A stretch of 64,000 nt of DNA from NCBI RefSeq assembly GCF_008801695.1, contig NZ_VZPF01000008.1, positions 1-64,000 on the forward strand, written 5' to 3'. Positions 1 to 64,000 of the stretch are shown in pieces; the stretch's first letter is position 1, and every line of letters starts with the position of its first letter. Both the position numbers and the translations under genes were made by a program. The notes beneath the pieces are model-generated. The model saw only the letters and a program-made list of their open reading frames with translations, was not told the origin of the DNA and ran no database searches. The DNA is from Pantoea stewartii subsp. stewartii. GTDB lineage: Bacteria > Pseudomonadota > Gammaproteobacteria > Enterobacterales > Enterobacteriaceae.

Positions 1-46
1 AATGGAGGCGAAGCGCCTCAAGGAGCCATGTCCGGTGTTTCACGCG

Positions 47-77
47 ATAGTGTCCATTAAAAAATGATGGACACTAT
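47..77. promoter_or_regulatory. Perfect 11-bp inverted repeat, possible phage operator
   Basis: Arms ATAGTGTCCAT (47-57) and ATGGACACTAT (67-77) are perfect reverse complements around a 9-nt A-rich centre. It lies 40 bp upstream of the first prophage gene in the window, with no T-tract typical of a terminator. An operator for a phage regulator is the most natural reading, but this is inference. Positions 1-116 otherwise hold only the end of an upstream reading frame and a short GAGGCG/CGCCTC hairpin. Confidence 0.4.
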
Positions 78-116
78 TTTCCCGGAACCGGAGCCCGCTG
101 CACAGACGGTTTAAAT

Positions 117-536
117 GTGACGCTTACGCAGGCACCAAAAACCCAAAACGAGATCATTGCTGCTATGGCACTGGCTAATGTCGAGCAGGAGCGCCGTCTT
201 AATACGGTGGAAAGCAAGGTGGATGAAGTTGCTGAGACTGTCGAAAATATTAAGCGTGGCTCCCTCCCTCCTGGGTGGATTGGCTATTCAGACCTCAAAG
301 CCCGGTTTGGCATGAGTCCGCTTAAATGCAAAACACTGGCTGCTGCATACGGGGTGCCAACAGACACCCATAAATTCCTCACTCCCGATGGAGTTCTGGG
401 TACCCGTGGCATTGTGAAGTATGAGCCTTTCATTTCAGCTCTTCGTCGGGTTATGTCTGAGGCAGAAAAGAAAGGTACCCGCTGGCTTCACCCGAAGCTG
501 AATATTTTCCAAGTACTTAACTGGGAGGGTATCTAA
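117..536 (+). CDS. Phage protein resembling the C-terminal half of antirepressors
   Basis: 139-residue protein read from a GTG; no ATG is available in frame and the ribosome binding site is weak. Residues about 8-45 form a charged helical stretch (KTQNEIIAAMALANVEQERR), followed by a compact region with GWIGYSDLKARFGMSPLKC that looks like a small helix-turn-helix. This layout resembles the C-terminal part of phage antirepressor or BRO/KilA-type proteins, but no N-terminal DNA-binding domain is present. It could be a stand-alone domain or the remains of a larger gene. Its stop overlaps the next start (TAATG), so it is the first visible member of a tightly packed prophage operon. Function not established. 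Confidence 0.45.
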   Translation: MTLTQAPKTQNEIIAAMALANVEQERRLNTVESKVDEVAETVENIKRGSLPPGWIGYSDLKARFGMSPLKCKTLAAAYGVPTDTHKFLTPDGVLGTRGIVKYEPFISALRRVMSEAEKKGTRWLHPKLNIFQVLNWEGI

Positions 537-1177
537 TGTTCATCCATACCGACTTCCTTCGAGCCGCGCTGTGCTGCGTGGCTGACCAGAGCGAAGAACG
601 CTGCTACCTTCAGGGCGTCAACATTACCGGCACGCACATTCAGGCGTGTAACGGCCATGCGTTTGTATCGATGGAGCATGGTTGCGTGGCAGATGTTAAA
701 GGCGTGTTCATTATTCACGGTGACATCCCCGGCAACGCAGAAGGAACGCTTATCCAGTTGGTCAATGAGCAGTGGATTGCCTCGCATATGGCCGAAGACT
801 CAAGCTGGGTCGGACACAACGAGGTTGAATTCCTCGAAAGTAAGTATCCAGACCTCAGCAAACTGATCGCCGGTGAACCAGAGTCCTGCGACACGCTACC
901 GATTCTCCAGGCAAAGTATCTTGCGTTGCCTTACATGATGTTCAGCCGCGACACAAATTTTATCCCGGTTAAGTTTGTGTCGCGGGGTAAAGGCAAGCCG
1001 CTACAGGTGTTGTTTGATAAATCCATTAACTATCTGTACGGAAATCCGCAACTCATCATCATGCCGATGACAGAGGATACATTCGAGCGGCTGGAGCACT
1101 CAACCAACCAAATTATTGGTGCAGAAATGACTGCTCACGACAATGAAAAGGCCGCCACCAATGAAAAAAGTTGCTGA
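536..1177 (+). CDS. Phage protein, sliding-clamp (DnaN)-like
   Basis: 213 residues with a good GGAGG ribosome binding site just upstream of the ATG. The N-terminal part (residues about 24-50, with YLQGVNITGTHIQACNGHAF) follows the pattern of a beta-clamp repeat, in which a strand pair is followed by a data-rich turn (YL-GV-I-G-I-A-NGH). The length fits one or two clamp-type repeats, not a full 366-residue DnaN. Clamp-like proteins occur in temperate phages and may redirect or mimic the host clamp. The assignment comes from pattern similarity only, and a structure prediction would settle it. Its 3' end overlaps the next small gene. Confidence 0.5.
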   Translation: MFIHTDFLRAALCCVADQSEERCYLQGVNITGTHIQACNGHAFVSMEHGCVADVKGVFIIHGDIPGNAEGTLIQLVNEQWIASHMAEDSSWVGHNEVEFLESKYPDLSKLIAGEPESCDTLPILQAKYLALPYMMFSRDTNFIPVKFVSRGKGKPLQVLFDKSINYLYGNPQLIIMPMTEDTFERLEHSTNQIIGAEMTAHDNEKAATNEKSC

Positions 1178-1286
1178 GCTGGTCATGTTCACCCTGTTCT
1201 TTTCCAGCCTCGCGGGGCTGGGATTAACAGCAGGTTTCTTCTGCTTCATTGGTTTTAGCCATTGGCTCAAGGGGATGATCGGATGA
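1161..1286 (+). CDS. Small hydrophobic phage protein (41 aa)
   Basis: ATG at 1161 lies inside the end of the clamp-like gene and the stop overlaps the next start (GGATGA). The product is about 41 residues with two short basic ends and a long hydrophobic run containing FTLFFSSLAGLGLTAGFFCF, so it is probably a single-pass inner-membrane peptide. The nested overlaps on both sides are the main evidence that it is translated. Function unknown. Confidence 0.45.
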   Translation: MKKVAELVMFTLFFSSLAGLGLTAGFFCFIGFSHWLKGMIG

Positions 1287-1507
1287 AGTTTGATTTCAGA
1301 GACAACGGAGCCACGGCCACGCTGACTATCACCAGCAGCCTGTTTGAGTATCGCAGGCACCAGCGGGCGGTTGACGCTGCCCTGCTCTCTGCTGATGTAC
1401 GGGCCAGCACGTCAGGCATTTTTATTCGAAAGACGGTTATCTGCGGTCCGGTAAATCGTAGTTTGCGGGCATACGAAGCTGCAGCGCGGGAGTCGGCCAA
1501 TGACTGA
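1283..1507 (+). CDS. Small phage protein, unknown function
   Basis: 74 residues starting MKFDFRDNGATATL. The ATG at 1283 overlaps the previous stop; an upstream TTG in frame has no ribosome binding site. It begins with beta-strand-like sequence and ends in a basic, helical stretch. Unrecognised. It overlaps the following gene by 8 bp, consistent with translational coupling in the same prophage operon. Confidence 0.5.
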   Translation: MKFDFRDNGATATLTITSSLFEYRRHQRAVDAALLSADVRASTSGIFIRKTVICGPVNRSLRAYEAAARESAND

Positions 1508-1742
1508 GCACAGCATGGCAGACCTCAACGACGAGCTGGTGAAAGCCAGCGTCAAAATCGATGACGGGCGCGATTACACGAACTGGCTGGTCTGGGATAT
1601 GCGCAAGAACTACCGGCGCAGCACCGGAATGCGCGAACCAGAACCCGCGCGGCCACAGGTGGCACCGGTACGCGTTGAGCCAAAGAAAAAGGCACGCCAG
1701 CGCGGGCATCGCGTGATTCAGCAGGCGATAGGGGCGGTGTGA
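1500..1742 (+). CDS. Small basic phage protein, unknown function
   Basis: 80 residues. The C-terminal 35 are rich in Arg, Lys and Pro (RVEPKKKARQRGHR), suggesting nucleic acid binding, while the N-terminus is acidic (MTEHSMADLNDELVKASVKI). The start overlaps the preceding gene and the stop overlaps the next ATG. Unrecognised; real mainly by context and coupling. Confidence 0.5.
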   Translation: MTEHSMADLNDELVKASVKIDDGRDYTNWLVWDMRKNYRRSTGMREPEPARPQVAPVRVEPKKKARQRGHRVIQQAIGAV

Positions 1743-1906
1743 TGAACAAATCCTTTGAAATGATGATGCGCCGCAGGTACGGAAGGCGCTATGACCTGAC
1801 ACGCGATCAGGATGGGTTTTATTGCCGGGAGATAGTCAGGCGCATGCTTGAAGTGTTCTGTGAATGCAGAGGAGCCAGTAATGGAAATGTACTCATTGAT
1901 TTATAA
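1742..1906 (+). CDS. Small phage protein (54 aa), unknown function
   Basis: ATG at 1742 overlaps the previous stop (TGATG). The 54-residue product starts MNKSFEMMMRRRYGRRYDL and is strongly basic at the N-terminus, with two cysteines (FCEC) in the C-terminal half. Its last 26 bp overlap the next gene. No family recognised. Support comes from its place in the gapless operon. Confidence 0.4.
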   Translation: MNKSFEMMMRRRYGRRYDLTRDQDGFYCREIVRRMLEVFCECRGASNGNVLIDL

Positions 1907-2084
1907 GCCAACTGACGTTCCTGTCGGACTGTTTGTTGACGCTGAGAATGTCATTAAGCGCTGCAAGTTTTTGTCAGACAGCAAGGATTTCGTGGTTTTT
2001 AAGGTTCAGGTGACCGAGCTGCAACAGGTCAAGTTCAGCCGGCATGGCGAAGCTGAGGAGATGAGCAGTGGAACAACTGACTGA
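1881..2084 (+). CDS. Small phage protein, unknown function
   Basis: 67 residues starting MEMYSLIYKPTDVPVG. The ATG at 1881 is preceded by GGAG at 1870-1873; an upstream in-frame TTG (1848) lacks one. The sequence is a compact mixed alpha/beta type without motifs. It overlaps the following GTG-started gene by 17 bp. No family recognised. Confidence 0.5.
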   Translation: MEMYSLIYKPTDVPVGLFVDAENVIKRCKFLSDSKDFVVFKVQVTELQQVKFSRHGEAEEMSSGTTD

Positions 2085-2436
2085 CACGCAGCAGCGCACG
2101 CTGGATTTCATCCGGGGCTATATCCGGGAAAACGGTCTGTCGCCAACCATTGCTGAGATTGCGGAAGGTATGGGGTGGAGGTCGCCTAACTCAGCGCAGA
2201 TTCACGTCAACGCTTTGCAGCAAAAAGGAAGACTGAAGGTAAAGCGGGGAGCCAATCGGGGAATAGTGCTCACGACCACCAGCTTTGATTGTAACAATCT
2301 GGCACTGGAAACAGCCGTGCGTATTATGGGGATCATTGAGAAAGCAAAATGCGAGAAAGAGTTGTGGCCTGACTTGCGTCTGCAAGCCGCCATTCATACT
2401 GAAGTGATTAATTTAATGATAAAGGGAGTAGTGTAA
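2068..2436 (+). CDS. LexA N-terminal-type winged-helix DNA-binding protein
   Basis: 122 residues from a GTG with a GAGGAG ribosome binding site at 2056-2061. Residues about 1-65 match the LexA DNA-binding domain: LTDTQQRTLDFIRGYI, then GLSPTIAEIAEGMGWRS as the helix-turn-helix and a wing ending in RGANRGI. The LexA self-cleavage domain (Ala-Gly site, Ser/Lys dyad) is absent and is replaced by about 55 residues of unknown role. It probably regulates transcription in this prophage and may recognise SOS-like sites (inference). The stop overlaps the next start (TAATG). Confidence 0.65.
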   Translation: MEQLTDTQQRTLDFIRGYIRENGLSPTIAEIAEGMGWRSPNSAQIHVNALQQKGRLKVKRGANRGIVLTTTSFDCNNLALETAVRIMGIIEKAKCEKELWPDLRLQAAIHTEVINLMIKGVV

Positions 2437-2618
2437 TGGCTACTCGATATATTGGACTAAAGGAGATCTGCAGCCTCACAGGCAAAAGCCATCCAACGCT
2501 TTGGCGCATGTGGTCGAAGAAGGGAGAGTTTCCAGCGCCTCAGAAAAGCCGTAGTGGTGCATTTTTGGGTTGGCCGGAAAGTGTGTACGAGGATTGGGTT
2601 AAGCAGCAATGTCGCTAA
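2436..2618 (+). CDS. AlpA-family regulator / probable excisionase
   Basis: 60-residue protein of the AlpA/MerR-like winged-helix group: RYIGLKEICSLTGKSHPTLW, then a basic turn and GWPESVYEDWVKQQ. Such proteins act as excisionases or activate integrase genes in prophages integrated at tRNA genes. It is the last gene before argU, where a xis-type gene is expected. No integrase follows: only about 70 bp separate its stop from the tRNA end. Confidence 0.7.
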   Translation: MATRYIGLKEICSLTGKSHPTLWRMWSKKGEFPAPQKSRSGAFLGWPESVYEDWVKQQCR

Positions 2619-2653
2619 AGACACCCGTTAGAACACCTGCGACTTTCAATAAC

Positions 2654-2671
2654 ACCCGCAGAAATGCGGGT
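2654..2671 (-). terminator. Hairpin downstream of argU
   Basis: Perfect 7-bp stem ACCCGCA/TGCGGGT with a 4-nt loop. Read on the minus strand it lies about 17 bp past the tRNA 3' end and is followed by GTTATTG, a weak T-tract. It may terminate argU or the phage operon from the other side. Confidence 0.45.
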
Positions 2672-2687
2672 AAGCCTCTGATTTAAT

Positions 2688-2764
2688 TGGCGCGCCCTAC
2701 AGGATTCGAACCTGTGACCTACGGCTTAGAAGGCCGGTGCTCTATCCAGCTGAGCTAAGGGCGC
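2688..2764 (-). tRNA. argU: tRNA-Arg (anticodon UCU)
   Basis: 77 nt including encoded CCA. The acceptor stem GCGCCCT/AGGGCGC pairs fully, the T-arm has GGTTCGAATCC, and the anticodon loop CTTCTAAG gives UCU, reading the rare arginine codon AGA. In E. coli this tRNA also lies next to folD and is the integration site of prophage DLP12. Here phage-type genes likewise abut its 3' end. Confidence 0.95.
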
Positions 2765-2780
2765 GGAGAGGTTGGGTCGA

Positions 2781-2808
2781 ATTATACGGTTGAACGCTGT
2801 TACGTCAA
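2781..2808 (-). promoter_or_regulatory. argU promoter
   Basis: On the minus strand: TTGACG (2808-2803), a 16-bp spacer, then a perfect TATAAT (2786-2781), ending 17 bp before the tRNA 5' end. The position and quality fit a strong tRNA promoter. Confidence 0.75.
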
Positions 2809-2858
2809 CGTTTTTGCCGCGCCGACGCGGTGAGTGCCCAGGTAATGACCAATTTTCG

Positions 2859-3362
2859 CTAATGTTTGTCTCGCCAGGCGCTCAGCGACACCAGGTTACT
2901 CACCTCGGCGGTTTCACCTTCCAGCTCAACGCCTTGCTGAGTCACGCGCGTATTATACTGCTCGCGTAGCGCATTAAGCTCATGACTATCCGGTTCCAGC
3001 TGGCGCAAAAAGCCCAACGCCAGCAACAACTGCTGGCGGGAAATCGTCGCGGTAAAGCCTGCCCGGCTGAGTGCGCCGTGCCAGCGCCAGAGATTTTCAT
3101 CGCTGCCATCGACAATCATCACCTGCCAGATTACCAGCACTGCCGCACCATTATTCAGATGTGCTTCATTATCATCGCTGATGTAGTCGGTAAACTCTTT
3201 TGCCGCCTCCTTTCCCATCAGGGAAAGCATGGATTCGATATGAACCGGCGGGAGTTGTAGACGCTTACTGAGCGCCTGCGCGGCATGGCGCGAACCGGCG
3301 GTCAGCAGCTGGAAGCCTATAACAAACACGACAACTAAAGTGGCGATTATTAACCAAATCAT
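2859..3362 (-). CDS. DUF1198 family membrane-anchored protein (YicN-like)
   Basis: 167 residues. It opens with one N-terminal transmembrane helix (MIWLIIATLVVVFVIGFQLL) followed by a soluble helical domain with the family signature VESM-like HIESMLSLMGKEAAKEF and VIWQVMIVDGSDENLWRWH. E. coli YicN has the same plan. Role unknown; it is probably tethered to the inner membrane with a cytoplasmic domain. It is transcribed towards argU and away from folD, as a single gene. Confidence 0.7.
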   Translation of the reverse strand: MIWLIIATLVVVFVIGFQLLTAGSRHAAQALSKRLQLPPVHIESMLSLMGKEAAKEFTDYISDDNEAHLNNGAAVLVIWQVMIVDGSDENLWRWHGALSRAGFTATISRQQLLLALGFLRQLEPDSHELNALREQYNTRVTQQGVELEGETAEVSNLVSLSAWRDKH

Positions 3363-3536
3363 TACGTCTTCCCTTCATTTCTCTGTCTGGCATCATAAGC
3401 GTTAACCCATACTTTCGTCACGGCGAAATGTCGGTAACCACACTGTGGTCAGAATCTCTACCTGACAGCCGGACGTGCTTCTGACAAAATAGGCGCCATT
3501 CCCGATTCAAACTCAACACAGTGGATTTACGCTCTG

Positions 3537-4403
3537 ATGGCAGCAAAAATTATTGACGGTAAAACGATTGCGCAGCAGGTACGGCTTGAGGTTGCAGAAA
3601 AAGTGAAACAACGCCTGGCCGCCGGTAAACGTGCACCGGGTCTGGCCGTAGTTTTGGTAGGTGAGAACCCTGCCTCACAGATTTATGTCGGCAGCAAACG
3701 CCGCGCCTGTGAAGAAGTCGGCTTTATCTCCCGCTCTTACGATCTGCCCGACACCACCAGTGAAGCGGAATTGCTGCAGCTGATTGATACTCTGAACAGC
3801 GACAACACGATCGATGGCATTCTGGTGCAGCTGCCTTTGCCAGCCGGCATTGATAACGTCAAAGTGCTTGAGCGCATCACGCCCGATAAAGATGTTGATG
3901 GTTTCCATCCCTATAACGTTGGTCGCCTGTGCCAGCGTGCGCCAAAACTGCGCCCGTGCACCCCGCGCGGCATTGTGACACTGCTGGAGCGCTACAACAT
4001 TGATGCTTACGGGCTCAATGCGGTGGTTGTCGGTGCATCAAACATTGTGGGCCGTCCCATGAGCATGGAACTGCTGTTAGCCGGCTGCACAACCACCGTC
4101 ACGCACCGTTTTACCCGCGATCTGCGCCACCATGTTGAACACGCCGATCTGCTGATTGTCGCGGTCGGTAAACCCCATTTTATTCCGGGCGACTGGATTA
4201 AACCGGGCGCAATCGTCATCGATGTCGGTATTAACCGTCTTGAAAGCGGCAAAGTGGTCGGGGATGTGGATTATGAGGCTGCCTTTGAACGTGCTTCTTA
4301 TATCACCCCGGTTCCGGGTGGCGTAGGGCCAATGACCGTGGCGACACTTATTCAAAATACCTTGCAGGCATGCGAAGCGTTTCATGATGGGGAGCAGGCA
4401 TAA
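3537..4403 (+). CDS. folD: Methylenetetrahydrofolate dehydrogenase / cyclohydrolase
   Basis: 288 residues, the same length as E. coli FolD. It oxidises 5,10-methylene-THF to 5,10-methenyl-THF with NADP and hydrolyses that to 10-formyl-THF, feeding purine synthesis and initiator tRNA formylation in the cytosol. Visible signatures are the catalytic Tyr50-x3-Lys54 (YVGSK), DKDVDGFHP around residue 120, the nucleotide-binding [12 protein letters not shown] and the C-terminal [11 protein letters not shown]. The stop overlaps ybcJ (TAATGG), so the two are coupled. Confidence 0.97.
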
Positions 4404-4615
4404 TGGCTACGTTTTCTTTGGGCAAATTTCCCCACGTTGATCTCTGCGATCTGCTGAAACTTGAAGGCTGGGTAGAAAGCGGTGCACAGGCTAAAGTGGC
4501 GATCGGTGACGGCGAGGTGCGGGTCGACGGCGAAGTCGAAACCCGTAAGCGCTGCAAAATCTTTCAGGGGCAAACGGTCGAGTTTGCCGGGCAGCGCGTT
4601 ACCGTTGTTGCCTGA
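4403..4615 (+). CDS. ybcJ: S4-like RNA-binding protein YbcJ
   Basis: 70 residues, matching E. coli YbcJ over its whole length ([20 protein letters not shown] and the final FAGQRVTVVA). It has an alpha-L/S4 RNA-binding fold, with the core VRVDGEVETRKRCK. Its exact RNA target is unknown, and a role in ribosome or RNA metabolism is usually proposed. It overlaps the folD stop by one base and probably depends on folD translation. Confidence 0.93.
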   Translation: MATFSLGKFPHVDLCDLLKLEGWVESGAQAKVAIGDGEVRVDGEVETRKRCKIFQGQTVEFAGQRVTVVA

Positions 4616-4621
4616 TCCGCT

Positions 4622-4641
4622 GGTGCCCCAGGCGGGGCACC
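4622..4641. terminator. Hairpin between ybcJ and the convergent ATPase gene
   Basis: Perfect 8-bp stem GGTGCCCC/GGGGCACC with loop AGGC, followed by TTAAAT on the plus strand. It sits exactly between two converging genes; the T-tract is weak. Confidence 0.6.
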
Positions 4642-5748
4642 TTAAATCCGCGCCTCTCCCACTATCCGCGTCTCACCGTTAACCTGCTCCAGCGCAATGT
4701 GACTGACCTCTGCATGTTGTGCAATCAGCGTCGCCAGCCGGGGCGAATGGCTGGTGATCCATAACTGACTGAACTGACTGGCCTCGGCAATCAGGGCGGC
4801 AAGGGCAGGCAGTAAATCCTCATGCAGGCTGTTTTCAGGCTCGTTCAGCGCCATAAAGGCAGGCGGGCGCGGGCTGAGCAGCGCCACGACCAGGCATAGG
4901 AAGCGCAGCGTACCATCGGAAAATTCGGCGCTTTCCAGCAGGCGCAAAATGCCCTGGCGCTGCATCAGCATCTGAAAACGTCCGTTCTGCACATCCACCT
5001 GAAACTCAGTGTTCGGGAAGGCTGTTTTCATCACTTTATACAACAGTTCATGATGCCCACGTTCCACTATCGTTGCCCATGCTGCGGCAAGATTACTGCC
5101 ATCATGGGCCAGAACGGGTGCGCGCACGCCAATCTGCGGCGAACGAATCGGTGAACCTGGCCAGACGGCAAACTCATGATAAAAGCGCCATGCTTTCAGG
5201 CGTTCACGCATCCGGGAAAGTTCGGGATAGCGGTGCGGCTCACCCAGTTGTCCAAACAGGGATTCTTCAGGATGCAGTACGCCAGCATAACTGACGCGCT
5301 CCCCGTCGATGTTATGCAGAAAGGCGGTCTGATTAGTGCGCTGCATAATGCAGGAAGACGGTCGGCGCTGCTGGCCACTCAGCCAGATGCGTTCTTCTTT
5401 AACCAGCGGATCCAGGTTAAACAGGCTGGTTGATAGCGGTTCAGGAAAACCGGTTTCCAGCTGGTAATCCATATCATCCATCGTCACGGCCAGGATGAGC
5501 CGCTTAGGATCATGTCGGCGGTCGCCACGGCGCAATCCGCCCGCCCACATCACTTTTTGCACCCCGCCCTCTTCGGCCAGCGCCAGAGCAAGCCGTCCGT
5601 TAGCCGCCTCGTGCAGCAGCCGCACCGCTTTATAAAGATTGGATTTACCACAGCCGTTGGGACCGCTCACCACGTTGAGCGGGTGCAGCGGAAGCGTGAG
5701 ATCGCGTACCGAACGGAAACCGCGAATGTGAATCTGCTTTATCGTCAT
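4642..5748 (-). CDS. AAA-family ATPase, RecF/ABC-like (uncharacterised)
   Basis: 368 residues from ATG 5748; a TTG two codons upstream is possible. It begins IKQIHIRGFRSVRDLTLPL, the typical lead-in of RecF/SMC-like ATPases. Walker A is GPNGCGKSN at about residues 31-39. Near the C-terminus come FSDGTLRFL (ABC signature-like), Walker B FMALNEPEN and ITSHSPRL (switch histidine), so the nucleotide site is complete. There is no TOPRIM domain as in OLD nucleases and no coiled coil as in SMC. Cellular role unknown; a DNA-repair or defence-related function is conceivable but unsupported. It is convergent with ybcJ and follows cysS on the same strand after a strong terminator. Confidence 0.8.
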   Translation of the reverse strand: MTIKQIHIRGFRSVRDLTLPLHPLNVVSGPNGCGKSNLYKAVRLLHEAANGRLALALAEEGGVQKVMWAGGLRRGDRRHDPKRLILAVTMDDMDYQLETGFPEPLSTSLFNLDPLVKEERIWLSGQQRRPSSCIMQRTNQTAFLHNIDGERVSYAGVLHPEESLFGQLGEPHRYPELSRMRERLKAWRFYHEFAVWPGSPIRSPQIGVRAPVLAHDGSNLAAAWATIVERGHHELLYKVMKTAFPNTEFQVDVQNGRFQMLMQRQGILRLLESAEFSDGTLRFLCLVVALLSPRPPAFMALNEPENSLHEDLLPALAALIAEASQFSQLWITSHSPRLATLIAQHAEVSHIALEQVNGETRIVGEARI

Positions 5749-5757
5749 CGACAAAAA

Positions 5758-5775
5758 AGGGCGATTGCTCGCCCT
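5758..5775 (-). terminator. cysS terminator
   Basis: On the minus strand the stem AGGGCGA/TCGCCCT with loop GCAA is followed by TTTTTTG. It is a textbook Rho-independent terminator 15 bp after the cysS stop. Confidence 0.85.
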
Positions 5776-5790
5776 CTCCTGTGTTGCGTG

Positions 5791-7176
5791 TTATTTACGT
5801 CGCCAGGTGGAACCCTGCGGTCCGTCTTCCACAATCACGCCAAGCGCATTGAGCTTATCGCGTGCCACATCCGCCTGCGCCCAGTCTTTCGCCGCACGCG
5901 CATCGGCGCGGGCTTTGACCCAGTGTTCAATTTCAGCCACTTCATCGTCATTGCCTTGGGCACTGCTTTGCAAAAACACTTCCGGCTCCTGTTGCAGAAT
6001 CCCCAATACATCGGCGATTTCACGCAGTTTTGCTGCCAGCGCACTGGCGGTCGTCATGTCTTCACTTTTCAGACGATTCACTTCACGCGCCATATCAAAC
6101 AGCACCGAATAGGCTTCTGGCGTGTTGAAATCGTCGTTCATTGCTTCGCGGAAACGGGCTTCGAACGCCTCGCCACCGCTGGCAGCTACGGTGCGGTCAG
6201 TATGACGCAGCGCGGTGTAAAGGCGTTCCAGCGCAGCGCGTGCCTGGTTCAGGTTATCTTCACCATAATTTAGCTGGCTGCGATAGTGGCCCGACATCAG
6301 AAAGTAACGCACGGTTTCGGCATCATAATGCCGCAGCACATCACGCACGGTGAAAAAGTTGTTCAGTGACTTCGACATCTTTTCACGGTCAATCATCACC
6401 ATGCCGGAATGCATCCAGTAATTCACATACGGACCATCGTGGGCACAGGTCGACTGGGCGATTTCGTTTTCATGATGGGGAAACATCAGATCAGAACCGC
6501 CACCGTGAATATCAAAGTGCGCACCCAGCTGTTTGCAGTTCATCGCCGAACATTCAATGTGCCAGCCCGGACGACCGTTGCCCCACGGCGATGGCCATGA
6601 AGGTTCGTCCGCTTTGGACATTTTCCACAGCACGAAATCCATCGGGTTACGTTTCACGTCGGCAACCTCTACACGCGCACCTGCCTGTAGCTGCTCCAGA
6701 TCCTGACGCGACAGTGCGCCATAATCAACATCGCTCAGGACATCAAACATGACATCGCCGTTATCCGCGACATAGGCGTGACCGCGGGCAATCAGCGTTT
6801 CCACCAGCGCAATGATGTCAGGAATATGGCGCGTGGCACGCGGCTCCACATCCGGCGGTAAAATCCCCAGCGCATCGAAGTCGCTGTGCATTTCGCCGAT
6901 CATACGGTTGGTCAGCGTCTCGATGCTCTCGCCGTTCTCGTTAGCTCGTTTGATGATTTTGTCATCAATGTCGGTAATGTTGCGCACATAATTGACGTCA
7001 TAACCGACGTAGCGCAGATAGCGCGAGACCACGTCGAAGGCCACAAACGTGCGCCCGTGCCCAATGTGACAGAGGTCATACACCGTGATGCCGCAGACAT
7101 ACATGCCGATTTTGCCAGCATGAATAGGGGTGAATTCCTCTTTTTGTCGACTCAGGGTGTTGTAAATCTTCAGCAT
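5791..7176 (-). CDS. cysS: Cysteinyl-tRNA synthetase
   Basis: 461 residues, as in E. coli. This class I synthetase charges tRNA-Cys in the cytosol. The zinc ligand Cys28 lies in [10 protein letters not shown], the HIGH motif is at residues 37-40, the other zinc ligands are in IECSAMNCK and PHHENE, and KMSKS sits in [10 protein letters not shown] at about residue 267. The C-terminal anticodon-binding region ends [14 protein letters not shown]...[10 protein letters not shown]. It is transcribed alone, divergent from ppiB across a 215-bp intergenic region. Confidence 0.97.
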
Positions 7177-7391
7177 TGGGGGTTTCCGTAGTGAGGCGTG
7201 CGTAACGCACCGTTTTGAGTATCCTGTTATTGTGCCGTATTTTTATCTGTCACGCGACGCAAAGCAAGCCAACTGCGCTGCCTGGCTGACGTATTATCGG
7301 AAATAATGATATAAGAACGTTCGAGAAAAAGGCGTGTGCGCTTAAAAGCACACCCTATGCTACTGACGACAACCTTTACAGGACGAAAAAA

Positions 7392-7886
7392 ATGGTAACT
7401 TTCCAGACTAACCATGGCGATATCGTGATCAAGACCTTCGATGACAAAGCGCCCGCAACCGTAAAGAACTTCCTGGATTACTGCCGTGAAGGTTTCTACG
7501 ACAACACCATTTTCCACCGTGTGATTAACGGCTTTATGATTCAGGGCGGCGGTTTTGAGCCTGGCATGAAGCAGAAAGCCACTAAAGAAGAGATCCGTAA
7601 CGAAGCCAACAACGGTCTGAAAAACACCAAAGGCACGCTGGCCATGGCCCGTACCTCTGCGCCGCACTCTGCGACCGCACAGTTCTTCATCAACGTGGCG
7701 GACAACGACTTCCTGAACTTCCGTGACGAAAGCCTGCAGGGCTGGGGTTACTGTGTATTTGCTGAAGTGGTTGAAGGGATGGACGTGGTAGAGAAAATCA
7801 AAGCGGTTTCAACTGGTCGCAGCGGTATGCATCAGGACGTACCGAAAGATGACGTCATCATTCAGAAAGTGACCGTTAGCGAGTAA
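7392..7886 (+). CDS. ppiB: Cytosolic peptidyl-prolyl isomerase B (cyclophilin)
   Basis: 164 residues, identical in length to E. coli PpiB. The cyclophilin active site is visible in [19 protein letters not shown] (catalytic Arg) with [18 protein letters not shown] downstream. There is no signal peptide, so it is cytoplasmic. It accelerates cis/trans isomerisation of Xaa-Pro bonds. The stop shares one base with the lpxH start (TAATG), placing both in one operon. Confidence 0.97.
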
Positions 7887-8602
7887 TGTCGCGCACGCTG
7901 TTTATCGCAGATCTCCATCTGTGTCAGGAAGAACCGGCGATTACCGCCGGTTTTCTGCATTTTTTGCAGCGCGAAGCGCCTCACTGCGACGCGCTTTATA
8001 TTCTGGGCGATCTGTTCGAAGCCTGGATCGGTGATGACGATCCGAATCCGCTGCATCAACAGGTTGCCAGCGCCCTTCATGCCCTGCCCGTGCCGGTCTT
8101 TTTTATTCACGGCAACCGCGATTTTCTGATCGGCAAACGCTTTGCCCGCGCCAGCGGCATGACCTTATTGCCCGAGGAGCAGGTTCTGACGCTTTATGGT
8201 CACCGACTTCTGATTATGCATGGCGATACGTTGTGCACCGACGATGCGGGTTATCTGCAGTTCCGGGCGAAAGTGCATAATCCCTGGATTCAACGTCTGT
8301 TCCTGACGCTGCCGCTGTTTATTCGTAAACGGATTGCGGCACGGATGCGCGCCAACAGTAAACAGGCCAACCAGCATAAGACGCTGGAGATTATGGATGT
8401 CAATCAACAGGCCGTGGTCGATGCGATGGTACGTCAGCAGGTGCCTTTACTGATTCATGGTCATACGCACCGCCCCGCCATCCATGATGTGTCGCTGAAC
8501 GGAGCCCCCGCACAGCGCGCGGTATTGGGTGCCTGGCACAGCCGGGGATCAATGATCCAACTGGATGAAAACGGCATCCAGCTCATCGGCTTCGATTTTT
8601 AG
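7886..8602 (+). CDS. lpxH: UDP-2,3-diacylglucosamine diphosphatase LpxH
   Basis: 238 residues. It hydrolyses UDP-2,3-diacylglucosamine to lipid X and UMP, the fourth step of lipid A synthesis, at the inner face of the inner membrane. The calcineurin-like metal-binding motifs are all present: [32 protein letters not shown] and IHGHTHRP. It is translationally coupled to ppiB, as in E. coli. Confidence 0.96.
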
Positions 8603-8816
8603 TCGTCCGGTGACATCGCGTTGCACACCTGCGCTGAGGCCCGTCGAGCGGCGGCAAGGTACCCGGGTACTGTGCGAACGGGCGGCAGGCCAGCATAGTG
8701 AAACGCGTTCACGCCCTGCCGCCTGCCTTCCCCGCCCTGCAGTCAGCTGAGTTGTCTCACTCAGGCCGTATTCATTCCTGATGCGATCAGCTTATCGTCT
8801 GACGCTAACCCGCCCG
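8603..8816. other. Intergenic region with nested palindromes (lpxH-purE)
   Basis: No credible gene. It contains a 12-bp palindrome GTACCCGGGTAC, then a 9-bp inverted repeat GGCGGCAGG (8681-8689) / CCTGCCGCC (8715-8723). The 25-nt loop of that repeat holds a second small hairpin, GTGAA/TTCAC. No T-tract follows, so these are not simple terminators. This GC-rich structure is unexplained. Confidence 0.5.
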
Positions 8817-8832
8817 ACGCAACCGTTTTCCT
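8817..8832 (+). promoter_or_regulatory. PurR operator upstream of purEK
   Basis: ACGCAACCGTTTTCCT differs at one position from the PurR consensus ACGCAAACGTTTTCNT and lies 84 bp before the purE start. In E. coli purEK is repressed by PurR with hypoxanthine or guanine from a site in the same place. Confidence 0.85.
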
Positions 8833-8915
8833 TGCGCCTTTCTCATGGTATTCTCTGTGCCCTTCAAAACCTGTCCGCCTGGTCAGGTGTGTTTTTATTC
8901 ACAGGAGTTGACCGC

Positions 8916-9425
8916 ATGTCGTCGAATGCCGCCCCGGCCCGCATCGCAGTTGTTATGGGTTCCAAAAGTGACTGGTCCACCATGCAGTTCGCTGCGGAAA
9001 TCCTTACCAGCCTGGACGTGCCCTTTCATGTGGAAGTGGTGTCAGCGCACCGTACCCCGGATAAACTGTTTAGCTTTGCGGAAACCGCAGCGGACAACGG
9101 TTTTCAGGTGATTATTGCCGGTGCCGGTGGCGCGGCGCATTTGCCAGGGATGCTGGCTGCCAAGACCCTGCTGCCGGTACTCGGTGTGCCGGTACAGAGC
9201 GCCGCGCTGAGCGGCGTCGACAGCCTCTACTCGATTGTGCAAATGCCACGCGGCATTCCGGTCGGCACGCTGGCCATTGGCAAAGCGGGCGCCGCTAACG
9301 CAGCCCTGCTGGCGGCGCAGATTCTGGCGATTCATGACAGCGCGCTGGCGTCACGTCTGGCCGCCTGGCGTCAGTCACAGACCGATGAGGTACTGGACAA
9401 TCCGGACCCGCGGGAGGAAGCATGA
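8916..9425 (+). CDS. purE: N5-carboxyaminoimidazole ribonucleotide mutase
   Basis: 169 residues from ATG 8916 with AGGAG at 8903-8907; the open frame extends upstream, but E. coli PurE has the same length and start. It converts N5-CAIR to CAIR in de novo purine synthesis. The class I signature is present in [17 protein letters not shown] (catalytic His) and [11 protein letters not shown]. The stop overlaps purK (GCATGA). A PurR box lies upstream. Confidence 0.96.
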
Positions 9426-10486
9426 AGCCGGTTTGCGTACTGGGTAACGGACAGCTTGGCCGTATGTTACGTCAGGCGGGCGAGCCTATGGGCATTGCCG
9501 TGCATCCGGTTGGCCTGGATGCCGACCCCGCTACCCTGCCTATCGCCGGGAGCGTGATTACGGCTGAGATCGAACGCTGGCCCGAGACGGCACTGACGCG
9601 CGAACTCGCGAGCCACCCGGCCTTTGTGAATCGCGATATTTTCCCGCGGCTGGCCGACCGTCTGACGCAAAAACAGCTGCTGGATCAGCTCAGTCTGGCG
9701 ACTGCCCCCTGGCAACTGCTGGCGGATAAAGGTGAATGGCCGCACGTTTTCAAAACGTTGGGCGAACTGGCTATTGTTAAGCGCCGCACGGGCGGTTATG
9801 ACGGTCGTGGTCAATGGCGGTTACGTGCCGGTGAAACCGATACGTTACCCGACGACTGTTACGGTGAATGCATTGTCGAACAAGGCATTAACTTCTCGGG
9901 GGAAGTGTCGCTGGTCGGCGCGCGCGGCCACGATGGCAGCACCGTATTTTATCCCCTGACACATAATCTGCATGAAGAAGGCATTCTGCGTACCAGCGTT
10001 GCGTTCCCGCAGGCAGATGCCGCGCAGCAACAGCAGGCTGAGGCGATGTTAAGCGCTATCCTGCACGAGCTGAACTACGTCGGCGTCATGGCCATGGAAT
10101 GCTTTGTCACGCCGCAGGGATTGCTGATTAACGAACTGGCGCCTCGCGTTCACAACAGCGGGCACTGGACTCAGAACGGGGCCTCAATCAGTCAGTTTGA
10201 ACTTCACCTGCGCGCTATTCTGGGTCTGGCTCTGCCACAGCCCGTGGTCATTGCGCCCTCAGTGATGGTTAACCTGATTGGCACAGCGTTAAATACTGAC
10301 TGGCTCCAGCAGCCGCTGGTGCATTTGCACTGGTACGACAAAGCGGTGCGTGAAGGACGCAAAGTCGGTCACCTCAACCTGACCGACAGCGACCAGAGCC
10401 GTCTCGCTGCCGCCTTGCAGGCCTTGTTGCCGCTGTTACCTGCCGGGTATGCCAGCGGTATTCGCTGGGCAGCAGCCAAGCTGTAA
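9422..10486 (+). CDS. purK: N5-carboxyaminoimidazole ribonucleotide synthase
   Basis: 354 residues (E. coli 355). This ATP-grasp enzyme carboxylates AIR with bicarbonate and ATP to give N5-CAIR, the substrate of PurE. Visible features are the N-terminal [16 protein letters not shown], the ATP-grasp [13 protein letters not shown], and the metal-binding stretch [16 protein letters not shown]. The start lies inside the end of purE, giving coupled translation. A strong terminator follows. Confidence 0.96.
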
Positions 10487-10496
10487 ATCTGTTCAC

Positions 10497-10525
10497 GACC
10501 GGGCGCAGTATCATCGCGCCCGGTC
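10497..10525 (+). terminator. purEK terminator
   Basis: Perfect 10-bp stem GACCGGGCGC/GCGCCCGGTC with a 9-nt loop, followed by GGTTTTAC. It lies between purK and the convergent ybbP, and could serve the purEK transcript. Confidence 0.8.
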
Positions 10526-10529
10526 GGTT

Positions 10530-12947
10530 TTACGTCGCGTCAAACGTCCTGAACAACGCATTGCCTTTCAACAAACGCACGCCCAGCCAGCCACCACAGA
10601 GCGACAGTAAGAGCGCGCCGCCCAGCGGTAAGGCCAGCCACAATGTCCAGTCGGGTTGCCACGGAAAATCAAAGATTTTACGCTGCAATGCCCAGAGTGC
10701 GGCCTCAGCACCGAGCGCCGCCGCAATGCCCGAGACGACGCCAATCAGCGCAAATTCACACCACAACGTAGTGCGCAGCAGACGTTTGCCCGCGCCCAGC
10801 GTGCGATAGACGACCAGCTCCTGTCGGCGCTGGCGCATCCCCACCTGAATCTGCGCCATGAGCAGCAATACACCGCAGGCCGTGACCAGCACTACCATGA
10901 TTTCCAGTGCCTGGCTGACCTGGGTCAGAACCTGTCCAATCTGACGCAGGATACTGCCGATATCCAGCAGACTCAGCGTGGGAAATGTGCGGTTAAGCTG
11001 CGCCAGTAATGCGGCACGGTTGTCCAGACGGAAACTGGTCAGCCAGGTCAGCGGCTGGCTGTCCAGCGCGCCGGGGGGAAAAATAAAGAAGAAATTGGGG
11101 CGCAGGCTTTCCCAGTCCACTTTTCGCAGACTGGTGATTTTGGCGCTGAACCGCTGCGTATCGCCCTCAAAGGTCAAACTGTCGCCCGGTTTTACCCCCA
11201 GGCGATCGGCCAGCGCCACCTCCATGGACACTTCTCCGGCTTTCGGCGGCCAGCTCCCCGCGACAAGCGGATTATGATCGGGAAGCGTTGCCAGCGCAGT
11301 CAGATTCAGTTCGCGGTTCAGCGCGTTGTCCCGTGCGGGATCGGCAGGCTGACCGTTAATCTCACTCAGGCGCATGCGCGCAATCGGGTAAAAGGTTTCA
11401 GGTTTAACCTGATGCGACTGCAGAAACTCACGCACCTGCGGAATCTGCTCCGCCGTGATGTTGAGCAGGAAAAAGTTCGGGCTGTCTGCGGGCAACTGCT
11501 GCTGCCAGCGATCCAGCAGATCACCCCGCATCACCAGCAGCAACGCCAGTAACATAAACGACAGGGAAAAGGCGGCAAGCTGACTCAGCGTCATAGCAGG
11601 CTGACGCAGTAAACGATTAATGGCAAGCCGCAGCGCCAGATTACGTACGGACAAACGACGCAGAAGCAGTAATGTGCCCCAGCCGAGCAGGGCCAGCAGC
11701 CCTGCCAGCACCATCACGCCCGCCAGCAGTGCCCAGAGCATTTTGCTGCCGCCGACCAGTACCGCCAGCAGCGCCACCACCAGTAAGCCCATCGCGGGCA
11801 GATAGATTTTCAGCGGCCAGACGGCGGCAACGGCATCGCGTCGCAACACACGTAACGGCTGCGTCGCCAGCAGCAAGCGGTAAGGACGTAATCCCACCAG
11901 CAGAGAAATCATAAACAGCGAACCGATCGCCCACACCCACGGCCACAGGCTGGCCGCTGGCAGAGACGCCGGCAGCACCGGTTTCAACATTGCCATCAGG
12001 ATGGCTTCAACCACCTGACCGACTGCGCCACCGGCAAGGGCGGCCAGCAGCAACACCGCCAGCCACTGACCGATGATCAATCGTTGTAACGCGCCGCGCG
12101 TGGCACCCAGCGTTTTCAGCACGGCCACCAGATCGTAGCGGCTGCGGCAATAGTGACTCATGGCAACCGCCACCGCGGCAATGGCGAGTATCAGCGTTAA
12201 CAGAGCAGATAACAGCAAAAACTGCTGGGCACGCTGCATGGAGCGGCCCAGCGCGTCTTCCGAATTTTCAATACTGATCCAGCGCTGCCCGGTTTTAATC
12301 TGTGACGTTATCCAGCGGTCATACGTGTCCAGTTGCTGAGGCTTGCCTGCGAATTTGTAGCGCCAGGTGAGGCGACTGCCGGGCTGGATGGCGCCGGTTT
12401 TATCCGCGTCAGCCAGGTTAATCAGTAAACGCGGGGCCATCTCAAACGGATTAAAACCGCCATCTGGCTCCTGGATAATCTCACCCGTAATACGTAGCGT
12501 GGTATCGCCCACATCCAGTTCATCGCCGACGTGCAGATTAAGCATTGCCATTAAACGCGGCGCGGCCAGTGCGGTACCGGGCTGGGGCTTCAGGCCTGGC
12601 GGCTGCGTTTTCAGCTCACCAAACATCGGATAAGTGTTTTCTACGGCTTTCACCGCAGCCAACTGCGGTGTCTGACCGGCAAAAGTCATGGTCATGAAGC
12701 TTAACTGTCGGCTGACTGACAACCCCGTTTCGCGGGCTTTATCCAGCCATGCCGCCGGCGCAGCCGTGCTGCTGCGCAACGTGCGATCGCCCGCCATAAA
12801 ATCCCGGCTCTGCTGGCTCAGCCCCTTTTCCATGCGATCGCTAATCGATCCCAGCGCCAGCACACAGGCGACAGCCAGCGTTAACGCCAGCCAGACGATC
12901 AATAATGAGGGCGAGCGCCACTCACGCCAGAACCACCGCCAGATCAT
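10530..12947 (-). CDS. ybbP: ABC transporter permease YbbP (FtsX/MacB type)
   Basis: 805 residues from ATG 12947, which overlaps the ybbA stop as ATGA (E. coli YbbP 804). It has an N-terminal transmembrane helix, a periplasmic domain, a block of about four helices near residues 250-420, a second periplasmic domain, and FtsX-type helices at the C-terminus. In E. coli YbbP works with the ATPase YbbA, and TesA is encoded next to them. Here the permease is intact but its ATPase gene is split by a MITE, so the transporter is probably inactive unless another ATPase substitutes. Polarity of the insertion may also lower its expression. Confidence 0.92.
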   Translation of the reverse strand: MIWRWFWREWRSPSLLIVWLALTLAVACVLALGSISDRMEKGLSQQSRDFMAGDRTLRSSTAAPAAWLDKARETGLSVSRQLSFMTMTFAGQTPQLAAVKAVENTYPMFGELKTQPPGLKPQPGTALAAPRLMAMLNLHVGDELDVGDTTLRITGEIIQEPDGGFNPFEMAPRLLINLADADKTGAIQPGSRLTWRYKFAGKPQQLDTYDRWITSQIKTGQRWISIENSEDALGRSMQRAQQFLLLSALLTLILAIAAVAVAMSHYCRSRYDLVAVLKTLGATRGALQRLIIGQWLAVLLLAALAGGAVGQVVEAILMAMLKPVLPASLPAASLWPWVWAIGSLFMISLLVGLRPYRLLLATQPLRVLRRDAVAAVWPLKIYLPAMGLLVVALLAVLVGGSKMLWALLAGVMVLAGLLALLGWGTLLLLRRLSVRNLALRLAINRLLRQPAMTLSQLAAFSLSFMLLALLLVMRGDLLDRWQQQLPADSPNFFLLNITAEQIPQVREFLQSHQVKPETFYPIARMRLSEINGQPADPARDNALNRELNLTALATLPDHNPLVAGSWPPKAGEVSMEVALADRLGVKPGDSLTFEGDTQRFSAKITSLRKVDWESLRPNFFFIFPPGALDSQPLTWLTSFRLDNRAALLAQLNRTFPTLSLLDIGSILRQIGQVLTQVSQALEIMVVLVTACGVLLLMAQIQVGMRQRRQELVVYRTLGAGKRLLRTTLWCEFALIGVVSGIAAALGAEAALWALQRKIFDFPWQPDWTLWLALPLGGALLLSLCGGWLGVRLLKGNALFRTFDAT

Positions 12948-13812
12948 TGTTCCTCCCATAATTTTCCCTCGCGCAGACGCAAACGGCGGTCACAACGCGC
13001 CGCCAGCTGCGCATCGTGGGTAACCAGAATTAACGTCGTGGCAAAATCGCGATTGAGGGAAAATAACAGGTCGGCAATACGATCGCCGGTGTGGCGATCC
13101 AGATTGCCTGTGGGTTCATCGGCAAACAGCAGCCCCGGACGGCCGCTGAACGCCCGCGCCAGCGCAACGCGTTGTTGTTCGCCGCCGGATAACTGCGCAG
13201 GCAGATGCTGTAAACGCCCGGCCAGGCCTAACTGCGTCAGGAGATCGCGCGCCTGGTCGCGGCTCTGCCGATCGCTCTCACCGCGCAGCAGTGCAGGTAA
13301 CTGGACGTTTTCCAGCGCGTTGAGCGTGGGCACCAGCATAAATGACTGGAACACGAACCCGACCTGCTTCGCGCGCAACGCGGCACGCTGTTCTTCGTTC
13401 ATGTGATGTAAGGCTTTGTTGAATAATAGGTAATCATTCTGTTTTGTCTGCACTGTTTTGGTAGAAAACGCTGATGCCAGACAGAACACCGTCATACGCA
13501 AGCATGTAATGCATTGATTTTATGTTATCTGAAACAACCGTTTTCATAGTACCACAGCATAAAATCCATTTATTCAACAAAGCCGTGATGTAACGGCTGC
13601 CCCAACAAATGCACTTCACCTTCGCTGCCGTCATCCAGCCCGGCCAGAATGCCCAGCAAGGTAGATTTACCGGATCCTGACTCGCCAATCAGGGCTATCG
13701 TTTCTGCTGGTTTGACAACTAACTCAACTCCGGTAAGGATGGTTAACTGATGCTCTCCCTGACCCACGGACTTAGTAAGATGATCAACTTCAAGAATGTT
13801 TTCCGCTGGCAT
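12944..13812 (-). pseudogene. ybbA: ybbA, ABC transporter ATPase, interrupted by a MITE
   Basis: The first 76 codons (13812 down to 13585) encode MPAENILEVDHLTKSVGQGE and Walker A GESGSGKST, ending GQPLHH. Then a 173-bp MITE (13412-13584) intervenes, and the rest (MNEEQRAALRAKQVGFVFQS, the signature LSGGEQQR, Walker B LLFADEPTG) resumes at 13411. Removing the MITE plus one 9-bp duplication restores one continuous frame matching E. coli YbbA. As it stands the N-part ends after GFVE at a stop in the element. A frame opened inside the MITE runs into the C-part but would lack Walker A. The start overlaps tesA by 33 bp on the other strand, as in E. coli. Confidence 0.95.
13412..13584 (-). mobile_element. 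173-bp MITE with IS903-type ends, copy 1 (in ybbA)
   Basis: Terminal inverted repeats begin GGCTTTGTTGAATAA on both ends, the tip known from the IS903 group of IS5-family elements. The 9-bp direct repeat GTGATGTAA flanks it at 13403-13411 and 13585-13593. There is no transposase, so it depends on a transposase supplied in trans. The sequence is the exact reverse complement of copy 2 at 16189-16361, all 173 bases, so both insertions are recent. Confidence 0.95.
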
Positions 13813-14403
13813 TATCCTTTCCTGTTATTGTGCTGTCTGTTGGTGTCCCGTCTTGCTGCGGCCGATACGTTGCTGGTGCTGGGTGACAGCCTGAGCGCAG
13901 GCTATCAAATGTCAGCCAGTCAGGCCTGGCCCAGCCTGCTGAATAAACAGTGGCAGCAGCAGCCCAGTGTCGTGAATGCCAGTATCAGCGGCGATACCGC
14001 CGCACAAGGGCTGGCACGCTTACCTGCCCTATTAAAACAACTTCAGCCGCAGTGGGTGTTAATCGAACTGGGCGGTAATGACGGTCTGCGCGGCTTTTCT
14101 CCCAAAGACGTGGCGCAAACGCTGGGCACCATCATCGATCAGGTGAAAGCCGCAAAGGCAAAACCGATTCTGATGCAGATACGTTTACCCGCGAACTATG
14201 GCCGCCGTTATACTGATGCCTTCCGCGATATTTATCCGCAACTGGCAAAACAGTACGACATTGCTTTAGTGCCCTTTTTTATGGAGCAGGTTTATTTGAA
14301 ACCGGAATGGATGCAGCAGGATGGGATTCACCCCAATCCTGATGCCCAACCGTTTATCGCCGACCTGATGGCAAAAGAGCTGGCTCCCTTAGTTAAGCAG
14401 TAG
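13780..14403 (+). CDS. tesA: Periplasmic multifunctional acyl-CoA thioesterase I / lysophospholipase L1
   Basis: 207 residues from ATG 13780 (E. coli 208). A signal peptide MINFKNVFRWHYPFLLLCCL ends near RLAAADT, so the mature enzyme is periplasmic. SGNH/GDSL blocks are intact: GDSLSAGYQ (nucleophile Ser), SGDTAAQGLARLP, GGNDGLRG and DGIHPNPDA (Asp and His). It hydrolyses thioesters, lysophospholipids and peptide esters. It is divergent from and overlapping ybbA; the start chosen matches E. coli and leaves the overlap conserved. Confidence 0.95.
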   Translation: MINFKNVFRWHYPFLLLCCLLVSRLAAADTLLVLGDSLSAGYQMSASQAWPSLLNKQWQQQPSVVNASISGDTAAQGLARLPALLKQLQPQWVLIELGGNDGLRGFSPKDVAQTLGTIIDQVKAAKAKPILMQIRLPANYGRRYTDAFRDIYPQLAKQYDIALVPFFMEQVYLKPEWMQQDGIHPNPDAQPFIADLMAKELAPLVKQ

Positions 14404-14423
14404 TTGTGCAAAAAAGGTAACGC

Positions 14424-15197
14424 ATGCAAAAAACCATTTTGATAACGGGCTGCTCCAGCGGGATTGGTCTGGTCGCCGCCAAAGATCTGCTGGCACGCGG
14501 CTATCACGTCATCGCAGCTTGTCGTAAAGCCGACTATGTCGCACGGATGGACAGCCTGGGATTCACAGGGCTGCAGCTGGATCTGGACGATCCTGACAGC
14601 GTTGATCGCGCTGCCGACAGGGTACTGGCGCTGACGCATGGCCGACTGTTTGCGCTTTTTAACAATGCGGGATTTGGTACCTATGGTCCCTTAAATACCC
14701 TGACGCGCCAGCAACTGGAAAAGCAGTTTTCCAGCAATGTGTTCGGCACTCATCAGCTCACCCTGCGCCTGCTCCCGGCCTTAAAGGCCTGGGGCAATGC
14801 CCGAATCATTAATACCAGCTCGGTGCTGGGCATTATTTCGACGCCGGGCCGCGGCGCTTATGCGGCCAGTAAATACGCGCTGGAAGCCTGGAGCGACGCG
14901 TTACGTATGGAACTGCATACCAGTGGCGTGCGTGTCAGTTTAATCGAACCGGGTCCCATTCATACCCGCTTCACGGATAATGTTACTCAGGGCGAGCAGG
15001 ATAATCCGGTGCAAAATCCGGGCCTTGCGGCACGTTTTACATTACCACCTGAGGCCATTTTACCCAAACTGCGCCACGCACTGGAGAGCAACCATCCTCG
15101 CCTGCGTTATCCGGTGACGCTGGTCGCGCATATCATGAGCCTGTTGAAACGTCTGCTGCCTGGCTGGATACTGGATCGCATAATTCGCAGTCAGTGA
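14424..15197 (+). CDS. ybbO: Short-chain dehydrogenase/reductase YbbO
   Basis: 257 residues. A classical SDR with the cofactor motif TGCSSGIG near residue 8, NNAGFG near residue 80 and catalytic YAASK near residue 150. The C-terminal tail is hydrophobic and basic ([18 protein letters not shown]) and may touch the membrane. E. coli YbbO reduces medium and long-chain aldehydes with NADPH. It lies 20 bp after tesA on the same strand and is probably co-transcribed. Confidence 0.9.
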
Positions 15198-15276
15198 GGC
15201 GAATCCGCGAATACAACTTGAAGCCGGGTCGGTCGGCCCCATATTCTTTAAACATTTTCTGCAAAGAGACTTAGTC

Positions 15277-16134
15277 ATGTCACCACACGCTTCGATTATC
15301 GACATTAACGAATCCAACCTGCATCAGACCCTTGAGCAGTCAATGCAGATTCCGGTGCTGTTCTACTTTTGGTCGGATCGCAGCCAACACTGTCAGGAAC
15401 TGACGCCACTGCTGGAACGCCTGGCGCAGGAATATGCAGGCCAGTTTATTCTTGCCAGACTGGATTGTGACAAGGAACAACGGGTTGCCTCGCAGTTTGG
15501 GTTACGCTCCATTCCCACGGTTTACCTGTTCCAGAATGGCCAGCCCGTCGATGGCTTCCAGGGGCCGCAGCCAGAAGAGGCCGTGCGCGCCCTGCTGGAA
15601 AAAGTGCTGCCGCGCGAAGAAGAGCTAAAAGCCCAACAGGCGATGGCGCTGATGCAGGAAGGCAAACCGCTGGATGCGCTGCCGCTGCTGAAAGACGCCT
15701 GGCAGCTCAGTAATAAAGACAGCGAAATCGGCTTTCTGCTGGCAGAAGTGCTGATTACGTTAAATCGTAGCGACGAAGCTGAAACCGTCTTAAAGGCTGT
15801 TCCCCTGCAGGATCAGGACACCCGTTATCAAAGCCTGGTCGCGCAGATCGACCTGCTGAAACAGGCCGCTGACACGCCAGAAATTCAGCAGTTGCAGTCG
15901 CAGCTGGAAAGCGATCCGGACAACGCCGAACTGGCAACCAAACTGTCGCTTCAGCTGCATCAGGTCGGACGCAATGAAGAAGCGCTGGAACTGTTATTTA
16001 GTTTTATCAAACGCGATCTGAATGCTGCAGATGGCCAGGCGCGTAAAATGTTGCAGGAGATTCTGGCTGCATTAGGCACCGGCGACGCCCTCGCTGCACG
16101 CTACCGCCGCCAGCTTTACTCCCTGCTTTACTGA
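15277..16134 (+). CDS. cnoX: Chaperedoxin CnoX (YbbN)
   Basis: 285 residues (E. coli 284). The thioredoxin-like domain (1-110) has [16 protein letters not shown], where the active site is Ser-x-x-Cys, as in enterobacterial CnoX, so it is not a normal disulfide reductase. A TPR-type helical domain follows (120-285). The protein holds unfolding clients under oxidative or bleach stress and hands them to GroEL and DnaK. The intergenic hairpin after it and MITE copy 2 separate it from qmcA. Confidence 0.94.
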
Positions 16135-16146
16135 GGTAAGCAGAAA

Positions 16147-16169
16147 ACGGGCCGAACGACTTGGCCCGT
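16147..16169 (+). terminator. Hairpin after cnoX
   Basis: Perfect 7-bp stem ACGGGCC/GGCCCGT with a 9-nt loop, 13 bp after the cnoX stop. No T-tract follows, so termination strength is uncertain. MITE copy 2 starts 20 bp further on. Confidence 0.45.
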
Positions 16170-16188
16170 CACGCTGACAACCCGGAGG

Positions 16189-16361
16189 GGCTTTGTTGAA
16201 TAAATGGATTTTATGCTGTGGTACTATGAAAACGGTTGTTTCAGATAACATAAAATCAATGCATTACATGCTTGCGTATGACGGTGTTCTGTCTGGCATC
16301 AGCGTTTTCTACCAAAACAGTGCAGACAAAACAGAATGATTACCTATTATTCAACAAAGCC
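16189..16361 (+). mobile_element. 173-bp MITE with IS903-type ends, copy 2 (before qmcA)
   Basis: Identical to copy 1 in reverse orientation, with the same terminal repeats. The 9-bp duplication ACCCGGAGG is present at 16180-16188 and 16362-16370. That target is the qmcA ribosome binding site, so the duplication leaves a full CGGAGG in place before the qmcA start. No gene is carried. Confidence 0.95.
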
Positions 16362-16374
16362 ACCCGGAGGTTAT

Positions 16375-17289
16375 ATGTTCACGGTTATTCCCGTTCTTAT
16401 CCTGGTCGCACTGGTCATTGTCTGGTCCGGCGTGAAAATTGTGCCGCAAGGTTACCAGTGGACAGTTGAACGCTTTGGTCGTTATACCCGTACACTGCAG
16501 CCCGGCCTGAGTCTGGTCGTGCCTTTCATGGATCGTATCGGGCATAAGATCAACATGATGGAACGGGTGCTGGATATTCCCTCCCAGGAGATCATCTCCA
16601 AAGATAATGCGAACGTGACCATCGACGCCGTCTGTTTTGTTCAGGCTATCGATCCGGCACGGGCTGCCTATGAAGTCAGTAATCTTGAACTGGCTATCCT
16701 CAATCTCACTATGACCAATATGCGCACCGTGCTGGGCAGCATGGAACTTGACGAGATGCTGTCCCAGCGTGACAGCATTAATACGCGCCTGCTGCATATT
16801 CTGGACGAAGCCACCAATCCCTGGGGCGTAAAAATCACCCGTATCGAAATCCGCGATGTCCGGCCGCCGCAGGAGCTGATCGGTGCTATGAATGCGCAAA
16901 TGAAGGCCGAACGCACCAAACGTGCCGATATTTTAACGGCGGAGGGCGTGCGTCAGGCAGAGATTTTGCGCGCGGAGGGAGAGAAACAGGCCCAGATTTT
17001 GAAAGCGGAAGGGGAAAGAACGTCAGCTTTCCTTCAGGCAGAAGCGCGTGAGCGCCAGGCCGAAGCGGAAGCCCGTGCGACAAAAATGGTGTCGGACGCC
17101 ATTGCCTCAGGCAATATCCAGGCCGTGAACTACTTTGTGGCGCAGAAATATACCGACGCGCTGCAAAAAATTGGCGAATCCAGCAACAGTAAAGTGGTGA
17201 TGATGCCGCTAGATGCCAGCAGCCTGATGGGCGCCGTTGGCGGTATCAGTGAGTTGTTAAAAGAAACCCGTAGCGAGTCAACGCGCTGA
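16375..17289 (+). CDS. qmcA: SPFH/stomatin-family membrane protein QmcA
   Basis: 304 residues from ATG 16375, 4 bp after CGGAGG. An N-terminal transmembrane helix ([20 protein letters not shown]) precedes an SPFH/band-7 domain ([15 protein letters not shown] onward) and a long coiled coil with repeats of AEGERT/AEGEKQ and [12 protein letters not shown]. It forms membrane cage-like assemblies in E. coli and is linked to FtsH/HflKC quality control. The MITE separates it from its original upstream DNA; an in-frame ATG inside the MITE (16336) could add 13 residues. It overlaps ybbJ (TGATG), its usual NfeD-like partner. Confidence 0.93.
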
Positions 17290-17747
17290 TGCTCAGCGAA
17301 ATTGTGGCGCATCCGCACGGATTCTGGCTGACGCTGGGCGGCTTACTGCTGGCGGCTGAGATGCTGGGTACCAGTGGTTATCTGCTCTGGAGCGGGCTGG
17401 CCGCCATACTGGTTGGCCTTGTAGTCTGGTTTCTCCCCATGAACTGGGCCGCACAAGGGATGCTGTTTGCCCTGTTCACACTGGTCAGCGTATTTTTATG
17501 GTCTCGCTGGCTACGCTACCGCGAACGTCAGCAGCAGCCCAGTTCACTGAATCAGCGCGGCAGTCAGATGATTGGTTTACACCTGACGCTGGAACAGACG
17601 CTGCAAAACGGTATCGGACATGTGCGCATCGGTGACAGCAGCTGGCGCGTTCAGGCCGAACACAATTTGCCTGCCGGAACCGAAGTGGTCATCGTGGCCG
17701 TTGAAGGCATCACGCTACGTATTCAGCCACGTTTGCCGTCAGCCTGA
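17289..17747 (+). CDS. ybbJ: NfeD-like membrane protein YbbJ
   Basis: 152 residues with two or three N-terminal transmembrane helices ([45 protein letters not shown]). A C-terminal OB-fold (about 100-150) ends [11 protein letters not shown]. NfeD-type proteins pair with SPFH proteins, and the overlapping start with qmcA fits a joint membrane complex. Its last 25 bp overlap the end of cueR on the other strand. Confidence 0.92.
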
Positions 17748-18139
17748 CGGCAGCAACCTGCCAGGTCATTAATGATGGGGCAGTCTGCACTGTCGTTGCC
17801 CGGACAGGCTGCCGCCAGCGCCAGCAAACGTGCGCGCATGGCGTGCAACTCTTCAATATGCGCAGCAATCTCATCGGCTTTTTGCAGCGTACGCGCCTTC
17901 ACATCGGCGCTGTGACGCTCAGGATCGTTAAACAGCGCAACCAGTTCGCGGCATTCATCCAGCGTAAAGCCAACCTGGCGCGCCTGGCGCAGTAGATTCA
18001 GCTCATCAAGATGATGCGTATTGTAATGCCGGTAACCATTATCCCCGCGCAACGGGGGCGTCACGACGCCCTTCTCCTCATAAAAACGAATAGCCTTGCT
18101 GGTCAGTCCGGTCTTTTTCGCTACGGCACTAATATTCAT
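17723..18139 (-). CDS. cueR: Copper(I)-responsive MerR-family activator CueR
   Basis: 138 residues. It has a MerR winged helix ([20 protein letters not shown]), a dimerisation coiled coil, and the metal loop [13 protein letters not shown] with Cys112 and Cys120, exactly the Cu(I)-binding pair of CueR. It distorts promoters with 19-bp spacers to switch on copA. Here its target operator lies 31 kb away at 49847-49867 because a prophage separates the two genes. The frame converges on ybbJ with a 25-bp overlap. Confidence 0.95.
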
Positions 18140-18467
18140 AATGGATTCCCTGCCCTTCCCCTTAACAGTTAGCGGGATGATGAAAACAACGTTTGCACGC
18201 TGCTGGCTTAATACTCAGTTTACCTGTTTAGCCTCTGCCTTATCACCCTGGTTTCACTTCACTATGTTGACCCGCTTTCCTGAGAAACTATAGCGCACAT
18301 CACCCCGTTTCTGAGGTCTGAGCCTGCTCATCGTCAGGCTTCAGAGACCGCGCGTTGATTCCTGTTTCCCTTATGTTGCTTACGTTGGCAGCTCTTCCTC
18401 TACCCCAGGCCGCCCGTGCACAAGCACGGCACTCAAAGCAACGCCATAAAAAACAGCCACATAAATC
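18140..18467. other. Gene-free region upstream of cueR
   Basis: About 330 bp without a credible gene. The part next to cueR must hold its promoter. At 18315-18349 there is an imperfect long hairpin (GGTCTG-AGCCTG / CAGGCT-TCAGAGACC) with no T-tract and no known role. Confidence 0.4.
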
Positions 18468-18495
18468 TTGTCAATGCGTAAAAATCCTATAAAAT
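18468..18495 (+). promoter_or_regulatory. Promoter of the zinc-ribbon gene
   Basis: TTGTCA (18468-18473), a 16-bp spacer, and TAAAAT (18490-18495), 44 bp before the ATG at 18540. AAGGAG precedes that ATG at the correct distance. Confidence 0.5.
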
Positions 18496-18539
18496 TCCGC
18501 CCATTTGTAACTGTTAATCACATAAATTAAGGAGTGATT

Positions 18540-18873
18540 ATGGCTTTAGTCAGCTGCCCGGAGTGTCATAAGGAAGTAAGTGATTCAGCATTACGTTGTC
18601 CGTCATGTGCCATGACAGCTCAGAAAACCACGCCGTTCGTTCTTTGGCAAAGTCATCAAATGGGCTTTCATCCTGTTTAACATTCTCATGATCTACTGCC
18701 TTGTTGCCGGATTAAGTGGAAGCGGCGAGTTGGTCAACAACGCGGCTTCTGATGCGGAAAGAGCGGGTGCTGCGATCGGTGCCGGTTTAGGTGTCATGGC
18801 TATTGGCGGCATTTGGGTGATTGGCGACATTATTCTGGGCATACTGGTCCTCTTCACAAGACCGAAGGGATGA
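18540..18873 (+). pseudogene. Zinc-ribbon membrane protein with a frameshift
   Basis: The frame starts MALVSCPECHKEVSDSALRC with two CxxC pairs, a zinc ribbon. It reads through CAGAAAACC at 18621-18629 and then runs to an early TAA. Dropping one A from the four-A run joins it to a second frame encoding KPRRSFFGKVIKWAFILFN, then LMIYCLVAGLSG and a glycine-rich helix pair ending ILGILVLFTRPKG. The intended product is about 110 residues: cytoplasmic zinc ribbon plus two membrane segments. It is either a recent +1 frameshift mutation, a sequencing error, or slippage on the A-run. Function unknown. Confidence 0.7.
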
Positions 18874-19106
18874 TGGACGTCACAGCGGTGTTGTACAGTA
18901 TTTTTTGCGTTAAATGCGCCAGTGCGTCACCCCGCGATAACGCGTAAAAAACCCTGTATCGTGACCATCATTAACGATTAAGTCTGACAGTGAAGCGGAC
19001 AGGCCCTGAAGGCGCCCTGCTGCGCAACCCCGGCAAAGGCTCGCCGCTCAGATAATCCGATTCGGGTTAGTTGGCACACAGCTCGTCTGACGCCGAAACG
19101 ATGCAT

Positions 19107-19135
19107 AAAAGCCCCGCGGATAACCCGGGGCTTTT
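19107..19135 (+). terminator. Strong terminator upstream of attL
   Basis: Stem AAAAGCCCCG/CGGGGCTTTT, 10 bp, loop CGGATAACC, then further T. Between 18874 and 19219 this is the only clear element. It insulates the prophage and copA promoter from upstream transcription. Confidence 0.85.
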
Positions 19136-19219
19136 TGCTTTTCCACCCCTACCCGCGACACGGGCTGCACATTTTTTACCCACCCATTCTGGCATTCTGT
19201 CCCTTTTAACAGCCTGTAT

Positions 19220-19238
19220 TTGACCTTCCCCTTGATGG
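19220..19238. repeat. attL core
   Basis: TTGACCTTCCCCTTGATGG, identical to attR at 49844-49862. Host DNA lies to the left and phage DNA (TGGGATTC) to the right. Only the -35 and first part of the CueR operator are present here. Confidence 0.9.
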
Positions 19239-19296
19239 TGGGATTCTGAAAGGCGCAGCCCCGTAAGGTACTGCGCCGAATCAATATTTTAAAGAC

Positions 19297-20319
19297 TCAA
19301 CTAGCCTTTAAAACCCCCTCATTGCCTCCAGAGTGTGGACACAATGTGGACATGCCGCTGAGAGGATTATAGCTCACAGCGTCCAGCAAATAGTCTGGTG
19401 CGAAGTGTGCGTAAACCATCGTTTGAGAAATGTCCGCATGACCCAAAATTCGCTGTAAGGCAATAATGTTGCCCCCCTTCATCATGAAGTGCGTTGCGAA
19501 AGTGTGCCGCAAAGCATGGGCCGCCTGTCCATCTGGCAAGTTAGGTTTTGCAGCCTTCATCCGGAGGCGGAACGTTTTATAACTAACACGGAATAAACGC
19601 CCTGATTTGCGGTTTTTAACAATGCTAGCAACCTCATCGGAGATCGGGACAACGCGCCGTTCACCATTTTTTGTGAGAGTGAACATTACACGGTTCCCGA
19701 CTATATTTTCAGCCTTAAGCTGATAAGCCTCACCCCAACGAGCACCGGTAGCTAAAAGTAAAACGGCTATACGGTAGTAATCACCCGCCGTCATCCCCAG
19801 CAAACATTCAACTTCCTCTTGTGTCAGATAGGTCATTTCGGTTTTAGGCTCTTTCAGTGCCTTGATCGCACTTACCGGGTTTTCCCCATGGAACTCGTCA
19901 ATCTCTGCCATTGATTTGAATATGCCACTAAGGGCAAACAGATCATGGTTGATAGTGGATGCTTTGATCCCTTGTTCAAGTCGATAGGCCCGGTAATCAA
20001 TCAGGCTTCTCGCATCAATCTGGTAAATCATTGGATCCCCCATGTCGGTGCATATGCAATTAACGGCACTGAGACGGCGATTTGCATAACTCTTGTTGCG
20101 TCCGATAAGTTGCCACCAAAGCGCTATAAATTCGCTTAAGCGTCGTTTATCTGCTGGCCGGTTCAGGTATTCATGATTCTGGTACTTCGCAATGATGCTG
20201 CGCTCAAAAGCATGTGCCTCAGCTTTGCGTTCAAACTTCCTACGGATGCGCTTTCCGTCGCGCCCCCTAGGCCTTACATCCACTTCATAGCGACCATCTT
20301 CGAGTTTCTTAACGGACAT
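19297..20319 (-). CDS. int: P2-type tyrosine integrase
   Basis: 340 residues from ATG 20319 with GGAGGG upstream (P2 Int 337). It has an N-terminal arm-binding region (SVKKLEDGRYEVDVRPRGRD), a SAM-like core-binding domain, and the catalytic domain with Arg in GARWGEAYQL, HALRHTFATHFM (His-x-x-Arg), LGH and the nucleophile Tyr in QTMVYAHF. It recombines attP with the copA promoter. Its 3' end carries two of the arm-type TGTGGACA repeats. It is transcribed towards attL, with the C repressor gene upstream on the same strand, as in P2. Confidence 0.95.
   Translation of the reverse strand: MSVKKLEDGRYEVDVRPRGRDGKRIRRKFERKAEAHAFERSIIAKYQNHEYLNRPADKRRLSEFIALWWQLIGRNKSYANRRLSAVNCICTDMGDPMIYQIDARSLIDYRAYRLEQGIKASTINHDLFALSGIFKSMAEIDEFHGENPVSAIKALKEPKTEMTYLTQEEVECLLGMTAGDYYRIAVLLLATGARWGEAYQLKAENIVGNRVMFTLTKNGERRVVPISDEVASIVKNRKSGRLFRVSYKTFRLRMKAAKPNLPDGQAAHALRHTFATHFMMKGGNIIALQRILGHADISQTMVYAHFAPDYLLDAVSYNPLSGMSTLCPHSGGNEGVLKAS
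19334..19352. promoter_or_regulatory. Int arm-type sites, left side
   Basis: Two direct copies of TGTGGACA at 19334-19341 and 19345-19352, 11 bp apart, inside the int 3' end. Similar repeats occur near attR. P2 integrase is known to bind arm sites with this kind of sequence. Confidence 0.65.
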
Positions 20320-20388
20320 AAGAAATCCCTCCAATAGTCAGTTCACTATCCTGGTAACAAATAGTGAAAATGTAATGCTTATAGATCG

Positions 20389-20688
20389 TTAACCAGTCTG
20401 TTTCCCGGAGAGGTCTGATTTTGTTTCTCCAGGCCCATTGTGTGCGAGAGCCGGTGCTATCTGGCCTCGGCTTGGATCAACGCGGTCATATAAGAACCAC
20501 TCTTGATACTTATGAAATCTGGGGTGCCCGAATATTTTGATCGCAGAATCTAAAGTCATTCGTGATTTTCCACTCTCATATCCATGATACGTAGCGTAAT
20601 TTATCCCAACTAAATCAGTAAGTTGCCTTTTTGATAAGCGCTCAGAAAAACGGATTAGGGATAATTTCTCTTGTTGTGTTATTGACAT
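20389..20688 (-). CDS. C: P2-type immunity repressor C
   Basis: 99 residues from ATG 20688, exactly the length of P2 C. It has an N-terminal helix-turn-helix (RQLTDLVGINYATYHGYESG) and the family C-terminus RGQIAPALAHNGPGETKSDL, which in P2 reads SGQIAPALAH. It represses the early promoter and maintains lysogeny. There is no RecA-type cleavage domain, so like P2 it may be poorly SOS-inducible. Its start codon overlaps the -35 of the opposing early promoter. Confidence 0.92.
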   Translation of the reverse strand: MSITQQEKLSLIRFSERLSKRQLTDLVGINYATYHGYESGKSRMTLDSAIKIFGHPRFHKYQEWFLYDRVDPSRGQIAPALAHNGPGETKSDLSGKQTG

Positions 20689-20740
20689 ATTTTGCACATC
20701 TCCACATAATTCAACCAAACTCCACATCAAACACATGTGG
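20682..20740 (+). promoter_or_regulatory. Early promoter Pe and C operators
   Basis: TTGACA (20682-20687), 17-bp spacer, CATAAT (20705-20710) directed at the cox-like gene. CTCCACAT occurs at 20700-20707 and 20720-20727, exactly 20 bp apart, and a related ACATGTGG at 20733-20740. Two direct repeats about two helical turns apart, one overlapping the -10, match the way P2 C binds its operator. Confidence 0.75.
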
Positions 20741-20800
20741 CGACCCAACCAAAAGAGGACTCAGCAAGCCTCTTTAATGGCTAATCAGGGAGTCTATCAA

Positions 20801-21265
20801 ATGACAGAATCACGAGAAATCGAATTAAACGCGGGATCTCAACATTTACGGCAGTTCCCGTTAGACAGCGCCAGAGTTGCGCGCATCTGCAAAATGTCCC
20901 AAACGCAAGCTGATGCCATTCGCGACATGAACACCGAAGAACTACAAACGCAGATCTACGTCACCCCTGCCGAGTTTGCCTACCTCACTGGACGTACTCT
21001 CAAATCAGTTCGCAACCTGATGGATCGCGCGCAGATTCCAGTTCACCGCGAAGGAATGCCCGGTTCAAAGCGCCCAAAACGTTTCATCATGCTTCAAGAA
21101 TATTGGGAGGCTGTAGCGCATTGCCGCGCACTGGTCACCCCTGAAGAAAGGCATTACATCGACAGACTAATGCGCGACAAAGCCACTTATCGACGCACCA
21201 CCGGAAACAAACACAATGTGTTGAAGCGTAATAGCCGCAATGTGCTATCACATGGCCGGGCATAG
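20801..21265 (+). CDS. cox: Cox-like excisionase / early regulator
   Basis: 154 residues from ATG 20801, preceded by AGGGAG; an upstream ATG at 20777 is in frame. The centre YVTPAEFAYLTGRTLKSVRN plus a basic linker and IMLQEYWEAVAH resembles P2 Cox (YQEFAKLIGKSTGAVRRMID), a MerR/AlpA-like winged helix. It is longer than P2 Cox (91) with an extra N-terminal 50 residues and a basic tail. Cox represses the C promoter and promotes excision. It is the first gene of the early operon. Confidence 0.75.
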   Translation: MTESREIELNAGSQHLRQFPLDSARVARICKMSQTQADAIRDMNTEELQTQIYVTPAEFAYLTGRTLKSVRNLMDRAQIPVHREGMPGSKRPKRFIMLQEYWEAVAHCRALVTPEERHYIDRLMRDKATYRRTTGNKHNVLKRNSRNVLSHGRA

Positions 21266-21277
21266 GGAAAATCAGAC

Positions 21278-21538
21278 ATGAAAAAGCGCTATTTACAACA
21301 TGGGACACATGCCGGAAGCATTCCGGGTTTGGTTCAGGTAAGCAAAAACGTTTATGTCTTTAACGGCTTCACTATCCGCAAATCACCATGCAATGCTTTC
21401 AACAGAAGCAATTCGTATTTGATAAATAAGCGGGATGATAACGGCGGTATTGATAATTACTATGGCCGTGACTTTGCCTTAGCTGAAGCAATGAGAACAA
21501 TTGAACGGCTGAATAGTGGAAGAAATCATGAAAGTTGA
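21278..21538 (+). CDS. Early phage protein, unknown function
   Basis: 86 residues, 12 bp after the cox-like gene. It starts MKKRYLQHGTHAGSIPGLVQ, has alternating beta-type residues and a helical C-terminus (RDFALAEAMRTIERLNSG). No family recognised. It sits in the region where P2 has orf78 and gene B, whose products are not obviously related. Confidence 0.6.
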   Translation: MKKRYLQHGTHAGSIPGLVQVSKNVYVFNGFTIRKSPCNAFNRSNSYLINKRDDNGGIDNYYGRDFALAEAMRTIERLNSGRNHES

Positions 21539-21701
21539 AATGATTATCGGGCTTTCTCTCTTTGCTGTTCTTGTTTTGTCTTTAATTCAATTTTTAATCC
21601 GCCTGCGGAGTAAAAAAGTAAAGCAGCAAAGAATTAAGGCGCTTGCAGAATATCAAGCCCGCCGTGAAGAAGTTGAACTAAAAGCCCGTAGGCAACTGTA
21701 G
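21528..21701 (+). CDS. Small membrane protein, early region
   Basis: 57 residues from ATG 21528, inside the end of the previous gene and preceded by GGAAGAA. One N-terminal transmembrane helix (IIGLSLFAVLVLSLIQFLI) is followed by a basic, charged helix rich in Lys, Arg and Glu, so it is probably an inner-membrane anchor with a cytoplasmic tail. Function unknown. Confidence 0.6.
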   Translation: MKVEMIIGLSLFAVLVLSLIQFLIRLRSKKVKQQRIKALAEYQARREEVELKARRQL

Positions 21702-21713
21702 CAGGTACACGAT

Positions 21714-21941
21714 ATGAACGATAACGCCCCATCACTTGCCAGCCTGTTAAAGCATGGTTGCCAGGTCACGCACTACCGCAATACGCGCGGCTGGATTGAA
21801 TGCCCGGACGGCCGCTTCTTTAAGCCGGAGCCTAACAAGGTACGTTTTATTAAGGGTATGAGTAAGCCTTTTGTTTATACGAAGAAGATAAACAAAGGCT
21901 TATTTAGTGCCTTAGCGAGGCTATTCAAAAAGCTGCTTTAG
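21714..21941 (+). CDS. Probable Fil/DUF2724-type early protein
   Basis: 75 residues. The N-terminal segment SLASLLKHGCQVTHYRNTRGWIEC and PDGRFFKP resembles the small Fil-type proteins of phages P2 and 186, where the 186 member makes E. coli filament by blocking division. The C-terminus is strongly basic (KKINKGLFSALARLFKKLL) and could bind membrane. The family call is from memory of the motif and moderate at best. Confidence 0.5.
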   Translation: MNDNAPSLASLLKHGCQVTHYRNTRGWIECPDGRFFKPEPNKVRFIKGMSKPFVYTKKINKGLFSALARLFKKLL

Positions 21942-22052
21942 TCATTAAGTAACAGATAAAACTTTTTCTACTTGTAGTCACTTTATTAAGTGATGGCGCA
22001 TTTACTCACCAAGAACACGCGAGAAAGCAAACTAAAAATCATGGAGATAAAA

Positions 22053-22418
22053 ATGAAAGAAGAATACGAAGCTAGAATAAATAAGATACTTCATGTCTAC
22101 CATCTGAGTAATCAGCATGGGTCTCCATCAGGTGGTTACTCCATTACTATGTTGCGCCATAGCCTTCACCACTTGTGCGGCGTGGCATTATGCTCTGATG
22201 ATGCAGATATTGAAACCATTGCCGAAATTAGGTCGTTTATTGCACGAGTAAGTCAGGGGGATGTACCACAGCATTATGATCACACGGGTATTAATCAATT
22301 TTCGTCAACGGATGGAAATAAGACTCTGTGTATAAAAAGTCCGTTAGTAGTAAGTATTGAACTAACCCCTGAAAACATTAAAAGCCTCCGTAATGCTATC
22401 GGAGGCCAGAACACATAA
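22053..22418 (+). CDS. Early phage protein, unknown function
   Basis: 121 residues from ATG 22053, with GGAG at 22043-22046; two upstream ATGs lack a ribosome binding site. It is mostly helical, with SMLRHSLHHLCGVALCSDDAD-like central sequence and a C-terminal strand-helix unit. A GCCTCCG/CGGAGGC hairpin in its last codons may end transcription. Codon use is more AT-rich than that of the late genes. Unrecognised. Confidence 0.6.
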   Translation: MKEEYEARINKILHVYHLSNQHGSPSGGYSITMLRHSLHHLCGVALCSDDADIETIAEIRSFIARVSQGDVPQHYDHTGINQFSSTDGNKTLCIKSPLVVSIELTPENIKSLRNAIGGQNT

Positions 22419-22595
22419 TTAAAACACCCAGACACCACCAGTGTGAGGATATTTCTCATAAGCAGTCTTATGAATCTTATTCGCCAGATCGCGAATAGTT
22501 TCCGAGACCCCATTGTTATTAGCTGGTCTGGCATCTATGGATTCCAGGGCTTCAATGGCGGAACTCAGGAGTTCAATAATTTTTTCATCTTCCAA
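22419..22595 (-). CDS. Possible small phage protein on the opposite strand
   Basis: 58 residues if it starts at TTG 22595, which has AAGGAA at a good distance; the open frame runs further upstream but looks less protein-like. The sequence is helical and balanced in charge (EDEKIIELLSSAIEALESID), quite unlike random translation. Its stop abuts the stop of the convergent gene. No family recognised; it could be a counter-transcribed regulator. Confidence 0.4.
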   Translation of the reverse strand: MEDEKIIELLSSAIEALESIDARPANNNGVSETIRDLANKIHKTAYEKYPHTGGVWVF

Positions 22596-22767
22596 CTTTT
22601 TATTTCCTTTTGTTGGTGGGTAGTTATGCCGCTCGCTTCTTGCTGGAAGGCGGCATAACGAAATTACCACAAAACCATGCGCCGGGCATGGCTAAAACCC
22701 GGCACTTAACCGAGGCATTACTTGCGAGTAGTGCGCCTGATAAGTAGTAGCGATGGGGGATAGGATT

Positions 22768-23160
22768 ATGAGTATCGGACAAGAAAAACCAGTATCCGGG
22801 CGTCAAATGTTCCTACAGCAGCGCGCGCGTTTGCAGTCGAGCATTTCAGTTTCCCGCGCCAACGACACGGCGAGCCGTTTCAACCGTCTGGGCGAGACTC
22901 AGAAAAAGGTGATCATCCTGCTGGCAAACGAAGCTGCGCAGCGGTTTAAAGATTTGCCGTCGCTGACTCATTCCCATCTCACCATGCCTTTCGAACAGTT
23001 CAGCTCTCAGGACAAAGTGAGCCTGATGTTGGGCATTAAGCGCCTTGCTGAGCTGGCTGCGGCGTTGCCGTGGGAGTTTCCCGATCATGCTGCGCCACGC
23101 CTTGAAATTCAGGCGTTACGCGAATCACCACCACCCGCGCCGGATGGCGTAGTCAATTAA
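22768..23160 (+). CDS. Phage protein, probable DUF5347 type
   Basis: 130 residues from ATG 22768. It begins MSIGQEKPVSGRQMFLQQRA, continues with FNRLGETQKKVIILLANEAA, and ends in a Pro-rich tail. This arrangement is common in P2-like prophages of enterobacteria before the methylase gene. Function unknown. The 160 bp before it contain an 8-bp inverted repeat TATGCCGC/GCGGCATA and no other gene. Confidence 0.55.
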   Translation: MSIGQEKPVSGRQMFLQQRARLQSSISVSRANDTASRFNRLGETQKKVIILLANEAAQRFKDLPSLTHSHLTMPFEQFSSQDKVSLMLGIKRLAELAAALPWEFPDHAAPRLEIQALRESPPPAPDGVVN

Positions 23161-23229
23161 CCACTGAATGATTAACCAGTAGTCAGGCGCATCACCGCGC
23201 CGGGCTTCCTGCACTCAGGAGAAAGCAAG

Positions 23230-24084
23230 ATGATTCGATCACTACTCAAATGGCCCGGTGGCAAAAGCCGCGTGATGCCTGAATTACTGCCGCATTTACC
23301 AAAGGCTGGTTGCCTCGTTGAGCCTTTTGTTGGCGGCGCTTCCGTGTTCCTCAATACCGATTATCGCCGCTATATTCTTGCGGATATTAACCCGGATCTG
23401 ATCCGCCTTTATCGTGAGGTGAAGAGCAATCCTGAGCTGGTGATTGATCTTGCCCGCCCGCTCTTTGCGACCGGCAATTCCAAAGAGGAATACTTACAGA
23501 ACCGCCGCATTTTCAACGGTACAAAAGGCTTGCTTGATGTGGCCCGCGCGGCTTTGTTTCTGTACCTCAACCGCCACGGCTACAACGGCGTGGTGCGTTA
23601 CAACCAGAGCGGCGGTTATAACGTGCCGTTTGGTCAGCACAAAACCGCGCCTTACTTCCCGGAAGCGGAGATCCGTCAGTTCGCTGAGAAGGCCAACGAC
23701 ACCAAAGCTATTTTCCTGTGCAGCTCGTTTCAAAACACCCTCAAAGTGATGGTTGGGACAGATGAAGCCATCTACTGCGATCCGCCGTACCTGCCTGCCA
23801 GCGAAACCGCCAATTTCACCCAATACCACACTGAGCCATTCACCGAGAAGCACCACCGCCAGTTAGCGGCGGAGCTGCTGGAAGTTAACCGCAAATATGG
23901 CGCGCCGGTTGTCATTTCCAACAGTGACACCGAAACCACCCGCGAGATTTACCACCGTTTCCGCCTGCATGAAATCGACGTGCAGCGCTCCGTTAGCACT
24001 GACGCCAGCAACCGCCAGAAGGCCAAAGAAGTGATCGGCACTTTGGGCATCGTTGAAGGATGCCCGGCAAGTGGGGGCGAATGA
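23230..24084 (+). CDS. D12-class DNA adenine N6-methyltransferase (Dam type)
   Basis: 284 residues. S-adenosylmethionine binding is shown by LLKWPGGKSRVMPELLPHLP and EPFVGGASVF; the catalytic motif is IYCDPPYLP near residue 180. The target DNA sequence cannot be read from the protein; phage members often methylate GATC, which would protect phage DNA or affect packaging. It is an addition relative to P2 and overlaps the next small gene by ATGA. Confidence 0.92.
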   Translation: MIRSLLKWPGGKSRVMPELLPHLPKAGCLVEPFVGGASVFLNTDYRRYILADINPDLIRLYREVKSNPELVIDLARPLFATGNSKEEYLQNRRIFNGTKGLLDVARAALFLYLNRHGYNGVVRYNQSGGYNVPFGQHKTAPYFPEAEIRQFAEKANDTKAIFLCSSFQNTLKVMVGTDEAIYCDPPYLPASETANFTQYHTEPFTEKHHRQLAAELLEVNRKYGAPVVISNSDTETTREIYHRFRLHEIDVQRSVSTDASNRQKAKEVIGTLGIVEGCPASGGE

Positions 24085-24365
24085 GCATGGAAACCACTCT
24101 CGATCTTCCCGTTTGGATGGCTATTGATTTAGCTCGCACTGATGCTTATGCCACGGTTTATGCGGCAGTTGATCGCATCCTAGACCGCTGGAAATTGCAT
24201 GATTTTTGGGTTGTTGAATTTGAAGCTTTTGACGTCTGTGAAGGGGTCTATGTTCGTAATCAATTTACATTCGATACGGCTAAAGAAGCATACAAATTTA
24301 AGCCAGGGCGCGCCGTTACGTGGAGTTATGACACCGCTGATTTTGATGATGAGTTGCCGTTCTGA
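24081..24365 (+). CDS. Phage protein, unknown function
   Basis: 94 residues from ATG 24081, overlapping the methylase stop. The sequence is acidic and aromatic (LHDFWVVEFEAFDVCEGVYV), with a C-terminal acidic tail ending DFDDELPF, which could mimic DNA or bind a basic partner. The stop overlaps gene A (TGATG). Unrecognised. Confidence 0.55.
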   Translation: MSMETTLDLPVWMAIDLARTDAYATVYAAVDRILDRWKLHDFWVVEFEAFDVCEGVYVRNQFTFDTAKEAYKFKPGRAVTWSYDTADFDDELPF

Positions 24366-26992
24366 TGAGCGCCCCAGCAAGTGGGCGCAGCGCCCCAACT
24401 CCGCCCCCTCCGTATCCGGGTAGCGCACCAGACGCCACCCGGTACGATTACGAATGGCAGAAGCCAAAAGCTGCCATTTGTGTTGATAAGACTCCCGTTG
24501 TTGATCTAGTTGAGCTGGGTCAAGAACAGGAGTTTTTGGCGTGGGTGAAAGTTACCCTTGCGCCGCTACCTCGCTTTATTCGCCTGCGTCTGGCCTCCCG
24601 CATTGACAGCATTCACACCATGAAGGGCAGACACATCGCCCGTCTGGCGCTGCGCGATATCATCCGCAGGGATCTGCCGCCTATCAACATGGTGAATGAG
24701 CAATACGCTATTGCGATGACCGATGAGGCTAAATCTCAGGCTGATACAGCATTCAAAGGGTTAAACCCGCTTTACCACACGTTTAACACTCTGCATGGAT
24801 TGGTTGAGCGCTTTAACCACCTGCCGGACTTCACGCCGGAAGATGTTGAGCTACTGGCGCAGGATATCGCTATCTATATGCGGTCTGTGCTGAGTGAAGT
24901 TCACGAAACGGTAGAGACGCAAAGTGATCGTAAATATGCCGGATACCTTTACACCGAAGCGGCTGTCCTCGCGCGGCTTTTCTTTCTTACGCCGCCGAGC
25001 TGGACAAAGTATTGCCGGGGGGCGCTGTTTATTGATGAGGCTACTACCGGCATTAGCAAGATGCTGGATGATCGCTACTGGCACCGTAACCTGAAAAAGT
25101 ACGCCACCCGCTGGCGTGAGCACCTGCATATTGCCTTTGGTGATGTAAAGCGGGGCGCTGCACCGTATTGCAGTAAGCACCACGTTGATGAGTGGGATGC
25201 CAGACGCAAGCGCAGCCGCGCGATCATGGCCCGCCTTGAGCTGGAAGACCAGGACACCAAAGAGCGTATTTCGCTTATTGAGCAGATCGATAAGAGCATA
25301 TCCAACCCGGCATTGCGCCGCGTTGAACTTATGACCCGTATCGGCGGCTTTGAGAAAGTTGCCACCGAAAGCGGCTATGCAGGCCAGTTTTTTACTCTGA
25401 CTGCGCCTTCCAAATATCACGCATATACCGTATTCGGTCATCGTAATGCCAAATGGAATGGTGCCAGCCCCAGAGCAACGCAGCGCTACCTTAACCGGGT
25501 ATGGCAAAAGATCCGTGCTGAGCTGGCCCGCCGTGAAATCCCCGTCTTTGGTCTGAGGGTGGCGGAGTCTCACCACGATGGTACGCCGCACTGGCACGGT
25601 CTGCTGTTCTCTTTGCCTGAACATTCCGCTGAACTGCTGGAAGTAATGGAAGACTACGCAACCCGCGAGGATGCGGAAGAGTTGCAGGGAAAACACGGTA
25701 ATCAACCGCGCTTTGATATGAAGCCGATCGATCAGGAAATCGGCAGCGCCACCGGCTACGTGGTGAAGTACATCAGTAAGAATATTGACGGCTACGCGCT
25801 CGACGGTGAAACCGACGACGAGAGCGGTCGGCCGCTGAAAGAAACGTCAAAACATGCTACCGCGTGGGCATCGTGCTGGGGCATCCGTCAGTTTCAGTTT
25901 TTGGGCGGCGCGCCGGTATCGGTCTGGCGTGAGTTGCGCCGGTTCCGCAATCAGGAACAGGCCGACAAGATAAACCCGCTATTTGCTGAGCTGCACCGCG
26001 CTGCGGATGCTGGCGACTGGCAGCAATACACCCAATTGCAGGGCGGGGCACTGGTTGCCCGCCGTGATCTGCCGTTGCGCATCTGGTACCAGCAGAAGGA
26101 CGAGCCGAATGATTACGGCGAGTATCTGGATCTTATCAAAGGCCTGGTGATGCCAGCCGTTCACATCCCACCCATTGAAACCCGCCTGCATACCTACCGC
26201 ATTGTGCGTAAGAAACCGGAAGTTTTAGACGACTCCGGGCAGGCCGTTGACTTTGATTTTGACCTTCGGGGCGCGTCCGCGCCCTCTAGGACTCGTGTCA
26301 ATAACTGTACCGAGGTTAAAAAACATACAAAATCAGGGGGTGACAATTCCCCACCAGTTGAGCCTGAACAGTATGAAATTGGTCAAATGACCCGCGAGCA
26401 GAAAAAACGGCTCAACGAAAGCCTCAGAAACTTCAAACCGGAACGGCAAAAATCACCTGCCGATGTGTTTGAGTCGCTTGCCAGCGCTATAACCGCGTCA
26501 GATTGTGATGAGGTCGATCAGGCGCGGGCAGAAAACTACATGAAAGTGGCCGCAGCTATCCGCAATGAAGTGCCAACCCGTAAAAACAGTACCGTGAAGC
26601 CTGTGCCACTGACGGAATCGCTTAAATATCAGCTTTCAGCATGGGGCATAAAATCGGAACTTGATATTCATGCTCTTCGGTGTGGGGCTGCGCTGTCTTT
26701 TGGTGATCAGATGGTTTACCTGAAAGGTGGCTATCTGGTAGAAAAAACCAAAGCGTCATATTGTAGGGCGAGGAACTGTAATGCTGAATTAACCCCGGAT
26801 GATAAGGCATTCGGTAACGAGGGGCTGTGTCTGGCATGTACGGCGAAGTTGATCGGAACGGCAGCAATCAAACAGCGTCGTGACGATGCCGAACAAAGGC
26901 AAAAAGCAGAAAGAAAACAGGAGAATGACGCGCTTCTGGGAAGGCTTAAGGTTGCGCTCATCAACAGGGGGCTGCATGGGAAGGTATCATGA
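24365..26992 (+). CDS. A: Rolling-circle replication initiator, P2 gpA type
   Basis: 875 residues (P2 gpA 761). HUH-type nuclease: metal-binding HWHGLLF near residue 410 in ESHHDGTPHWHG, and the paired tyrosines in YVVKYISKNIDGY near 464 and 468, the same spacing as the active tyrosines of P2 gpA. Between residues 630 and 660 the coding DNA carries the likely origin. The C-terminal end has a CxxxxC...CxxC zinc-finger-like segment (CRARNCNAEL, LCLACTAKL). It nicks phage DNA in cis, attaches to the 5' end and starts leading-strand synthesis with host Rep and Pol III. Confidence 0.95.
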   Translation: MSAPASGRSAPTPPPPYPGSAPDATRYDYEWQKPKAAICVDKTPVVDLVELGQEQEFLAWVKVTLAPLPRFIRLRLASRIDSIHTMKGRHIARLALRDIIRRDLPPINMVNEQYAIAMTDEAKSQADTAFKGLNPLYHTFNTLHGLVERFNHLPDFTPEDVELLAQDIAIYMRSVLSEVHETVETQSDRKYAGYLYTEAAVLARLFFLTPPSWTKYCRGALFIDEATTGISKMLDDRYWHRNLKKYATRWREHLHIAFGDVKRGAAPYCSKHHVDEWDARRKRSRAIMARLELEDQDTKERISLIEQIDKSISNPALRRVELMTRIGGFEKVATESGYAGQFFTLTAPSKYHAYTVFGHRNAKWNGASPRATQRYLNRVWQKIRAELARREIPVFGLRVAESHHDGTPHWHGLLFSLPEHSAELLEVMEDYATREDAEELQGKHGNQPRFDMKPIDQEIGSATGYVVKYISKNIDGYALDGETDDESGRPLKETSKHATAWASCWGIRQFQFLGGAPVSVWRELRRFRNQEQADKINPLFAELHRAADAGDWQQYTQLQGGALVARRDLPLRIWYQQKDEPNDYGEYLDLIKGLVMPAVHIPPIETRLHTYRIVRKKPEVLDDSGQAVDFDFDLRGASAPSRTRVNNCTEVKKHTKSGGDNSPPVEPEQYEIGQMTREQKKRLNESLRNFKPERQKSPADVFESLASAITASDCDEVDQARAENYMKVAAAIRNEVPTRKNSTVKPVPLTESLKYQLSAWGIKSELDIHALRCGAALSFGDQMVYLKGGYLVEKTKASYCRARNCNAELTPDDKAFGNEGLCLACTAKLIGTAAIKQRRDDAEQRQKAERKQENDALLGRLKVALINRGLHGKVS
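26268..26302. other. Probable phage replication origin (gpA nick site) in gene A
   Basis: A 7-bp hairpin GGGCGCG/CGCGCCC with a 2-nt loop (26269-26284) is followed by TCTAGGACTCGTGTCAA. P2 ori also lies inside gene A, with a GC-rich hairpin and a CGGAGTCCTGTCAA-type sequence. The resemblance and position support this, but the exact nick is not provable here. Confidence 0.6.
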
Positions 26993-27263
26993 TGATGATT
27001 TTGAGCGGGAAGACGATTACCGGAGTTGGCTTTATTATCGCGAGTCCTCGCATGAAGAACGTGAATTACAGCGAAAGCAGGCGCGTTCAAATGAAAAGCA
27101 GACCAGCAATAACCCGGAGCCTGTGATCCCGCCAGTTGATTGGCCGGTATCGGATGTATTTCGCGACTATCCTGAGCACCAGGCGCGCGTTGCAGCAGCA
27201 GAGAAGAAATACTTTGAATCCAGAAAAGCGCCTAATGCTGAAGATGAAAGCGACAGTCATTGA
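26976..27263 (+). CDS. Small acidic/basic phage protein after gene A
   Basis: 95 residues from ATG 26976, with AGGGGG just upstream, overlapping the end of gene A by 17 bp. It is highly charged: DDDFEREDDYRSWLYYRESS then basic KQARSNEKQ and a C-terminal helix. No family recognised. It is co-translated with gpA and could be an accessory replication protein. Confidence 0.55.
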   Translation: MGRYHDDDFEREDDYRSWLYYRESSHEERELQRKQARSNEKQTSNNPEPVIPPVDWPVSDVFRDYPEHQARVAAAEKKYFESRKAPNAEDESDSH

Positions 27264-27426
27264 TACCGTGTTTTTATGGCAATCGGTATGGCTGGCGTAA
27301 CGCGTTACGCCGGGTATAGCGATTCTGCGGGTGCGGGCGGCAAAGAGTCCGCCAGCGCCACAACGTGGCGCTCAATGCTAAATAAGTCTGGCTCAGGTGA
27401 TGGTGTTGCGTGTTGTACGTTTGTGT

Positions 27427-27445
27427 TGTACATTTAATTTGTACA
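27427..27445. promoter_or_regulatory. Operator before phd-doc
   Basis: TGTACA, 7-bp AT spacer TTTAATT, TGTACA: a symmetric pair 15 bp before the phd start, with another TTGTAC half further left. Phd-type antitoxins bind palindromes at exactly this position and autoregulate. Confidence 0.6.
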
Positions 27446-27459
27446 TCAAAGGAGGTCAT

Positions 27460-27681
27460 ATGCGAACCTATACCACATCTCAGGCCCGGCAAAACATTGC
27501 TGAGGTAATGGAAGCGGCTACGGCTGGCGAACCTGTAGAAATAACCCGCCGCGATGGCTCTGCTGCCGTGCTTATCAGCCGCGATGATTTCAATGCGTGG
27601 CAGGAAGCAAAGCTTGATGCTGAATTTGCCGAAATTATGGGGCGACACGGTCGTACCATTAAGGCGCTGGCCGACAGATGA
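27460..27681 (+). CDS. phd: Antitoxin Phd
   Basis: 73 residues from ATG 27460 with AAAGGAGG, the same length as P1 Phd. The N-terminal DNA-binding part is MRTYTTSQARQNIAEVMEAA, then EPVEITRRDGSAAVLISRDD, and the Doc-binding helix near the C-terminus (EAKLDAEFAEIMGRHGRT). It neutralises Doc, represses the operon and is degraded by proteases when synthesis stops. It overlaps doc by 4 bp. Confidence 0.92.
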   Translation: MRTYTTSQARQNIAEVMEAATAGEPVEITRRDGSAAVLISRDDFNAWQEAKLDAEFAEIMGRHGRTIKALADR

Positions 27682-28061
27682 AATGGATCAGCGCTCAGGA
27701 GGTGATAGCGTTTCATGATCGTCTGCTTGCAGCTTTGCCAGGCGTTCAGGGGATGCCAGAACCGGGAAGAGCAGAGGCGATCATTTATCGTGTTCAGAAC
27801 CAGCTTTACTATGAAGGCGTTGAAGATATCCACGAACTCGCTGCGATGTATCTCGTCGCCATTTCGCGTGGTCATATCTTCAATGATGGCAACAAGCGAA
27901 CCGCCTTTTTCGTTGCGATGGCTTTTTTAAAGCGCAATGGTATTGATATCCGTGATGAAGGTAATGAACTGGAAGAACTGACCGTATCCGCAGCGACGGG
28001 GTCACTAAGCAGCGGTGATGTTGCTGCTGTTTTGCGCCGACTATCCATCAATCCCCACTGA
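27678..28061 (+). CDS. doc: Toxin Doc (Fic-fold EF-Tu kinase)
   Basis: 127 residues (P1 Doc 126). The Fic/Doc motif HIFNDGNKRTA starts at His66, as in P1 Doc. Doc phosphorylates a threonine of EF-Tu and stops translation. With Phd it acts as an addiction module, here probably killing or arresting cells that lose the prophage. It sits between gene A and the cos/portal end, where P2 carries tin and old. Confidence 0.92.
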   Translation: MKWISAQEVIAFHDRLLAALPGVQGMPEPGRAEAIIYRVQNQLYYEGVEDIHELAAMYLVAISRGHIFNDGNKRTAFFVAMAFLKRNGIDIRDEGNELEELTVSAATGSLSSGDVAAVLRRLSINPH

Positions 28062-28067
28062 CCTGAG

Positions 28068-28090
28068 AAGCTGCCTTTTAACGGCGGCTT
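28068..28090 (+). terminator. Terminator after doc
   Basis: Stem AAGCTGCC/GGCGGCTT with one G-T pair, 7-nt loop, then TTCTTCC. It ends the rightward early transcript. Confidence 0.7.
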
Positions 28091-28119
28091 TTCTTCCCTC
28101 CGGGCCTTCTTTCTCTGTT

Positions 28120-28149
28120 GCACAATAGTGCACAAATTTGCACAATTTT
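28120..28149. repeat. Three tandem 10-bp GCACAA repeats
   Basis: GCACAATAGT, GCACAAATTT, GCACAATTTT lie head to tail at 28120, 28130 and 28140, in helical phase. They precede the presumed cos. Possibly a terminase or regulator binding array; function unproven. Confidence 0.5.
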
Positions 28150-28183
28150 TTTGAGGCTATTTATGCCCTTTCCGCCCTGTGGT

Positions 28184-28220
28184 GGCGAGGTCTGCCCCCG
28201 GATCGGCAAATGCACAAAAA
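28184..28220. other. Candidate cos site
   Basis: P2-like cos lies between the early region and gene Q, and P2 cohesive ends begin GGCGAGG. The same heptamer occurs at 28184-28190. The rest of the 19-nt end does not match P2 closely, so only the region is indicated. The remaining 28221-28470 holds no credible gene. Confidence 0.35.
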
Positions 28221-28477
28221 ACGAAGCAAATGTCGCGCGCAGGTGACGGGGGAACAGCCCACGCGACGGAGGGTCGGGAGGTGATGCCTTTAATTGCCAT
28301 TCTCCGGCCTTTTTCGCCTTCTCCGCGCGTTTTCTCACTTCTGGATGTGTGCGGGGTAAATTGCAGATTGCGCCTGCCAGAATGGCGCTCATGCGCTCTG
28401 AGTGAGGGGGTTAAATGCTGCGCTGAGTGGTGATCAGGTGGCCGGTCATGCGGGGATTGAAAATTACTGAAAGAGAA

Positions 28478-28498
28478 CCGCCGCAGGATGTGCGGCGG
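28478..28498 (-). terminator. Terminator after Q (P-Q operon)
   Basis: Stem CCGCCGCA/TGCGGCGG with a 5-nt loop, 10 bp past the Q stop on the minus strand, followed by TTCTCTTTC. Confidence 0.6.
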
Positions 28499-28508
28499 GT
28501 GGAGCGGG

Positions 28509-29567
28509 TTACTCGTCTTTGAGCAGAGCGTAGGGATTAAAGCGGATCACTTCCTGACCGAGCCAGTCATTGACGCCCTTCATTGCCTCCATCACTGGCA
28601 ACATTTCGTTGATGGCGAAGACGCGCGCGGCCTTCTCAACATCACCTAGCGAGCCGTTGCCTTCCGGCATTGCGCCCATCAGCTGCGGCGGGATGCGGTG
28701 AGCGTCGCGCAAATCGTTGCGCGTTGCTGATTTGATGTTAAGAAACTCATCCTTTGCCGATATCTGGCTGAACGGCAACAGTTGCACGCCATCCTTGCCG
28801 CCGCCCGGCGCGTGGATCAGCACGTTTTTGAAGGAGCCTTTTCCTCTGGCCTGTGACAGCGTCTTTTGCACCACCTTTATGCTTTCCTGATCCACCTTCT
28901 CCGAACCGACATAGAGAATACATCCGGCATGGGATCCGTTATCGTAATAGAGTTTGCGGAACTTATCGGCGGAATGTGACAGGCTGGCGGACAGTAGCGC
29001 CCCCATATATTCCGGCATACCGTAGATTTCCTGATGAATGTCCGGGTTCATGATGTGGCAGACTTCGCCCGCCTTGAACTCGTATTCATCCTTCCACTGC
29101 CGGATAAACCAGTAGGTATCAAGGTCGCTTCCCCGTCGCGTGTTCAGGGCCGGAACATGCTTAAGTTTGAGCGGGTCTCCCAGGCGATTAGACCGACGCT
29201 CAAGATAGGCATTGCCGAAGACAAACCAGTCCAGTGCAAACGCAGAGAACGCCTGACGTGAGAGTAACGGGTGAGGGATATAGCACCCGGTCAGCACATT
29301 ACGTTTGAAATAAAGCGCCGACTGATGCAGCGGGGACTGTGCGAACGCACGGGTTAACCCTTTCCAGTCTATTGGCGTCTCGTAGTACCGGCCATTATCG
29401 ACGCAGCACATGCTGTCCAGCAGATCATAGCCGTCTGTTACTGAATATGGCCCGTCAAACGTGAAGGCGCTGAGCGCCGGATCGCTTCTCAGCGCGTCAG
29501 AAATATCAGGCTGTCCGGCACCGCCACTGCTGGCAGTGTGATTGTTTTTGTAGGTGCGCTTCTTCAT
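28509..29567 (-). CDS. Q: Portal protein (gpQ)
   Basis: 352 residues (P2 Q 344). Typical of the P2/HK97 portal group, with LRDAHRIPPQLMGAMPEGNG and VFAINEMLPVMEAM near the C-terminus. Twelve copies form the head vertex through which DNA is packaged. Its start overlaps the P stop (ATGA-type), so P and Q form one operon, read leftward as in P2. Confidence 0.95.
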   Translation of the reverse strand: MKKRTYKNNHTASSGGAGQPDISDALRSDPALSAFTFDGPYSVTDGYDLLDSMCCVDNGRYYETPIDWKGLTRAFAQSPLHQSALYFKRNVLTGCYIPHPLLSRQAFSAFALDWFVFGNAYLERRSNRLGDPLKLKHVPALNTRRGSDLDTYWFIRQWKDEYEFKAGEVCHIMNPDIHQEIYGMPEYMGALLSASLSHSADKFRKLYYDNGSHAGCILYVGSEKVDQESIKVVQKTLSQARGKGSFKNVLIHAPGGGKDGVQLLPFSQISAKDEFLNIKSATRNDLRDAHRIPPQLMGAMPEGNGSLGDVEKAARVFAINEMLPVMEAMKGVNDWLGQEVIRFNPYALLKDE

Positions 29568-31297
29568 CAGAACTCCATAGCAAACCCGCCGCTGCCACTC
29601 TCCTGGCCCAGCGGTTCGTTAATAATGGCGAGCATATTCGCCCAGGCTAAATCCCCGTGGCTGACGCCGCGCGAGCGGTCAGTGTCATAGGTGATGAATC
29701 CGCCCGGCGTCTTTACCTTGCGAACAGAGTTAAAGGCGTTGATCAGGGCGCGCTCGCTGCGGTCATATTCCCATCGCCCGGCGCGGATCAGCTGTAGCAT
29801 TTTCAGCACCAAGGCGCGCTTTGACGTCATTGACATGGTGTAGGGCATCGCCATCGGGAAAAACTTCTTCACTATCTGGTAAACGGCTTCACCATTACCG
29901 CCCGTCACGTCGATGCCGACATGCTGAACGTTGTATTTGAAGGTGAAGTTTTCGATAACTTTCGCCTGCTCTTCAAATTCAAGGCCGCGCACCTGTTCTG
30001 TTTCCACCGTACGGAATTTACCGCCCGGCACCAGTGGCGGAACCACAACGCAAATCGCGCCGCTGTCACCGTTGCCGCTGCTGCCGTTGGCGTCATAGCC
30101 TATCCAGACCGGGCGATTACCCATCGGCCTGGACGCGAAAGGCTTCCAGTCCGGCCATTCGTCATAACCATCTGCCCCGCAGCCAATCAGTGCGTTAAGG
30201 TTGAAGGCTGACTCGCCATCGCGCACGAACTCGCACATGTACAGGTTGCGGAATTCATCCTCGCTGTTTTCATCCTGAATCTCTTCAAGGTCGGTATATT
30301 CCCAGCCGTGGTCTATCACATCCTTCAGGGTGACAATCTGACGCCAGGTTTTATCCGGGCATAACAGCCCGCTGTTCAGCGTTTTCCAGCCCACATCAAA
30401 CGCTTTGCGCTGTGCCTTCGGGCGTTTCTCATTCCAGCGATCGCCCGTCCAGAACGGGTAGGCCTCATGGGTCTCGCCTGACGGCGTGGAAAAGTAGGTA
30501 CGCGTCAGCCCCTTCAGCGTTGCCATCGCACCTGCAACCTTTCGCAGGTTGGTGAAGTTGCTGACCCAGAAGAATTCGTCAAACTTCAGGTTGCCCGTAT
30601 ATGACTGCGCTGTTGCAGCGGACGTGCCGAGGAAATGCAGCTCTGCGCCGTTACTCAGTACGATTTTGTCACCGCCCTTAAGCTCAACGTCCACCTCTTC
30701 AGCCATCTTCTGAATGAATCCCCTGAACTGGTGCGCCTGACGGCGGGATGCAGACAAAAATATCTGGTTGCGCTGGTACGGGTATTTCACATCATCGCGC
30801 AGCGCATCAAGCAACGCCTCGCGTGCAAAGTACCAGGTTGCGCCAATCTGGCGGGACTTCAGTATCATGCGGTTTCGGTGATGGCGTTGCTCATACCAGC
30901 CGCGTTGATGCCACGAAAGGGAATCAAGTATTTTCTCCCGCAGCGCGACGATCTGTTCTTCGGTGAAGTGGTTTTTCAGCTTGCGCTTGCGTGGCTTTTT
31001 GCCCGCGCCAGCCCCTGCCGGTTGTCCGTCAGACAGCTTTTTCAGTTGCCGGGTCAGCAGGTCAATCTCCTTGAAGTCTCCCCCGGTCTTGTCTTTCTTG
31101 TCCGTAAGCTGGATGAGGCGCGCATCCATCGACTGGCTGACGCGCTGGACGGGCGGCGTTTCATCCCATTCATCGCGTTTCTTCCAAGCGTAAATTGTGT
31201 TCTGATTAATCCCCATCAGGCGCGCGATCTCCGCTGGCGGGTAGCCCTGCCAGTAAAGTTGTTTTGCCCTCTGACGTACAAAAGCGTCCTGTATCAT
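29567..31297 (-). CDS. P: Terminase ATPase/large subunit (gpP)
   Basis: 576 residues (P2 P 590) from ATG 31297 with GGAGGGC. An N-terminal helix-turn-helix (PPAEIARLMGINQNTIYAWK) precedes a P-loop-like LKSRQIGATW near residue 165 and the nuclease domain (IGYDANGSSGNGDSGAICVV; HVGIDVTGGNG). It cuts and pumps DNA into the head with gpM. The promoter is divergent from O across a 160-bp region with an Ogr-type box. Confidence 0.95.
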   Translation of the reverse strand: MIQDAFVRQRAKQLYWQGYPPAEIARLMGINQNTIYAWKKRDEWDETPPVQRVSQSMDARLIQLTDKKDKTGGDFKEIDLLTRQLKKLSDGQPAGAGAGKKPRKRKLKNHFTEEQIVALREKILDSLSWHQRGWYEQRHHRNRMILKSRQIGATWYFAREALLDALRDDVKYPYQRNQIFLSASRRQAHQFRGFIQKMAEEVDVELKGGDKIVLSNGAELHFLGTSAATAQSYTGNLKFDEFFWVSNFTNLRKVAGAMATLKGLTRTYFSTPSGETHEAYPFWTGDRWNEKRPKAQRKAFDVGWKTLNSGLLCPDKTWRQIVTLKDVIDHGWEYTDLEEIQDENSEDEFRNLYMCEFVRDGESAFNLNALIGCGADGYDEWPDWKPFASRPMGNRPVWIGYDANGSSGNGDSGAICVVVPPLVPGGKFRTVETEQVRGLEFEEQAKVIENFTFKYNVQHVGIDVTGGNGEAVYQIVKKFFPMAMPYTMSMTSKRALVLKMLQLIRAGRWEYDRSERALINAFNSVRKVKTPGGFITYDTDRSRGVSHGDLAWANMLAIINEPLGQESGSGGFAMEF

Positions 31298-31363
31298 CTG
31301 CCCTCCACCGTTTATGGAGTGAAGATTACCCCGCGCGCGATCCCGCTATCGCCCCCTTTATGG

Positions 31364-31381
31364 TCTGGCCTTCCTCCGACA
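31364..31381. promoter_or_regulatory. Ogr-type activator box, divergent P/O late promoters
   Basis: TCT-N12-ACA (31364-31366, 31379-31381) is one base off the TGT-N12-ACA site of P2 Ogr. Centred at about 31372, a start 55 bp away on each side falls about 20 bp before P and about 29 bp before O. TAATCT on the minus strand at 31328-31323 would be the P -10. Confidence 0.65.
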
Positions 31382-31456
31382 ACAAAACCTCGTTGAGACA
31401 GCAGGTTACGCTCTGCCATCATGGCCGTACAGAAACCACTCAACAGGATTATCGAC

Positions 31457-32293
31457 ATGGCCAGCGCAGCTAAACCAGCCCGTAAGAAATTCCGCGTTGC
31501 TGTCTCCGGTGCCACCGTTGACGGGCGTGAAATTCGCCCTGAGCACCTTCGTGATGCAGCAGCAAACTACAGCCCGGACGTGTACGGCGCACGCGTCAAC
31601 GTGGAGCACTACCTTTCGCCGTTCCCCGGCAGTGATTTCGGCGCGATGGGTGATGTGACGGCGCTGAGTGCTGAAGATATCAGCGAAGGCCCGCTCGCCG
31701 GGCGCACCGCGCTTTACGCCGAGATCGAACCTTCTGAGCGCATGAAGAAGCTGACGGAAGAAGGTAAGAAAATTTACTCCAGCATTGAACTGCATCCGCA
31801 GTTTGCGCTTAACGGCAAGGCGTATGTCATGGGGCTGGCGATGACCGATACCCCGGCCAGCCTCGGCACCGAGCGCCTGAAATTTGCCGCGCAGCAGCGT
31901 CAGCAGGTTATGTCCTTCAACAATCAGCAGGGTGAAGCCCCGCTGTTCACCGATGCCATTGAGGCAGAAATCATCGAACTGGCCGAGCAGCGCAGCGATG
32001 AAGGTAAGCAGTGGTTCGGGCGCATCATGGGGATTATCGGCAAAGGCCGTAAATCTGACGGTGAGCAGTTCAGCCAGGTGCGTGACGCCGTGGAGAACGT
32101 CGCCCAATCCCATGCCGATCTGCTGGACAGTTTTAATGACCTGAGCCGCGCCCGCGAGCAGGACAGCCAGGACATCCAGAAGCTGACCTCCGATCTTGCC
32201 GCGCTGACCAGCAAGCTGGGAAGCACAGACGCCAATTTCAGCCAGCGGGAACCCGCAAGCGGTGGCGCTAACGCGCAACTGGCTGATTACTGA
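31457..32293 (+). CDS. O: Capsid scaffold/protease (gpO)
   Basis: 278 residues from ATG 31457 with AGGA; an in-frame ATG at 31421 lacks a ribosome binding site. It matches P2 gpO: KFRVAVSGATVDGREIRPEH, YGARVNVEHYL (catalytic His), IYSSIELHPQFA (catalytic Ser) and GLAMTDTPASLGTE. The serine protease part cleaves gpN, gpL and itself; the C-terminal coiled coil scaffolds the prohead. Confidence 0.93.
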   Translation: MASAAKPARKKFRVAVSGATVDGREIRPEHLRDAAANYSPDVYGARVNVEHYLSPFPGSDFGAMGDVTALSAEDISEGPLAGRTALYAEIEPSERMKKLTEEGKKIYSSIELHPQFALNGKAYVMGLAMTDTPASLGTERLKFAAQQRQQVMSFNNQQGEAPLFTDAIEAEIIELAEQRSDEGKQWFGRIMGIIGKGRKSDGEQFSQVRDAVENVAQSHADLLDSFNDLSRAREQDSQDIQKLTSDLAALTSKLGSTDANFSQREPASGGANAQLADY

Positions 32294-32316
32294 TATTCAC
32301 AAAGAGAGCAGAGAAC

Positions 32317-33366
32317 ATGGATAACAATACCCGCCAGCTATTTGATCAGTACATCGCCCGGCAGGCACAACTCAACGGCGTATCAACCGCCGCTGTCGCT
32401 GCAAAATTTGCCGTAGATCCGACGCGTCAGCAGCGCCTTGAACAGGCCGCACAGCAGGATGATTCTTTCCTGAGCAAAATTAATGTGTTTGGCGTAAACC
32501 AGCAGATCGGCCAGAAAGTCCTGATCGGCAGCAAAGGCCCGATGGCTGGCGTAAACAACAGTGTTACCAGTCGTCGCAACCCTGGCTCAAATCATTCAAT
32601 GGAGCCGTTCGACTACATGTGTCGCAAGGTCAACTATGACTACGGCATCAGCTATGAACAGCTTGATGCGTGGGCGCACATGCCGGAGTTCCAGCCGCTG
32701 ATCAGTAAGGCAATGGCCCGCCAGATGTCGCTTGACCGCATCATGATTGGCTTTAACGGCGTGAAGTACAGCGACCCGTCTGACCGTGCCGCTAACCCGC
32801 TGTTGCAGGACTGTGGCATTGGCTGGCTGGAAAAAATCCGCCAGGAAGCGCCGCACCGCGTCATTTCCAATGTGACGATCACCTCGCGCGATGAAGATAA
32901 CAAGATTGTCGCAAAAGGTACCTACGGCAACATTGGCGCTGCGGTGTACGACGCCAAAAACAGTCTGATGGATGAATGGCACAAACGTAACCCGGATAAC
33001 GTGGTGATTCTGGCGGGCGACCTGCTGACGAGCAGCAATTTCTCGGCCATCAACGCCTTAAGCCAGACCAACCCGAATACCGAAATGCTGGCCGGTCAGC
33101 TTATTGTCGCGCAGGAGCGCGTAGGCAATATGCCGACCTTTATCGCGCCTTACTTCCAGGTAAATGGCGTGCTGATCACGCCGTTCAAAAACCTGTCGGT
33201 GTACTACCAGCGTGGCGGTCTGCGCCGGACGATCAAAGAAGAGCCGGAATACAACCGTGTCGCAACGTATCAGTCGTCAAACGATGACTTCGTCATTGAA
33301 GACTACGGCAATGTTGCGTTCATTGACGGCATTCAGTTCGCCCAGGCCGAACCGGCAGGCGAGTGA
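32317..33366 (+). CDS. N: Major capsid protein (gpN)
   Basis: 349 residues (P2 N 357). HK97-fold capsid subunit; it starts MDNNTRQLFDQYIARQAQLN and contains KINVFGVNQQIGQKVL, CRKVNYDYGISYEQLDAWA and, near the end, YQRGGLRRTIKEEPEYNRVA. The N-terminal region is expected to be removed by gpO. It follows O by 23 bp in the late head operon. Confidence 0.95.
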   Translation: MDNNTRQLFDQYIARQAQLNGVSTAAVAAKFAVDPTRQQRLEQAAQQDDSFLSKINVFGVNQQIGQKVLIGSKGPMAGVNNSVTSRRNPGSNHSMEPFDYMCRKVNYDYGISYEQLDAWAHMPEFQPLISKAMARQMSLDRIMIGFNGVKYSDPSDRAANPLLQDCGIGWLEKIRQEAPHRVISNVTITSRDEDNKIVAKGTYGNIGAAVYDAKNSLMDEWHKRNPDNVVILAGDLLTSSNFSAINALSQTNPNTEMLAGQLIVAQERVGNMPTFIAPYFQVNGVLITPFKNLSVYYQRGGLRRTIKEEPEYNRVATYQSSNDDFVIEDYGNVAFIDGIQFAQAEPAGE

Positions 33367-33411
33367 CAGAAGCGGCGGGGCATTGCCCCGCCATGACGGG
33401 GAGAAGTGACG

Positions 33412-34269
33412 ATGTTAACACCGGCACAACGACATTTTCAGAAGGTCATGGCAGAACGCCGGGGCCAGGCGGATGAAGAATCCGATATCCAGCGCACCGC
33501 GCATGAGCAAATTCTGCATCGCCTGCGTATGGACTTGTCCCGCCTCAGCGGCGTGCAGTCCGAAGAAACCAAAGCCGAAATGAAAAAATCCATGCTGCCT
33601 GAATATGAGGGATGGATTGAAGGCACGCTCGACGGCGACAACGGACGGCAGGATGAAGTCATTACCAGGCTGATGGTCTGGGCGATTGATTGTCGTGATT
33701 ATGCGCTTGCGATGAGGCTTGGGCGTTATGTGGTGCGCCACGGGCTGACGCTGCCGGATAACTTCAACCGCACAGCGGCAACATTCCTGACCGAAGAAAT
33801 GAGCAAGCCACTGTTGACGCTCGCGGCTGCTGATGCCGACGCTGATTTGTCGTCCGGTATCGCAGTGCTTGACGAAGTGGCGGGAATTGTCGCCGACAGT
33901 GATATGCCGGATGTGGTGCGCGCCAAGTTGTGCAAGGCCCGTGCACTTGCCCGCCGTGGTGCGACTGATATCGCGACCAAAGCGGAAGCGCTGGCGCTGT
34001 TCCGTGAGGCGCTGACGCGCAATCCCAACGCCGGGGTGAAAAAAGAGATTGCCACGCTTGCCCGTGAAGTTAAGAAGCTGTCTGCGGATGGCGGCACGGG
34101 TGAATGCGATACGGCCAGCACCGACAAAACTGAGGGTACTGCGGAGCCTGTTCCTGAAAAGACCACCACCGCCAGCGCAGCAGGTAAAGCGACGGCGCGT
34201 ACAACCACGACTAAGACGGCAACAGGCAAAGCGACAAAACGCAAGCCTGCCAGCCAGAAAAAGAATTAA
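33412..34269 (+). CDS. M: Terminase small/endonuclease subunit (gpM)
   Basis: 285 residues from ATG 33412 with GGGGAG; a GTG two codons earlier is too close to it. MLTPAQRHFQKVMAERRGQA and the segment VWAIDCRDYALAMRLGRYVV match P2 gpM (247 aa). The C-terminus is a low-complexity Thr/Ala/Lys tail (TASAAGKATARTTTTKTATG), longer than in P2. It works with gpP to recognise and cut cos. Confidence 0.9.
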   Translation: MLTPAQRHFQKVMAERRGQADEESDIQRTAHEQILHRLRMDLSRLSGVQSEETKAEMKKSMLPEYEGWIEGTLDGDNGRQDEVITRLMVWAIDCRDYALAMRLGRYVVRHGLTLPDNFNRTAATFLTEEMSKPLLTLAAADADADLSSGIAVLDEVAGIVADSDMPDVVRAKLCKARALARRGATDIATKAEALALFREALTRNPNAGVKKEIATLAREVKKLSADGGTGECDTASTDKTEGTAEPVPEKTTTASAAGKATARTTTTKTATGKATKRKPASQKKN

Positions 34270-34367
34270 CGACTTCGGCCCCGTCCGACAGGCGGCGCGG
34301 GTGGATATCTGCCCGTATACGGTCTTTTAACCACCCGCCCACCGCCTGATTTATGGGAGATAAGCGC

Positions 34368-34892
34368 ATGAGCAGCCTTGTGGCAAATAAGCGCGTTTTG
34401 CCTGCCGACAGCGATACGCCCGATGTTGATGATGGTGATACCACCGTCAGCGCCGGGGACTTCTGGCCGGTGATTAAACTGGCCGATCTCCGTCTGGCCG
34501 CGCGTATCACTGGCGGTATCACTACGTCCAGGCTGATGCACGTCACCACGGAAGCGGTAGCCCATGTCACCGCGCAGTTGCTTGACTGGCGTGCCGGTCA
34601 GATCAAAGCAGGTTTTCACACGCTGGAAGATGTGCCTTCAGTCCTGCCGTCAGGTGATACGGAAAAGCTGGTTATCAACGGTGAAAACGTGAAGGTGTAC
34701 CGCTTCCGCCGCGCAGTCTATTCGATTGCCAGGGCGCTGGTACTTGAAGGCTATCGCGACGTTGATACCACGGCGAAAGGCGACAAAGACGCCGCTGCAC
34801 TTGACCTGCAACGGGATGATCTCTGGCGGGATGCCCGCTGGAGTATCGCCGACATTCGCGACACGCCACGCCTCTATGCGGAGCTTTGCTGA
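34368..34892 (+). CDS. L: Head completion protein (gpL)
   Basis: 174 residues from ATG 34368 with GGGAG. It has DFWPVIKLADLRLAARITGG and the C-terminal DDLWRDARWSIADIRDTPR typical of P2 gpL (169 aa). It closes the filled head before tail joining. The stop shares a base with the next ATG (TGATG). Confidence 0.92.
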   Translation: MSSLVANKRVLPADSDTPDVDDGDTTVSAGDFWPVIKLADLRLAARITGGITTSRLMHVTTEAVAHVTAQLLDWRAGQIKAGFHTLEDVPSVLPSGDTEKLVINGENVKVYRFRRAVYSIARALVLEGYRDVDTTAKGDKDAAALDLQRDDLWRDARWSIADIRDTPRLYAELC

Positions 34893-35092
34893 TGAAAGTT
34901 AAGGCATTGCAGGGGGATACGGTGGATTTGCTTTGCTGGCGTCACTACGGCACCACGCAGGGTGTAACTGAAAAAGTGTTATCTGCCAATCCCGGGCTGA
35001 GTCAGCAGGTTTTTCTTGAAGCCGGTCAGGAGATTGAACTGCCGGAAATCGCGCACAAAGCGACACAGGAGATGGTGCAGCTATGGGATTAA
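34892..35092 (+). CDS. X: Tail protein X (gpX)
   Basis: 66 residues (P2 X 67). LysM-like small protein: VKALQGDTVDLLCWRHYGTT, then LEAGQEIELPEI. Needed for tail function in P2. It is coupled to L and overlaps the holin-like gene by 10 bp. Confidence 0.92.
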   Translation: MKVKALQGDTVDLLCWRHYGTTQGVTEKVLSANPGLSQQVFLEAGQEIELPEIAHKATQEMVQLWD

Positions 35093-35385
35093 GTTTCTTT
35101 CAGCGCCTGAATGACTGGCTGACATTCACGATGTCAGCGATGGTCACGAGTATCGGCGTCATGACACTGAGCGAAAAGATTGCGCTGGCCGGTCTTCTTG
35201 TCGGGATGGTTTTTGGTGCCCGCGGATGGCTCTATCGCGCCCGCATCGAACGAGGGCAGAAGCGTCGAAACGAACTGATTAACCAGATCCTTGAGCAGGC
35301 AGCGCACAGGAAAATGAGTAAGTCAGAACGTCGGGCGCTTGACCTTCTGCAACAGAATGAGCCGGAAGATGAAACAACTTATTAA
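35083..35385 (+). CDS. Holin
   Basis: 100 residues with two probable transmembrane segments (FTMSAMVTSIGVMTL and IALAGLLVGMVFGARGWLY) and a basic cytoplasmic C-terminus. It resembles HP1-type class II holins, not P2 gpY, and replaces Y at the same place. It lets the SAR endolysin become active by depolarising the membrane. It overlaps the endolysin gene. Confidence 0.8.
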   Translation: MGLSFFQRLNDWLTFTMSAMVTSIGVMTLSEKIALAGLLVGMVFGARGWLYRARIERGQKRRNELINQILEQAAHRKMSKSERRALDLLQQNEPEDETTY

Positions 35386-35914
35386 AAAGTGCTCTATCGC
35401 GGCCATTGTTGCGCTGGGTATCACATTGAGTCCAAGCGCACTGCGCACAACGCCTGAAGGTCAGCAAAAGATTGCTGGCTGGGAAGATTGCCGGAACACA
35501 CCGTATTACTGCACGGCTGGCGTGCTAACGGTCGGAATAGGTTCGACAGGGCGCGTTGAGAAGCGGGAGTACAGCGACAGCGAAATTGCTGGCCGATGGA
35601 TTAACGATATGCGGCACGCTGAAAACTGTATTAACCAGAATTTTGAAGGCGGGCATATGCCACAGTCCGCCTTTGAGGCCATGACGGATGCCGGTCTTAA
35701 TGTGGGGTGTACTGGCCTGATGTGGTTCACGGACAGCCAGAAGCGAAAACAGCGCACGACCATCTGGAAGAAGGCGCAGGCGCATGAATGGCAGGCGATG
35801 TGTAACCGGCTGACGGACTTTGTAAACAGCGGCGGTAAACGCAGCCAGGGGCTGGTTAACCGGAGAACGGATTTTAAGGCGTGGTGCCTGCGTGACGTGG
35901 AGGCTGGAAAGTGA
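35369..35914 (+). CDS. SAR endolysin (T4-lysozyme-like)
   Basis: 181 residues from ATG 35369, inside the holin gene end. A weakly hydrophobic N-terminal signal-anchor (SIAAIVALGITLSPSAL) suggests Sec export without cleavage. The catalytic triad follows the Glu-8-Cys-5-Thr form (E in GWEDCRNTPYYC, T in LTVGIGST), a known variant of Glu-8-Asp-5-Thr. A muramidase that cuts peptidoglycan in the periplasm. Several other cysteines could lock it inactive before release. Confidence 0.88.
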   Translation: MKQLIKKCSIAAIVALGITLSPSALRTTPEGQQKIAGWEDCRNTPYYCTAGVLTVGIGSTGRVEKREYSDSEIAGRWINDMRHAENCINQNFEGGHMPQSAFEAMTDAGLNVGCTGLMWFTDSQKRKQRTTIWKKAQAHEWQAMCNRLTDFVNSGGKRSQGLVNRRTDFKAWCLRDVEAGK

Positions 35915-36348
35915 AGATTACAGCCATTTTATGTGCGCTGCTGGCGCTGGCCTCTGGTGGCCTGCTCTGGCAGACACATCAACGCGGTAAAGACGCCGTC
36001 CGCAATGAAGCACTTTCCCGCGAGGTGAAGAGTAATGGTGAGGTGCTTGGAGAGCTGCGGGCGCTGACTGCTGACGCCCGCGAAGTCCTTGCACAGTTGC
36101 GGGCAACCGAACAGCAAAGAAACGCCCAGGGAGAAAAGCGACGTGAATACATGCGCGATGCCATCAAAGACGATACGTGTGCCAGTACTGTTGTGCCTGC
36201 TTCTGTCAGTAACAGCCTGCAACACCGTACCGCCGCAGCCGCAAATGAAAATCGTGCACGAACCAGTACCGGAAAGCCTGACGGCAGCAACGCCAGCGCC
36301 GGAACTGGCCGCCCCGGTAACGTGGGGCGCGATAGCTATCTGGAGTGA
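35911..36348 (+). CDS. Rz-like i-spanin (LysB)
   Basis: 145 residues from GTG 35911, overlapping the endolysin stop. An N-terminal transmembrane helix (ILCALLALASGGLLW) is followed by a long coiled coil (about 30-95) rich in Glu, Arg and Gln, and a Ser/Asn/Gly tail. It spans from the inner membrane to its outer-membrane partner encoded in the overlapping frame. Confidence 0.85.
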   Translation: MKITAILCALLALASGGLLWQTHQRGKDAVRNEALSREVKSNGEVLGELRALTADAREVLAQLRATEQQRNAQGEKRREYMRDAIKDDTCASTVVPASVSNSLQHRTAAAANENRARTSTGKPDGSNASAGTGRPGNVGRDSYLE

Positions 36349-36457
36349 TCGCCTGCGCGATGCGCTGGATACCTGCAACGCCGATAAGGCGGCGATAGCC
36401 GATCTCGATCTGCGCCGTCTGAAAAGACTGACCGACCACGCGAGGGCCACACCATGA
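36158..36457 (+). CDS. Rz1-like o-spanin lipoprotein (LysC)
   Basis: 99 residues from ATG 36158 in the +1 frame, largely embedded in the Rz-like gene. A lipoprotein signal with lipobox LSVTAC and a Pro-rich start (NTVPPQPQ) is typical of o-spanins. With the i-spanin it fuses the inner and outer membranes at lysis. The nested arrangement is the family hallmark. Confidence 0.85.
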   Translation: MPSKTIRVPVLLCLLLSVTACNTVPPQPQMKIVHEPVPESLTAATPAPELAAPVTWGAIAIWSDRLRDALDTCNADKAAIADLDLRRLKRLTDHARATP

Positions 36458-36546
36458 CCTTATTCGATTACTTGAGTGCTCACCCGTACTGGACGCTTAT
36501 TTACCTGCTGATCATTGCGGGTGTGATTGAACGTTTCGGGCGTTAA
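36454..36546 (+). CDS. Small membrane protein (30 aa) after the spanins
   Basis: ATG at 36454 overlaps the o-spanin stop (CCATGACC). The 30-residue product MTLFDYLSAHPYWTLIYLLI ends IAGVIERFGR, one transmembrane helix. Very small and unrecognised, but placed tightly between lysis and tail genes and translation-coupled. Confidence 0.45.
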   Translation: MTLFDYLSAHPYWTLIYLLIIAGVIERFGR

Positions 36547-36558
36547 AAAGGGATCACC

Positions 36559-37029
36559 ATGCTGAAAGCTGACTCACTGCGCGAGACCCTGACCCGCGCT
36601 AACAAATGGTGCAGGGCCAATCCTGAAGCCTTCACCGTTTTTGTGGAAGAAGGGAACATTGAGACGACCGGCGAAACACCGTCATTTATGTACCGCTATA
36701 CCCTGGTGCTGTTTGTGATGAATTTTGCCGGTGATATTGATGATTTCACGTTGCCGTTAATGGCATGGCTCTGGCACAACCAGCCCGATCTGCTGCTGAA
36801 CCCGGAGAAGAACCGGAACATTAAATTTACGACCCTTATCAACAACGACGACACCGCCGACATTCTTTTTGAAATGCCGCTGCGCGAGCGCGTGAAGGTC
36901 ACTCTGGATGCAAACGGTATTCCTTGCGCGGAGCATTTGCCGGAACCTAAACCACGCATCCCGTCAGCGGACGGCGACTGGAGCGCCATCTTTGAGGACG
37001 TGACGTGGGAGGCTGACGCACATGAGTAA
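36559..37029 (+). CDS. R: Tail completion protein (gpR)
   Basis: 156 residues (P2 R 155). Features include FTVFVEEGNIETTGETPSFM, VLFVMNFAGDIDD and an acidic C-terminus DWSAIFEDVTWEADAHE. It terminates the tail tube and sheath. It overlaps S by 8 bp. Confidence 0.92.
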   Translation: MLKADSLRETLTRANKWCRANPEAFTVFVEEGNIETTGETPSFMYRYTLVLFVMNFAGDIDDFTLPLMAWLWHNQPDLLLNPEKNRNIKFTTLINNDDTADILFEMPLRERVKVTLDANGIPCAEHLPEPKPRIPSADGDWSAIFEDVTWEADAHE

Positions 37030-37660
37030 CGATCTCTTCCGTGAGCTGGATCAGGTATTCAGCGACATACTGGCGGGCACCTCGCAGGCTGGACGTGTTC
37101 GCACCGCTCGCGCGGTTGGTCAGGCACTGCGAAAGAGCCAGCAACAGCGCATTAAAGCGCAGCAAACCCCGGAAGGTTCGCCATACCCTGCCCGCCGTCG
37201 CCGGGTGCTGCGTTCTCAGCAGGGTATTGTATTTGTCTGGCAGGGAGAGATCCGCCGCCTCAAAAACTGGCACGGTGGGCGGGGAAAATACGGACGAACG
37301 ATTACCGGCTTTGATGAAGAGCGCAACGATATTCGCACCTTTTACCGCAGCGACATTGAGCGTTACATCGAGATCAATACGCGCTCAGTGCGCCGCAGCA
37401 CTGCGAAGAAGGTGCCGATGTTTCAGCGGTTGCGCAGTTATCGCTTTCTCAAAATGCGCGCTGATTCTGGCGGTACTTCCGTGGGTTATGACGGCGTGGC
37501 CGCGCGTATTGCGCGTGTGCACCAGTACGGCCAGCGCGATCAGGTCGGGCCGGGTGCTTTTGCTAAATATCCGGTGCGTGAGCTGCTGGGCTTTACCGCT
37601 GGCGATGAGCGGATGATTACGGAGCAGGTGGTTAACAGCCTGGGGAGTGCCGCACGATGA
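37022..37660 (+). CDS. S: Tail completion/virion morphogenesis protein (gpS)
   Basis: 212 residues, longer than P2 S (150). The N-terminal helix and SQQQRIKAQQTPEGSPYPAR are family features, as is the C-terminal ARIARVHQYGQRDQVGPGA...RELLGFT. The extra length is a basic middle segment (residues about 75-140). It overlaps V, leaving no room for a separate V promoter as in P2. Confidence 0.88.
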   Translation: MSNDLFRELDQVFSDILAGTSQAGRVRTARAVGQALRKSQQQRIKAQQTPEGSPYPARRRRVLRSQQGIVFVWQGEIRRLKNWHGGRGKYGRTITGFDEERNDIRTFYRSDIERYIEINTRSVRRSTAKKVPMFQRLRSYRFLKMRADSGGTSVGYDGVAARIARVHQYGQRDQVGPGAFAKYPVRELLGFTAGDERMITEQVVNSLGSAAR

Positions 37661-38232
37661 GCGCTGAACTGATCCGCCTGCTGGAAAATGTCCTCCGCGT
37701 CGGCGTCGTTATTGCCGTTGATGAAGAGAGCTGGCGCGTGCGCGTGCAAAGCGGCGAGCTTCAGACCGACTGGCTGCGCTGGAACACCACGCGCGCCGGG
37801 GCATTCAATATCTGGGTGCCGCCTTCCGTGGGTGAGCAGGTCTGGCTGGGCTGTATCGGTGGCAACCCTGAAACGGCGGTCATTATCGGCAGTCTCTACA
37901 GCAGTGACCATCCTGCACCGGGCAGCAGCCTGAAAGAGATTGTGCTGACAGCGCCAGACGGTGCCTCTTTTCGCTATGACGCAGAGGCCAGCGCGCTGGA
38001 AGCGCAGGGCATGAAAACCGCACATATCAAAGCCTCTGTCAGCGTCACGCTTGAAACGCCGGTTGTAGAATGCACCGATCATCTGAAAGCGCGGACGTTC
38101 GAACTGACGGAAGGTGGCACGATGAAGGGTGATGTGACTCATTCTGGCGGATCGCTTTCGTCTAACGGCAAAGTCCTGCACTCGCACAAACACCCTGGCG
38201 ACAGCGGCGGCACTACAGGGGCACCGCTATGA
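37657..38232 (+). CDS. V: Baseplate spike (gpV)
   Basis: 191 residues (P2 V 211). An OB-fold start (GVVIAVDEESWRVRVQSGEL), beta-helical middle, and the C-terminal tip HSHKHPGDSGGTTGAPL, whose His-x-His type residues bind iron in P2 gpV. The trimeric spike punctures the outer membrane. Confidence 0.93.
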   Translation: MSAELIRLLENVLRVGVVIAVDEESWRVRVQSGELQTDWLRWNTTRAGAFNIWVPPSVGEQVWLGCIGGNPETAVIIGSLYSSDHPAPGSSLKEIVLTAPDGASFRYDAEASALEAQGMKTAHIKASVSVTLETPVVECTDHLKARTFELTEGGTMKGDVTHSGGSLSSNGKVLHSHKHPGDSGGTTGAPL

Positions 38233-38597
38233 CTGTTCGTTATACCGGGATGAACCCGGACGGCACGGGCCAGCTTACCGATACCGATCAGCTGTGGAAT
38301 TCAGTACGCGACATACTGACCACGCCGCTGGCAAGCCGGGTGATGCGCCGGGATTACGGCAGCATGATCCCCGATCTGCTGGATGAACCGCAAAACGAAG
38401 TGACGCGCCTGCAATGTATGAGTGCGGCGGTGATCGCCCTGACGATGTGGGAGTCGCGTATTGCCCTGAACGGCATCAATATCAGTTATTCAAAGGATGG
38501 CGCTGTCACCGCTGAACTGGTCGGCATTATTACCGAAACCATGCAGACGGCAGGCACTGCGCTTACGCTCAGGAGTGGCAGCAATGGCAACAGTTGA
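38229..38597 (+). CDS. W: Baseplate assembly protein (gpW)
   Basis: 122 residues (P2 W 115), T4 gp25-like. It has the typical LTTPLASRVMRRDYGSMIPD and DLLDEPQNEVT. It overlaps V by 4 bp and J by 14 bp. Confidence 0.93.
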   Translation: MTVRYTGMNPDGTGQLTDTDQLWNSVRDILTTPLASRVMRRDYGSMIPDLLDEPQNEVTRLQCMSAAVIALTMWESRIALNGINISYSKDGAVTAELVGIITETMQTAGTALTLRSGSNGNS

Positions 38598-39480
38598 TTT
38601 ATCGCAGCTACCGCAGCCGCAAATTATCGAAGTGCTGGACTTTGAAGTCATTCTCAGCGAGGTCAAAGCCGTCATGCTGGCGGCATTCCCGCAGGAACAG
38701 CAGGCTTCTGTTGCCGCCGCGCTGGAGCTGGAATCCGAACCGCTGAACGTGATCGCCCAGGTGGTTGCCTACCGTGAAATGATGCTCAGGCAGCGGATTA
38801 ATGATGGCGCGGCGGCGTGCATGTTGAGCCATGCCGTATCGTCCGATCTTGATAATCTCGCGGGCAACCTGAACACCGAACGCCTGATCATCACCCCGGA
38901 GACGGCAACTACTGACGCGGTAACGGAAAGTGATACCGCACTGCGTTTGCGGGCGCAGGCTGCGTTTGAAGGGCTAAGCGTGGCGGGGCCAACCGGTGCA
39001 TATGAATATTTTGCCAAAAGTGCCAGCGGCAAAGTGGCGGACGCCAAAGCGATCAGCCCGTCGCCTGCCGTGGTGGTGGTCTCTGTGCTGTCCACCGAAG
39101 GCGACGGCACTGCCAGTGCGGAATTGCTGGCGACGGTGGATAAAGCGCTGTCTGCTGACGATAAGCGCCCCGTTGCCGATCGTCTGACCGTTCAGGCAGC
39201 GGAGATAGTGAATTATCAGATCAATGCGCTGCTGTATTTCTACCCCGGCCCGGAGTCTGAACCAATCCATACCGCCGCGCAGGACGCGCTTCAGTCCTGG
39301 CTGAATCAGCAGGGCAAGATTGGCCGTGACGTTGCCCGCTCAGCCATTATGGCGGCGCTGCATGTTCAGGGCGTGCAGAGGGTGGAACTGCTGGAGCCTG
39401 CCAGCGATATTGTGATCGCCGATACGCAGGCGGCGCGGTGTGAGTCCTTCACGATCGAGACCGGGGGCACAGATGAATAA
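38584..39480 (+). CDS. J: Baseplate wedge protein (gpJ)
   Basis: 298 residues from ATG 38584 with GGAG (P2 J 302). VDLSQLPQPQIIEVLDFEVI at the N-terminus and EGLSVAGPTGAYEYFAKSA are family signatures. Together with W and I it forms the baseplate. It overlaps I by 8 bp. Confidence 0.93.
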   Translation: MATVDLSQLPQPQIIEVLDFEVILSEVKAVMLAAFPQEQQASVAAALELESEPLNVIAQVVAYREMMLRQRINDGAAACMLSHAVSSDLDNLAGNLNTERLIITPETATTDAVTESDTALRLRAQAAFEGLSVAGPTGAYEYFAKSASGKVADAKAISPSPAVVVVSVLSTEGDGTASAELLATVDKALSADDKRPVADRLTVQAAEIVNYQINALLYFYPGPESEPIHTAAQDALQSWLNQQGKIGRDVARSAIMAALHVQGVQRVELLEPASDIVIADTQAARCESFTIETGGTDE

Positions 39481-40087
39481 CAACATGCTGCCGCCTTCGG
39501 CCAGCGGTTTTATGCGCAGTACGGAGAAGGTGACGGAACGGCTTACCGATATTCCTGTTGACCTGCGCAAGCTGTGGAACCCGGACGAATGTCCGGCTGA
39601 TCTTCTGCCTTATCTCGCCTGGGCGCTGTCTGTTGACCGCTGGGATAAGAACTGGTCAGAACAGACTAAACGGCAGGTGATTAAAGCCTCCTGGCTGGTT
39701 CACCGTCAGAAGGGCACCATTTCCGCTTTGCGCCGCGTCGTTGAACCTTTCGGCTTTCTGCTGCGCGTGATCGAGTGGTGGCAAAGCGGCGAAGAGCCGG
39801 GAACCTTCAGGCTTGAAATCGGCATTCAGGAACAGGGGATTACGGAGGAAACCTATCTTGAGCTTGAGCGCCTTATTGACGATGCAAAGCCGAGAAGTCG
39901 TCACCTGACTGGCCTGTCCCTTTCGCTTCAGTCGCAGGGGTATATCGAAGTCGGGGCGGGATGTTATATCGGCGATACGCTGACCGTTTACCCTTATTTT
40001 CCGGAAACCATATCCGTGGGCGGTGGTGACTACACCGGCGCGGCAGTCCATTTAATTGATACCGTGGAGATCGCAAGTGGCGACTAA
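39473..40087 (+). CDS. I: Baseplate/tail protein (gpI)
   Basis: 204 residues from ATG 39473 (P2 I 176). It begins MNNNMLPPSASGFMRSTEKV and contains LRKLWNPDECPADLLPYLAW, matching the gpI family. It links the baseplate to tail fibres. The stop overlaps the H start by 11 bp. Confidence 0.93.
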   Translation: MNNNMLPPSASGFMRSTEKVTERLTDIPVDLRKLWNPDECPADLLPYLAWALSVDRWDKNWSEQTKRQVIKASWLVHRQKGTISALRRVVEPFGFLLRVIEWWQSGEEPGTFRLEIGIQEQGITEETYLELERLIDDAKPRSRHLTGLSLSLQSQGYIEVGAGCYIGDTLTVYPYFPETISVGGGDYTGAAVHLIDTVEIASGD

Positions 40088-41057
40088 ATATTTTGCCCTG
40101 TTAACCAACATCGGGGCGGCAAAGCTGGCAAACGCCACGGCATTGGGTGCGAAGGTTGAGATCACCCAGATGGCCGTGGGTGATGGCAATGGTGCGCTGC
40201 CGACACCGAACCCGGCACAAACCGCGCTGACGCATGAGCTGCGCCGTGCGCAACTGAACATGCTGACTATCGACCCCGTAAACACCAATCAGATTATCGC
40301 GGAACAGGTTATACCTGAAGACGTGGGCGGGTGGTGGATCCGTGAGATCGGCCTGTTTGATAAAGACGGCGATATGATTGCGGTTGCCAACTGTGCTGAG
40401 ACCTACAAACCGCAGTTGCAGGAAGGCAGCGGGCGCGTGCAGGTCATTCGCGTAATCCTGATCGTCAGCAGTACCGAGGCTGTAACGCTCAAAATTGATC
40501 CGTCCGTGGTGCTGGCAACGCGCAAGTATGTAGATGACAAGGTTATCGAGGTGAAAGCCTATGCTGATGACTTGATGAAAAAGCATGTTGAAGCCGCAAA
40601 TCCGCATAAACAATACCCACTGATTACGAATGCGCTTAAAGAAATGGCTGATGCCGGACTTGTAAGCAAGGTATTTGAGAATCTTGGGTTGGGGGATGGG
40701 GCTAAAATGGCGGCTGTTATTGGTTTGTTGAATCAAAATGGTTATGTAACAGTCCCTGTGAAAGGTCTGGATAAGCCATTGATTATTCAATGGGGGGCGG
40801 TAAGAGCAACGCAGATTGCCCCTGCAATAAATCCTGGCGGCTGGGGACAATCACAAGCGATATTTAATTTCCCGATTTCATTTACAACTGAATGCTTTGC
40901 CTGCTCATGCAGCCTTTATGATGGTGCCACAGGGTCGCAGTGGGTCATGATTGCACAAACTACATCAACAACTAAGGTTGGAGCGAATGCCTTATTTCAC
41001 TCCATTTATATTCCGGAGCGAGCACCGGTGCTCAAATATATTTGTGTTGGTGTTTAA
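40077..41057 (+). CDS. H: Tail fibre protein (gpH)
   Basis: 326 residues from GTG 40077; P2 H is 669. The N-terminal 170 residues match P2 gpH (MAVGDGNGALPTPNPAQTAL; GGWWIREIGLFDKDGDMIAV), the part that attaches to the baseplate. The rest is short, ends with a compact domain (GWGQSQAIFNFPISFTTECF) and is visibly more AT-rich than the N-terminus, pointing to exchange of the receptor-binding part. This segment determines host range. Confidence 0.88.
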   Translation: MATKYFALLTNIGAAKLANATALGAKVEITQMAVGDGNGALPTPNPAQTALTHELRRAQLNMLTIDPVNTNQIIAEQVIPEDVGGWWIREIGLFDKDGDMIAVANCAETYKPQLQEGSGRVQVIRVILIVSSTEAVTLKIDPSVVLATRKYVDDKVIEVKAYADDLMKKHVEAANPHKQYPLITNALKEMADAGLVSKVFENLGLGDGAKMAAVIGLLNQNGYVTVPVKGLDKPLIIQWGAVRATQIAPAINPGGWGQSQAIFNFPISFTTECFACSCSLYDGATGSQWVMIAQTTSTTKVGANALFHSIYIPERAPVLKYICVGV

Positions 41058-41151
41058 TGTTAATTTAATAGGCGCTGATGCCAATCATTAGGTTTTGCAT
41101 GTTTTGTATGATTGGTTCTGTCGCAGATTTATACAATTATCTGAGGTTAAA

Positions 41152-41628
41152 ATGAAAATATGGTTTAGCCCGAGTGCGGTGGCTTTCTATCCAGACAATA
41201 TTAAAAATAGTTACATTGAATCAGGCTCTTTTCCTGATGATGTTATAGAGGTTAGTGAAGCCACATTTACAGAGTTTTCACAAATGCCGCCAGAAGGTAA
41301 GCAGCGAGGTGTAAATAAGGGTAAGCCCTGCTGGGTGGATGTGTCGAAGCCTGTAATCACAATAGACCAACAGAAAGCGATTGCTCGCGCATATCGGGAT
41401 GCATTTATTTCTTCAACAGATAATCTTTTGGTTTCAGATTATTCTATAGATGATTGCCAGCTTACTGAAAGCCAAAAAGCTGAGTTGATGTCTGTCAGAA
41501 GTGAGTTTAAAAAGTGGTCGCTATGTGATGGGTGGCCTTTCATTGAGTTGCCTGATATTCCCCGATGGATACTTGTTGAAGCGGTAAATAATGGCTATGT
41601 TGTAAATAACTGGCCTCCACAAGGATAA
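41152..41628 (+). CDS. Tail fibre assembly chaperone (gpG-like)
   Basis: 158 residues from ATG 41152 with GAGG. MKIWFSPSAVAFYPDNIKN, the acidic middle and RSEFKKWSLCDGWPFIELPD are typical of caudoviral tail-fibre assembly proteins of the Tfa/G group. AT-rich, like the end of H, so the two were probably acquired together. It is followed by a bidirectional terminator. Confidence 0.82.
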   Translation: MKIWFSPSAVAFYPDNIKNSYIESGSFPDDVIEVSEATFTEFSQMPPEGKQRGVNKGKPCWVDVSKPVITIDQQKAIARAYRDAFISSTDNLLVSDYSIDDCQLTESQKAELMSVRSEFKKWSLCDGWPFIELPDIPRWILVEAVNNGYVVNNWPPQG

Positions 41629-41630
41629 AT

Positions 41631-41661
41631 AAAAATCCATCTCTTAAAGAGGTGGATTTTT
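41631..41661. terminator. Bidirectional terminator between tail fibre and U genes
   Basis: AAAAATCCATCTC / GAGGTGGATTTTT with a 5-nt loop and one G-T pair; T-runs on both strands. It separates converging rightward (V-G) and leftward (FI-U) late operons. Confidence 0.85.
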
Positions 41662-41677
41662 ATTTATAGATTTGCCG

Positions 41678-42166
41678 TCAGAAAAGTCCCGACAGCGTAT
41701 TACTGGCAGAGTTGTAGGCAGAGGTGGCTTTATCCTTCAGCCCCGAAAGCAGATCGCCAACGGACGACGCTTGCAGGCGTTCGCGCAGGTCTTCATCACA
41801 GCGCTGAAAACTGATCGAAAACTCTATTTTTTTTGCCTTACCGTAGCGGTCAAACTCTGTATGCGTGGCCTGTAGCCCGGTCAGTACATACATCCCGTAA
41901 ATCTGCCCCGCACCACTGATTAAAGGCCACGGACGCCCGGTGTATGCCTGCGTTGCCAGCACGGTAAGAGATACGTCTCCGCCCGTAATTTCCGGGTAAA
42001 GCACCCCGTCAAGGTTGATCTGCGTCTCACCAGCGCCGATGTACTGCCATTTTGCCGATCGGTTGATGCGGTCATTTTTCACATGCCGCCAGTTCAGCGA
42101 GTGGCGTAACTGCTGGTAAGGCAACGTTTTCAGTTCAAAAACGAACATCCCGTATATCATCATCAT
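41678..42166 (-). CDS. U: Tail protein gpU
   Basis: 162 residues (P2 U 159). It starts MMMIYGMFVFELKTLPYQQL and contains FSISFQRCDEDL, matching gpU. Required for tail assembly. It is read leftward, opposite to its direction in P2 relative to the V-G genes. Confidence 0.92.
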   Translation of the reverse strand: MMMIYGMFVFELKTLPYQQLRHSLNWRHVKNDRINRSAKWQYIGAGETQINLDGVLYPEITGGDVSLTVLATQAYTGRPWPLISGAGQIYGMYVLTGLQATHTEFDRYGKAKKIEFSISFQRCDEDLRERLQASSVGDLLSGLKDKATSAYNSASNTLSGLF

Positions 42167-42180
42167 AATGCTGCTTCCCC

Positions 42181-45147
42181 TTAATCTCTGTCTTTGAAGC
42201 TGCCGCGATTGAGCCGCGCAAGGCGGGCCATTTCGGCATTCACTGCGTCGGCGGCAATCCGGCCAATTTCGCGCGCGTCCTGCCGATCAACGCCGTGAAG
42301 GTGTACGTGGATTTCCCCCGTAAAGCCGCCTGCGGCAACCGGTATATTGCTGGCGCTGCGGCTGACAGGCAGAAGTTCAGCCTGTTTAACGGGAAGCGAT
42401 GCCGCCACCACTGCGGGGCGTGCGCTTAACCCGTTGTTCCTGACCGTGCTGGCCAGTTGCGATTCCTTCCATTCCCCACGAACGGCCAGCGCACGCGGCA
42501 GGTTTTTAAACACGATATCGCCGGGGCCGATCTTCTTCGTGTTGTCGGCTGTCGTTTTGGTGTTGCTGTCGATACTCTGCAACCTGCGCATAGTGCCGTT
42601 ATCACCGGTCAGCGGTGATGTGGGTTGCGGTGCGCCAGGCGGAACGTTATTCACCTCAACTTTTTTCGGTGCAACCTTCGCTATATCTCCCTGAAGAAGG
42701 GCGACTTTATCCTGAAGAACAGCCATGCGCTGTGCGTCTTCGATCTTCTTCCTGGCTTTTTCGGCCTCATCTGGCAGAACGCCGAGCTTTTCAAGGATCC
42801 AAGCTAATGTATCCAGTAGCATTTTTGCGGGAGCCAGGACAAGCTGGAGCGCACCGCCTAGGACATTGCCGAACACTTCACCGGCGCTGGCACATTTATC
42901 CAGCGTTTCCTTGCTGGACTCCATCGGGGAAAGCAGAGATTTGAACCAGTTAAAGACCTGGCTGATACCGTTGCTCATTGCATCAAAGATGGGGCTGAAC
43001 TGCGCGAAGGTCTCGCGTAATGGTGCGAGTCTTTCCATGATGCCGGTGAATACACCTGCAAAAAATGCTTTAAGAGGCTCCCAATACCGCCAGATAAGCA
43101 CTCCGGCAGCAACAAACGCCGCTACTAACAGGCCAATCGGACTAAACAGCAGTGATAGCGCTGTACCCAGCATAGACACCGCAGTAGTGATCATGCTCCA
43201 TATGGCCGGTAAACCTGTCAGGCGAAGGGCGAGCATTCCGAGGTTTTTAGTCAGCGCTCCCAGCGCAGCACCAGGTGCAAGAAATGCCCCTGCAAGTGCG
43301 CCGCGCATCGCGGGGGTGATGGTTGAAACTCCCCGCATTTTCCCTGCTAACGATCCGAGAACTGGCCCCCATCCGCGCACGCTTGCCATTGCAGGGCCGG
43401 AAGCTGTGCCGAGTGTTCTCAGAGCGGCAATCGTTCCGGTTATACCTCTGCCACCTGTCAGCAGGGTAAAACCTAACTGGAGTTTAGCCAGCGGGCCCAT
43501 CAGCAGACCGATCGCCAGCGATGTGCCGCCAATGGCAGCGGTCAGTGCCAGAATGCTACCGCCGACAACCAGCAGGGATTGGGCGAGCTTCGGATTCTCT
43601 TTCGCCCACTGCGTCATATTCCCCACAACGTCACTCAGTCCCTGAGTCAAGCCGCGAAGCTGATTGTTGACGAGATCGTTAATCTGGATGCGGAAGCCTT
43701 CCCAGGCGCTGTCCAGATTTTTGAGATCGCCATCAAGGTTATCCGCCATTATTTTGGCGGCTTTCTGCGCCTCACCTTTGGCGTTTTTCAGTTCACCCAG
43801 CAGCTTCTGAAGTTCGCCGCTCCCGGCTGACATAACCAGTGCCTGCAATGACTTTGACGCCTCTTCACCGGCAATATCTTTGAAGAATGAGAGCTTATCG
43901 GTATCTCCGTACTTGCTGATCTTTTTATAGAGTTCCGTGAGAACCTCTTCAGCAGGGCGCATTTTTCCCGTGGCGTCAGCAACGTCTACGCCCAGTTCCT
44001 TGAGCGCGGTTTTTGCCCTGCCGGTAGGAGCGGCAAGGCGTGAAAACGCGGCCTGTAATCCAGTCCCGGCTATACTCCCGCGCAAACCAACGTTTGCCAT
44101 CACGCCAATCATGGCTGTTGTCTGTTCGACGCTGACGCCAAGGCTGGAAAGACCTGTCCCGGCGTACTTCATTGCCTCGCCGATATTTTGCAGATCGGTG
44201 TTGGTACGTGTGAACGCGCCCGTTAATACGTCACTGACGCGATCCATTTCTTTGGGATCGAGGCGGAACTGAGACAGGATGTTTGAGCTGATATCGGCGC
44301 TTTCACCCAAATCCATACCACCGGCCAGCGCCATATTGAGTACGCCGGGCAGTGCGGCCTGAATGGCCTGCGGAGTGAAACCGGCCATTGCAAGAAACGC
44401 CTGCCCGCTGGCGGCGTCAGTCGTGGTGAACTGCGTTTCAGCGCCCAGCTTTTTGGCCTGCTCACGAAGTGCGGAAAATTCTGCTGAGCTTTTATCTATG
44501 CGGGTAAGAGCCTGCACGCGGGACATTTCACGGTCAAACCCAACGGCGGGGGATAGGAAGCGTCCCGCTGCGTAACCGGCAGCAGTGGCCCCGGCAACGG
44601 CCATCGTTCCACCGCCGCGAAGTTTGCCCGCCGTTTGCTGCATCTGGTCGTAGCGCGCCCGTGCCTGCGTGACAGCGGCAAGCTGTCGCCGTTCCCGCTC
44701 AAGCGTCTGGTTGTATTGTTCGGTGCGGCGTATGGCACTCTGAATGGTGCGATCGCTGCCGACAAGTGAAACGCCGTGGCTGCGCAGCGCCTGTGAGGCG
44801 GCGCGCAGCTTAACCATTTCCTGCGTGCGTGCAGAATTAAGGCGCTCCAGCTTTGCGGCCAGCGCTGCCATATGTGCCTTTTGCTTGTCTGTAAGCTGTG
44901 TACCTTCCCGCTGCGTCTGATTCAGGCCTTCAAGCGTCCGGCTGGCGTCGTCAATTTTGCGGGAGGTCTTTTGCACACTGTCGCGCAGACGGTTGAATGT
45001 GCGGGACTGACTGTCCAGATCTTTAATGCTGGACTGTGTTTTTTTGAGGGATTCAGACAAACCGCCCGCACTCTGGCGGGCGGCATTGACCGGGCGGGTA
45101 AGTTTATCGATCGCGCTGAACGCGACGCGGATATTAAGGCTTTTCAC
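42181..45147 (-). CDS. T: Tape measure protein (gpT)
   Basis: About 988 residues if it starts at GTG 45147, which has GGAG nine bases upstream; a GTG at 45183 would add 12. It begins with SLNIRVAFSAIDKLTRPVNA as in P2 gpT, then a long coiled coil (residues about 40-180), the TP901-type tape-measure core (AKKLGAETQFTTTDAASGQA), and hydrophobic segments at 540-720. It sets tail length and may help DNA pass the membrane. It overlaps the E' frame. Confidence 0.93.
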   Translation of the reverse strand: MKSLNIRVAFSAIDKLTRPVNAARQSAGGLSESLKKTQSSIKDLDSQSRTFNRLRDSVQKTSRKIDDASRTLEGLNQTQREGTQLTDKQKAHMAALAAKLERLNSARTQEMVKLRAASQALRSHGVSLVGSDRTIQSAIRRTEQYNQTLERERRQLAAVTQARARYDQMQQTAGKLRGGGTMAVAGATAAGYAAGRFLSPAVGFDREMSRVQALTRIDKSSAEFSALREQAKKLGAETQFTTTDAASGQAFLAMAGFTPQAIQAALPGVLNMALAGGMDLGESADISSNILSQFRLDPKEMDRVSDVLTGAFTRTNTDLQNIGEAMKYAGTGLSSLGVSVEQTTAMIGVMANVGLRGSIAGTGLQAAFSRLAAPTGRAKTALKELGVDVADATGKMRPAEEVLTELYKKISKYGDTDKLSFFKDIAGEEASKSLQALVMSAGSGELQKLLGELKNAKGEAQKAAKIMADNLDGDLKNLDSAWEGFRIQINDLVNNQLRGLTQGLSDVVGNMTQWAKENPKLAQSLLVVGGSILALTAAIGGTSLAIGLLMGPLAKLQLGFTLLTGGRGITGTIAALRTLGTASGPAMASVRGWGPVLGSLAGKMRGVSTITPAMRGALAGAFLAPGAALGALTKNLGMLALRLTGLPAIWSMITTAVSMLGTALSLLFSPIGLLVAAFVAAGVLIWRYWEPLKAFFAGVFTGIMERLAPLRETFAQFSPIFDAMSNGISQVFNWFKSLLSPMESSKETLDKCASAGEVFGNVLGGALQLVLAPAKMLLDTLAWILEKLGVLPDEAEKARKKIEDAQRMAVLQDKVALLQGDIAKVAPKKVEVNNVPPGAPQPTSPLTGDNGTMRRLQSIDSNTKTTADNTKKIGPGDIVFKNLPRALAVRGEWKESQLASTVRNNGLSARPAVVAASLPVKQAELLPVSRSASNIPVAAGGFTGEIHVHLHGVDRQDAREIGRIAADAVNAEMARLARLNRGSFKDRD

Positions 45148-45612
45148 TGTCACTGGCTCCACTTCGGACAGCCGCCCGCTCACGCCAGGCTATGACTTCG
45201 CCCAGTTCCATCGTGAAGACTTCAGAGGGCGGCCAGTTGAAAACAACCGCGATATCAGCAACCAGATCGTCGATCAGGTCGAACCGCAGGAGTGTTACTG
45301 ATTCTCCGTCTCCGCCTCGTTCGATGCTCCAGACCCCGCAGGCGTCAAAAAAGGGACGAGCGCTTCTGACAGGCTGACGAAATCGCGGGTATCCATTTCG
45401 TTAATTTCGGTTTGCTTGAGGCGCGGTGAAGTTACACGGGTCAGCAGCACCGCCACCGAATCCACATCCATATTCATCACGTTGACCAGCTTCAGACCGC
45501 GCAGGGAGCCAGCCTGTTTGATTTCATCCGTGATCGCTACCTGAGTAATTTTTTCATCGCCGCGAACAACGGGTTTTGCCAGCGTAATGGCGTTATCAGT
45601 TTTCTTGCTCAT
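45134..45612 (-). CDS. Tail chaperone E+E' (-1 frameshift product)
   Basis: The slippery heptamer TTTTTTG (minus strand, 45352-45346) stands in frame as CC[T TTT TTG] near the end of E. A -1 shift continues into a frame encoding LLRFDLIDDLVADIAVVFNW, PPSEVFTMELGEVIAWRERA and a stop at 45134. The result is about 159 residues. P2 uses the same T TTT TTG to make E+E', which binds the tape measure during tail assembly. Confidence 0.85.
45295..45612 (-). CDS. E: Tail chaperone E (zero-frame product)
   Basis: 105 residues from ATG 45612 (P2 E 91). It starts MSKKTDNAITLAKPVVRGDE and ends after the slippery site. Most ribosomes should make this form; a minority shift to E+E'. It lies between FII and T, as expected for a tail assembly chaperone. 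Confidence 0.9.
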   Translation of the reverse strand: MSKKTDNAITLAKPVVRGDEKITQVAITDEIKQAGSLRGLKLVNVMNMDVDSVAVLLTRVTSPRLKQTEINEMDTRDFVSLSEALVPFLTPAGSGASNEAETENQ

Positions 45613-45660
45613 TGTTGAATGCTCCGGGCGGCACGGGTGTGCCGCCACTTTTCAGGTTAA

Positions 45661-46176
45661 TCAGTTACCCATTCCCAGCGCAGACGTAATGCGGTCAGGG
45701 TAGATATTCTTGCCGTCTTTCTTGTAGATGAAGTTCAGCAGATCAAACTCAAACAGCGGCTTGTCGTCGATAGTGAGCTTGTAATAGGTGTTCTTCATCG
45801 TATAGCTGACGGAAGTGTCTTCTCCCTGCTTGCTTTCGCCGCCGTCCATTTCGGTGATGCGGCCGCGTAGTTCAACCTCAACCAGCAGGCTTTCGCCATC
45901 GGTGTAATACTCACCAGCGAAGCGGAAACGGGTCTCGTCGATATCGCCGCAGTAGTTCAGCAAAAGCGACTGAACCAGACCGCCAACCACCATCGTGGTG
46001 TCCAGTGCGCCACTGTCCAGACCGAGATCTACCGCAGCAGAGCCAATCATCCCCCCGCCCTGAAAATCTTCAGTTTTACGGGTCAGCTTTGGCAGCGTCA
46101 CGGAAGATACTTTGCCAATGCAGTTGCTGCCGTTCACAAAGCAGGTGAACAGGCGCAGTTTGTGAGGAACCGCCAT
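45661..46176 (-). CDS. FII: Major tail tube protein (gpFII)
   Basis: 171 residues (P2 FII 172). It starts MAVPHKLRLFTCFVNGSNCI and has VSSVTLPKLTRKTEDFQGGG and KNTYYKLTIDDKPLFEFDLL. Stacked hexamers form the tail tube. It abuts the FI stop. Confidence 0.94.
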   Translation of the reverse strand: MAVPHKLRLFTCFVNGSNCIGKVSSVTLPKLTRKTEDFQGGGMIGSAAVDLGLDSGALDTTMVVGGLVQSLLLNYCGDIDETRFRFAGEYYTDGESLLVEVELRGRITEMDGGESKQGEDTSVSYTMKNTYYKLTIDDKPLFEFDLLNFIYKKDGKNIYPDRITSALGMGN

Positions 46177-47358
46177 TTATGCACCTCCCAGCGAAGAGAA
46201 CGCCGATTCAAAGTATTCGTCGGTGAAGGTCTGGTAGAGCGTCAGATCTTCCATTGGTGGAACCGGCGTATATTTATAGCGAATGCGCACCTGACCCTGG
46301 CGAAGACCCGTTGTCGGGTTATCCAGGATATCAAACCAGCATTCAGCGCCGATTAGCCGTCCCTGCGTCACCAGTGAATTGAGTTTGCCGCTGATGCCGC
46401 TAACCACGTCCTTAACGTTGGCCGGGGTCAGCGGTTCGTCCACTGATTCGAATTGCGCCTCAGCGATACTGTCAGCCAGAATCTGTGCCGTACGGGTATA
46501 AACCTCAAAGATATAATCTTTGGTGTCTGTAACGCGGTTGCCCCAGAACCGGAAACCGTTACGCTTGATGAGCGTCGTGACCTCCTTGTTGTTGAGTTCG
46601 TTCGCGTCGCTGTCTTCGGCCTGAAGCGACCAGAAAACATCCTGAGAAATACCCAGCACGTTGCTTACCGACACATTGGAAAGCGATTTGTGCCAGCCCT
46701 GATTGTTGTCAATCAGCGCGCGAAGTCCGCAGGCATAGGCCGGGGCCGGGAAGGTTTCGTTTTCTCCTGTCAGCGGGTTGTAGGCGATGAAGTCAGGCCA
46801 GATAAGCATTAGCTCGCGATAGGCGAAGGTCGCACGATATGCGGTGGCTTCAGCCATCGTTTTGCATCCATAGCAGCTGGCGTAGACGAATGCGCGCAGG
46901 TTCTGTGCAATGACGCACAGCGCGGAGGTCACTTCTTCCGTGTCGTAGCCTGGCACGGCCAGAATGCGCGGACGATAACCTACCTTCTGTTCGGCAGTCA
47001 GAAACGCGTACATGCCGGTATAGCTACCGTCTTCTGCTGTGCCCCCCATAATGAGCTGCGACTGCGTTTTAGCGCCTTCCTCTTCCGTGGCTGCGGCCAC
47101 GCGCACAACGATAACCTTCGGGCTGGTCTGGTCAGCGATGGCTTTAAGCGTTTTGTACAGGGAGCCGGTTTTACCCGCCTTACCCAGCACGTTGTTAACC
47201 CGCGTCAGTAACACGGGGGTATTCAGGGGAAAGGTTTCCGCATCGGCATCATCCGCCACGGCAACGACCCCAATGACACTGGATTCAATGTCATTGATGG
47301 CCGTTACCAGGTCGGTATTCTCCCGGACGCGTACACCGTGGAAACGTGTCTCTGACAT
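46177..47358 (-). CDS. FI: Tail sheath protein (gpFI)
   Basis: 393 residues from ATG 47358 with GGTGG (P2 FI 396); the frame is open for 15 more codons upstream without a good start. MSETRFHGVRVRENTDLVTA and DADAETFPLNTPVLLTRV align with P2 FI, as does the C-terminal KYTPVPPMEDLTLYQTFTDE. The contractile sheath protein. It heads the leftward operon and is divergent from D. Confidence 0.94.
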   Translation of the reverse strand: MSETRFHGVRVRENTDLVTAINDIESSVIGVVAVADDADAETFPLNTPVLLTRVNNVLGKAGKTGSLYKTLKAIADQTSPKVIVVRVAAATEEEGAKTQSQLIMGGTAEDGSYTGMYAFLTAEQKVGYRPRILAVPGYDTEEVTSALCVIAQNLRAFVYASCYGCKTMAEATAYRATFAYRELMLIWPDFIAYNPLTGENETFPAPAYACGLRALIDNNQGWHKSLSNVSVSNVLGISQDVFWSLQAEDSDANELNNKEVTTLIKRNGFRFWGNRVTDTKDYIFEVYTRTAQILADSIAEAQFESVDEPLTPANVKDVVSGISGKLNSLVTQGRLIGAECWFDILDNPTTGLRQGQVRIRYKYTPVPPMEDLTLYQTFTDEYFESAFSSLGGA

Positions 47359-47431
47359 GTTAGCCACCATTACGTTATTGAGTTCGCAGTGATAATCCCC
47401 CATGTCTGACCGCCACTCACGCTATTGCGGG

Positions 47432-47449
47432 TCTGGCCGGACGGCGACA
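47432..47449. promoter_or_regulatory. Ogr-type activator box, divergent FI/D late promoters
   Basis: TCT-N12-ACA again, in a context shared with the P/O box: GGTCTGGCC, seven variable bases, GACAACAAAA. Centred at 47440, starts 55 bp away would leave 27 bp before FI and 17 bp before D; GATTAT on the minus strand (47397-47392) fits the FI -10. Confidence 0.65.
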
Positions 47450-47511
47450 ACAAAAACCGATTTGGTCTCTCCCGCGCGCGTGGGATCCTTCGCCGGAAGA
47501 AGGGGGAAAGC

Positions 47512-48648
47512 ATGGCACTTACAGACCTGACAAAATCACTTAACGACGCCGTCAGCAGTTATAACGATTCACTTACCGAGGCGGTAAAAAGTCCGGGGTT
47601 CAGCATTACGATGGGCGGCAAGGTACTGACGCAGCTTGATGATCGGATCATGTCGTTGTCACTGACGGACAACAGGGGCTTTGATGCTGATCAGCTATCT
47701 ATTTCCATTGATGATAGTGACGGTATGGTTGCACTGCCGCCGCGCGGGGCCGAGCTTGCCGTATCATTTGGCTGGTTGGGTGAACCGCTGATTTACAAGG
47801 GGTTGTACACGGTTGACGAGGTATCCCACGAAGGCCCGGCAGATACCATTGGTGTTACTGCCCGCAGCGCTGATTTTCGCGAAGAGTTCAACGTAAAGCG
47901 TGAAGTATCATGGCATGACGTGACCGTAGAGCGCGTTGTGTCGGCAATTGCGCACCGCTACGGACTGAAGGCGCAGATCAGTGAAATGCTCATGGATATT
48001 GAGATTGATCACGCCGACCAGACGCAGGAAAGCGATATGTCATTCCTTACCCGCATGGCGGAAATGTTGGGCGCAATTGCTACCGTCAAGAATGGCAGTC
48101 TGCTATTTATCCTGCCGGGTGGTGGTGTGACCGCTGACGGGAAGGCGCTACCCTCTGCCAGCATTGACCGCACGAGTGGCGACCGGCACAGATTCCGTAT
48201 TGCCGATCGGGATGCGTATACCGGCGTCAGGGCTTACTGGCTGGATCTCAATTTTGGCAAAAAGAAAAAGGTCAGTGTTAAGCGTCGCAAGCCTGCAAAG
48301 CCCAAAAAAGAGAAGAGCAGCAGCCGTGAGGGTGATTACATGGAGGGCGCAGACGGTAACGTCTATGTGCTGCGCAAGACCTACCAGAATGAAGAGGCGG
48401 CGAAACGTGCGGCGGCTGCAAAGTGGCAACAGCTTCAGCGTGGCGCAGCAGAGTTTTCGATCACCTTGGCGCGTGGCCGCGCTGAGCTTTACCCGGAAAT
48501 GCACGTTACGGTTAGCGGTTTTAAGGATGAAATAGACAATCAGGACTGGATTATTGCGCGTGCTGAGCACGTCATAGACGACAGCGGTTTTACCACCCGG
48601 CTGGAGCTGGAAGCAAAAATACCTGACTGGATAGCGGAAACTGAATAA
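47512..48648 (+). CDS. D: Late control/tail hub protein (gpD)
   Basis: 378 residues from ATG 47512 with GGGGGAAA (P2 D 387). The segment SIDDSDGMVALPPRGAELAV and FLTRMAEMLGAIATVKNGSL mark the family; there is a basic loop VSVKRRKPAKPKKEKSSSRE near residues 258-280. It forms the hub under the spike. In P2 it is the last gene after U; here it is separated from U by the inverted block and has its own promoter. Confidence 0.93.
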   Translation: MALTDLTKSLNDAVSSYNDSLTEAVKSPGFSITMGGKVLTQLDDRIMSLSLTDNRGFDADQLSISIDDSDGMVALPPRGAELAVSFGWLGEPLIYKGLYTVDEVSHEGPADTIGVTARSADFREEFNVKREVSWHDVTVERVVSAIAHRYGLKAQISEMLMDIEIDHADQTQESDMSFLTRMAEMLGAIATVKNGSLLFILPGGGVTADGKALPSASIDRTSGDRHRFRIADRDAYTGVRAYWLDLNFGKKKKVSVKRRKPAKPKKEKSSSREGDYMEGADGNVYVLRKTYQNEEAAKRAAAAKWQQLQRGAAEFSITLARGRAELYPEMHVTVSGFKDEIDNQDWIIARAEHVIDDSGFTTRLELEAKIPDWIAETE

Positions 48649-48687
48649 AATGAAATGGAGTTCAACTCCCACAGGGGAGCCATCATT

Positions 48688-48936
48688 ATGTTCAGATGTC
48701 CATTTTGCGGCGCTATGGCCCGCACCCGTACCAGCCGTAAAATTACTGATATGACAATCCGGCAATATCACCAGTGTCAGAATCTGGAATGTAGCCGATC
48801 ATTTACCACGCTTAACAGCGTGGAAAGGGAAGTAACAAAGCGTGCCGGTACAGCACCGTTACCGCCTGACTTTATCCCCCGCGATGCCTTCCCGGCGTCT
48901 CACTATGGAAGGGATCAGCTAAATCTTGCTTTATAA
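48688..48936 (+). CDS. ogr: Late transcription activator Ogr/Delta
   Basis: 82 residues from ATG 48688 with GGGGAG (P2 Ogr 72). The zinc-binding residues are in FRCPFCGAMARTRTSR and QYHQCQNLECSRSF, the exact Ogr layout C-x2-C...C-x4-C. It activates late promoters by binding near -55 and contacting RNA polymerase alpha. The boxes at 31364 and 47432 are its likely sites here. Confidence 0.94.
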   Translation: MFRCPFCGAMARTRTSRKITDMTIRQYHQCQNLECSRSFTTLNSVEREVTKRAGTAPLPPDFIPRDAFPASHYGRDQLNLAL

Positions 48937-48939
48937 AAG

Positions 48940-48962
48940 AACCCCGCGATTATCGCGGGGTT
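48940..48962. terminator. Terminator between ogr and the cargo gene
   Basis: Perfect 10-bp stem AACCCCGCGA/TCGCGGGGTT with a 3-nt loop, followed by TTGTTTC. It is placed between converging genes. Confidence 0.85.
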
Positions 48963-48967
48963 TTGTT

Positions 48968-49660
48968 TCATCGTAAGTATTCGACAATATGACCAGTCTT
49001 TAAATCGATTTTAGCGGATAACTGATTTTTCACCGTTGCGCCGTAACTATTGGCACCTTGATAAGTGGTTGTGGCAATGGCGTAAGGTGCTGCACCATCC
49101 AGGATAAACCGATACTTAGTTTCCAAATGTTTGAAGGAAGACGGATCATTCATGTCGTCTTTGATTGCGGCAATAAGCGGTTGGTATGAGCTATCAAACA
49201 ATCTGACGTTACTTTTAAAAACGTCAAAATCTACCATCTTGGCTAAAGCAGACGGATCCTTTTGATAATCTTGCTTACACCAATCAAGCGCCTCGGAAGC
49301 CTTGATATCATCATTTTTCGTATATGAGTGCTGGCTAATACATTTGTAAAAATCGGTTGATGCGCTTAGGGATATGCCAGCTTGAGATAAATAGCTTTCA
49401 ATAATTTTAGAGCGCTCACCTTTATCTATGCTTCGCCATTGCTTGAGTGAGGTGTTTTTATCCTTAGACGATGTATCATTTGGTGCCTCTGGTATATAAG
49501 AGCACGCCTTTGGAATCACCCCCAAAACCACTATGAGAACAGCGAGGGCAGCTAAAGGGTGCCACCATCGTTCCCCCGGTTTTTTAACGTCACAATACGG
49601 ACATTTTTTTTCTTTACGAGCGACTTCGCTCCCACACTTCCTGCATGTTGTCATTGTCAT
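48968..49660 (-). CDS. Zinc-ribbon membrane-anchored protein, prophage cargo
   Basis: 230 residues from ATG 49660 with GGAG. An N-terminal zinc ribbon (CRKCGSEVARKEKKCPYC), then one transmembrane helix (HPLAALAVLIVVLGVIPKAC), and a 175-residue C-terminal domain that should be periplasmic, with several cysteines and the end KNQLSAKIDLKTGHIVEYLR. It has no structural phage role and lies between ogr and attR in opposite orientation, the usual place for a lysogenic-conversion gene. Codon use is AT-rich. Function unknown. Confidence 0.75.
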   Translation of the reverse strand: MTMTTCRKCGSEVARKEKKCPYCDVKKPGERWWHPLAALAVLIVVLGVIPKACSYIPEAPNDTSSKDKNTSLKQWRSIDKGERSKIIESYLSQAGISLSASTDFYKCISQHSYTKNDDIKASEALDWCKQDYQKDPSALAKMVDFDVFKSNVRLFDSSYQPLIAAIKDDMNDPSSFKHLETKYRFILDGAAPYAIATTTYQGANSYGATVKNQLSAKIDLKTGHIVEYLR

Positions 49661-49729
49661 CTATGACGCTCCTTAAAGTAGGGAAATTGCGCCCAAAGTT
49701 TAACCGTCATGAGCTACACAAAAAAGTAA

Positions 49730-49755
49730 AAAGCCCCGCAATATTGCGAGGCTTT
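49730..49755. terminator. Terminator-like hairpin near attR
   Basis: AAAGCCCCGCAAT / ATTGCGAGGCTTT, 13-bp stem with one mismatch, T-rich on either side. It should stop phage transcription before the copA promoter. Confidence 0.75.
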
Positions 49756-49765
49756 GTCTTTGTAA

Positions 49766-49804
49766 TGTGGACACTTTTGTCGAAGTGTGGACGCTATGTG
49801 GACA
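49766..49804. promoter_or_regulatory. Int arm-type sites, right side
   Basis: TGTGGACA at 49766-49773, TGTGGACG at 49786-49793 and TGTGGACA at 49797-49804, all direct. The last two are 11 bp apart, the same spacing as the pair in int. Together with 19334-19352 they form the two arms of attP. Confidence 0.65.
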
Positions 49805-49843
49805 CTGATTTTAAAAATCCCTTTCAATCAGCAATTTAAAAGC

Positions 49844-49862
49844 TTGACCTTCCCCTTGATGG
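49844..49862. repeat. attR core
   Basis: TTGACCTTCCCCTTGATGG, identical to attL at 19220-19238. It is followed by host sequence AAGGTTTATCCT, which completes the copA promoter. Confidence 0.9.
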
Positions 49863-49874
49863 AAGGTTTATCCT
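49844..49874 (+). promoter_or_regulatory. copA promoter with CueR operator
   Basis: -35 TTGACC (49844-49849), 19-bp spacer, -10 TATCCT (49869-49874). The spacer region holds ACCTTCC-CCTTGAT-GGAAGGT (49847-49867), a perfect 7-bp dyad and the known CueR site of enterobacterial copA. MerR-type activation requires this over-long spacer. Its left half up to 49862 lies within the phage att core. Confidence 0.92.
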
Positions 49875-49928
49875 TAGTCACAGTCACTTCTGACTACTCA
49901 CTCCGCCACACCAACCAAGGAGTCAACG

Positions 49929-50152
49929 ATGTCAAATACGGTTATCCTGGCACTGGAAGGATTATCCTGCGGCCATTGCGTTAAACGCGTAAAAGAGGCG
50001 CTTGAGCAGCGCGACGATGTTGAACAGGCCGAGGTCACCCAACAGGAAGCCAGCATTTCTGGCAGCGCCGAGGTCACTTCGCTCATCGCCACTGTCGAAC
50101 AGGCGGGCTATCATGCAACGCTGAAACCTGAAGGCGCGCGCCCAAAGCCTGA
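49929..50152 (+). CDS. Copper chaperone CopA(Z), -1 frameshift product of copA
   Basis: The heptamer C CCA AAG (50141-50147) is in frame at Arg71-Pro72-Lys73. A -1 shift reads CCC AAA GCC TGA and stops at 50152, giving a 74-residue protein consisting of the first metal-binding domain. Six bases after the slip site starts an 11-bp stem (50154-50164 with 50186-50196, one mismatch). E. coli copA uses the same heptamer to make CopA(Z), which improves copper tolerance. Confidence 0.8.
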
Positions 50153-52445
50153 GCCGTTGACAGCATCAGAGCCGCCGCCGGAGGCGCTGACAACGGAGTC
50201 CTCTTCTCTGCCGGCAACCGAAGCATTGCCTGCTCACGTCCTGCTTATTGACGGCATGAGCTGTGCCAGTTGCGTCAGCCGGGTTGAAAAAGCCCTTGAA
50301 CAGGTTGCCGGTGTACAGCAGGCACGCGTTAACCTTGCCGAGCGAAGCGCGCTGGTTATGGGCCATGTTGAGCCACAGCAGCTGGTCGCTGCCGTGGATG
50401 CGGCCGGTTACGGTGCGGAAGTGGTTGACGACGAGCAGCAACGACGTGAAAAGCAGCAAACCAGCGCCCGTCGCGCCCTGCGTCGCTTTAGCTGGCAGGC
50501 GGGCGTCGCGCTGCTGCTAGGCGTGCCGCTGATGGTATGGGGCATGATGGGCGACAATATGATGCTCACTGCCGCGAACAGGACCACCTGGCTGGTCCTC
50601 GGGATGCTCACCCTGCTGGTAATGATCGGGGCGGGTGGCCACTTCTACCGCAGCGCCTGGCGCAGTCTCCTTAACCGCAGCGCCACCATGGATACGCTGG
50701 TGGCGCTGGGAACGGCGGCCGCCTGGAGTTACTCCTTCAGCGTGGTCGTCTGGCCTGACTTTTTCCCGCCGCAGGCGCGCCATCTCTATTTTGAAGCCAG
50801 CGTGATGATTCTGGGCCTGATCAATCTGGGCCATGCGCTTGAACAACGCGCGCGCCAGCGTGCCTCACGCGCCCTGGAGCGGCTGCTGGATCTTACGCCC
50901 GCACAGGCCAATGTCATCACGGAACAAGGTGAGACGCTTATGCCCGTCAGCGCGGTAGAGCCCGGTATGATCCTGCGACTGGTCGCAGGCGATCGTATCC
51001 CTGTAGACGGCGAGGTACAGTCAGGCGAAGCCTGGTGTGACGAAGCAATGCTGACTGGCGAAGCGGTTCCCCAATCCAAAACACAGGGCGATCGCCTGTT
51101 TGCCGGTACGCTGGTGCAGGACGGGACCGTTCGCTTTATTGCGCAGGCGACTGGCGGCAATACCGCGCTGGCACGAATTATTCAGCTGGTACGTAAAGCG
51201 CAGAGCAGCAAACCTGAGGTTGGCCGTCTGGCGGATCGTATCTCTGCGGTCTTCGTACCGGTGGTCGTGGTTATTGCCTTGCTGAGTGCGCTGATTTGGT
51301 ACCTGGTGGGTCCACAGCCCCAACTGGCCTATGCGCTGGTTGTGGCCACCACCGTCATGATCATTGCCTGTCCCTGTGCGCTGGGTCTGGCAACACCGAT
51401 GTCGATTATCGCGGGCACCGGACGCGCTGCTGAATACGGTGTGCTGGTGCGGGATGCCGATGCATTGCAACGCGCAAGTCATATCGACACGCTGGTGTTT
51501 GATAAAACGGGCACGCTTACACAAGGTGCCCCGCAGGTCACCGAGGTTATCACCTGGCAGGGCAGCACCCGCGATGCCGTGCTCTCTGCCGCTGCGGCAC
51601 TGGAACAGGCGTCAGGGCATCCACTGGCGAAAGCTATCGTGGCAGAGGCCGGCGCTGGCGAGAAGCCTGATATTTCGCAATTTCATACAATACGCGGCAA
51701 AGGGGTGAGTGGCATTCTTAACGGCAGACAACTTGTCCTGGGTAATGTCAGCCTGTTAAGCGAGCACGGTGTGGATTGCCAGGCGGCACAGGAAGAAACG
51801 GAGAGACTAACCCGCCAGGGCGCAACGCCGGTTTTACTGGCTGAAGACGGAAAGCTTACTGGCCTGATTAGCCTGCGTGATACTCTGCGGCCGGAGGCGG
51901 GTGAAGCGCTGCAACGGCTGCATCAGGCAGGTTACCGGTTGATTATGCTGACCGGGGACCATGAGAATACCGCCCGCGCTATTGCTGATGACGTGGGCAT
52001 GGATGAAGTGATTGCGGGTGTTTTGCCGGAAGGTAAAGCCGATGCGATCAGCCAGTTGCAGCAGCAAGGCCGTCAGGTCGCCATGATCGGCGATGGGATT
52101 AATGATGCACCCGCGCTGGCCCAGGCGGATGTCGGCATAGCCATGGGCGGCGGCAGTGATGTGGCGGTGGAAAGCGCATCGATAACGTTGCTACGTGACG
52201 ACCTGCATGGAGTGGCAGATGCCTTAGCGATTGCATCCGCCACACTCAGGAATATCCGTCAGAACCTGTTTGGTGCATTTGTCTACAACATTATCGGTAT
52301 TCCGCTGGCTGCGGGCGTGCTCTATCCCTTTACGGGGTTGTTACTCAGCCCGATTGTTGCCGGCGCGGCGATGGCACTCTCATCGATTACCGTCGTCAGC
52401 AATGCTAACCGGCTACTGCGCTTCACACCGCGCAAGAAGCCTTAA
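49929..52445 (+). CDS. copA: Copper(I)-exporting P-type ATPase CopA
   Basis: 838 residues. Two metal-binding domains carry GLSCGHC (residues 11-17) and GMSCASC (near 110). P1B features are the CPC pair in [12 protein letters not shown], the phosphorylation site DKTGTLT, TGEAVP, and [10 protein letters not shown]. Eight transmembrane helices. It pumps Cu(I) from cytosol to periplasm and is induced by CueR. Codons 71-73 contain a frameshift site that would also yield the chaperone CopA(Z). It is monocistronic here, right after attR. Confidence 0.97.
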
Positions 52446-52512
52446 CGGCCGCCTCTGTTTTTCGCCGCCGGATCCCGCTAGCATGGTGTCTTTAACACAG
52501 TAAGGACAGGGA

Positions 52513-53316
52513 ATGACTGCGAGCCTTTGGCAACGTTTGCGTAACTGGATGGCGCCCCTTTTTCCCACCAGCTACCGGTGGCCGGCCGTCGATATCCGGT
52601 CGGGAGCATGCCAGTTTCATCTGGTGGGAAGCATTCATATGGGCACGCGCGATATGCAGCCTCTGCCAGTGCGGCTGCTACAACAGTTGCAAAATGCCGA
52701 TGCCCTGGTAGTGGAAGCGGATATTACTCAGGGCGGTTCGCCATTTGATGACACCGAAGTATGCCCGCCGCTGTCGGTGCGTATGGATGAAGGCACGCTG
52801 GCGAAGCTGGACGCGTTATGCAATGAGACCGGTTTGTCCCTGACGCAGTTTGATACGTCACCGGCCTGGCAAATTGCGTTGATGCTGCAGGCCCGTCAGG
52901 CACAGCGGCTGGGGTTGCGCCCGGATTACGGCATTGATTATCAGTTGCTTCAGGCGGCACGTTCACTGCAAAAACCCGTGATTGAGCTGGAGGGCGCAGA
53001 CGCGCAAATCACCCTGTTAAAGTCGCTGCCCGATAACGGTATGGCGCTGCTGCAGGATACGCTGACGCACTGGCACACCAACGCGCGTATGTTGCAGACG
53101 ATGGTGAGCTGGTGGCTGGAAAGCCCGCCCCGCGAACCGCAAATCGCCTTACCGGCGACGTTCAGTCAGACGCTCAATGACACGCTGATTAGCCAGCGCA
53201 ACCGTGAGTGGCGCGGGCGATTACAAACGTTGCCCGCGGGACGTTATGTGGTGGCCGTCGGCGCACTGCATTTATATGGTGAGAACAATCTGCCAGCCCT
53301 GCTACGAGCGGAGTAA
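52513..53316 (+). CDS. ybaP: TraB/GumN-family protein YbaP
   Basis: 267 residues (E. coli 264). The family pattern is HLVGSIHMGTRDMQPL near the N-terminus and VVAVGALHLYGENNL near the C-terminus; these two His-containing motifs are thought to bind metal as in Tiki-like proteases. The N-terminus lacks a clear signal peptide. Cellular role unsettled. It is 67 bp after copA; ChiX lies on the opposite strand just beyond. Confidence 0.92.
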   Translation: MTASLWQRLRNWMAPLFPTSYRWPAVDIRSGACQFHLVGSIHMGTRDMQPLPVRLLQQLQNADALVVEADITQGGSPFDDTEVCPPLSVRMDEGTLAKLDALCNETGLSLTQFDTSPAWQIALMLQARQAQRLGLRPDYGIDYQLLQAARSLQKPVIELEGADAQITLLKSLPDNGMALLQDTLTHWHTNARMLQTMVSWWLESPPREPQIALPATFSQTLNDTLISQRNREWRGRLQTLPAGRYVVAVGALHLYGENNLPALLRAE

Positions 53317-53324
53317 TCAGGGAT

Positions 53325-53409
53325 AAAAAAAAGAGAGCCGACAGTCATATCGGCTCTTCAAAGAGGAATGTGTTAATGATTTTAGTTATCGCTCAACAAC
53401 CCAGTTGCT
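53325..53409 (-). ncRNA. chiX: ChiX small RNA
   Basis: On the minus strand: a short 5' hairpin (GCAAC/GTTGT type), an A/T-rich linker, the seed ATTCCTCTTTGA (about 53371-53360), then the terminator AGAGCCGA/TCGGCTCT (53356-53333) and eight T. E. coli ChiX has ATTCCTCTTTGACGG followed by its terminator, is 84 nt long, and also lies between ybaP and ybaK on the opposite strand. Hfq-dependent; represses the chitoporin mRNA until chitosugars titrate it. The 5' end is estimated from length. Confidence 0.8.
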
Positions 53410-53500
53410 GGCGAGTGGCAATTCTCGCCTAAAGCACATTATTTCGCCACATTTATCTTTCAATAAAACGTAATAAGATTTTTCTGAATCAGAGGCCATT

Positions 53501-53980
53501 ATGACGCCTGCGGTAAAACTGTTGGAAAAACAAAAAGTCAGCTTCACACTGCACCCTTATGAGCATGACGCAAGCGAAACGCATTTTGGCGATGAAGCGG
53601 TACGTAAGCTTAACCTGGACGCCCGCCAGGTCTATAAAACGTTGCTTGTAGCGCTGAACGGCGATGCAAAGCAGCTGGCCGTGGCGGTGACGCCCGTGGC
53701 AACGCAGCTTGATCTCAAAAAGGTGGCTAAGGCTCTCGGGGCAAAAAAAGCGGAGATGGCCGATCCCCTGCTGGCGCAGCGGATTACGGGTTATCTGATC
53801 GGCGGCATCAGTCCGCTGGGGCAAAAAAAGCGTCTGCCGACGGTGATTGACCACTCAGCCAACGACTTTGCCACGCTGTTCATTTCTGGCGGTAAACGCG
53901 GACTGGATATTGAACTCAGCCCGCAGGATTTGTCCCGTCTTCTGGATGCCCCGCTGGCAGACATTGCCCGACGCGATTAA
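53501..53980 (+). CDS. ybaK: Cys-tRNA(Pro) deacylase YbaK
   Basis: 159 residues (E. coli 159). INS/YbaK fold; [20 protein letters not shown] and [15 protein letters not shown] are typical of the family. It hydrolyses Cys-tRNA(Pro) formed by mischarging of prolyl-tRNA synthetase, acting in trans. It overlaps the end of the convergent LysR gene by 4 bp. Confidence 0.95.
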
Positions 53981-54846
53981 GCCGGTTGCAGAGCACAGAG
54001 TTCATCAATCATCCAGCGCCCGGCCGGGCCGGGCGGATGGCGGCGCGACCAGACCACTTCTACGGCGATGCGCTGCGGCCACCCGGCGACAGGCAATTCC
54101 TTTAAGACACCATGTCCAAACTGTTTCACCAGCCAGCGCGGCAAAATGCTCCAGCCAAAGCCCTGTTCCGCCATTTCAAGCAGCACATAATATGTCTGAG
54201 CAGACCAGGCCCGGCCCTGAAAAGTGGGGGCGCGGCGTTCGGTCCAGGTATTGAGACGAAGGTGACGAAGGGGTTCAAGCTGGCTTTCATTCACCGTCGC
54301 TTCCTGCGCCAGAGGATGATCCCGGTGCAGGTAAATCCCTAACTCAGCATCGACCTGCAGGCGGGCGACCGCGATGTCAGCCGGGAGCGTCGGCTGGGCA
54401 CGAATCACGCCGATCTGCGCGCGCCCGGTTTGCAACAGTTCGACGACATCGTCATGTTCTGCGGCAATGCCTTCCAGCTCCACCTCCGGATAGCGCCTGT
54501 CAAATTGCCTGAGCAGGCGCTGATGGTAGTGCGTTTGCCAGAAGTCAGATACCGCCACGCTGAGCCGCGGTTCGATTCCCTCGGACAGGCGCGTTGCCAG
54601 CGCATCCAGTCGCTCACTGGCGGCAAGAATCTGCTGAACCTGCGGTAAGACGCGTCGCCCTTGTTCGGTCGGTTGCGGCTGACGACCGCGCCGGTCAAAT
54701 AAGGCAAAACCCAGATCGTCTTCCAGGTTAACCACAGCTACGCTGATGGTGGACTGGCTTTTGTTTAAGGCGCGCGCGGCGGCAGAAAACGAGCCACTGG
54801 CTACCGTTTGCACAAAGGCTTCCAGGGATTCAGGAGAGTAACGCAT
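53977..54846 (-). CDS. LysR-family transcriptional regulator
   Basis: 289 residues from ATG 54846; an ATG three codons upstream is also possible. The N-terminal winged helix is typical ([40 protein letters not shown]), and a periplasmic-binding-protein-like effector domain follows from about residue 90. It is divergent from a PACE-family efflux gene over an 86-bp region, the arrangement of AceR-AceI, so control of that gene is likely (inference). The ligand is unknown. Confidence 0.85.
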
Positions 54847-54865
54847 GTGAACCATCGCTTTTATC

Positions 54866-54884
54866 GATAGATGATCATTTTATC
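54866..54884. promoter_or_regulatory. LysR-type operator candidate
   Basis: GATA-N11-TATC dyad between the divergent LysR and PACE genes, containing the T-N11-A spacing typical of LysR-regulated sites. Confidence 0.45.
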
Positions 54885-54932
54885 TTAGCATGATGCCATG
54901 GGAAAATAGGCACCTGAACTAAGGAGACTGAC

Positions 54933-55364
54933 ATGCAAACCCGTTCACTCACCGAGCGCATCTTACATGCCAGCCTGTTTGAAGGCCTGGCCATCCTCAC
55001 CATTGCCCCGCTGGCAGCCTGGATGATGGATAAACCGCTGTTTCAGATGGGCGCACTGGCCATCATGTTGTCCACGGTCGCGATGCTCTGGAATATGATG
55101 TACAACAGCGTGTTTGATCGCTGGTATCCGCCTCGTCAGAAACGCAGTGCGTGGGTTCGTGTGCTGCATGCTCTGGGATTTGAGGGCGGTTTTATCCTGA
55201 TAGGGCTTCCGCTGGCCGCCTGGATGCTGGAGATTTCGTTATGGCAGGCCTTTATGATCGAAGTGGCGTTTTTTATGTTCTTTCTGCCCTACACCTTCGT
55301 CTATAACCTGGTGTGGGATAAACTGCGGTCGCACTGGTTCAACCGTAAGGCCTGCCGCGCCTGA
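54933..55364 (+). CDS. PACE-family multidrug efflux transporter
   Basis: 143 residues from ATG 54933 with AAGGAG. Four transmembrane helices in two similar halves, each starting with HASLFEGLAILTIAPLAAWM or HALGFEGGFILIGLPLAAWM (the BTP domain repeat with conserved Glu), and each ending with YN-V-D-W/YNLVWD. PACE proteins export biocides such as chlorhexidine by proton antiport; natural substrates may be polyamines. Probably controlled by the adjacent LysR. Confidence 0.88.
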   Translation: MQTRSLTERILHASLFEGLAILTIAPLAAWMMDKPLFQMGALAIMLSTVAMLWNMMYNSVFDRWYPPRQKRSAWVRVLHALGFEGGFILIGLPLAAWMLEISLWQAFMIEVAFFMFFLPYTFVYNLVWDKLRSHWFNRKACRA

Positions 55365-55400
55365 CAAGGCAGCGGGGAGACGAAGCGCCTCCCCGGTGAT

Positions 55401-57167
55401 TTAACGCGGTGCTGCACGTTCCCCGTTCCAGTGTTGTATCCATGCCAAAATCATTTTGGGATAACGACGCGCGGGCACCGTTTCTTTCGCGTCTTTCAAC
55501 GTATCCTGGGCCGTTGCCGTCTGGTAAATCACTTTATCGCGAGACACGTAGTCGCTGGCATTCAGCGGCGAATGTTTACTGACCCAGTCACGCAGCACCA
55601 CGGCGTCAACGTTGCCACTGTTGACATAACCCGGAAGTGAATCAATACGGGGATAGCCATCGCCGCCTGCCGCATTGAAGCTGTTAGTCGCCATCCGATA
55701 AGTTTTGGTGTCATCCAGCGGCTGTCCGTTGATCGTGACTTTACTCACGCCGCTGCCATTCGCGGTCAGACTGACATTTGCAAACTGGGCATAACCGCCT
55801 GAACCCGGTTCGATATTCGCCACCACCGCCAGATAGCGTTTAATTTCCGCCCCACTCAGCGTGACGGAAACGACCTGATTGGCAAAGGGTTGGACCTGGA
55901 GCAAATCGCGCCACGCTACGGGCCCTGGTTTGAGCGAGGCCCGAATTCCGCCGCCGCTCATCACGGCGAAGTCGGCCTGGGTCGCGGCCATCTGCGCCCG
56001 CAGGATGAGCTGCCCGAGGCTGCTTTGCTGAACGCGCACGGTTTCTTTTTCGCCGGAAAACACCCCGTTGACGCGCCCGACATTCACCTGCAACGTCGCT
56101 TCAGCGCGTTTTTGAAACGGCGTCAGTAATTTCATCATAGCCGTGTTTTTGGGGATCTCTTCCTGCCAGGTCAGCCAGGATTCGCTGCCATCGAGATTTT
56201 TGATTTTATGTTTGAGGTTAACCGGGATGAGCTGATACGACGCCAGGGTAACCTCGCCATTGCGGTAAGTAAAATCGCCACGTCCGACATATTTTCCCCA
56301 CTTTTCCGCCTGCATAATCCAGACGCCATTTTGCCGGTCAGGCTGACAGGGCTGACCCGGCTGGTAATCTTTGCGGCTCACATTCTCTTTTTCCATACAG
56401 ACCGCGTCATGCGAATGCCCCCCTACGATCATATTGAGGGTGCCCGCAGGCAACCTGCGCGCCAGCGTCACATCATCAATTCCGTTACTGCCGTGTTTGC
56501 CGTCGTCATAATGACCAAGATGGGTCAGCGCCACGATCACATCCGGTTTTTCTTTGGCGCGTAGTTCAGACACAACCTTTACGGCTTCGGCTACCGGGTC
56601 ACGGAATTCGATATCCGTTAACTGTTCAGGGTTGGTCAGGCGGGTGGTATCCGGCGTGATTAACCCGATAACCGCAATCTTCAGCCCCATGCGCCGGAAC
56701 ATCGCCCAGGGTTTAAACAGACGTTTACCTGTGCTTTTTTGATAAACATTCGCGGCCAGAAAAGGAAATTTGGCCCATTTTTCCTGTTTCCGCAGCACGG
56801 CAAGGGGTTTATCGAATTCATGGTTGCCCAGCGTCATGGCATCGTAGCCAATCAGGTTCATGCCACGAATATCAGGTTCGGCATCCAGGGCATCCGATTC
56901 CGGCACGCCAGTGTTGACATCTCCGGCCGACAAAATCAGTGCACCACCGCCTTTGGCCTGAATATCGTAGCGTGCGGTATCTATTAATGTTTTTTGTGCC
57001 GCCAGACCGTACTCGCCCTGCTCATCAAACCAGAAATGGCCGTGCAGATCGTTGGTGTGCAAAATACTGAAACGGTAACTCCGGTCAGGCTCGGCGGCCT
57101 GAGTAAACAGTGATGAGAGCAACATCGCCCCGGTCAGACCCGCACCCGCCCATCGAGATAACACCAC
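55401..57167 (-). CDS. ushA: UDP-sugar hydrolase / 5'-nucleotidase UshA
   Basis: 588 residues from a GTG with AAGGAG. A signal peptide (WAGAGLTGAMLLSSLFTQAA) directs it to the periplasm. The metallophosphoesterase motifs HTNDLHGHF, GDVNTG, GNHEFD and VGGHSHD are followed by the C-terminal substrate domain (NSFNAAGGDGYPRID). It is about 38 residues longer than E. coli UshA, with an extra C-terminal basic tail (TVPARRYPKMILAWIQHWNG). It hydrolyses extracellular nucleotides and UDP-sugars for salvage. Confidence 0.95.
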   Translation of the reverse strand: MVLSRWAGAGLTGAMLLSSLFTQAAEPDRSYRFSILHTNDLHGHFWFDEQGEYGLAAQKTLIDTARYDIQAKGGGALILSAGDVNTGVPESDALDAEPDIRGMNLIGYDAMTLGNHEFDKPLAVLRKQEKWAKFPFLAANVYQKSTGKRLFKPWAMFRRMGLKIAVIGLITPDTTRLTNPEQLTDIEFRDPVAEAVKVVSELRAKEKPDVIVALTHLGHYDDGKHGSNGIDDVTLARRLPAGTLNMIVGGHSHDAVCMEKENVSRKDYQPGQPCQPDRQNGVWIMQAEKWGKYVGRGDFTYRNGEVTLASYQLIPVNLKHKIKNLDGSESWLTWQEEIPKNTAMMKLLTPFQKRAEATLQVNVGRVNGVFSGEKETVRVQQSSLGQLILRAQMAATQADFAVMSGGGIRASLKPGPVAWRDLLQVQPFANQVVSVTLSGAEIKRYLAVVANIEPGSGGYAQFANVSLTANGSGVSKVTINGQPLDDTKTYRMATNSFNAAGGDGYPRIDSLPGYVNSGNVDAVVLRDWVSKHSPLNASDYVSRDKVIYQTATAQDTLKDAKETVPARRYPKMILAWIQHWNGERAAPR

Positions 57168-57883
57168 AGCCTCTCTCCTTTGAATAATGATTCTTGCCGA
57201 TCGTCAGCGCCCTTTTGTGTCGCACATTCCCTGTGTTAACTCAAGTTTATCGCGCGTCGTCCGGTCATTATCGCAGGTTGTTCAGCGCAGGACAGGGGCT
57301 GATTTTGTCATCACTGTTATGCATGAAGGCGCAATGTTAAGCAGAAGGAACAATCAGCTTGTTAATTTTTAGCTACTTTCGCTGGTGTGATTCGCCCTGT
57401 GTTAAATTTATGTATTACTCTGTTTTTAACAGTGCATTTCGTCAAGATGGCCTTCGCGCGCGCAGACAAGGCTGGCTGAGCCAATGCTAAATAACAGCCT
57501 GTTTTGTTTGCTGTTTTATCATGCGCTTTCATGCCATCAGGTCAGCCGCCTATCCGGCCGCCCCGACACACAGAGGCCAACGAAGCAAAGGGAGCAGGCA
57601 AATCGCTGCCTGAGTGCGGTTGTAGGCTGTTACCAACACATTTTCACCTCATTATCGTCACGCTTGTGTCATTTAGAATGAATAAACTCCTTCATGACCG
57701 TACGCAACAGACCGTTGTATCGACCCATAACTGCGATAAGTGAGAAAAACAGCCTTCATCTTGCACTTTTCGCGTATTTCCCTAATTTCTTTTGATAATC
57801 CCACAAATTATTCAGCGATGCCGCCTGATATGCATTAAACTCATTTGTTACAACCGGATACATTTACATCCAAGGAGACAGGC
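57168..57883. other. 716-bp gene-poor region between ushA and ybaL
   Basis: Holds the divergent promoters of ushA and ybaL. In E. coli fsr occupies this interval; no trace is visible here. Short open frames at 57187-57743 have no ribosome binding sites or protein-like composition. No structured RNA recognised. Confidence 0.6.
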
Positions 57884-59578
57884 ATGCATCACACCACACC
57901 GCTGATCACCACTATTGTCGGGGCACTGGTTCTGGCTTTCCTCCTTGGTATGCTGGCTAACCGGTTACGAATTTCTCCGCTGGTGGGTTACCTTGTTGCT
58001 GGCGTTATGGCCGGCCCTTTTACACCCGGCTTTGTGGCAGACACGAATCTGGCGCCGGAACTGGCCGAACTGGGCGTGATTTTACTGATGTTTGGCGTCG
58101 GTCTGCACTTTTCACTGAAGGACCTGATGTCGGTAAAGCGGATAGCCATTCCCGGCGCGATTGCACAGATCGCGGTAGCCACCTTGCTGGGAATGCTGAT
58201 GTCGTGGGCGATGGGTTGGTCGTGGATGACCGGCCTGGTGTTCGGCTTGTGTCTTTCTACCGCCAGTACCGTGGTGTTGCTGCGTGCGTTAGAAGAACGG
58301 CAGCTGATTGAAAGCCAGCGCGGTCAAATTGCTATCGGCTGGTTAATTGTCGAAGACCTGGTGATGGTGCTTACGCTGGTCTTGCTGCCCGCCATTGCGG
58401 GCATGATGGAACAGGGCAACGCCAGCGCCAGCCTGGTGATCTGGGATCTGCTCTGGACCATCGGCAAAGTTGCCGCCTTTATGGTGCTGATGATGGTGGT
58501 AGGCCGCCGTGCGGTCCCCTGGATTCTGGCGAAAAGTGCGGCCACGGGTTCACGCGAGCTGTTTACGCTGTCTGTCCTGGCGCTGGCGCTGGGCATCGCA
58601 TTTGGCGCCGTCGAGTTCTTCGACGTGTCTTTTGCGCTGGGTGCGTTCTTTGCCGGAATGGTGCTGAATGAATCGGAGTTAAGTCAGCGCGCTGCCCGTG
58701 ACACGTTGCCGTTACGGGATGCTTTCGCAGTGCTGTTCTTTGTCTCTGTCGGCATGTTATTTGATCCCATGATCCTGGTGAAAGAGCCGCTGGCCGTGCT
58801 GGGTGCGTTGGTGATTGTCGTCATCGGCAAATCCGCCGCCGCCTGGCTGTTGGTTTCGCTGCTGGGTGATTCGCGTCGGACAGCGATGACCATCTCGGTG
58901 AGTCTGGCGCAAATCGGCGAGTTTGCCTTTATTCTTGCCGGCCTGGGCATTTCACTTGGCCTGCTTGATGAAGAAGGCCGAAATCTGGTCCTGGCGGCCG
59001 CTATCCTTTCTATCATGCTCAATCCGGTTCTGTTTACGCTGCTGGGGCGTTACCTCGCCAAAAATGAAACGATGGAGCAGCAGACGCTGGAAGAAGCGCT
59101 GGAAGAAGAACAAGAGATTCCTGTGGATGTCTGCAACCATGCGGTCATCGTTGGCTATGGTCGCGTCGGCAACCTGCTGTGTGAGCAACTGATCAAACTG
59201 AATATTCCGGTGGTGGTGGTAGAAAGCTCCATCCCGCGCGTAAAAGCCTTACGGGATCAGGGGATCAGAGCGGTGCTGGCGAATGCCGCCCGCGCCAATA
59301 CCCTGGTGCTGGCCCGGGTGGACTGTGCCAACTGGCTGTTAGTCACTATCCCTAACGGCTACGAGGTAGGCGAAATTGTGACGGCAGCACGACAGAAGCA
59401 GGCTGATATCGATATTATCGTGCATGCCCATTATGACGATGAAGTGGAGTATATTCTGGAGCGCGGTGCAAACCACGTCGTTATGGGTGAGCGGGAAATT
59501 GCCGCCAGTATTATTCAGAAGTTACAGGAAAAGCTAACGCTGCAGGAAGAAAAAACCGTCAGCGAAGGCCAGCACTAA
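57884..59578 (+). CDS. ybaL: CPA2-family cation/proton antiporter YbaL
   Basis: 564 residues from ATG 57884 with AAGGAG (E. coli 558). About twelve transmembrane helices (residues 1-385) of the KefB/KefC type, a linker rich in Glu (QQTLEEALEEEQEIPVDVCN), and an RCK/TrkA-N domain with the nucleotide motif VIVGYGRVGNLLCEQL (near 425). A predicted K+/H+ exchanger of the inner membrane. It is convergent with gsk. Confidence 0.93.
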   Translation: MHHTTPLITTIVGALVLAFLLGMLANRLRISPLVGYLVAGVMAGPFTPGFVADTNLAPELAELGVILLMFGVGLHFSLKDLMSVKRIAIPGAIAQIAVATLLGMLMSWAMGWSWMTGLVFGLCLSTASTVVLLRALEERQLIESQRGQIAIGWLIVEDLVMVLTLVLLPAIAGMMEQGNASASLVIWDLLWTIGKVAAFMVLMMVVGRRAVPWILAKSAATGSRELFTLSVLALALGIAFGAVEFFDVSFALGAFFAGMVLNESELSQRAARDTLPLRDAFAVLFFVSVGMLFDPMILVKEPLAVLGALVIVVIGKSAAAWLLVSLLGDSRRTAMTISVSLAQIGEFAFILAGLGISLGLLDEEGRNLVLAAAILSIMLNPVLFTLLGRYLAKNETMEQQTLEEALEEEQEIPVDVCNHAVIVGYGRVGNLLCEQLIKLNIPVVVVESSIPRVKALRDQGIRAVLANAARANTLVLARVDCANWLLVTIPNGYEVGEIVTAARQKQADIDIIVHAHYDDEVEYILERGANHVVMGEREIAASIIQKLQEKLTLQEEKTVSEGQH

Positions 59579-59596
59579 TCCATCCCAAACGGCTGT

Positions 59597-59630
59597 CGCC
59601 CCGCTGAACTCTCAGAGATTCAGCGGGGCG
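59597..59630. terminator. Bidirectional terminator between ybaL and gsk
   Basis: Perfect 12-bp stem CGCCCCGCTGAA/TTCAGCGGGGCG with a 10-nt loop. It serves two converging genes; T-tracts are short. Confidence 0.7.
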
Positions 59631-59645
59631 TCTGACTTGTCGGCC

Positions 59646-60947
59646 TTAACGATCCCAGTAGGACTCTTCCAGGCTGTCTTCACGCTCAGGCAAACCGCGC
59701 GTCAGTCGGGGCGAATGCTGATTCAGGACCTGATAGCTGACCCGGTTAGCATATTTGCAGACCTGCGCCAGCGACGAATAGGTCAGATAAGCACGCGCAT
59801 GTTTACTGGAGTTAGGTACGTTGCGGCGATGGTAGTTATTCGCCGTAATGTCATGCAGCAACGCTGCCAGCGCGCCGTCCCCTGCTCCATTGGTATTCAT
59901 GATCTTCTCCGGGCCGCCCATGTAGGGCGCGATGTGCGAGAAAATGCGTAACGGCTGCTGACAATCCTGTTTACGCATTGCGCGACTGAATTCGTACTGG
60001 TTGAATTCAGCAATCGCGCCCGGTAACAAAGGATGGTTGGTTTTACGCTTAAATTCGTCTTCGGTATAGCCCGCCATATATAAACCGGTCGGCCCTGCCG
60101 TGCACAGCACCAGATCCACCCACTCCAGCGCCCTGTCCGAGGCCAGTAACGGGTCGGCCTCGCCCGTCAGCGCCAGCGCCTCTTCTTCGTTCATCGCCAC
60201 AATCGACACGTGGTCACGCAGGAAATCACGCCAGAACTGAGGATTGTCACCTATCACGTGTTTCGTGCCTAACGTCAGCATCACCGGCACGTTGTGGCGC
60301 TTTGCATACTCGATAGCCTGCAGCGTCGCCTGTGGCATCGGTTCACCGTCTTTGCAACGCACCAGATACGAGGTCAGAACCAGCGCGGAAGCGCCCGCAA
60401 TTACGTCCTCAGGCACACTTTCCGCTTTGAGCTGGTTCATCTGGCCAGGACTAATCGCAAAGGTCCGATCGCCCTGATCGCCGATCAGGGTGAAACAGCG
60501 GCCAATCGCTCCGTCCACACCCTGAAGATAGTTAAGATCCATGCGGCTCGAAGTATTACAAAGGTAACGATACGCATAACCGCCAATCTGAATGTTATTG
60601 CACATCACGCCCAGCAATACGGAACGGTCGTCCGCCAGCACGGAGAAATTGTGCAGCGTGTTGCCAATCGTGCCGCCTGCGAACTGGTGAGTAATCAGTT
60701 CGTCACGCATCAGTTCAGCGTACAGCGCTTCTGCCACGGCATCGTCAATGACCAGCGAATGGCCGGCACTCAGCCCATAGCGGACCAGAAAGGCGTCATC
60801 GACTTTCGCTTCGATATCGACCAACGTCTGAGCGATGCCCACTACCCAACTGCCGTCTTCGTTATCGAATGACGAGGACTGGAGAAGGGGATCGCGCGCG
60901 CTGACGGGAAAATAGTGTTTGGATTTACGTTTGCCGGGAAATTTCAT
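59646..60947 (-). CDS. gsk: Inosine-guanosine kinase
   Basis: 433 residues from ATG 60947 (E. coli 434); the frame extends 12 codons upstream. It begins MKFPGKRKSKHYFPVSARDP as in E. coli and has the PfkB/ribokinase active-site motif NTNGAGDGALAALLHD near residue 350. It phosphorylates inosine and guanosine in purine salvage, complementing the de novo purEK in this window. Confidence 0.96.
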   Translation of the reverse strand: MKFPGKRKSKHYFPVSARDPLLQSSSFDNEDGSWVVGIAQTLVDIEAKVDDAFLVRYGLSAGHSLVIDDAVAEALYAELMRDELITHQFAGGTIGNTLHNFSVLADDRSVLLGVMCNNIQIGGYAYRYLCNTSSRMDLNYLQGVDGAIGRCFTLIGDQGDRTFAISPGQMNQLKAESVPEDVIAGASALVLTSYLVRCKDGEPMPQATLQAIEYAKRHNVPVMLTLGTKHVIGDNPQFWRDFLRDHVSIVAMNEEEALALTGEADPLLASDRALEWVDLVLCTAGPTGLYMAGYTEDEFKRKTNHPLLPGAIAEFNQYEFSRAMRKQDCQQPLRIFSHIAPYMGGPEKIMNTNGAGDGALAALLHDITANNYHRRNVPNSSKHARAYLTYSSLAQVCKYANRVSYQVLNQHSPRLTRGLPEREDSLEESYWDR

Positions 60948-61283
60948 GGTGACTGCCGTGAGGAAAAACAGGCAGAGAAGCATATCATATTCTCTGCGAC
61001 GACTTTAACGCTGCGCGCGAATCCGTAGCACGCCCATCCCGCCCTGCCAGACTCCGGCGCATCTGACGTGTCAGCGTATATTCCTGGCAGGCCATCTGAT
61101 GAACGCCGGGACGTGGCGCCTGCAGGTTCATGACAGCCTGTAGGAGGATGCAGCACGACTGCAATGCGGTTCCGTACCTGTCAGGCAGCAAGGGCCAGAA
61201 AACGGTCTGCGACAAGCGCGGCTGGCGTTCAGAGGACAACGAAGAAGGAAAACGCAGGAAAATATGGGTAGATTCACTACAGC
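60948..61283. other. Gene-free region between adk and gsk
   Basis: About 340 bp with no plausible gene on either strand. In E. coli hemH and aes lie here; neither ferrochelatase nor esterase sequence is seen. It must contain the gsk promoter. Confidence 0.6.
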
Positions 61284-61286
61284 AAA

Positions 61287-61309
61287 AGGGGCCAGTCGTA
61301 CCGGCCCCT
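61287..61309 (-). terminator. adk terminator
   Basis: Minus-strand stem AGGGGCC/GGCCCCT followed by TTTT, 7 bp beyond the adk stop. Confidence 0.8.
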
Positions 61310-61315
61310 CTCTGC

Positions 61316-62017
<702 letters not shown>

Positions 62018-62207
62018 TTATGATCCGCGCACCACAAGGAAGGGGCGGATCAACGCAGATCAGCGTACTGACTTTAGCCAGCGATCGCAGTGCGCGATGT
62101 CAGTGAAAAGGCATTTTCGGACTGGTAGCGGGTGCAATGGGGCTTTTAAGGCGGTTGCGCAACAAATATGGGTGCCGGAAAGCAGGCAGGAAGGCTGCAG
62201 CCAAAAA

Positions 62208-62232
62208 AAACCGGTGAGGATCTCACCGGTTT
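62208..62232 (-). terminator. htpG terminator
   Basis: Minus-strand stem AAACCGGTGAG/CTCACCGGTTT with a 3-nt loop, followed by TTTTT, 8 bp after the htpG stop. Confidence 0.9.
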
Positions 62233-62239
62233 CGTCGTC

Positions 62240-64000
62240 TTACGCCGTCAGCAGTTGGTTCATCCGACGGATAAACTGGTTAGGATCGTCCAGCGTGCCG
62301 CGCTCTGCCAGCAGGGCCTGATCCAGTAACAGCTCAATCCACTCACCGAAGCGGGCTTCATCCTGGGTATCTGCCACGCGCTTCACCAGTTGGTGATCGG
62401 GGTTGATCTCGAAGATATATTTCACTTCCGGCACGTCCTGTCCTGCCGCCGCGAACAGTTTGGCCATTTGCGTGGTCATCTCGTTTGCATCGGTGGTCAC
62501 AATCGCAGGCGTATCGGTCAGACGGTGCGTCAGACGGACTTCTTTCACACGTTCGCCCAGCAGCGTTTTCACGCGCTCAACAAAAGGTTCCAGCGCTTTT
62601 TCCGCTTCTTTCTGCGCTTCCGTTTCTTCGTCAGCCAGCTTATCCAGCGCTTCATCCGCTTTGCTGACGGACTGGAAGGCCTTACCGTCGAACTCGGTCA
62701 GATAGCTCATCATCCATTCATCGATACGATCGGACAGCAGCAGGACCTCAATGCCTTTTTTACGGAACAGCTCCAGATGCGGACTGCTTTTCGCTGCAGC
62801 ATAGCTGTCGGCGGTAATGTAGTAGATCTTCTCCTGACCCTCGACCATACGGCTGACGTAATCTTCCAGCGACACGGTTTGCGCCGCGCTCTCGCTTTGT
62901 GTGGTGGCAAAACGCAGCAGTTTGGCAATCGTCTCTTTGTTGGCGTGATCTTCAGCGGGGCCCTCTTTCAGGACCAGACCAAACTCTTTCCAGAAGGTCT
63001 GGTACTTTTCGCTGTCCTCTTTCGCCAGCTTCTCCAGCATCTGCAGAACACGTTTGGTCAACGCGCCGCGCAGATTCTGGGTAACACGGCTGTCCTGCAG
63101 AATCTCACGCGATACGTTGAGCGGCAGATCGTTAGAGTCAATCAGGCCGCGCACAAAGCGCAGGTAGTTCGGCATAAACTGCTCGGCGTCATCCATGATG
63201 AACACGCGCTGCACGTAGAGTTTCAGACCATGTTTATGGTCGCGGTTCCATATGTCGAACGGTGCGCGAGCCGGGATATATAGCAGGCTGGTGTACTCCT
63301 GTTTCCCTTCTACGCGGTTGTGGCTCCATGTCGCCGGATCGCTGAAATCATGGGCAATATGTTTGTAGAACTCTTTGTACTCTTCGTCGCTGATCTCTGA
63401 CTTGCTGCGGGTCCACAGCGCCTGAGCTTTGTTGATTTTCTCCCAGGTCGTGGTGCCGCTTTCTTCATCTTTGGTTTCGATTTCAACCGGCAGCGCAATG
63501 TGATCGGAGTATTTACCAATGATGTTGCGGACGCGCCAGCTGTCGAGGAATTCATCTTCGCCTTCACGCAGGTGCAAGGTGATTTCCGTACCGCGATCGG
63601 CTTTGCTGATGTCAGCGATGGTATACTCACCTTCACCTGCCGATTCCCAGAACACGCCTTCGTCTTCGGCGGCACCCGCCGCGCGCGTGCGCACCGAGAC
63701 TTTGTCGGCAACGATAAAGGCCGAGTAGAAACCCACACCGAACTGACCGATCAGCTGACTGTCTTTGGCCTGATCTGAGCCCAGGGATTCCAGAAAGGCT
63801 TTGGTGCCGGATTTCGCAATAGTGCCAAGGTTTTCAATCACTTCATCACGGCGCATGCCGATACCGTTATCGCTCAGCGTGATGGTGCGGTTATCCTTAT
63901 CGACAGAGAGACGCACGCGCAGGTCACCATCGCCTTCGTACAGGCTGGCATCAGACAGCGCGCGGAAGCGCAGTTTATCCGCCGCATCCGAGGCGTTGGA
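62240..64000 (-). CDS. htpG: Chaperone HtpG (bacterial Hsp90), 5' end outside the window
   Basis: 586 residues visible; the frame is open to the window edge and about 37 N-terminal residues lie beyond it. The ATPase domain shows [14 protein letters not shown]-type sequence at the edge, [16 protein letters not shown], and [14 protein letters not shown]; the middle domain and C-terminal dimerisation part ([10 protein letters not shown]-like end [13 protein letters not shown]) are complete. It refolds clients with DnaK and is heat-shock induced; its promoter is not in the window. Confidence 0.97.

What the first reader, a model, noticed from the sequence alone, without database searches (positions are those of the whole stretch)
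19220..49874. P2-like prophage integrated inside the CueR operator and promoter of copA, which it rebuilds
The 19-bp att core TTGACCTTCCCCTTGATGG includes the copA -35 and most of the 21-bp CueR dyad. At attR the host bases AAGGT and TATCCT complete the dyad, the 19-bp spacer and the -10, so copA keeps a full CueR promoter with phage DNA upstream. The phage thus uses a copper-sensor operator as attB while preserving it. CueR bound there would sit exactly where Int must act, so copper status and excision could affect each other (inference).
Basis: partly seen in the sequence, partly recalled or inferred. Interest (0 to 1): 0.9.

Follow-up and report, generated by a model that had tools for sequence, protein, structure and literature searches.

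The report
Phage that rebuilds a copper-sensor switch
A family of P2-like phages inserts itself into the DNA switch that the bacterial copper sensor CueR uses to turn on the copper pump gene, and does so in a way that leaves the pump with a complete switch; whether copper influences the phage is not known.

Summary
Confirmed and extended. The 19-bp repeat is exact at 19220-19238 and 49844-49862. At attR the -35, CueR dyad, 19-bp spacer and -10 of copA are complete. A same-genus genome (G011) shows the predicted empty site: cueR, zinc-ribbon gene, intact promoter, copA.

It is not a one-off. All 19 testable distinct integrases at 64.9% identity or more (the window's included) end beside this core; none of 82 testable ones at 63.4% or less does. 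The core-bearing ones form one clade, found in Enterobacteriaceae, Hafniaceae and Yersiniaceae, E. coli included. In Edwardsiella, whose copA operator differs, the phage sits in another CueR-like promoter, of a DUF305 gene, so the target looks like the operator, not copA.

Of 12 elements read at both ends, 11 have identical cores; Yersinia pekkanenii differs at one base. The zinc-ribbon block beside cueR is probably the wreck of an older prophage at the same site.

CueR/Int competition and copper-gated excision remain untested. Of 50,697 phage records none carries a clade integrase (best 63.4%). New variant of a known kind.

The parts
17723..18139 (-). cueR (MerR-family copper regulator); only close CueR in this genome
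   Evidence: Pfam MerR_1/MerR-DNA-bind; next hit in the genome 28%
18150..18168 (+). decayed core copy beside cueR, where relatives have the empty site
   Evidence: 5 mismatches to the core; weak profile match in the window, 4.7 bits; better preserved in G011
18540..18873 (+). zinc-ribbon gene with broken frame, probably cargo of an older P2-like prophage
   Evidence: 81% DNA identity to the gene left of the core in L229; 80% match in G011; P2-like phages carry relatives
19220..19238 (+). attL core
   Evidence: exact repeat
19252..19277 (-). hairpin between int and attL, possible weak int terminator
   Evidence: fold of 19236-19300, -22.3 kcal/mol, z -3.4; not listed by the terminator scan
19297..20334 (-). 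int, P2-type tyrosine integrase
   Evidence: Pfam Phage_integrase and Int_N; 54.7% to P2 Int
19334..19351 (+). two TGTGGAC sites, P'-arm Int sites by analogy with P2
   Evidence: sequence scan and P2 annotation
20389..20748 (-). ORF next to int, possible phage repressor (position only)
   Evidence: ORF list; no Pfam match
24365..26992 (+). replication initiation protein (P2 A type)
   Evidence: phrog_91
28509..31297 (-). portal and large terminase genes
   Evidence: phrog_68, phrog_5751
32317..33366 (+). major head protein
   Evidence: phrog_70
37657..38232 (+). baseplate assembly protein
   Evidence: phrog_9992
42181..47403 (-). tail region with tape measure (42181-45183) and sheath (46177-47403)
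   Evidence: phrog_28, phrog_23
48655..48936 (+). Ogr-like late regulator
   Evidence: phrog_603
48968..49660 (-). right-end gene of unknown function
   Evidence: ORF; no Pfam match
49730..49755 (.). terminator-like hairpin between the phage genes and attR
   Evidence: scan
49766..49803 (+). three TGTGGAC sites, P-arm Int sites by analogy with P2
   Evidence: sequence scan and P2 annotation
49844..49862 (+). attR core; its first six bases are the copA -35
   Evidence: exact repeat
49847..49867 (.). CueR dyad ACCTTCC-CCTTGAT-GGAAGGT, completed by host bases
   Evidence: sequence; same dyad in 18 of 35 same-genus genomes
49869..49874 (+). copA -10 TATCCT
   Evidence: sequence; layout as in PMC7911910
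49929..52445 (+). copA, copper-exporting P-type ATPase
   Evidence: Pfam E1-E2_ATPase, HMA, Hydrolase

Best explanation
This is a P2-like prophage of a lineage whose integrase is specialised on CueR-type operators as attB. A MerR-type promoter keeps its control between -35 and -10, so it tolerates foreign DNA upstream if the -35 is still there. The attP core holds the -35, the left half of the dyad and the dyad centre. Recombination inside this shared segment leaves, at attR, a full -35, dyad, 19-bp spacer and -10 in front of copA, and at attL only half a dyad joined to phage DNA. The operator serves as a widely conserved address, as tRNA genes do for other phages. Shown: the anatomy, the empty sites, the repetition across hosts, one integrase clade with one core. 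Inferred: that the rebuilt promoter works, that the crossover lies in the right part of the core so that -35 and left half-dyad at attR come from the phage, and that selection on the phage keeps them.
For: Exact 19-bp repeat. Empty sites in relatives and in G011. 19 of 19 testable integrases at 64.9% identity or more have the core beside int (0-3 mismatches) against 0 of 82 at 63.4% or less (best 6 mismatches); one clade at 100/100. 12 elements read at both ends, 11 of them leading into a copA gene. An attP-like contig with a single core between both phage ends (G436). Edwardsiella prophage in a DUF305 promoter of the same type while its copA promoter lacks the core sequence. Positions 14-19 agree at the two ends in 12 of 12 elements although five forms exist between elements, as an overlap region would. 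P2-like arm sites on both sides.
Against: No promoter or recombination assay. In Yersinia pekkanenii the cores differ at position 9 (attL C, attR A); both bases occur in native Yersinia promoters (A in 8, C in 10 of 18 others), so the crossover side is not settled and 'identical repair' is not universal. All attR cores except that one were found with a pattern that fixed the first 11-13 bases, so their left-half constancy is partly by construction. CueR control of DUF305 in Edwardsiella is inferred, and the E. piscicida empty site was not seen. The lineage is rare: of 394 genomes of the order only the window's own had such an integrase (next best 54%), and 15 of 5426 E. coli genomes.
Confidence: 0.8

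Rival explanations
1. Address only: Int recognises a conserved sequence that happens to be an operator. Promoter completeness is the automatic by-product of core identity, and neither copper nor CueR matters to the phage.
For: Phages generally use conserved sites and restore them (recalled). Nothing in the window apart from the two ends matches the core within 3 mismatches, so no CueR-type site is apparent inside the phage. One lysogen has a core that differs between its ends.
Against: The first three bases of the -35 (TTG) lie outside the CueR dyad, have no mirror counterpart in the phage right half-sites (14 forms among 19), and are still kept in all attR cores read; this leans to selection for the promoter but is not proof.
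Confidence: 0.5
2. Copper coupling: CueR bound at attB or attR blocks or helps Int, so copper status influences integration and excision.
For: The dyad and the Int core occupy the same bases. MerR-family proteins bind their operator in both the off and the on state (passages of PMC7911910).
Against: No binding or excision data. Because CueR-type proteins stay bound with and without metal, occupancy may change little with copper (recalled).
Confidence: 0.18
3. Regulator hijack: where cueR is divergent from copA, the prophage separates cueR from its own promoter and phage DNA takes over, as HK022 does at torS.
For: cueR starts about 8-10 bp from the attL core in Enterobacter, Rouxiella, Yersinia, Citrobacter R56 and four viral contigs. 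A rough score puts the best native cueR promoter beyond the core in 3 of 4 hosts. HK022 precedent (PMC6814406, passages seen).
Against: The score used matrix values recalled from memory; after integration it fell in 2 of these 3 (Enterobacter, Rouxiella) and rose in 1 (Citrobacter R56); Kosakonia was unchanged. In this window the 1-kb block separates cueR from attL, and in E. coli cueR lies beyond glsA and ybaT.
Confidence: 0.35

Closest known systems
Phage P2 integration system
   Same: Integrase 54.7% identical; attP with TGTGGAC arm sites on both sides of the core and int next to it
   Different: P2 core AAAAAATAAGCCCGTGTAAGGGAGATT is unrelated to the CueR operator
Yersinia phage vB_YenM_42.18 (Firavirus)
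   Same: Closest integrase among 50,697 phage records, 63.4%; in the sister group of the clade
   Different: No CueR-type core near int or across the joined record ends (best 6 mismatches)
Phage HK022 at torS-torT
   Same: Prophage between divergent genes that share a regulator site (PMC6814406, passages seen)
   Different: HK022 separates torS from the IscR site and drives torS from a phage promoter; here the copA operator and promoter are left complete
CueR-controlled copA promoter (MerR type)
   Same: -35, 19-bp spacer, inverted repeat, -10 (PMC7911910, passages seen)
   Different: DNA upstream of the -35 is phage DNA

Membership tests
P2-like prophage (Peduoviridae) | P2-type integrase and structural/replication genes | tested here: met
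   Int, A-type replication protein, portal, terminase, capsid, baseplate, tape measure, sheath, Ogr-like regulator
P2-like prophage (Peduoviridae) | arm-type Int sites on both sides of the core | tested here: met
   TGTGGAC at 19334, 19345 and 49766, 49786, 49797, as in P2; binding not tested
P2-like prophage (Peduoviridae) | able to excise and form particles | not testable with these tools
   G436 attP-like contig is from a related phage, not this one
CueR-controlled promoter | dyad between -35 and -10 with 19-bp spacer | tested here: met
   49844-49874
CueR-controlled promoter | copper induction through CueR | not testable with these tools
   needs an assay
HK022-like takeover of a host regulator gene | host regulator driven by a phage promoter after integration | tested here: inconclusive
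   rough promoter scores, mixed in four hosts

The most novel reading that the evidence does not exclude
The lineage uses the CueR operator as a control point as well as an address: CueR and Int compete for one dyad at attB and attR, so copper stress sets when the phage can integrate or leave, and in divergent cueR-copA hosts the prophage also takes over cueR expression and re-tunes copper tolerance.
Probability: 0.15. Interest if true: 0.85.

Novelty: new variant of a known kind. Interest (0 to 1): 0.57.

Why it matters
Well-known attB sites are tRNA genes, gene ends and intergenic spacers (recalled). Here one integrase clade has settled on a transcription-factor operator inside a promoter and leaves it complete, in at least three bacterial families. 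This suggests why MerR-type promoters make tolerable insertion sites (their control lies downstream of the -35) and offers a clean system to ask whether a regulator and a recombinase that read the same dyad influence each other. It would also show one operator being broken into and rebuilt more than once if the older relic is real.

Tried and rejected
Chance repeat: rejected, mean 0.02 expected. tRNA-type att site: the only tRNA found in the window is at 2688-2764. All P2-like integrases use this site: rejected, 0 of 82. copA itself as the target: disfavoured by Edwardsiella. I then asked whether native Yersinia promoters settle which side it came from; they do not.

Relic test: with the core included, G011 matches the phage left-end profile (E 1.4e-4) and right-end profile (E 9.8e-5), but the core gives much of the score. 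Arms-only profiles are weak there (5.5 bits, E 1.4; 3.7 bits, E 3.6), although each is the best hit in that 18-kb locus and lies in register with the neighbouring core (exact for the left, within one base for the right); a reversed-sequence control reached 5.2 bits with the left profile. In the window the left relic scores only 4.7 bits (E 4.3). So the relic is probable, not proven. LSJC7 cueR lies about 3 kb from attL behind other ORFs; no relic was seen there.

Literature: nine searches listed no paper whose title or abstract start reports the copA promoter or CueR operator as attB. Passages only were seen in PMC12829572, PMC6814406, PMC2808357, PMC7911910 and PMC2869309. Most subscription papers are not in the library.
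Full report
OBSERVATION. The 19-bp core is present exactly at both stated places and at no other place in the window with up to three mismatches. The DNA between is a P2-like prophage. At attR the host bases complete the -35 TTGACC, a 19-bp spacer, the -10 TATCCT and the perfect dyad ACCTTCC-N7-GGAAGGT; the -10 ends 55 bp before the copA start codon. This is the layout described for E. coli and Enterobacter copA (PMC7911910, passages seen).

EMPTY SITES. Of 35 same-genus genomes other than the window's own, 18 carry the exact dyad pattern. In all 18 copA starts 86-87 bp after the first base of the -35; cueR starts 10-51 bp before it in 17 and 863 bp before it in one. The pattern left four centre bases and the three bases before it free, and all 18 have the same letters there. 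By contrast the 40 bp upstream average 62% agreement and the stretch 31-84 bp after the -35's first base 67%. G011, whose CueR is 94% and CopA 86% identical to the window's, has cueR, zinc-ribbon gene, TTGACCTTCCCCTTGAGGG-AAGGT and copA with no prophage between.

ONE CLADE, ONE ADDRESS. Integrase relatives came from genome contigs (71 loci), viral contigs (best 80 of 489), 394 genomes of the order (loci of the best matches), an E. coli genome and phage records. After merging identical proteins 135 remained; 101 had at least 90 nt beyond int. All 19 of these at 64.9% identity or more have the core with 0-3 mismatches; none of the 82 at 63.4% or less does (best 6). The other 34 lacked flank and were left out; one of them, L059 with 77 nt, also shows the core. 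Some of the 19 are near-copies, so the independent events are fewer. In a tree of 87 rows, 20 core-bearing integrases and one without flank form a branch with 100/100 support; the sister group includes Yersinia phage 42.18, which lacks the core. Named hosts are Citrobacter, Enterobacter, Kosakonia, Edwardsiella, Rouxiella, Yersinia and LSJC7 and E. coli. Only the window's genome among 394 of the order has such an integrase. The best of 608 phage records with a match is 63.4%.

BOTH ENDS. Twelve elements or remnants were read at both ends: the window, Citrobacter youngae (across contig ends), Citrobacter R56 (remnant), Edwardsiella piscicida, Enterobacter RIT418, Kosakonia sacchari, Rouxiella silvae, LSJC7 (ends on two contigs), Yersinia pekkanenii (two contigs), viral contig G443, E. 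coli Ch1 and E. coli 33-6 (remnant). Eleven lead into a copA gene at attR (in G443 only 38% identical to the window's); Edwardsiella does not. In 11 of 12 the 19 bases agree at both ends. In Y. pekkanenii attL has TTGACCTTCCCC and attR TTGACCTTACCC. Positions 14-19 agree at the two ends in all 12, although five forms occur between elements. That is what an overlap region in the right part of the core would give, and it would make the -35 and left half-dyad at attR phage-derived. It is not settled: A and C at position 9 are both native in Yersinia (8 and 10 of 18 others), and the nearest relatives do not decide it. Eleven of the 12 attR cores were found with patterns that fixed their first 11-13 bases, so their constancy there is partly by construction. 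The 19 attL cores, found with up to four mismatches allowed, are also constant over the first 13 bases. The phage right half-site has 14 forms among 19. Contig G436 has a single core between both phage ends, an attP.

EDWARDSIELLA. The E. piscicida prophage is in the promoter of a DUF305 gene reading TTGACC-N19-TAGGAT, while the copA promoter there reads TTGACCTTAACCTTG, unlike the core. Four other Edwardsiella genomes have a similar promoter before the DUF305 gene, in three of them with the cysteine-synthase-like gene still beside it. So the operator type, rather than copA, appears to be the target. CueR control of DUF305 is inferred.

E. COLI. The copA-glsA region is in one piece in 5354 of 5372 genomes with a match (inserts under about 950 bp would not show). 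The remaining 18 equal in number the 15 genomes in which an integrase of this lineage runs through the core into glsA (Ch1 examined) plus 3 with a decayed element bearing IS1. I did not list the 18 themselves. Five of the 15 are records of one isolate.

AN OLDER PROPHAGE AT THE SAME PLACE. The window's 18490-19219 block has a copy beside cueR and copA only in G011; two weaker matches (67-69%) in other genomes of the 60 searched lie on contigs other than the one with their operator. Beside cueR is a decayed core with 5 mismatches. In G011 both ends of the block match phage-end profiles when the core is included (E 1.4e-4 and 9.8e-5), weakly without it. Seventeen phage records, P2-like where I looked, carry relatives of the zinc-ribbon gene, one near its annotated attR. 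I put the older-prophage reading at about 70%.

MECHANISM. Arm sites lie on both sides as in P2. The economical model is ordinary P2-type recombination with a core made of the -35, left half and centre of the CueR dyad. Two inverted half-sites around a 7-bp centre fit a tyrosine recombinase, but the crossover was not located. Address-only use and selection for promoter repair cannot be separated by sequence alone. CueR/Int competition is untested.

CONSEQUENCE FOR cueR. In eight elements cueR starts about 8-10 bp from the attL core, so integration may replace its promoter with phage DNA, as HK022 does at torS (PMC6814406, passages seen). Rough scores in four hosts are mixed. In this window the 1-kb block lies between.

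VERDICT.

Noticed in passing
window 18140-19219; L346 8058-9225: 1-kb block with a zinc-ribbon gene between cueR and the copA promoter, probably the remains of an older P2-like prophage at the same operator.
   Followed up: partly
L020 (G023): Another same-genus genome has 863 bp between cueR and an intact copA promoter; not examined for a relic.
   Followed up: no
L164, phage left end after the core: The phage half-site and next bases read TTGACC-N19-TATTAA, so attL there resembles a full CueR-type promoter pointing into the phage, antisense to int.
   Followed up: no
L312/L332 (Edwardsiella piscicida): Prophage with 97% identical integrase in the promoter of a DUF305 gene instead of copA.
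   Followed up: yes
L355, L356, L387 (E. coli CP053720, CP050031, CP050036): Decayed elements beside glsA at the copA site with IS1, phage tail-fibre genes, a Hok/Gef gene and a serine acetyltransferase gene; copA is seen next to the element in the last two.
   Followed up: partly
G000:C3:14593-15558 and 20702-21706: Two more P2-type integrases (44% and 39%) elsewhere in the same genome.
   Followed up: no
window 48968-49660 (-): Right-end phage gene without Pfam match whose start (MTMTTCRKCGSEVARKEKKCPYC) looks like a zinc ribbon; no DNA match among phage records.
   Followed up: no
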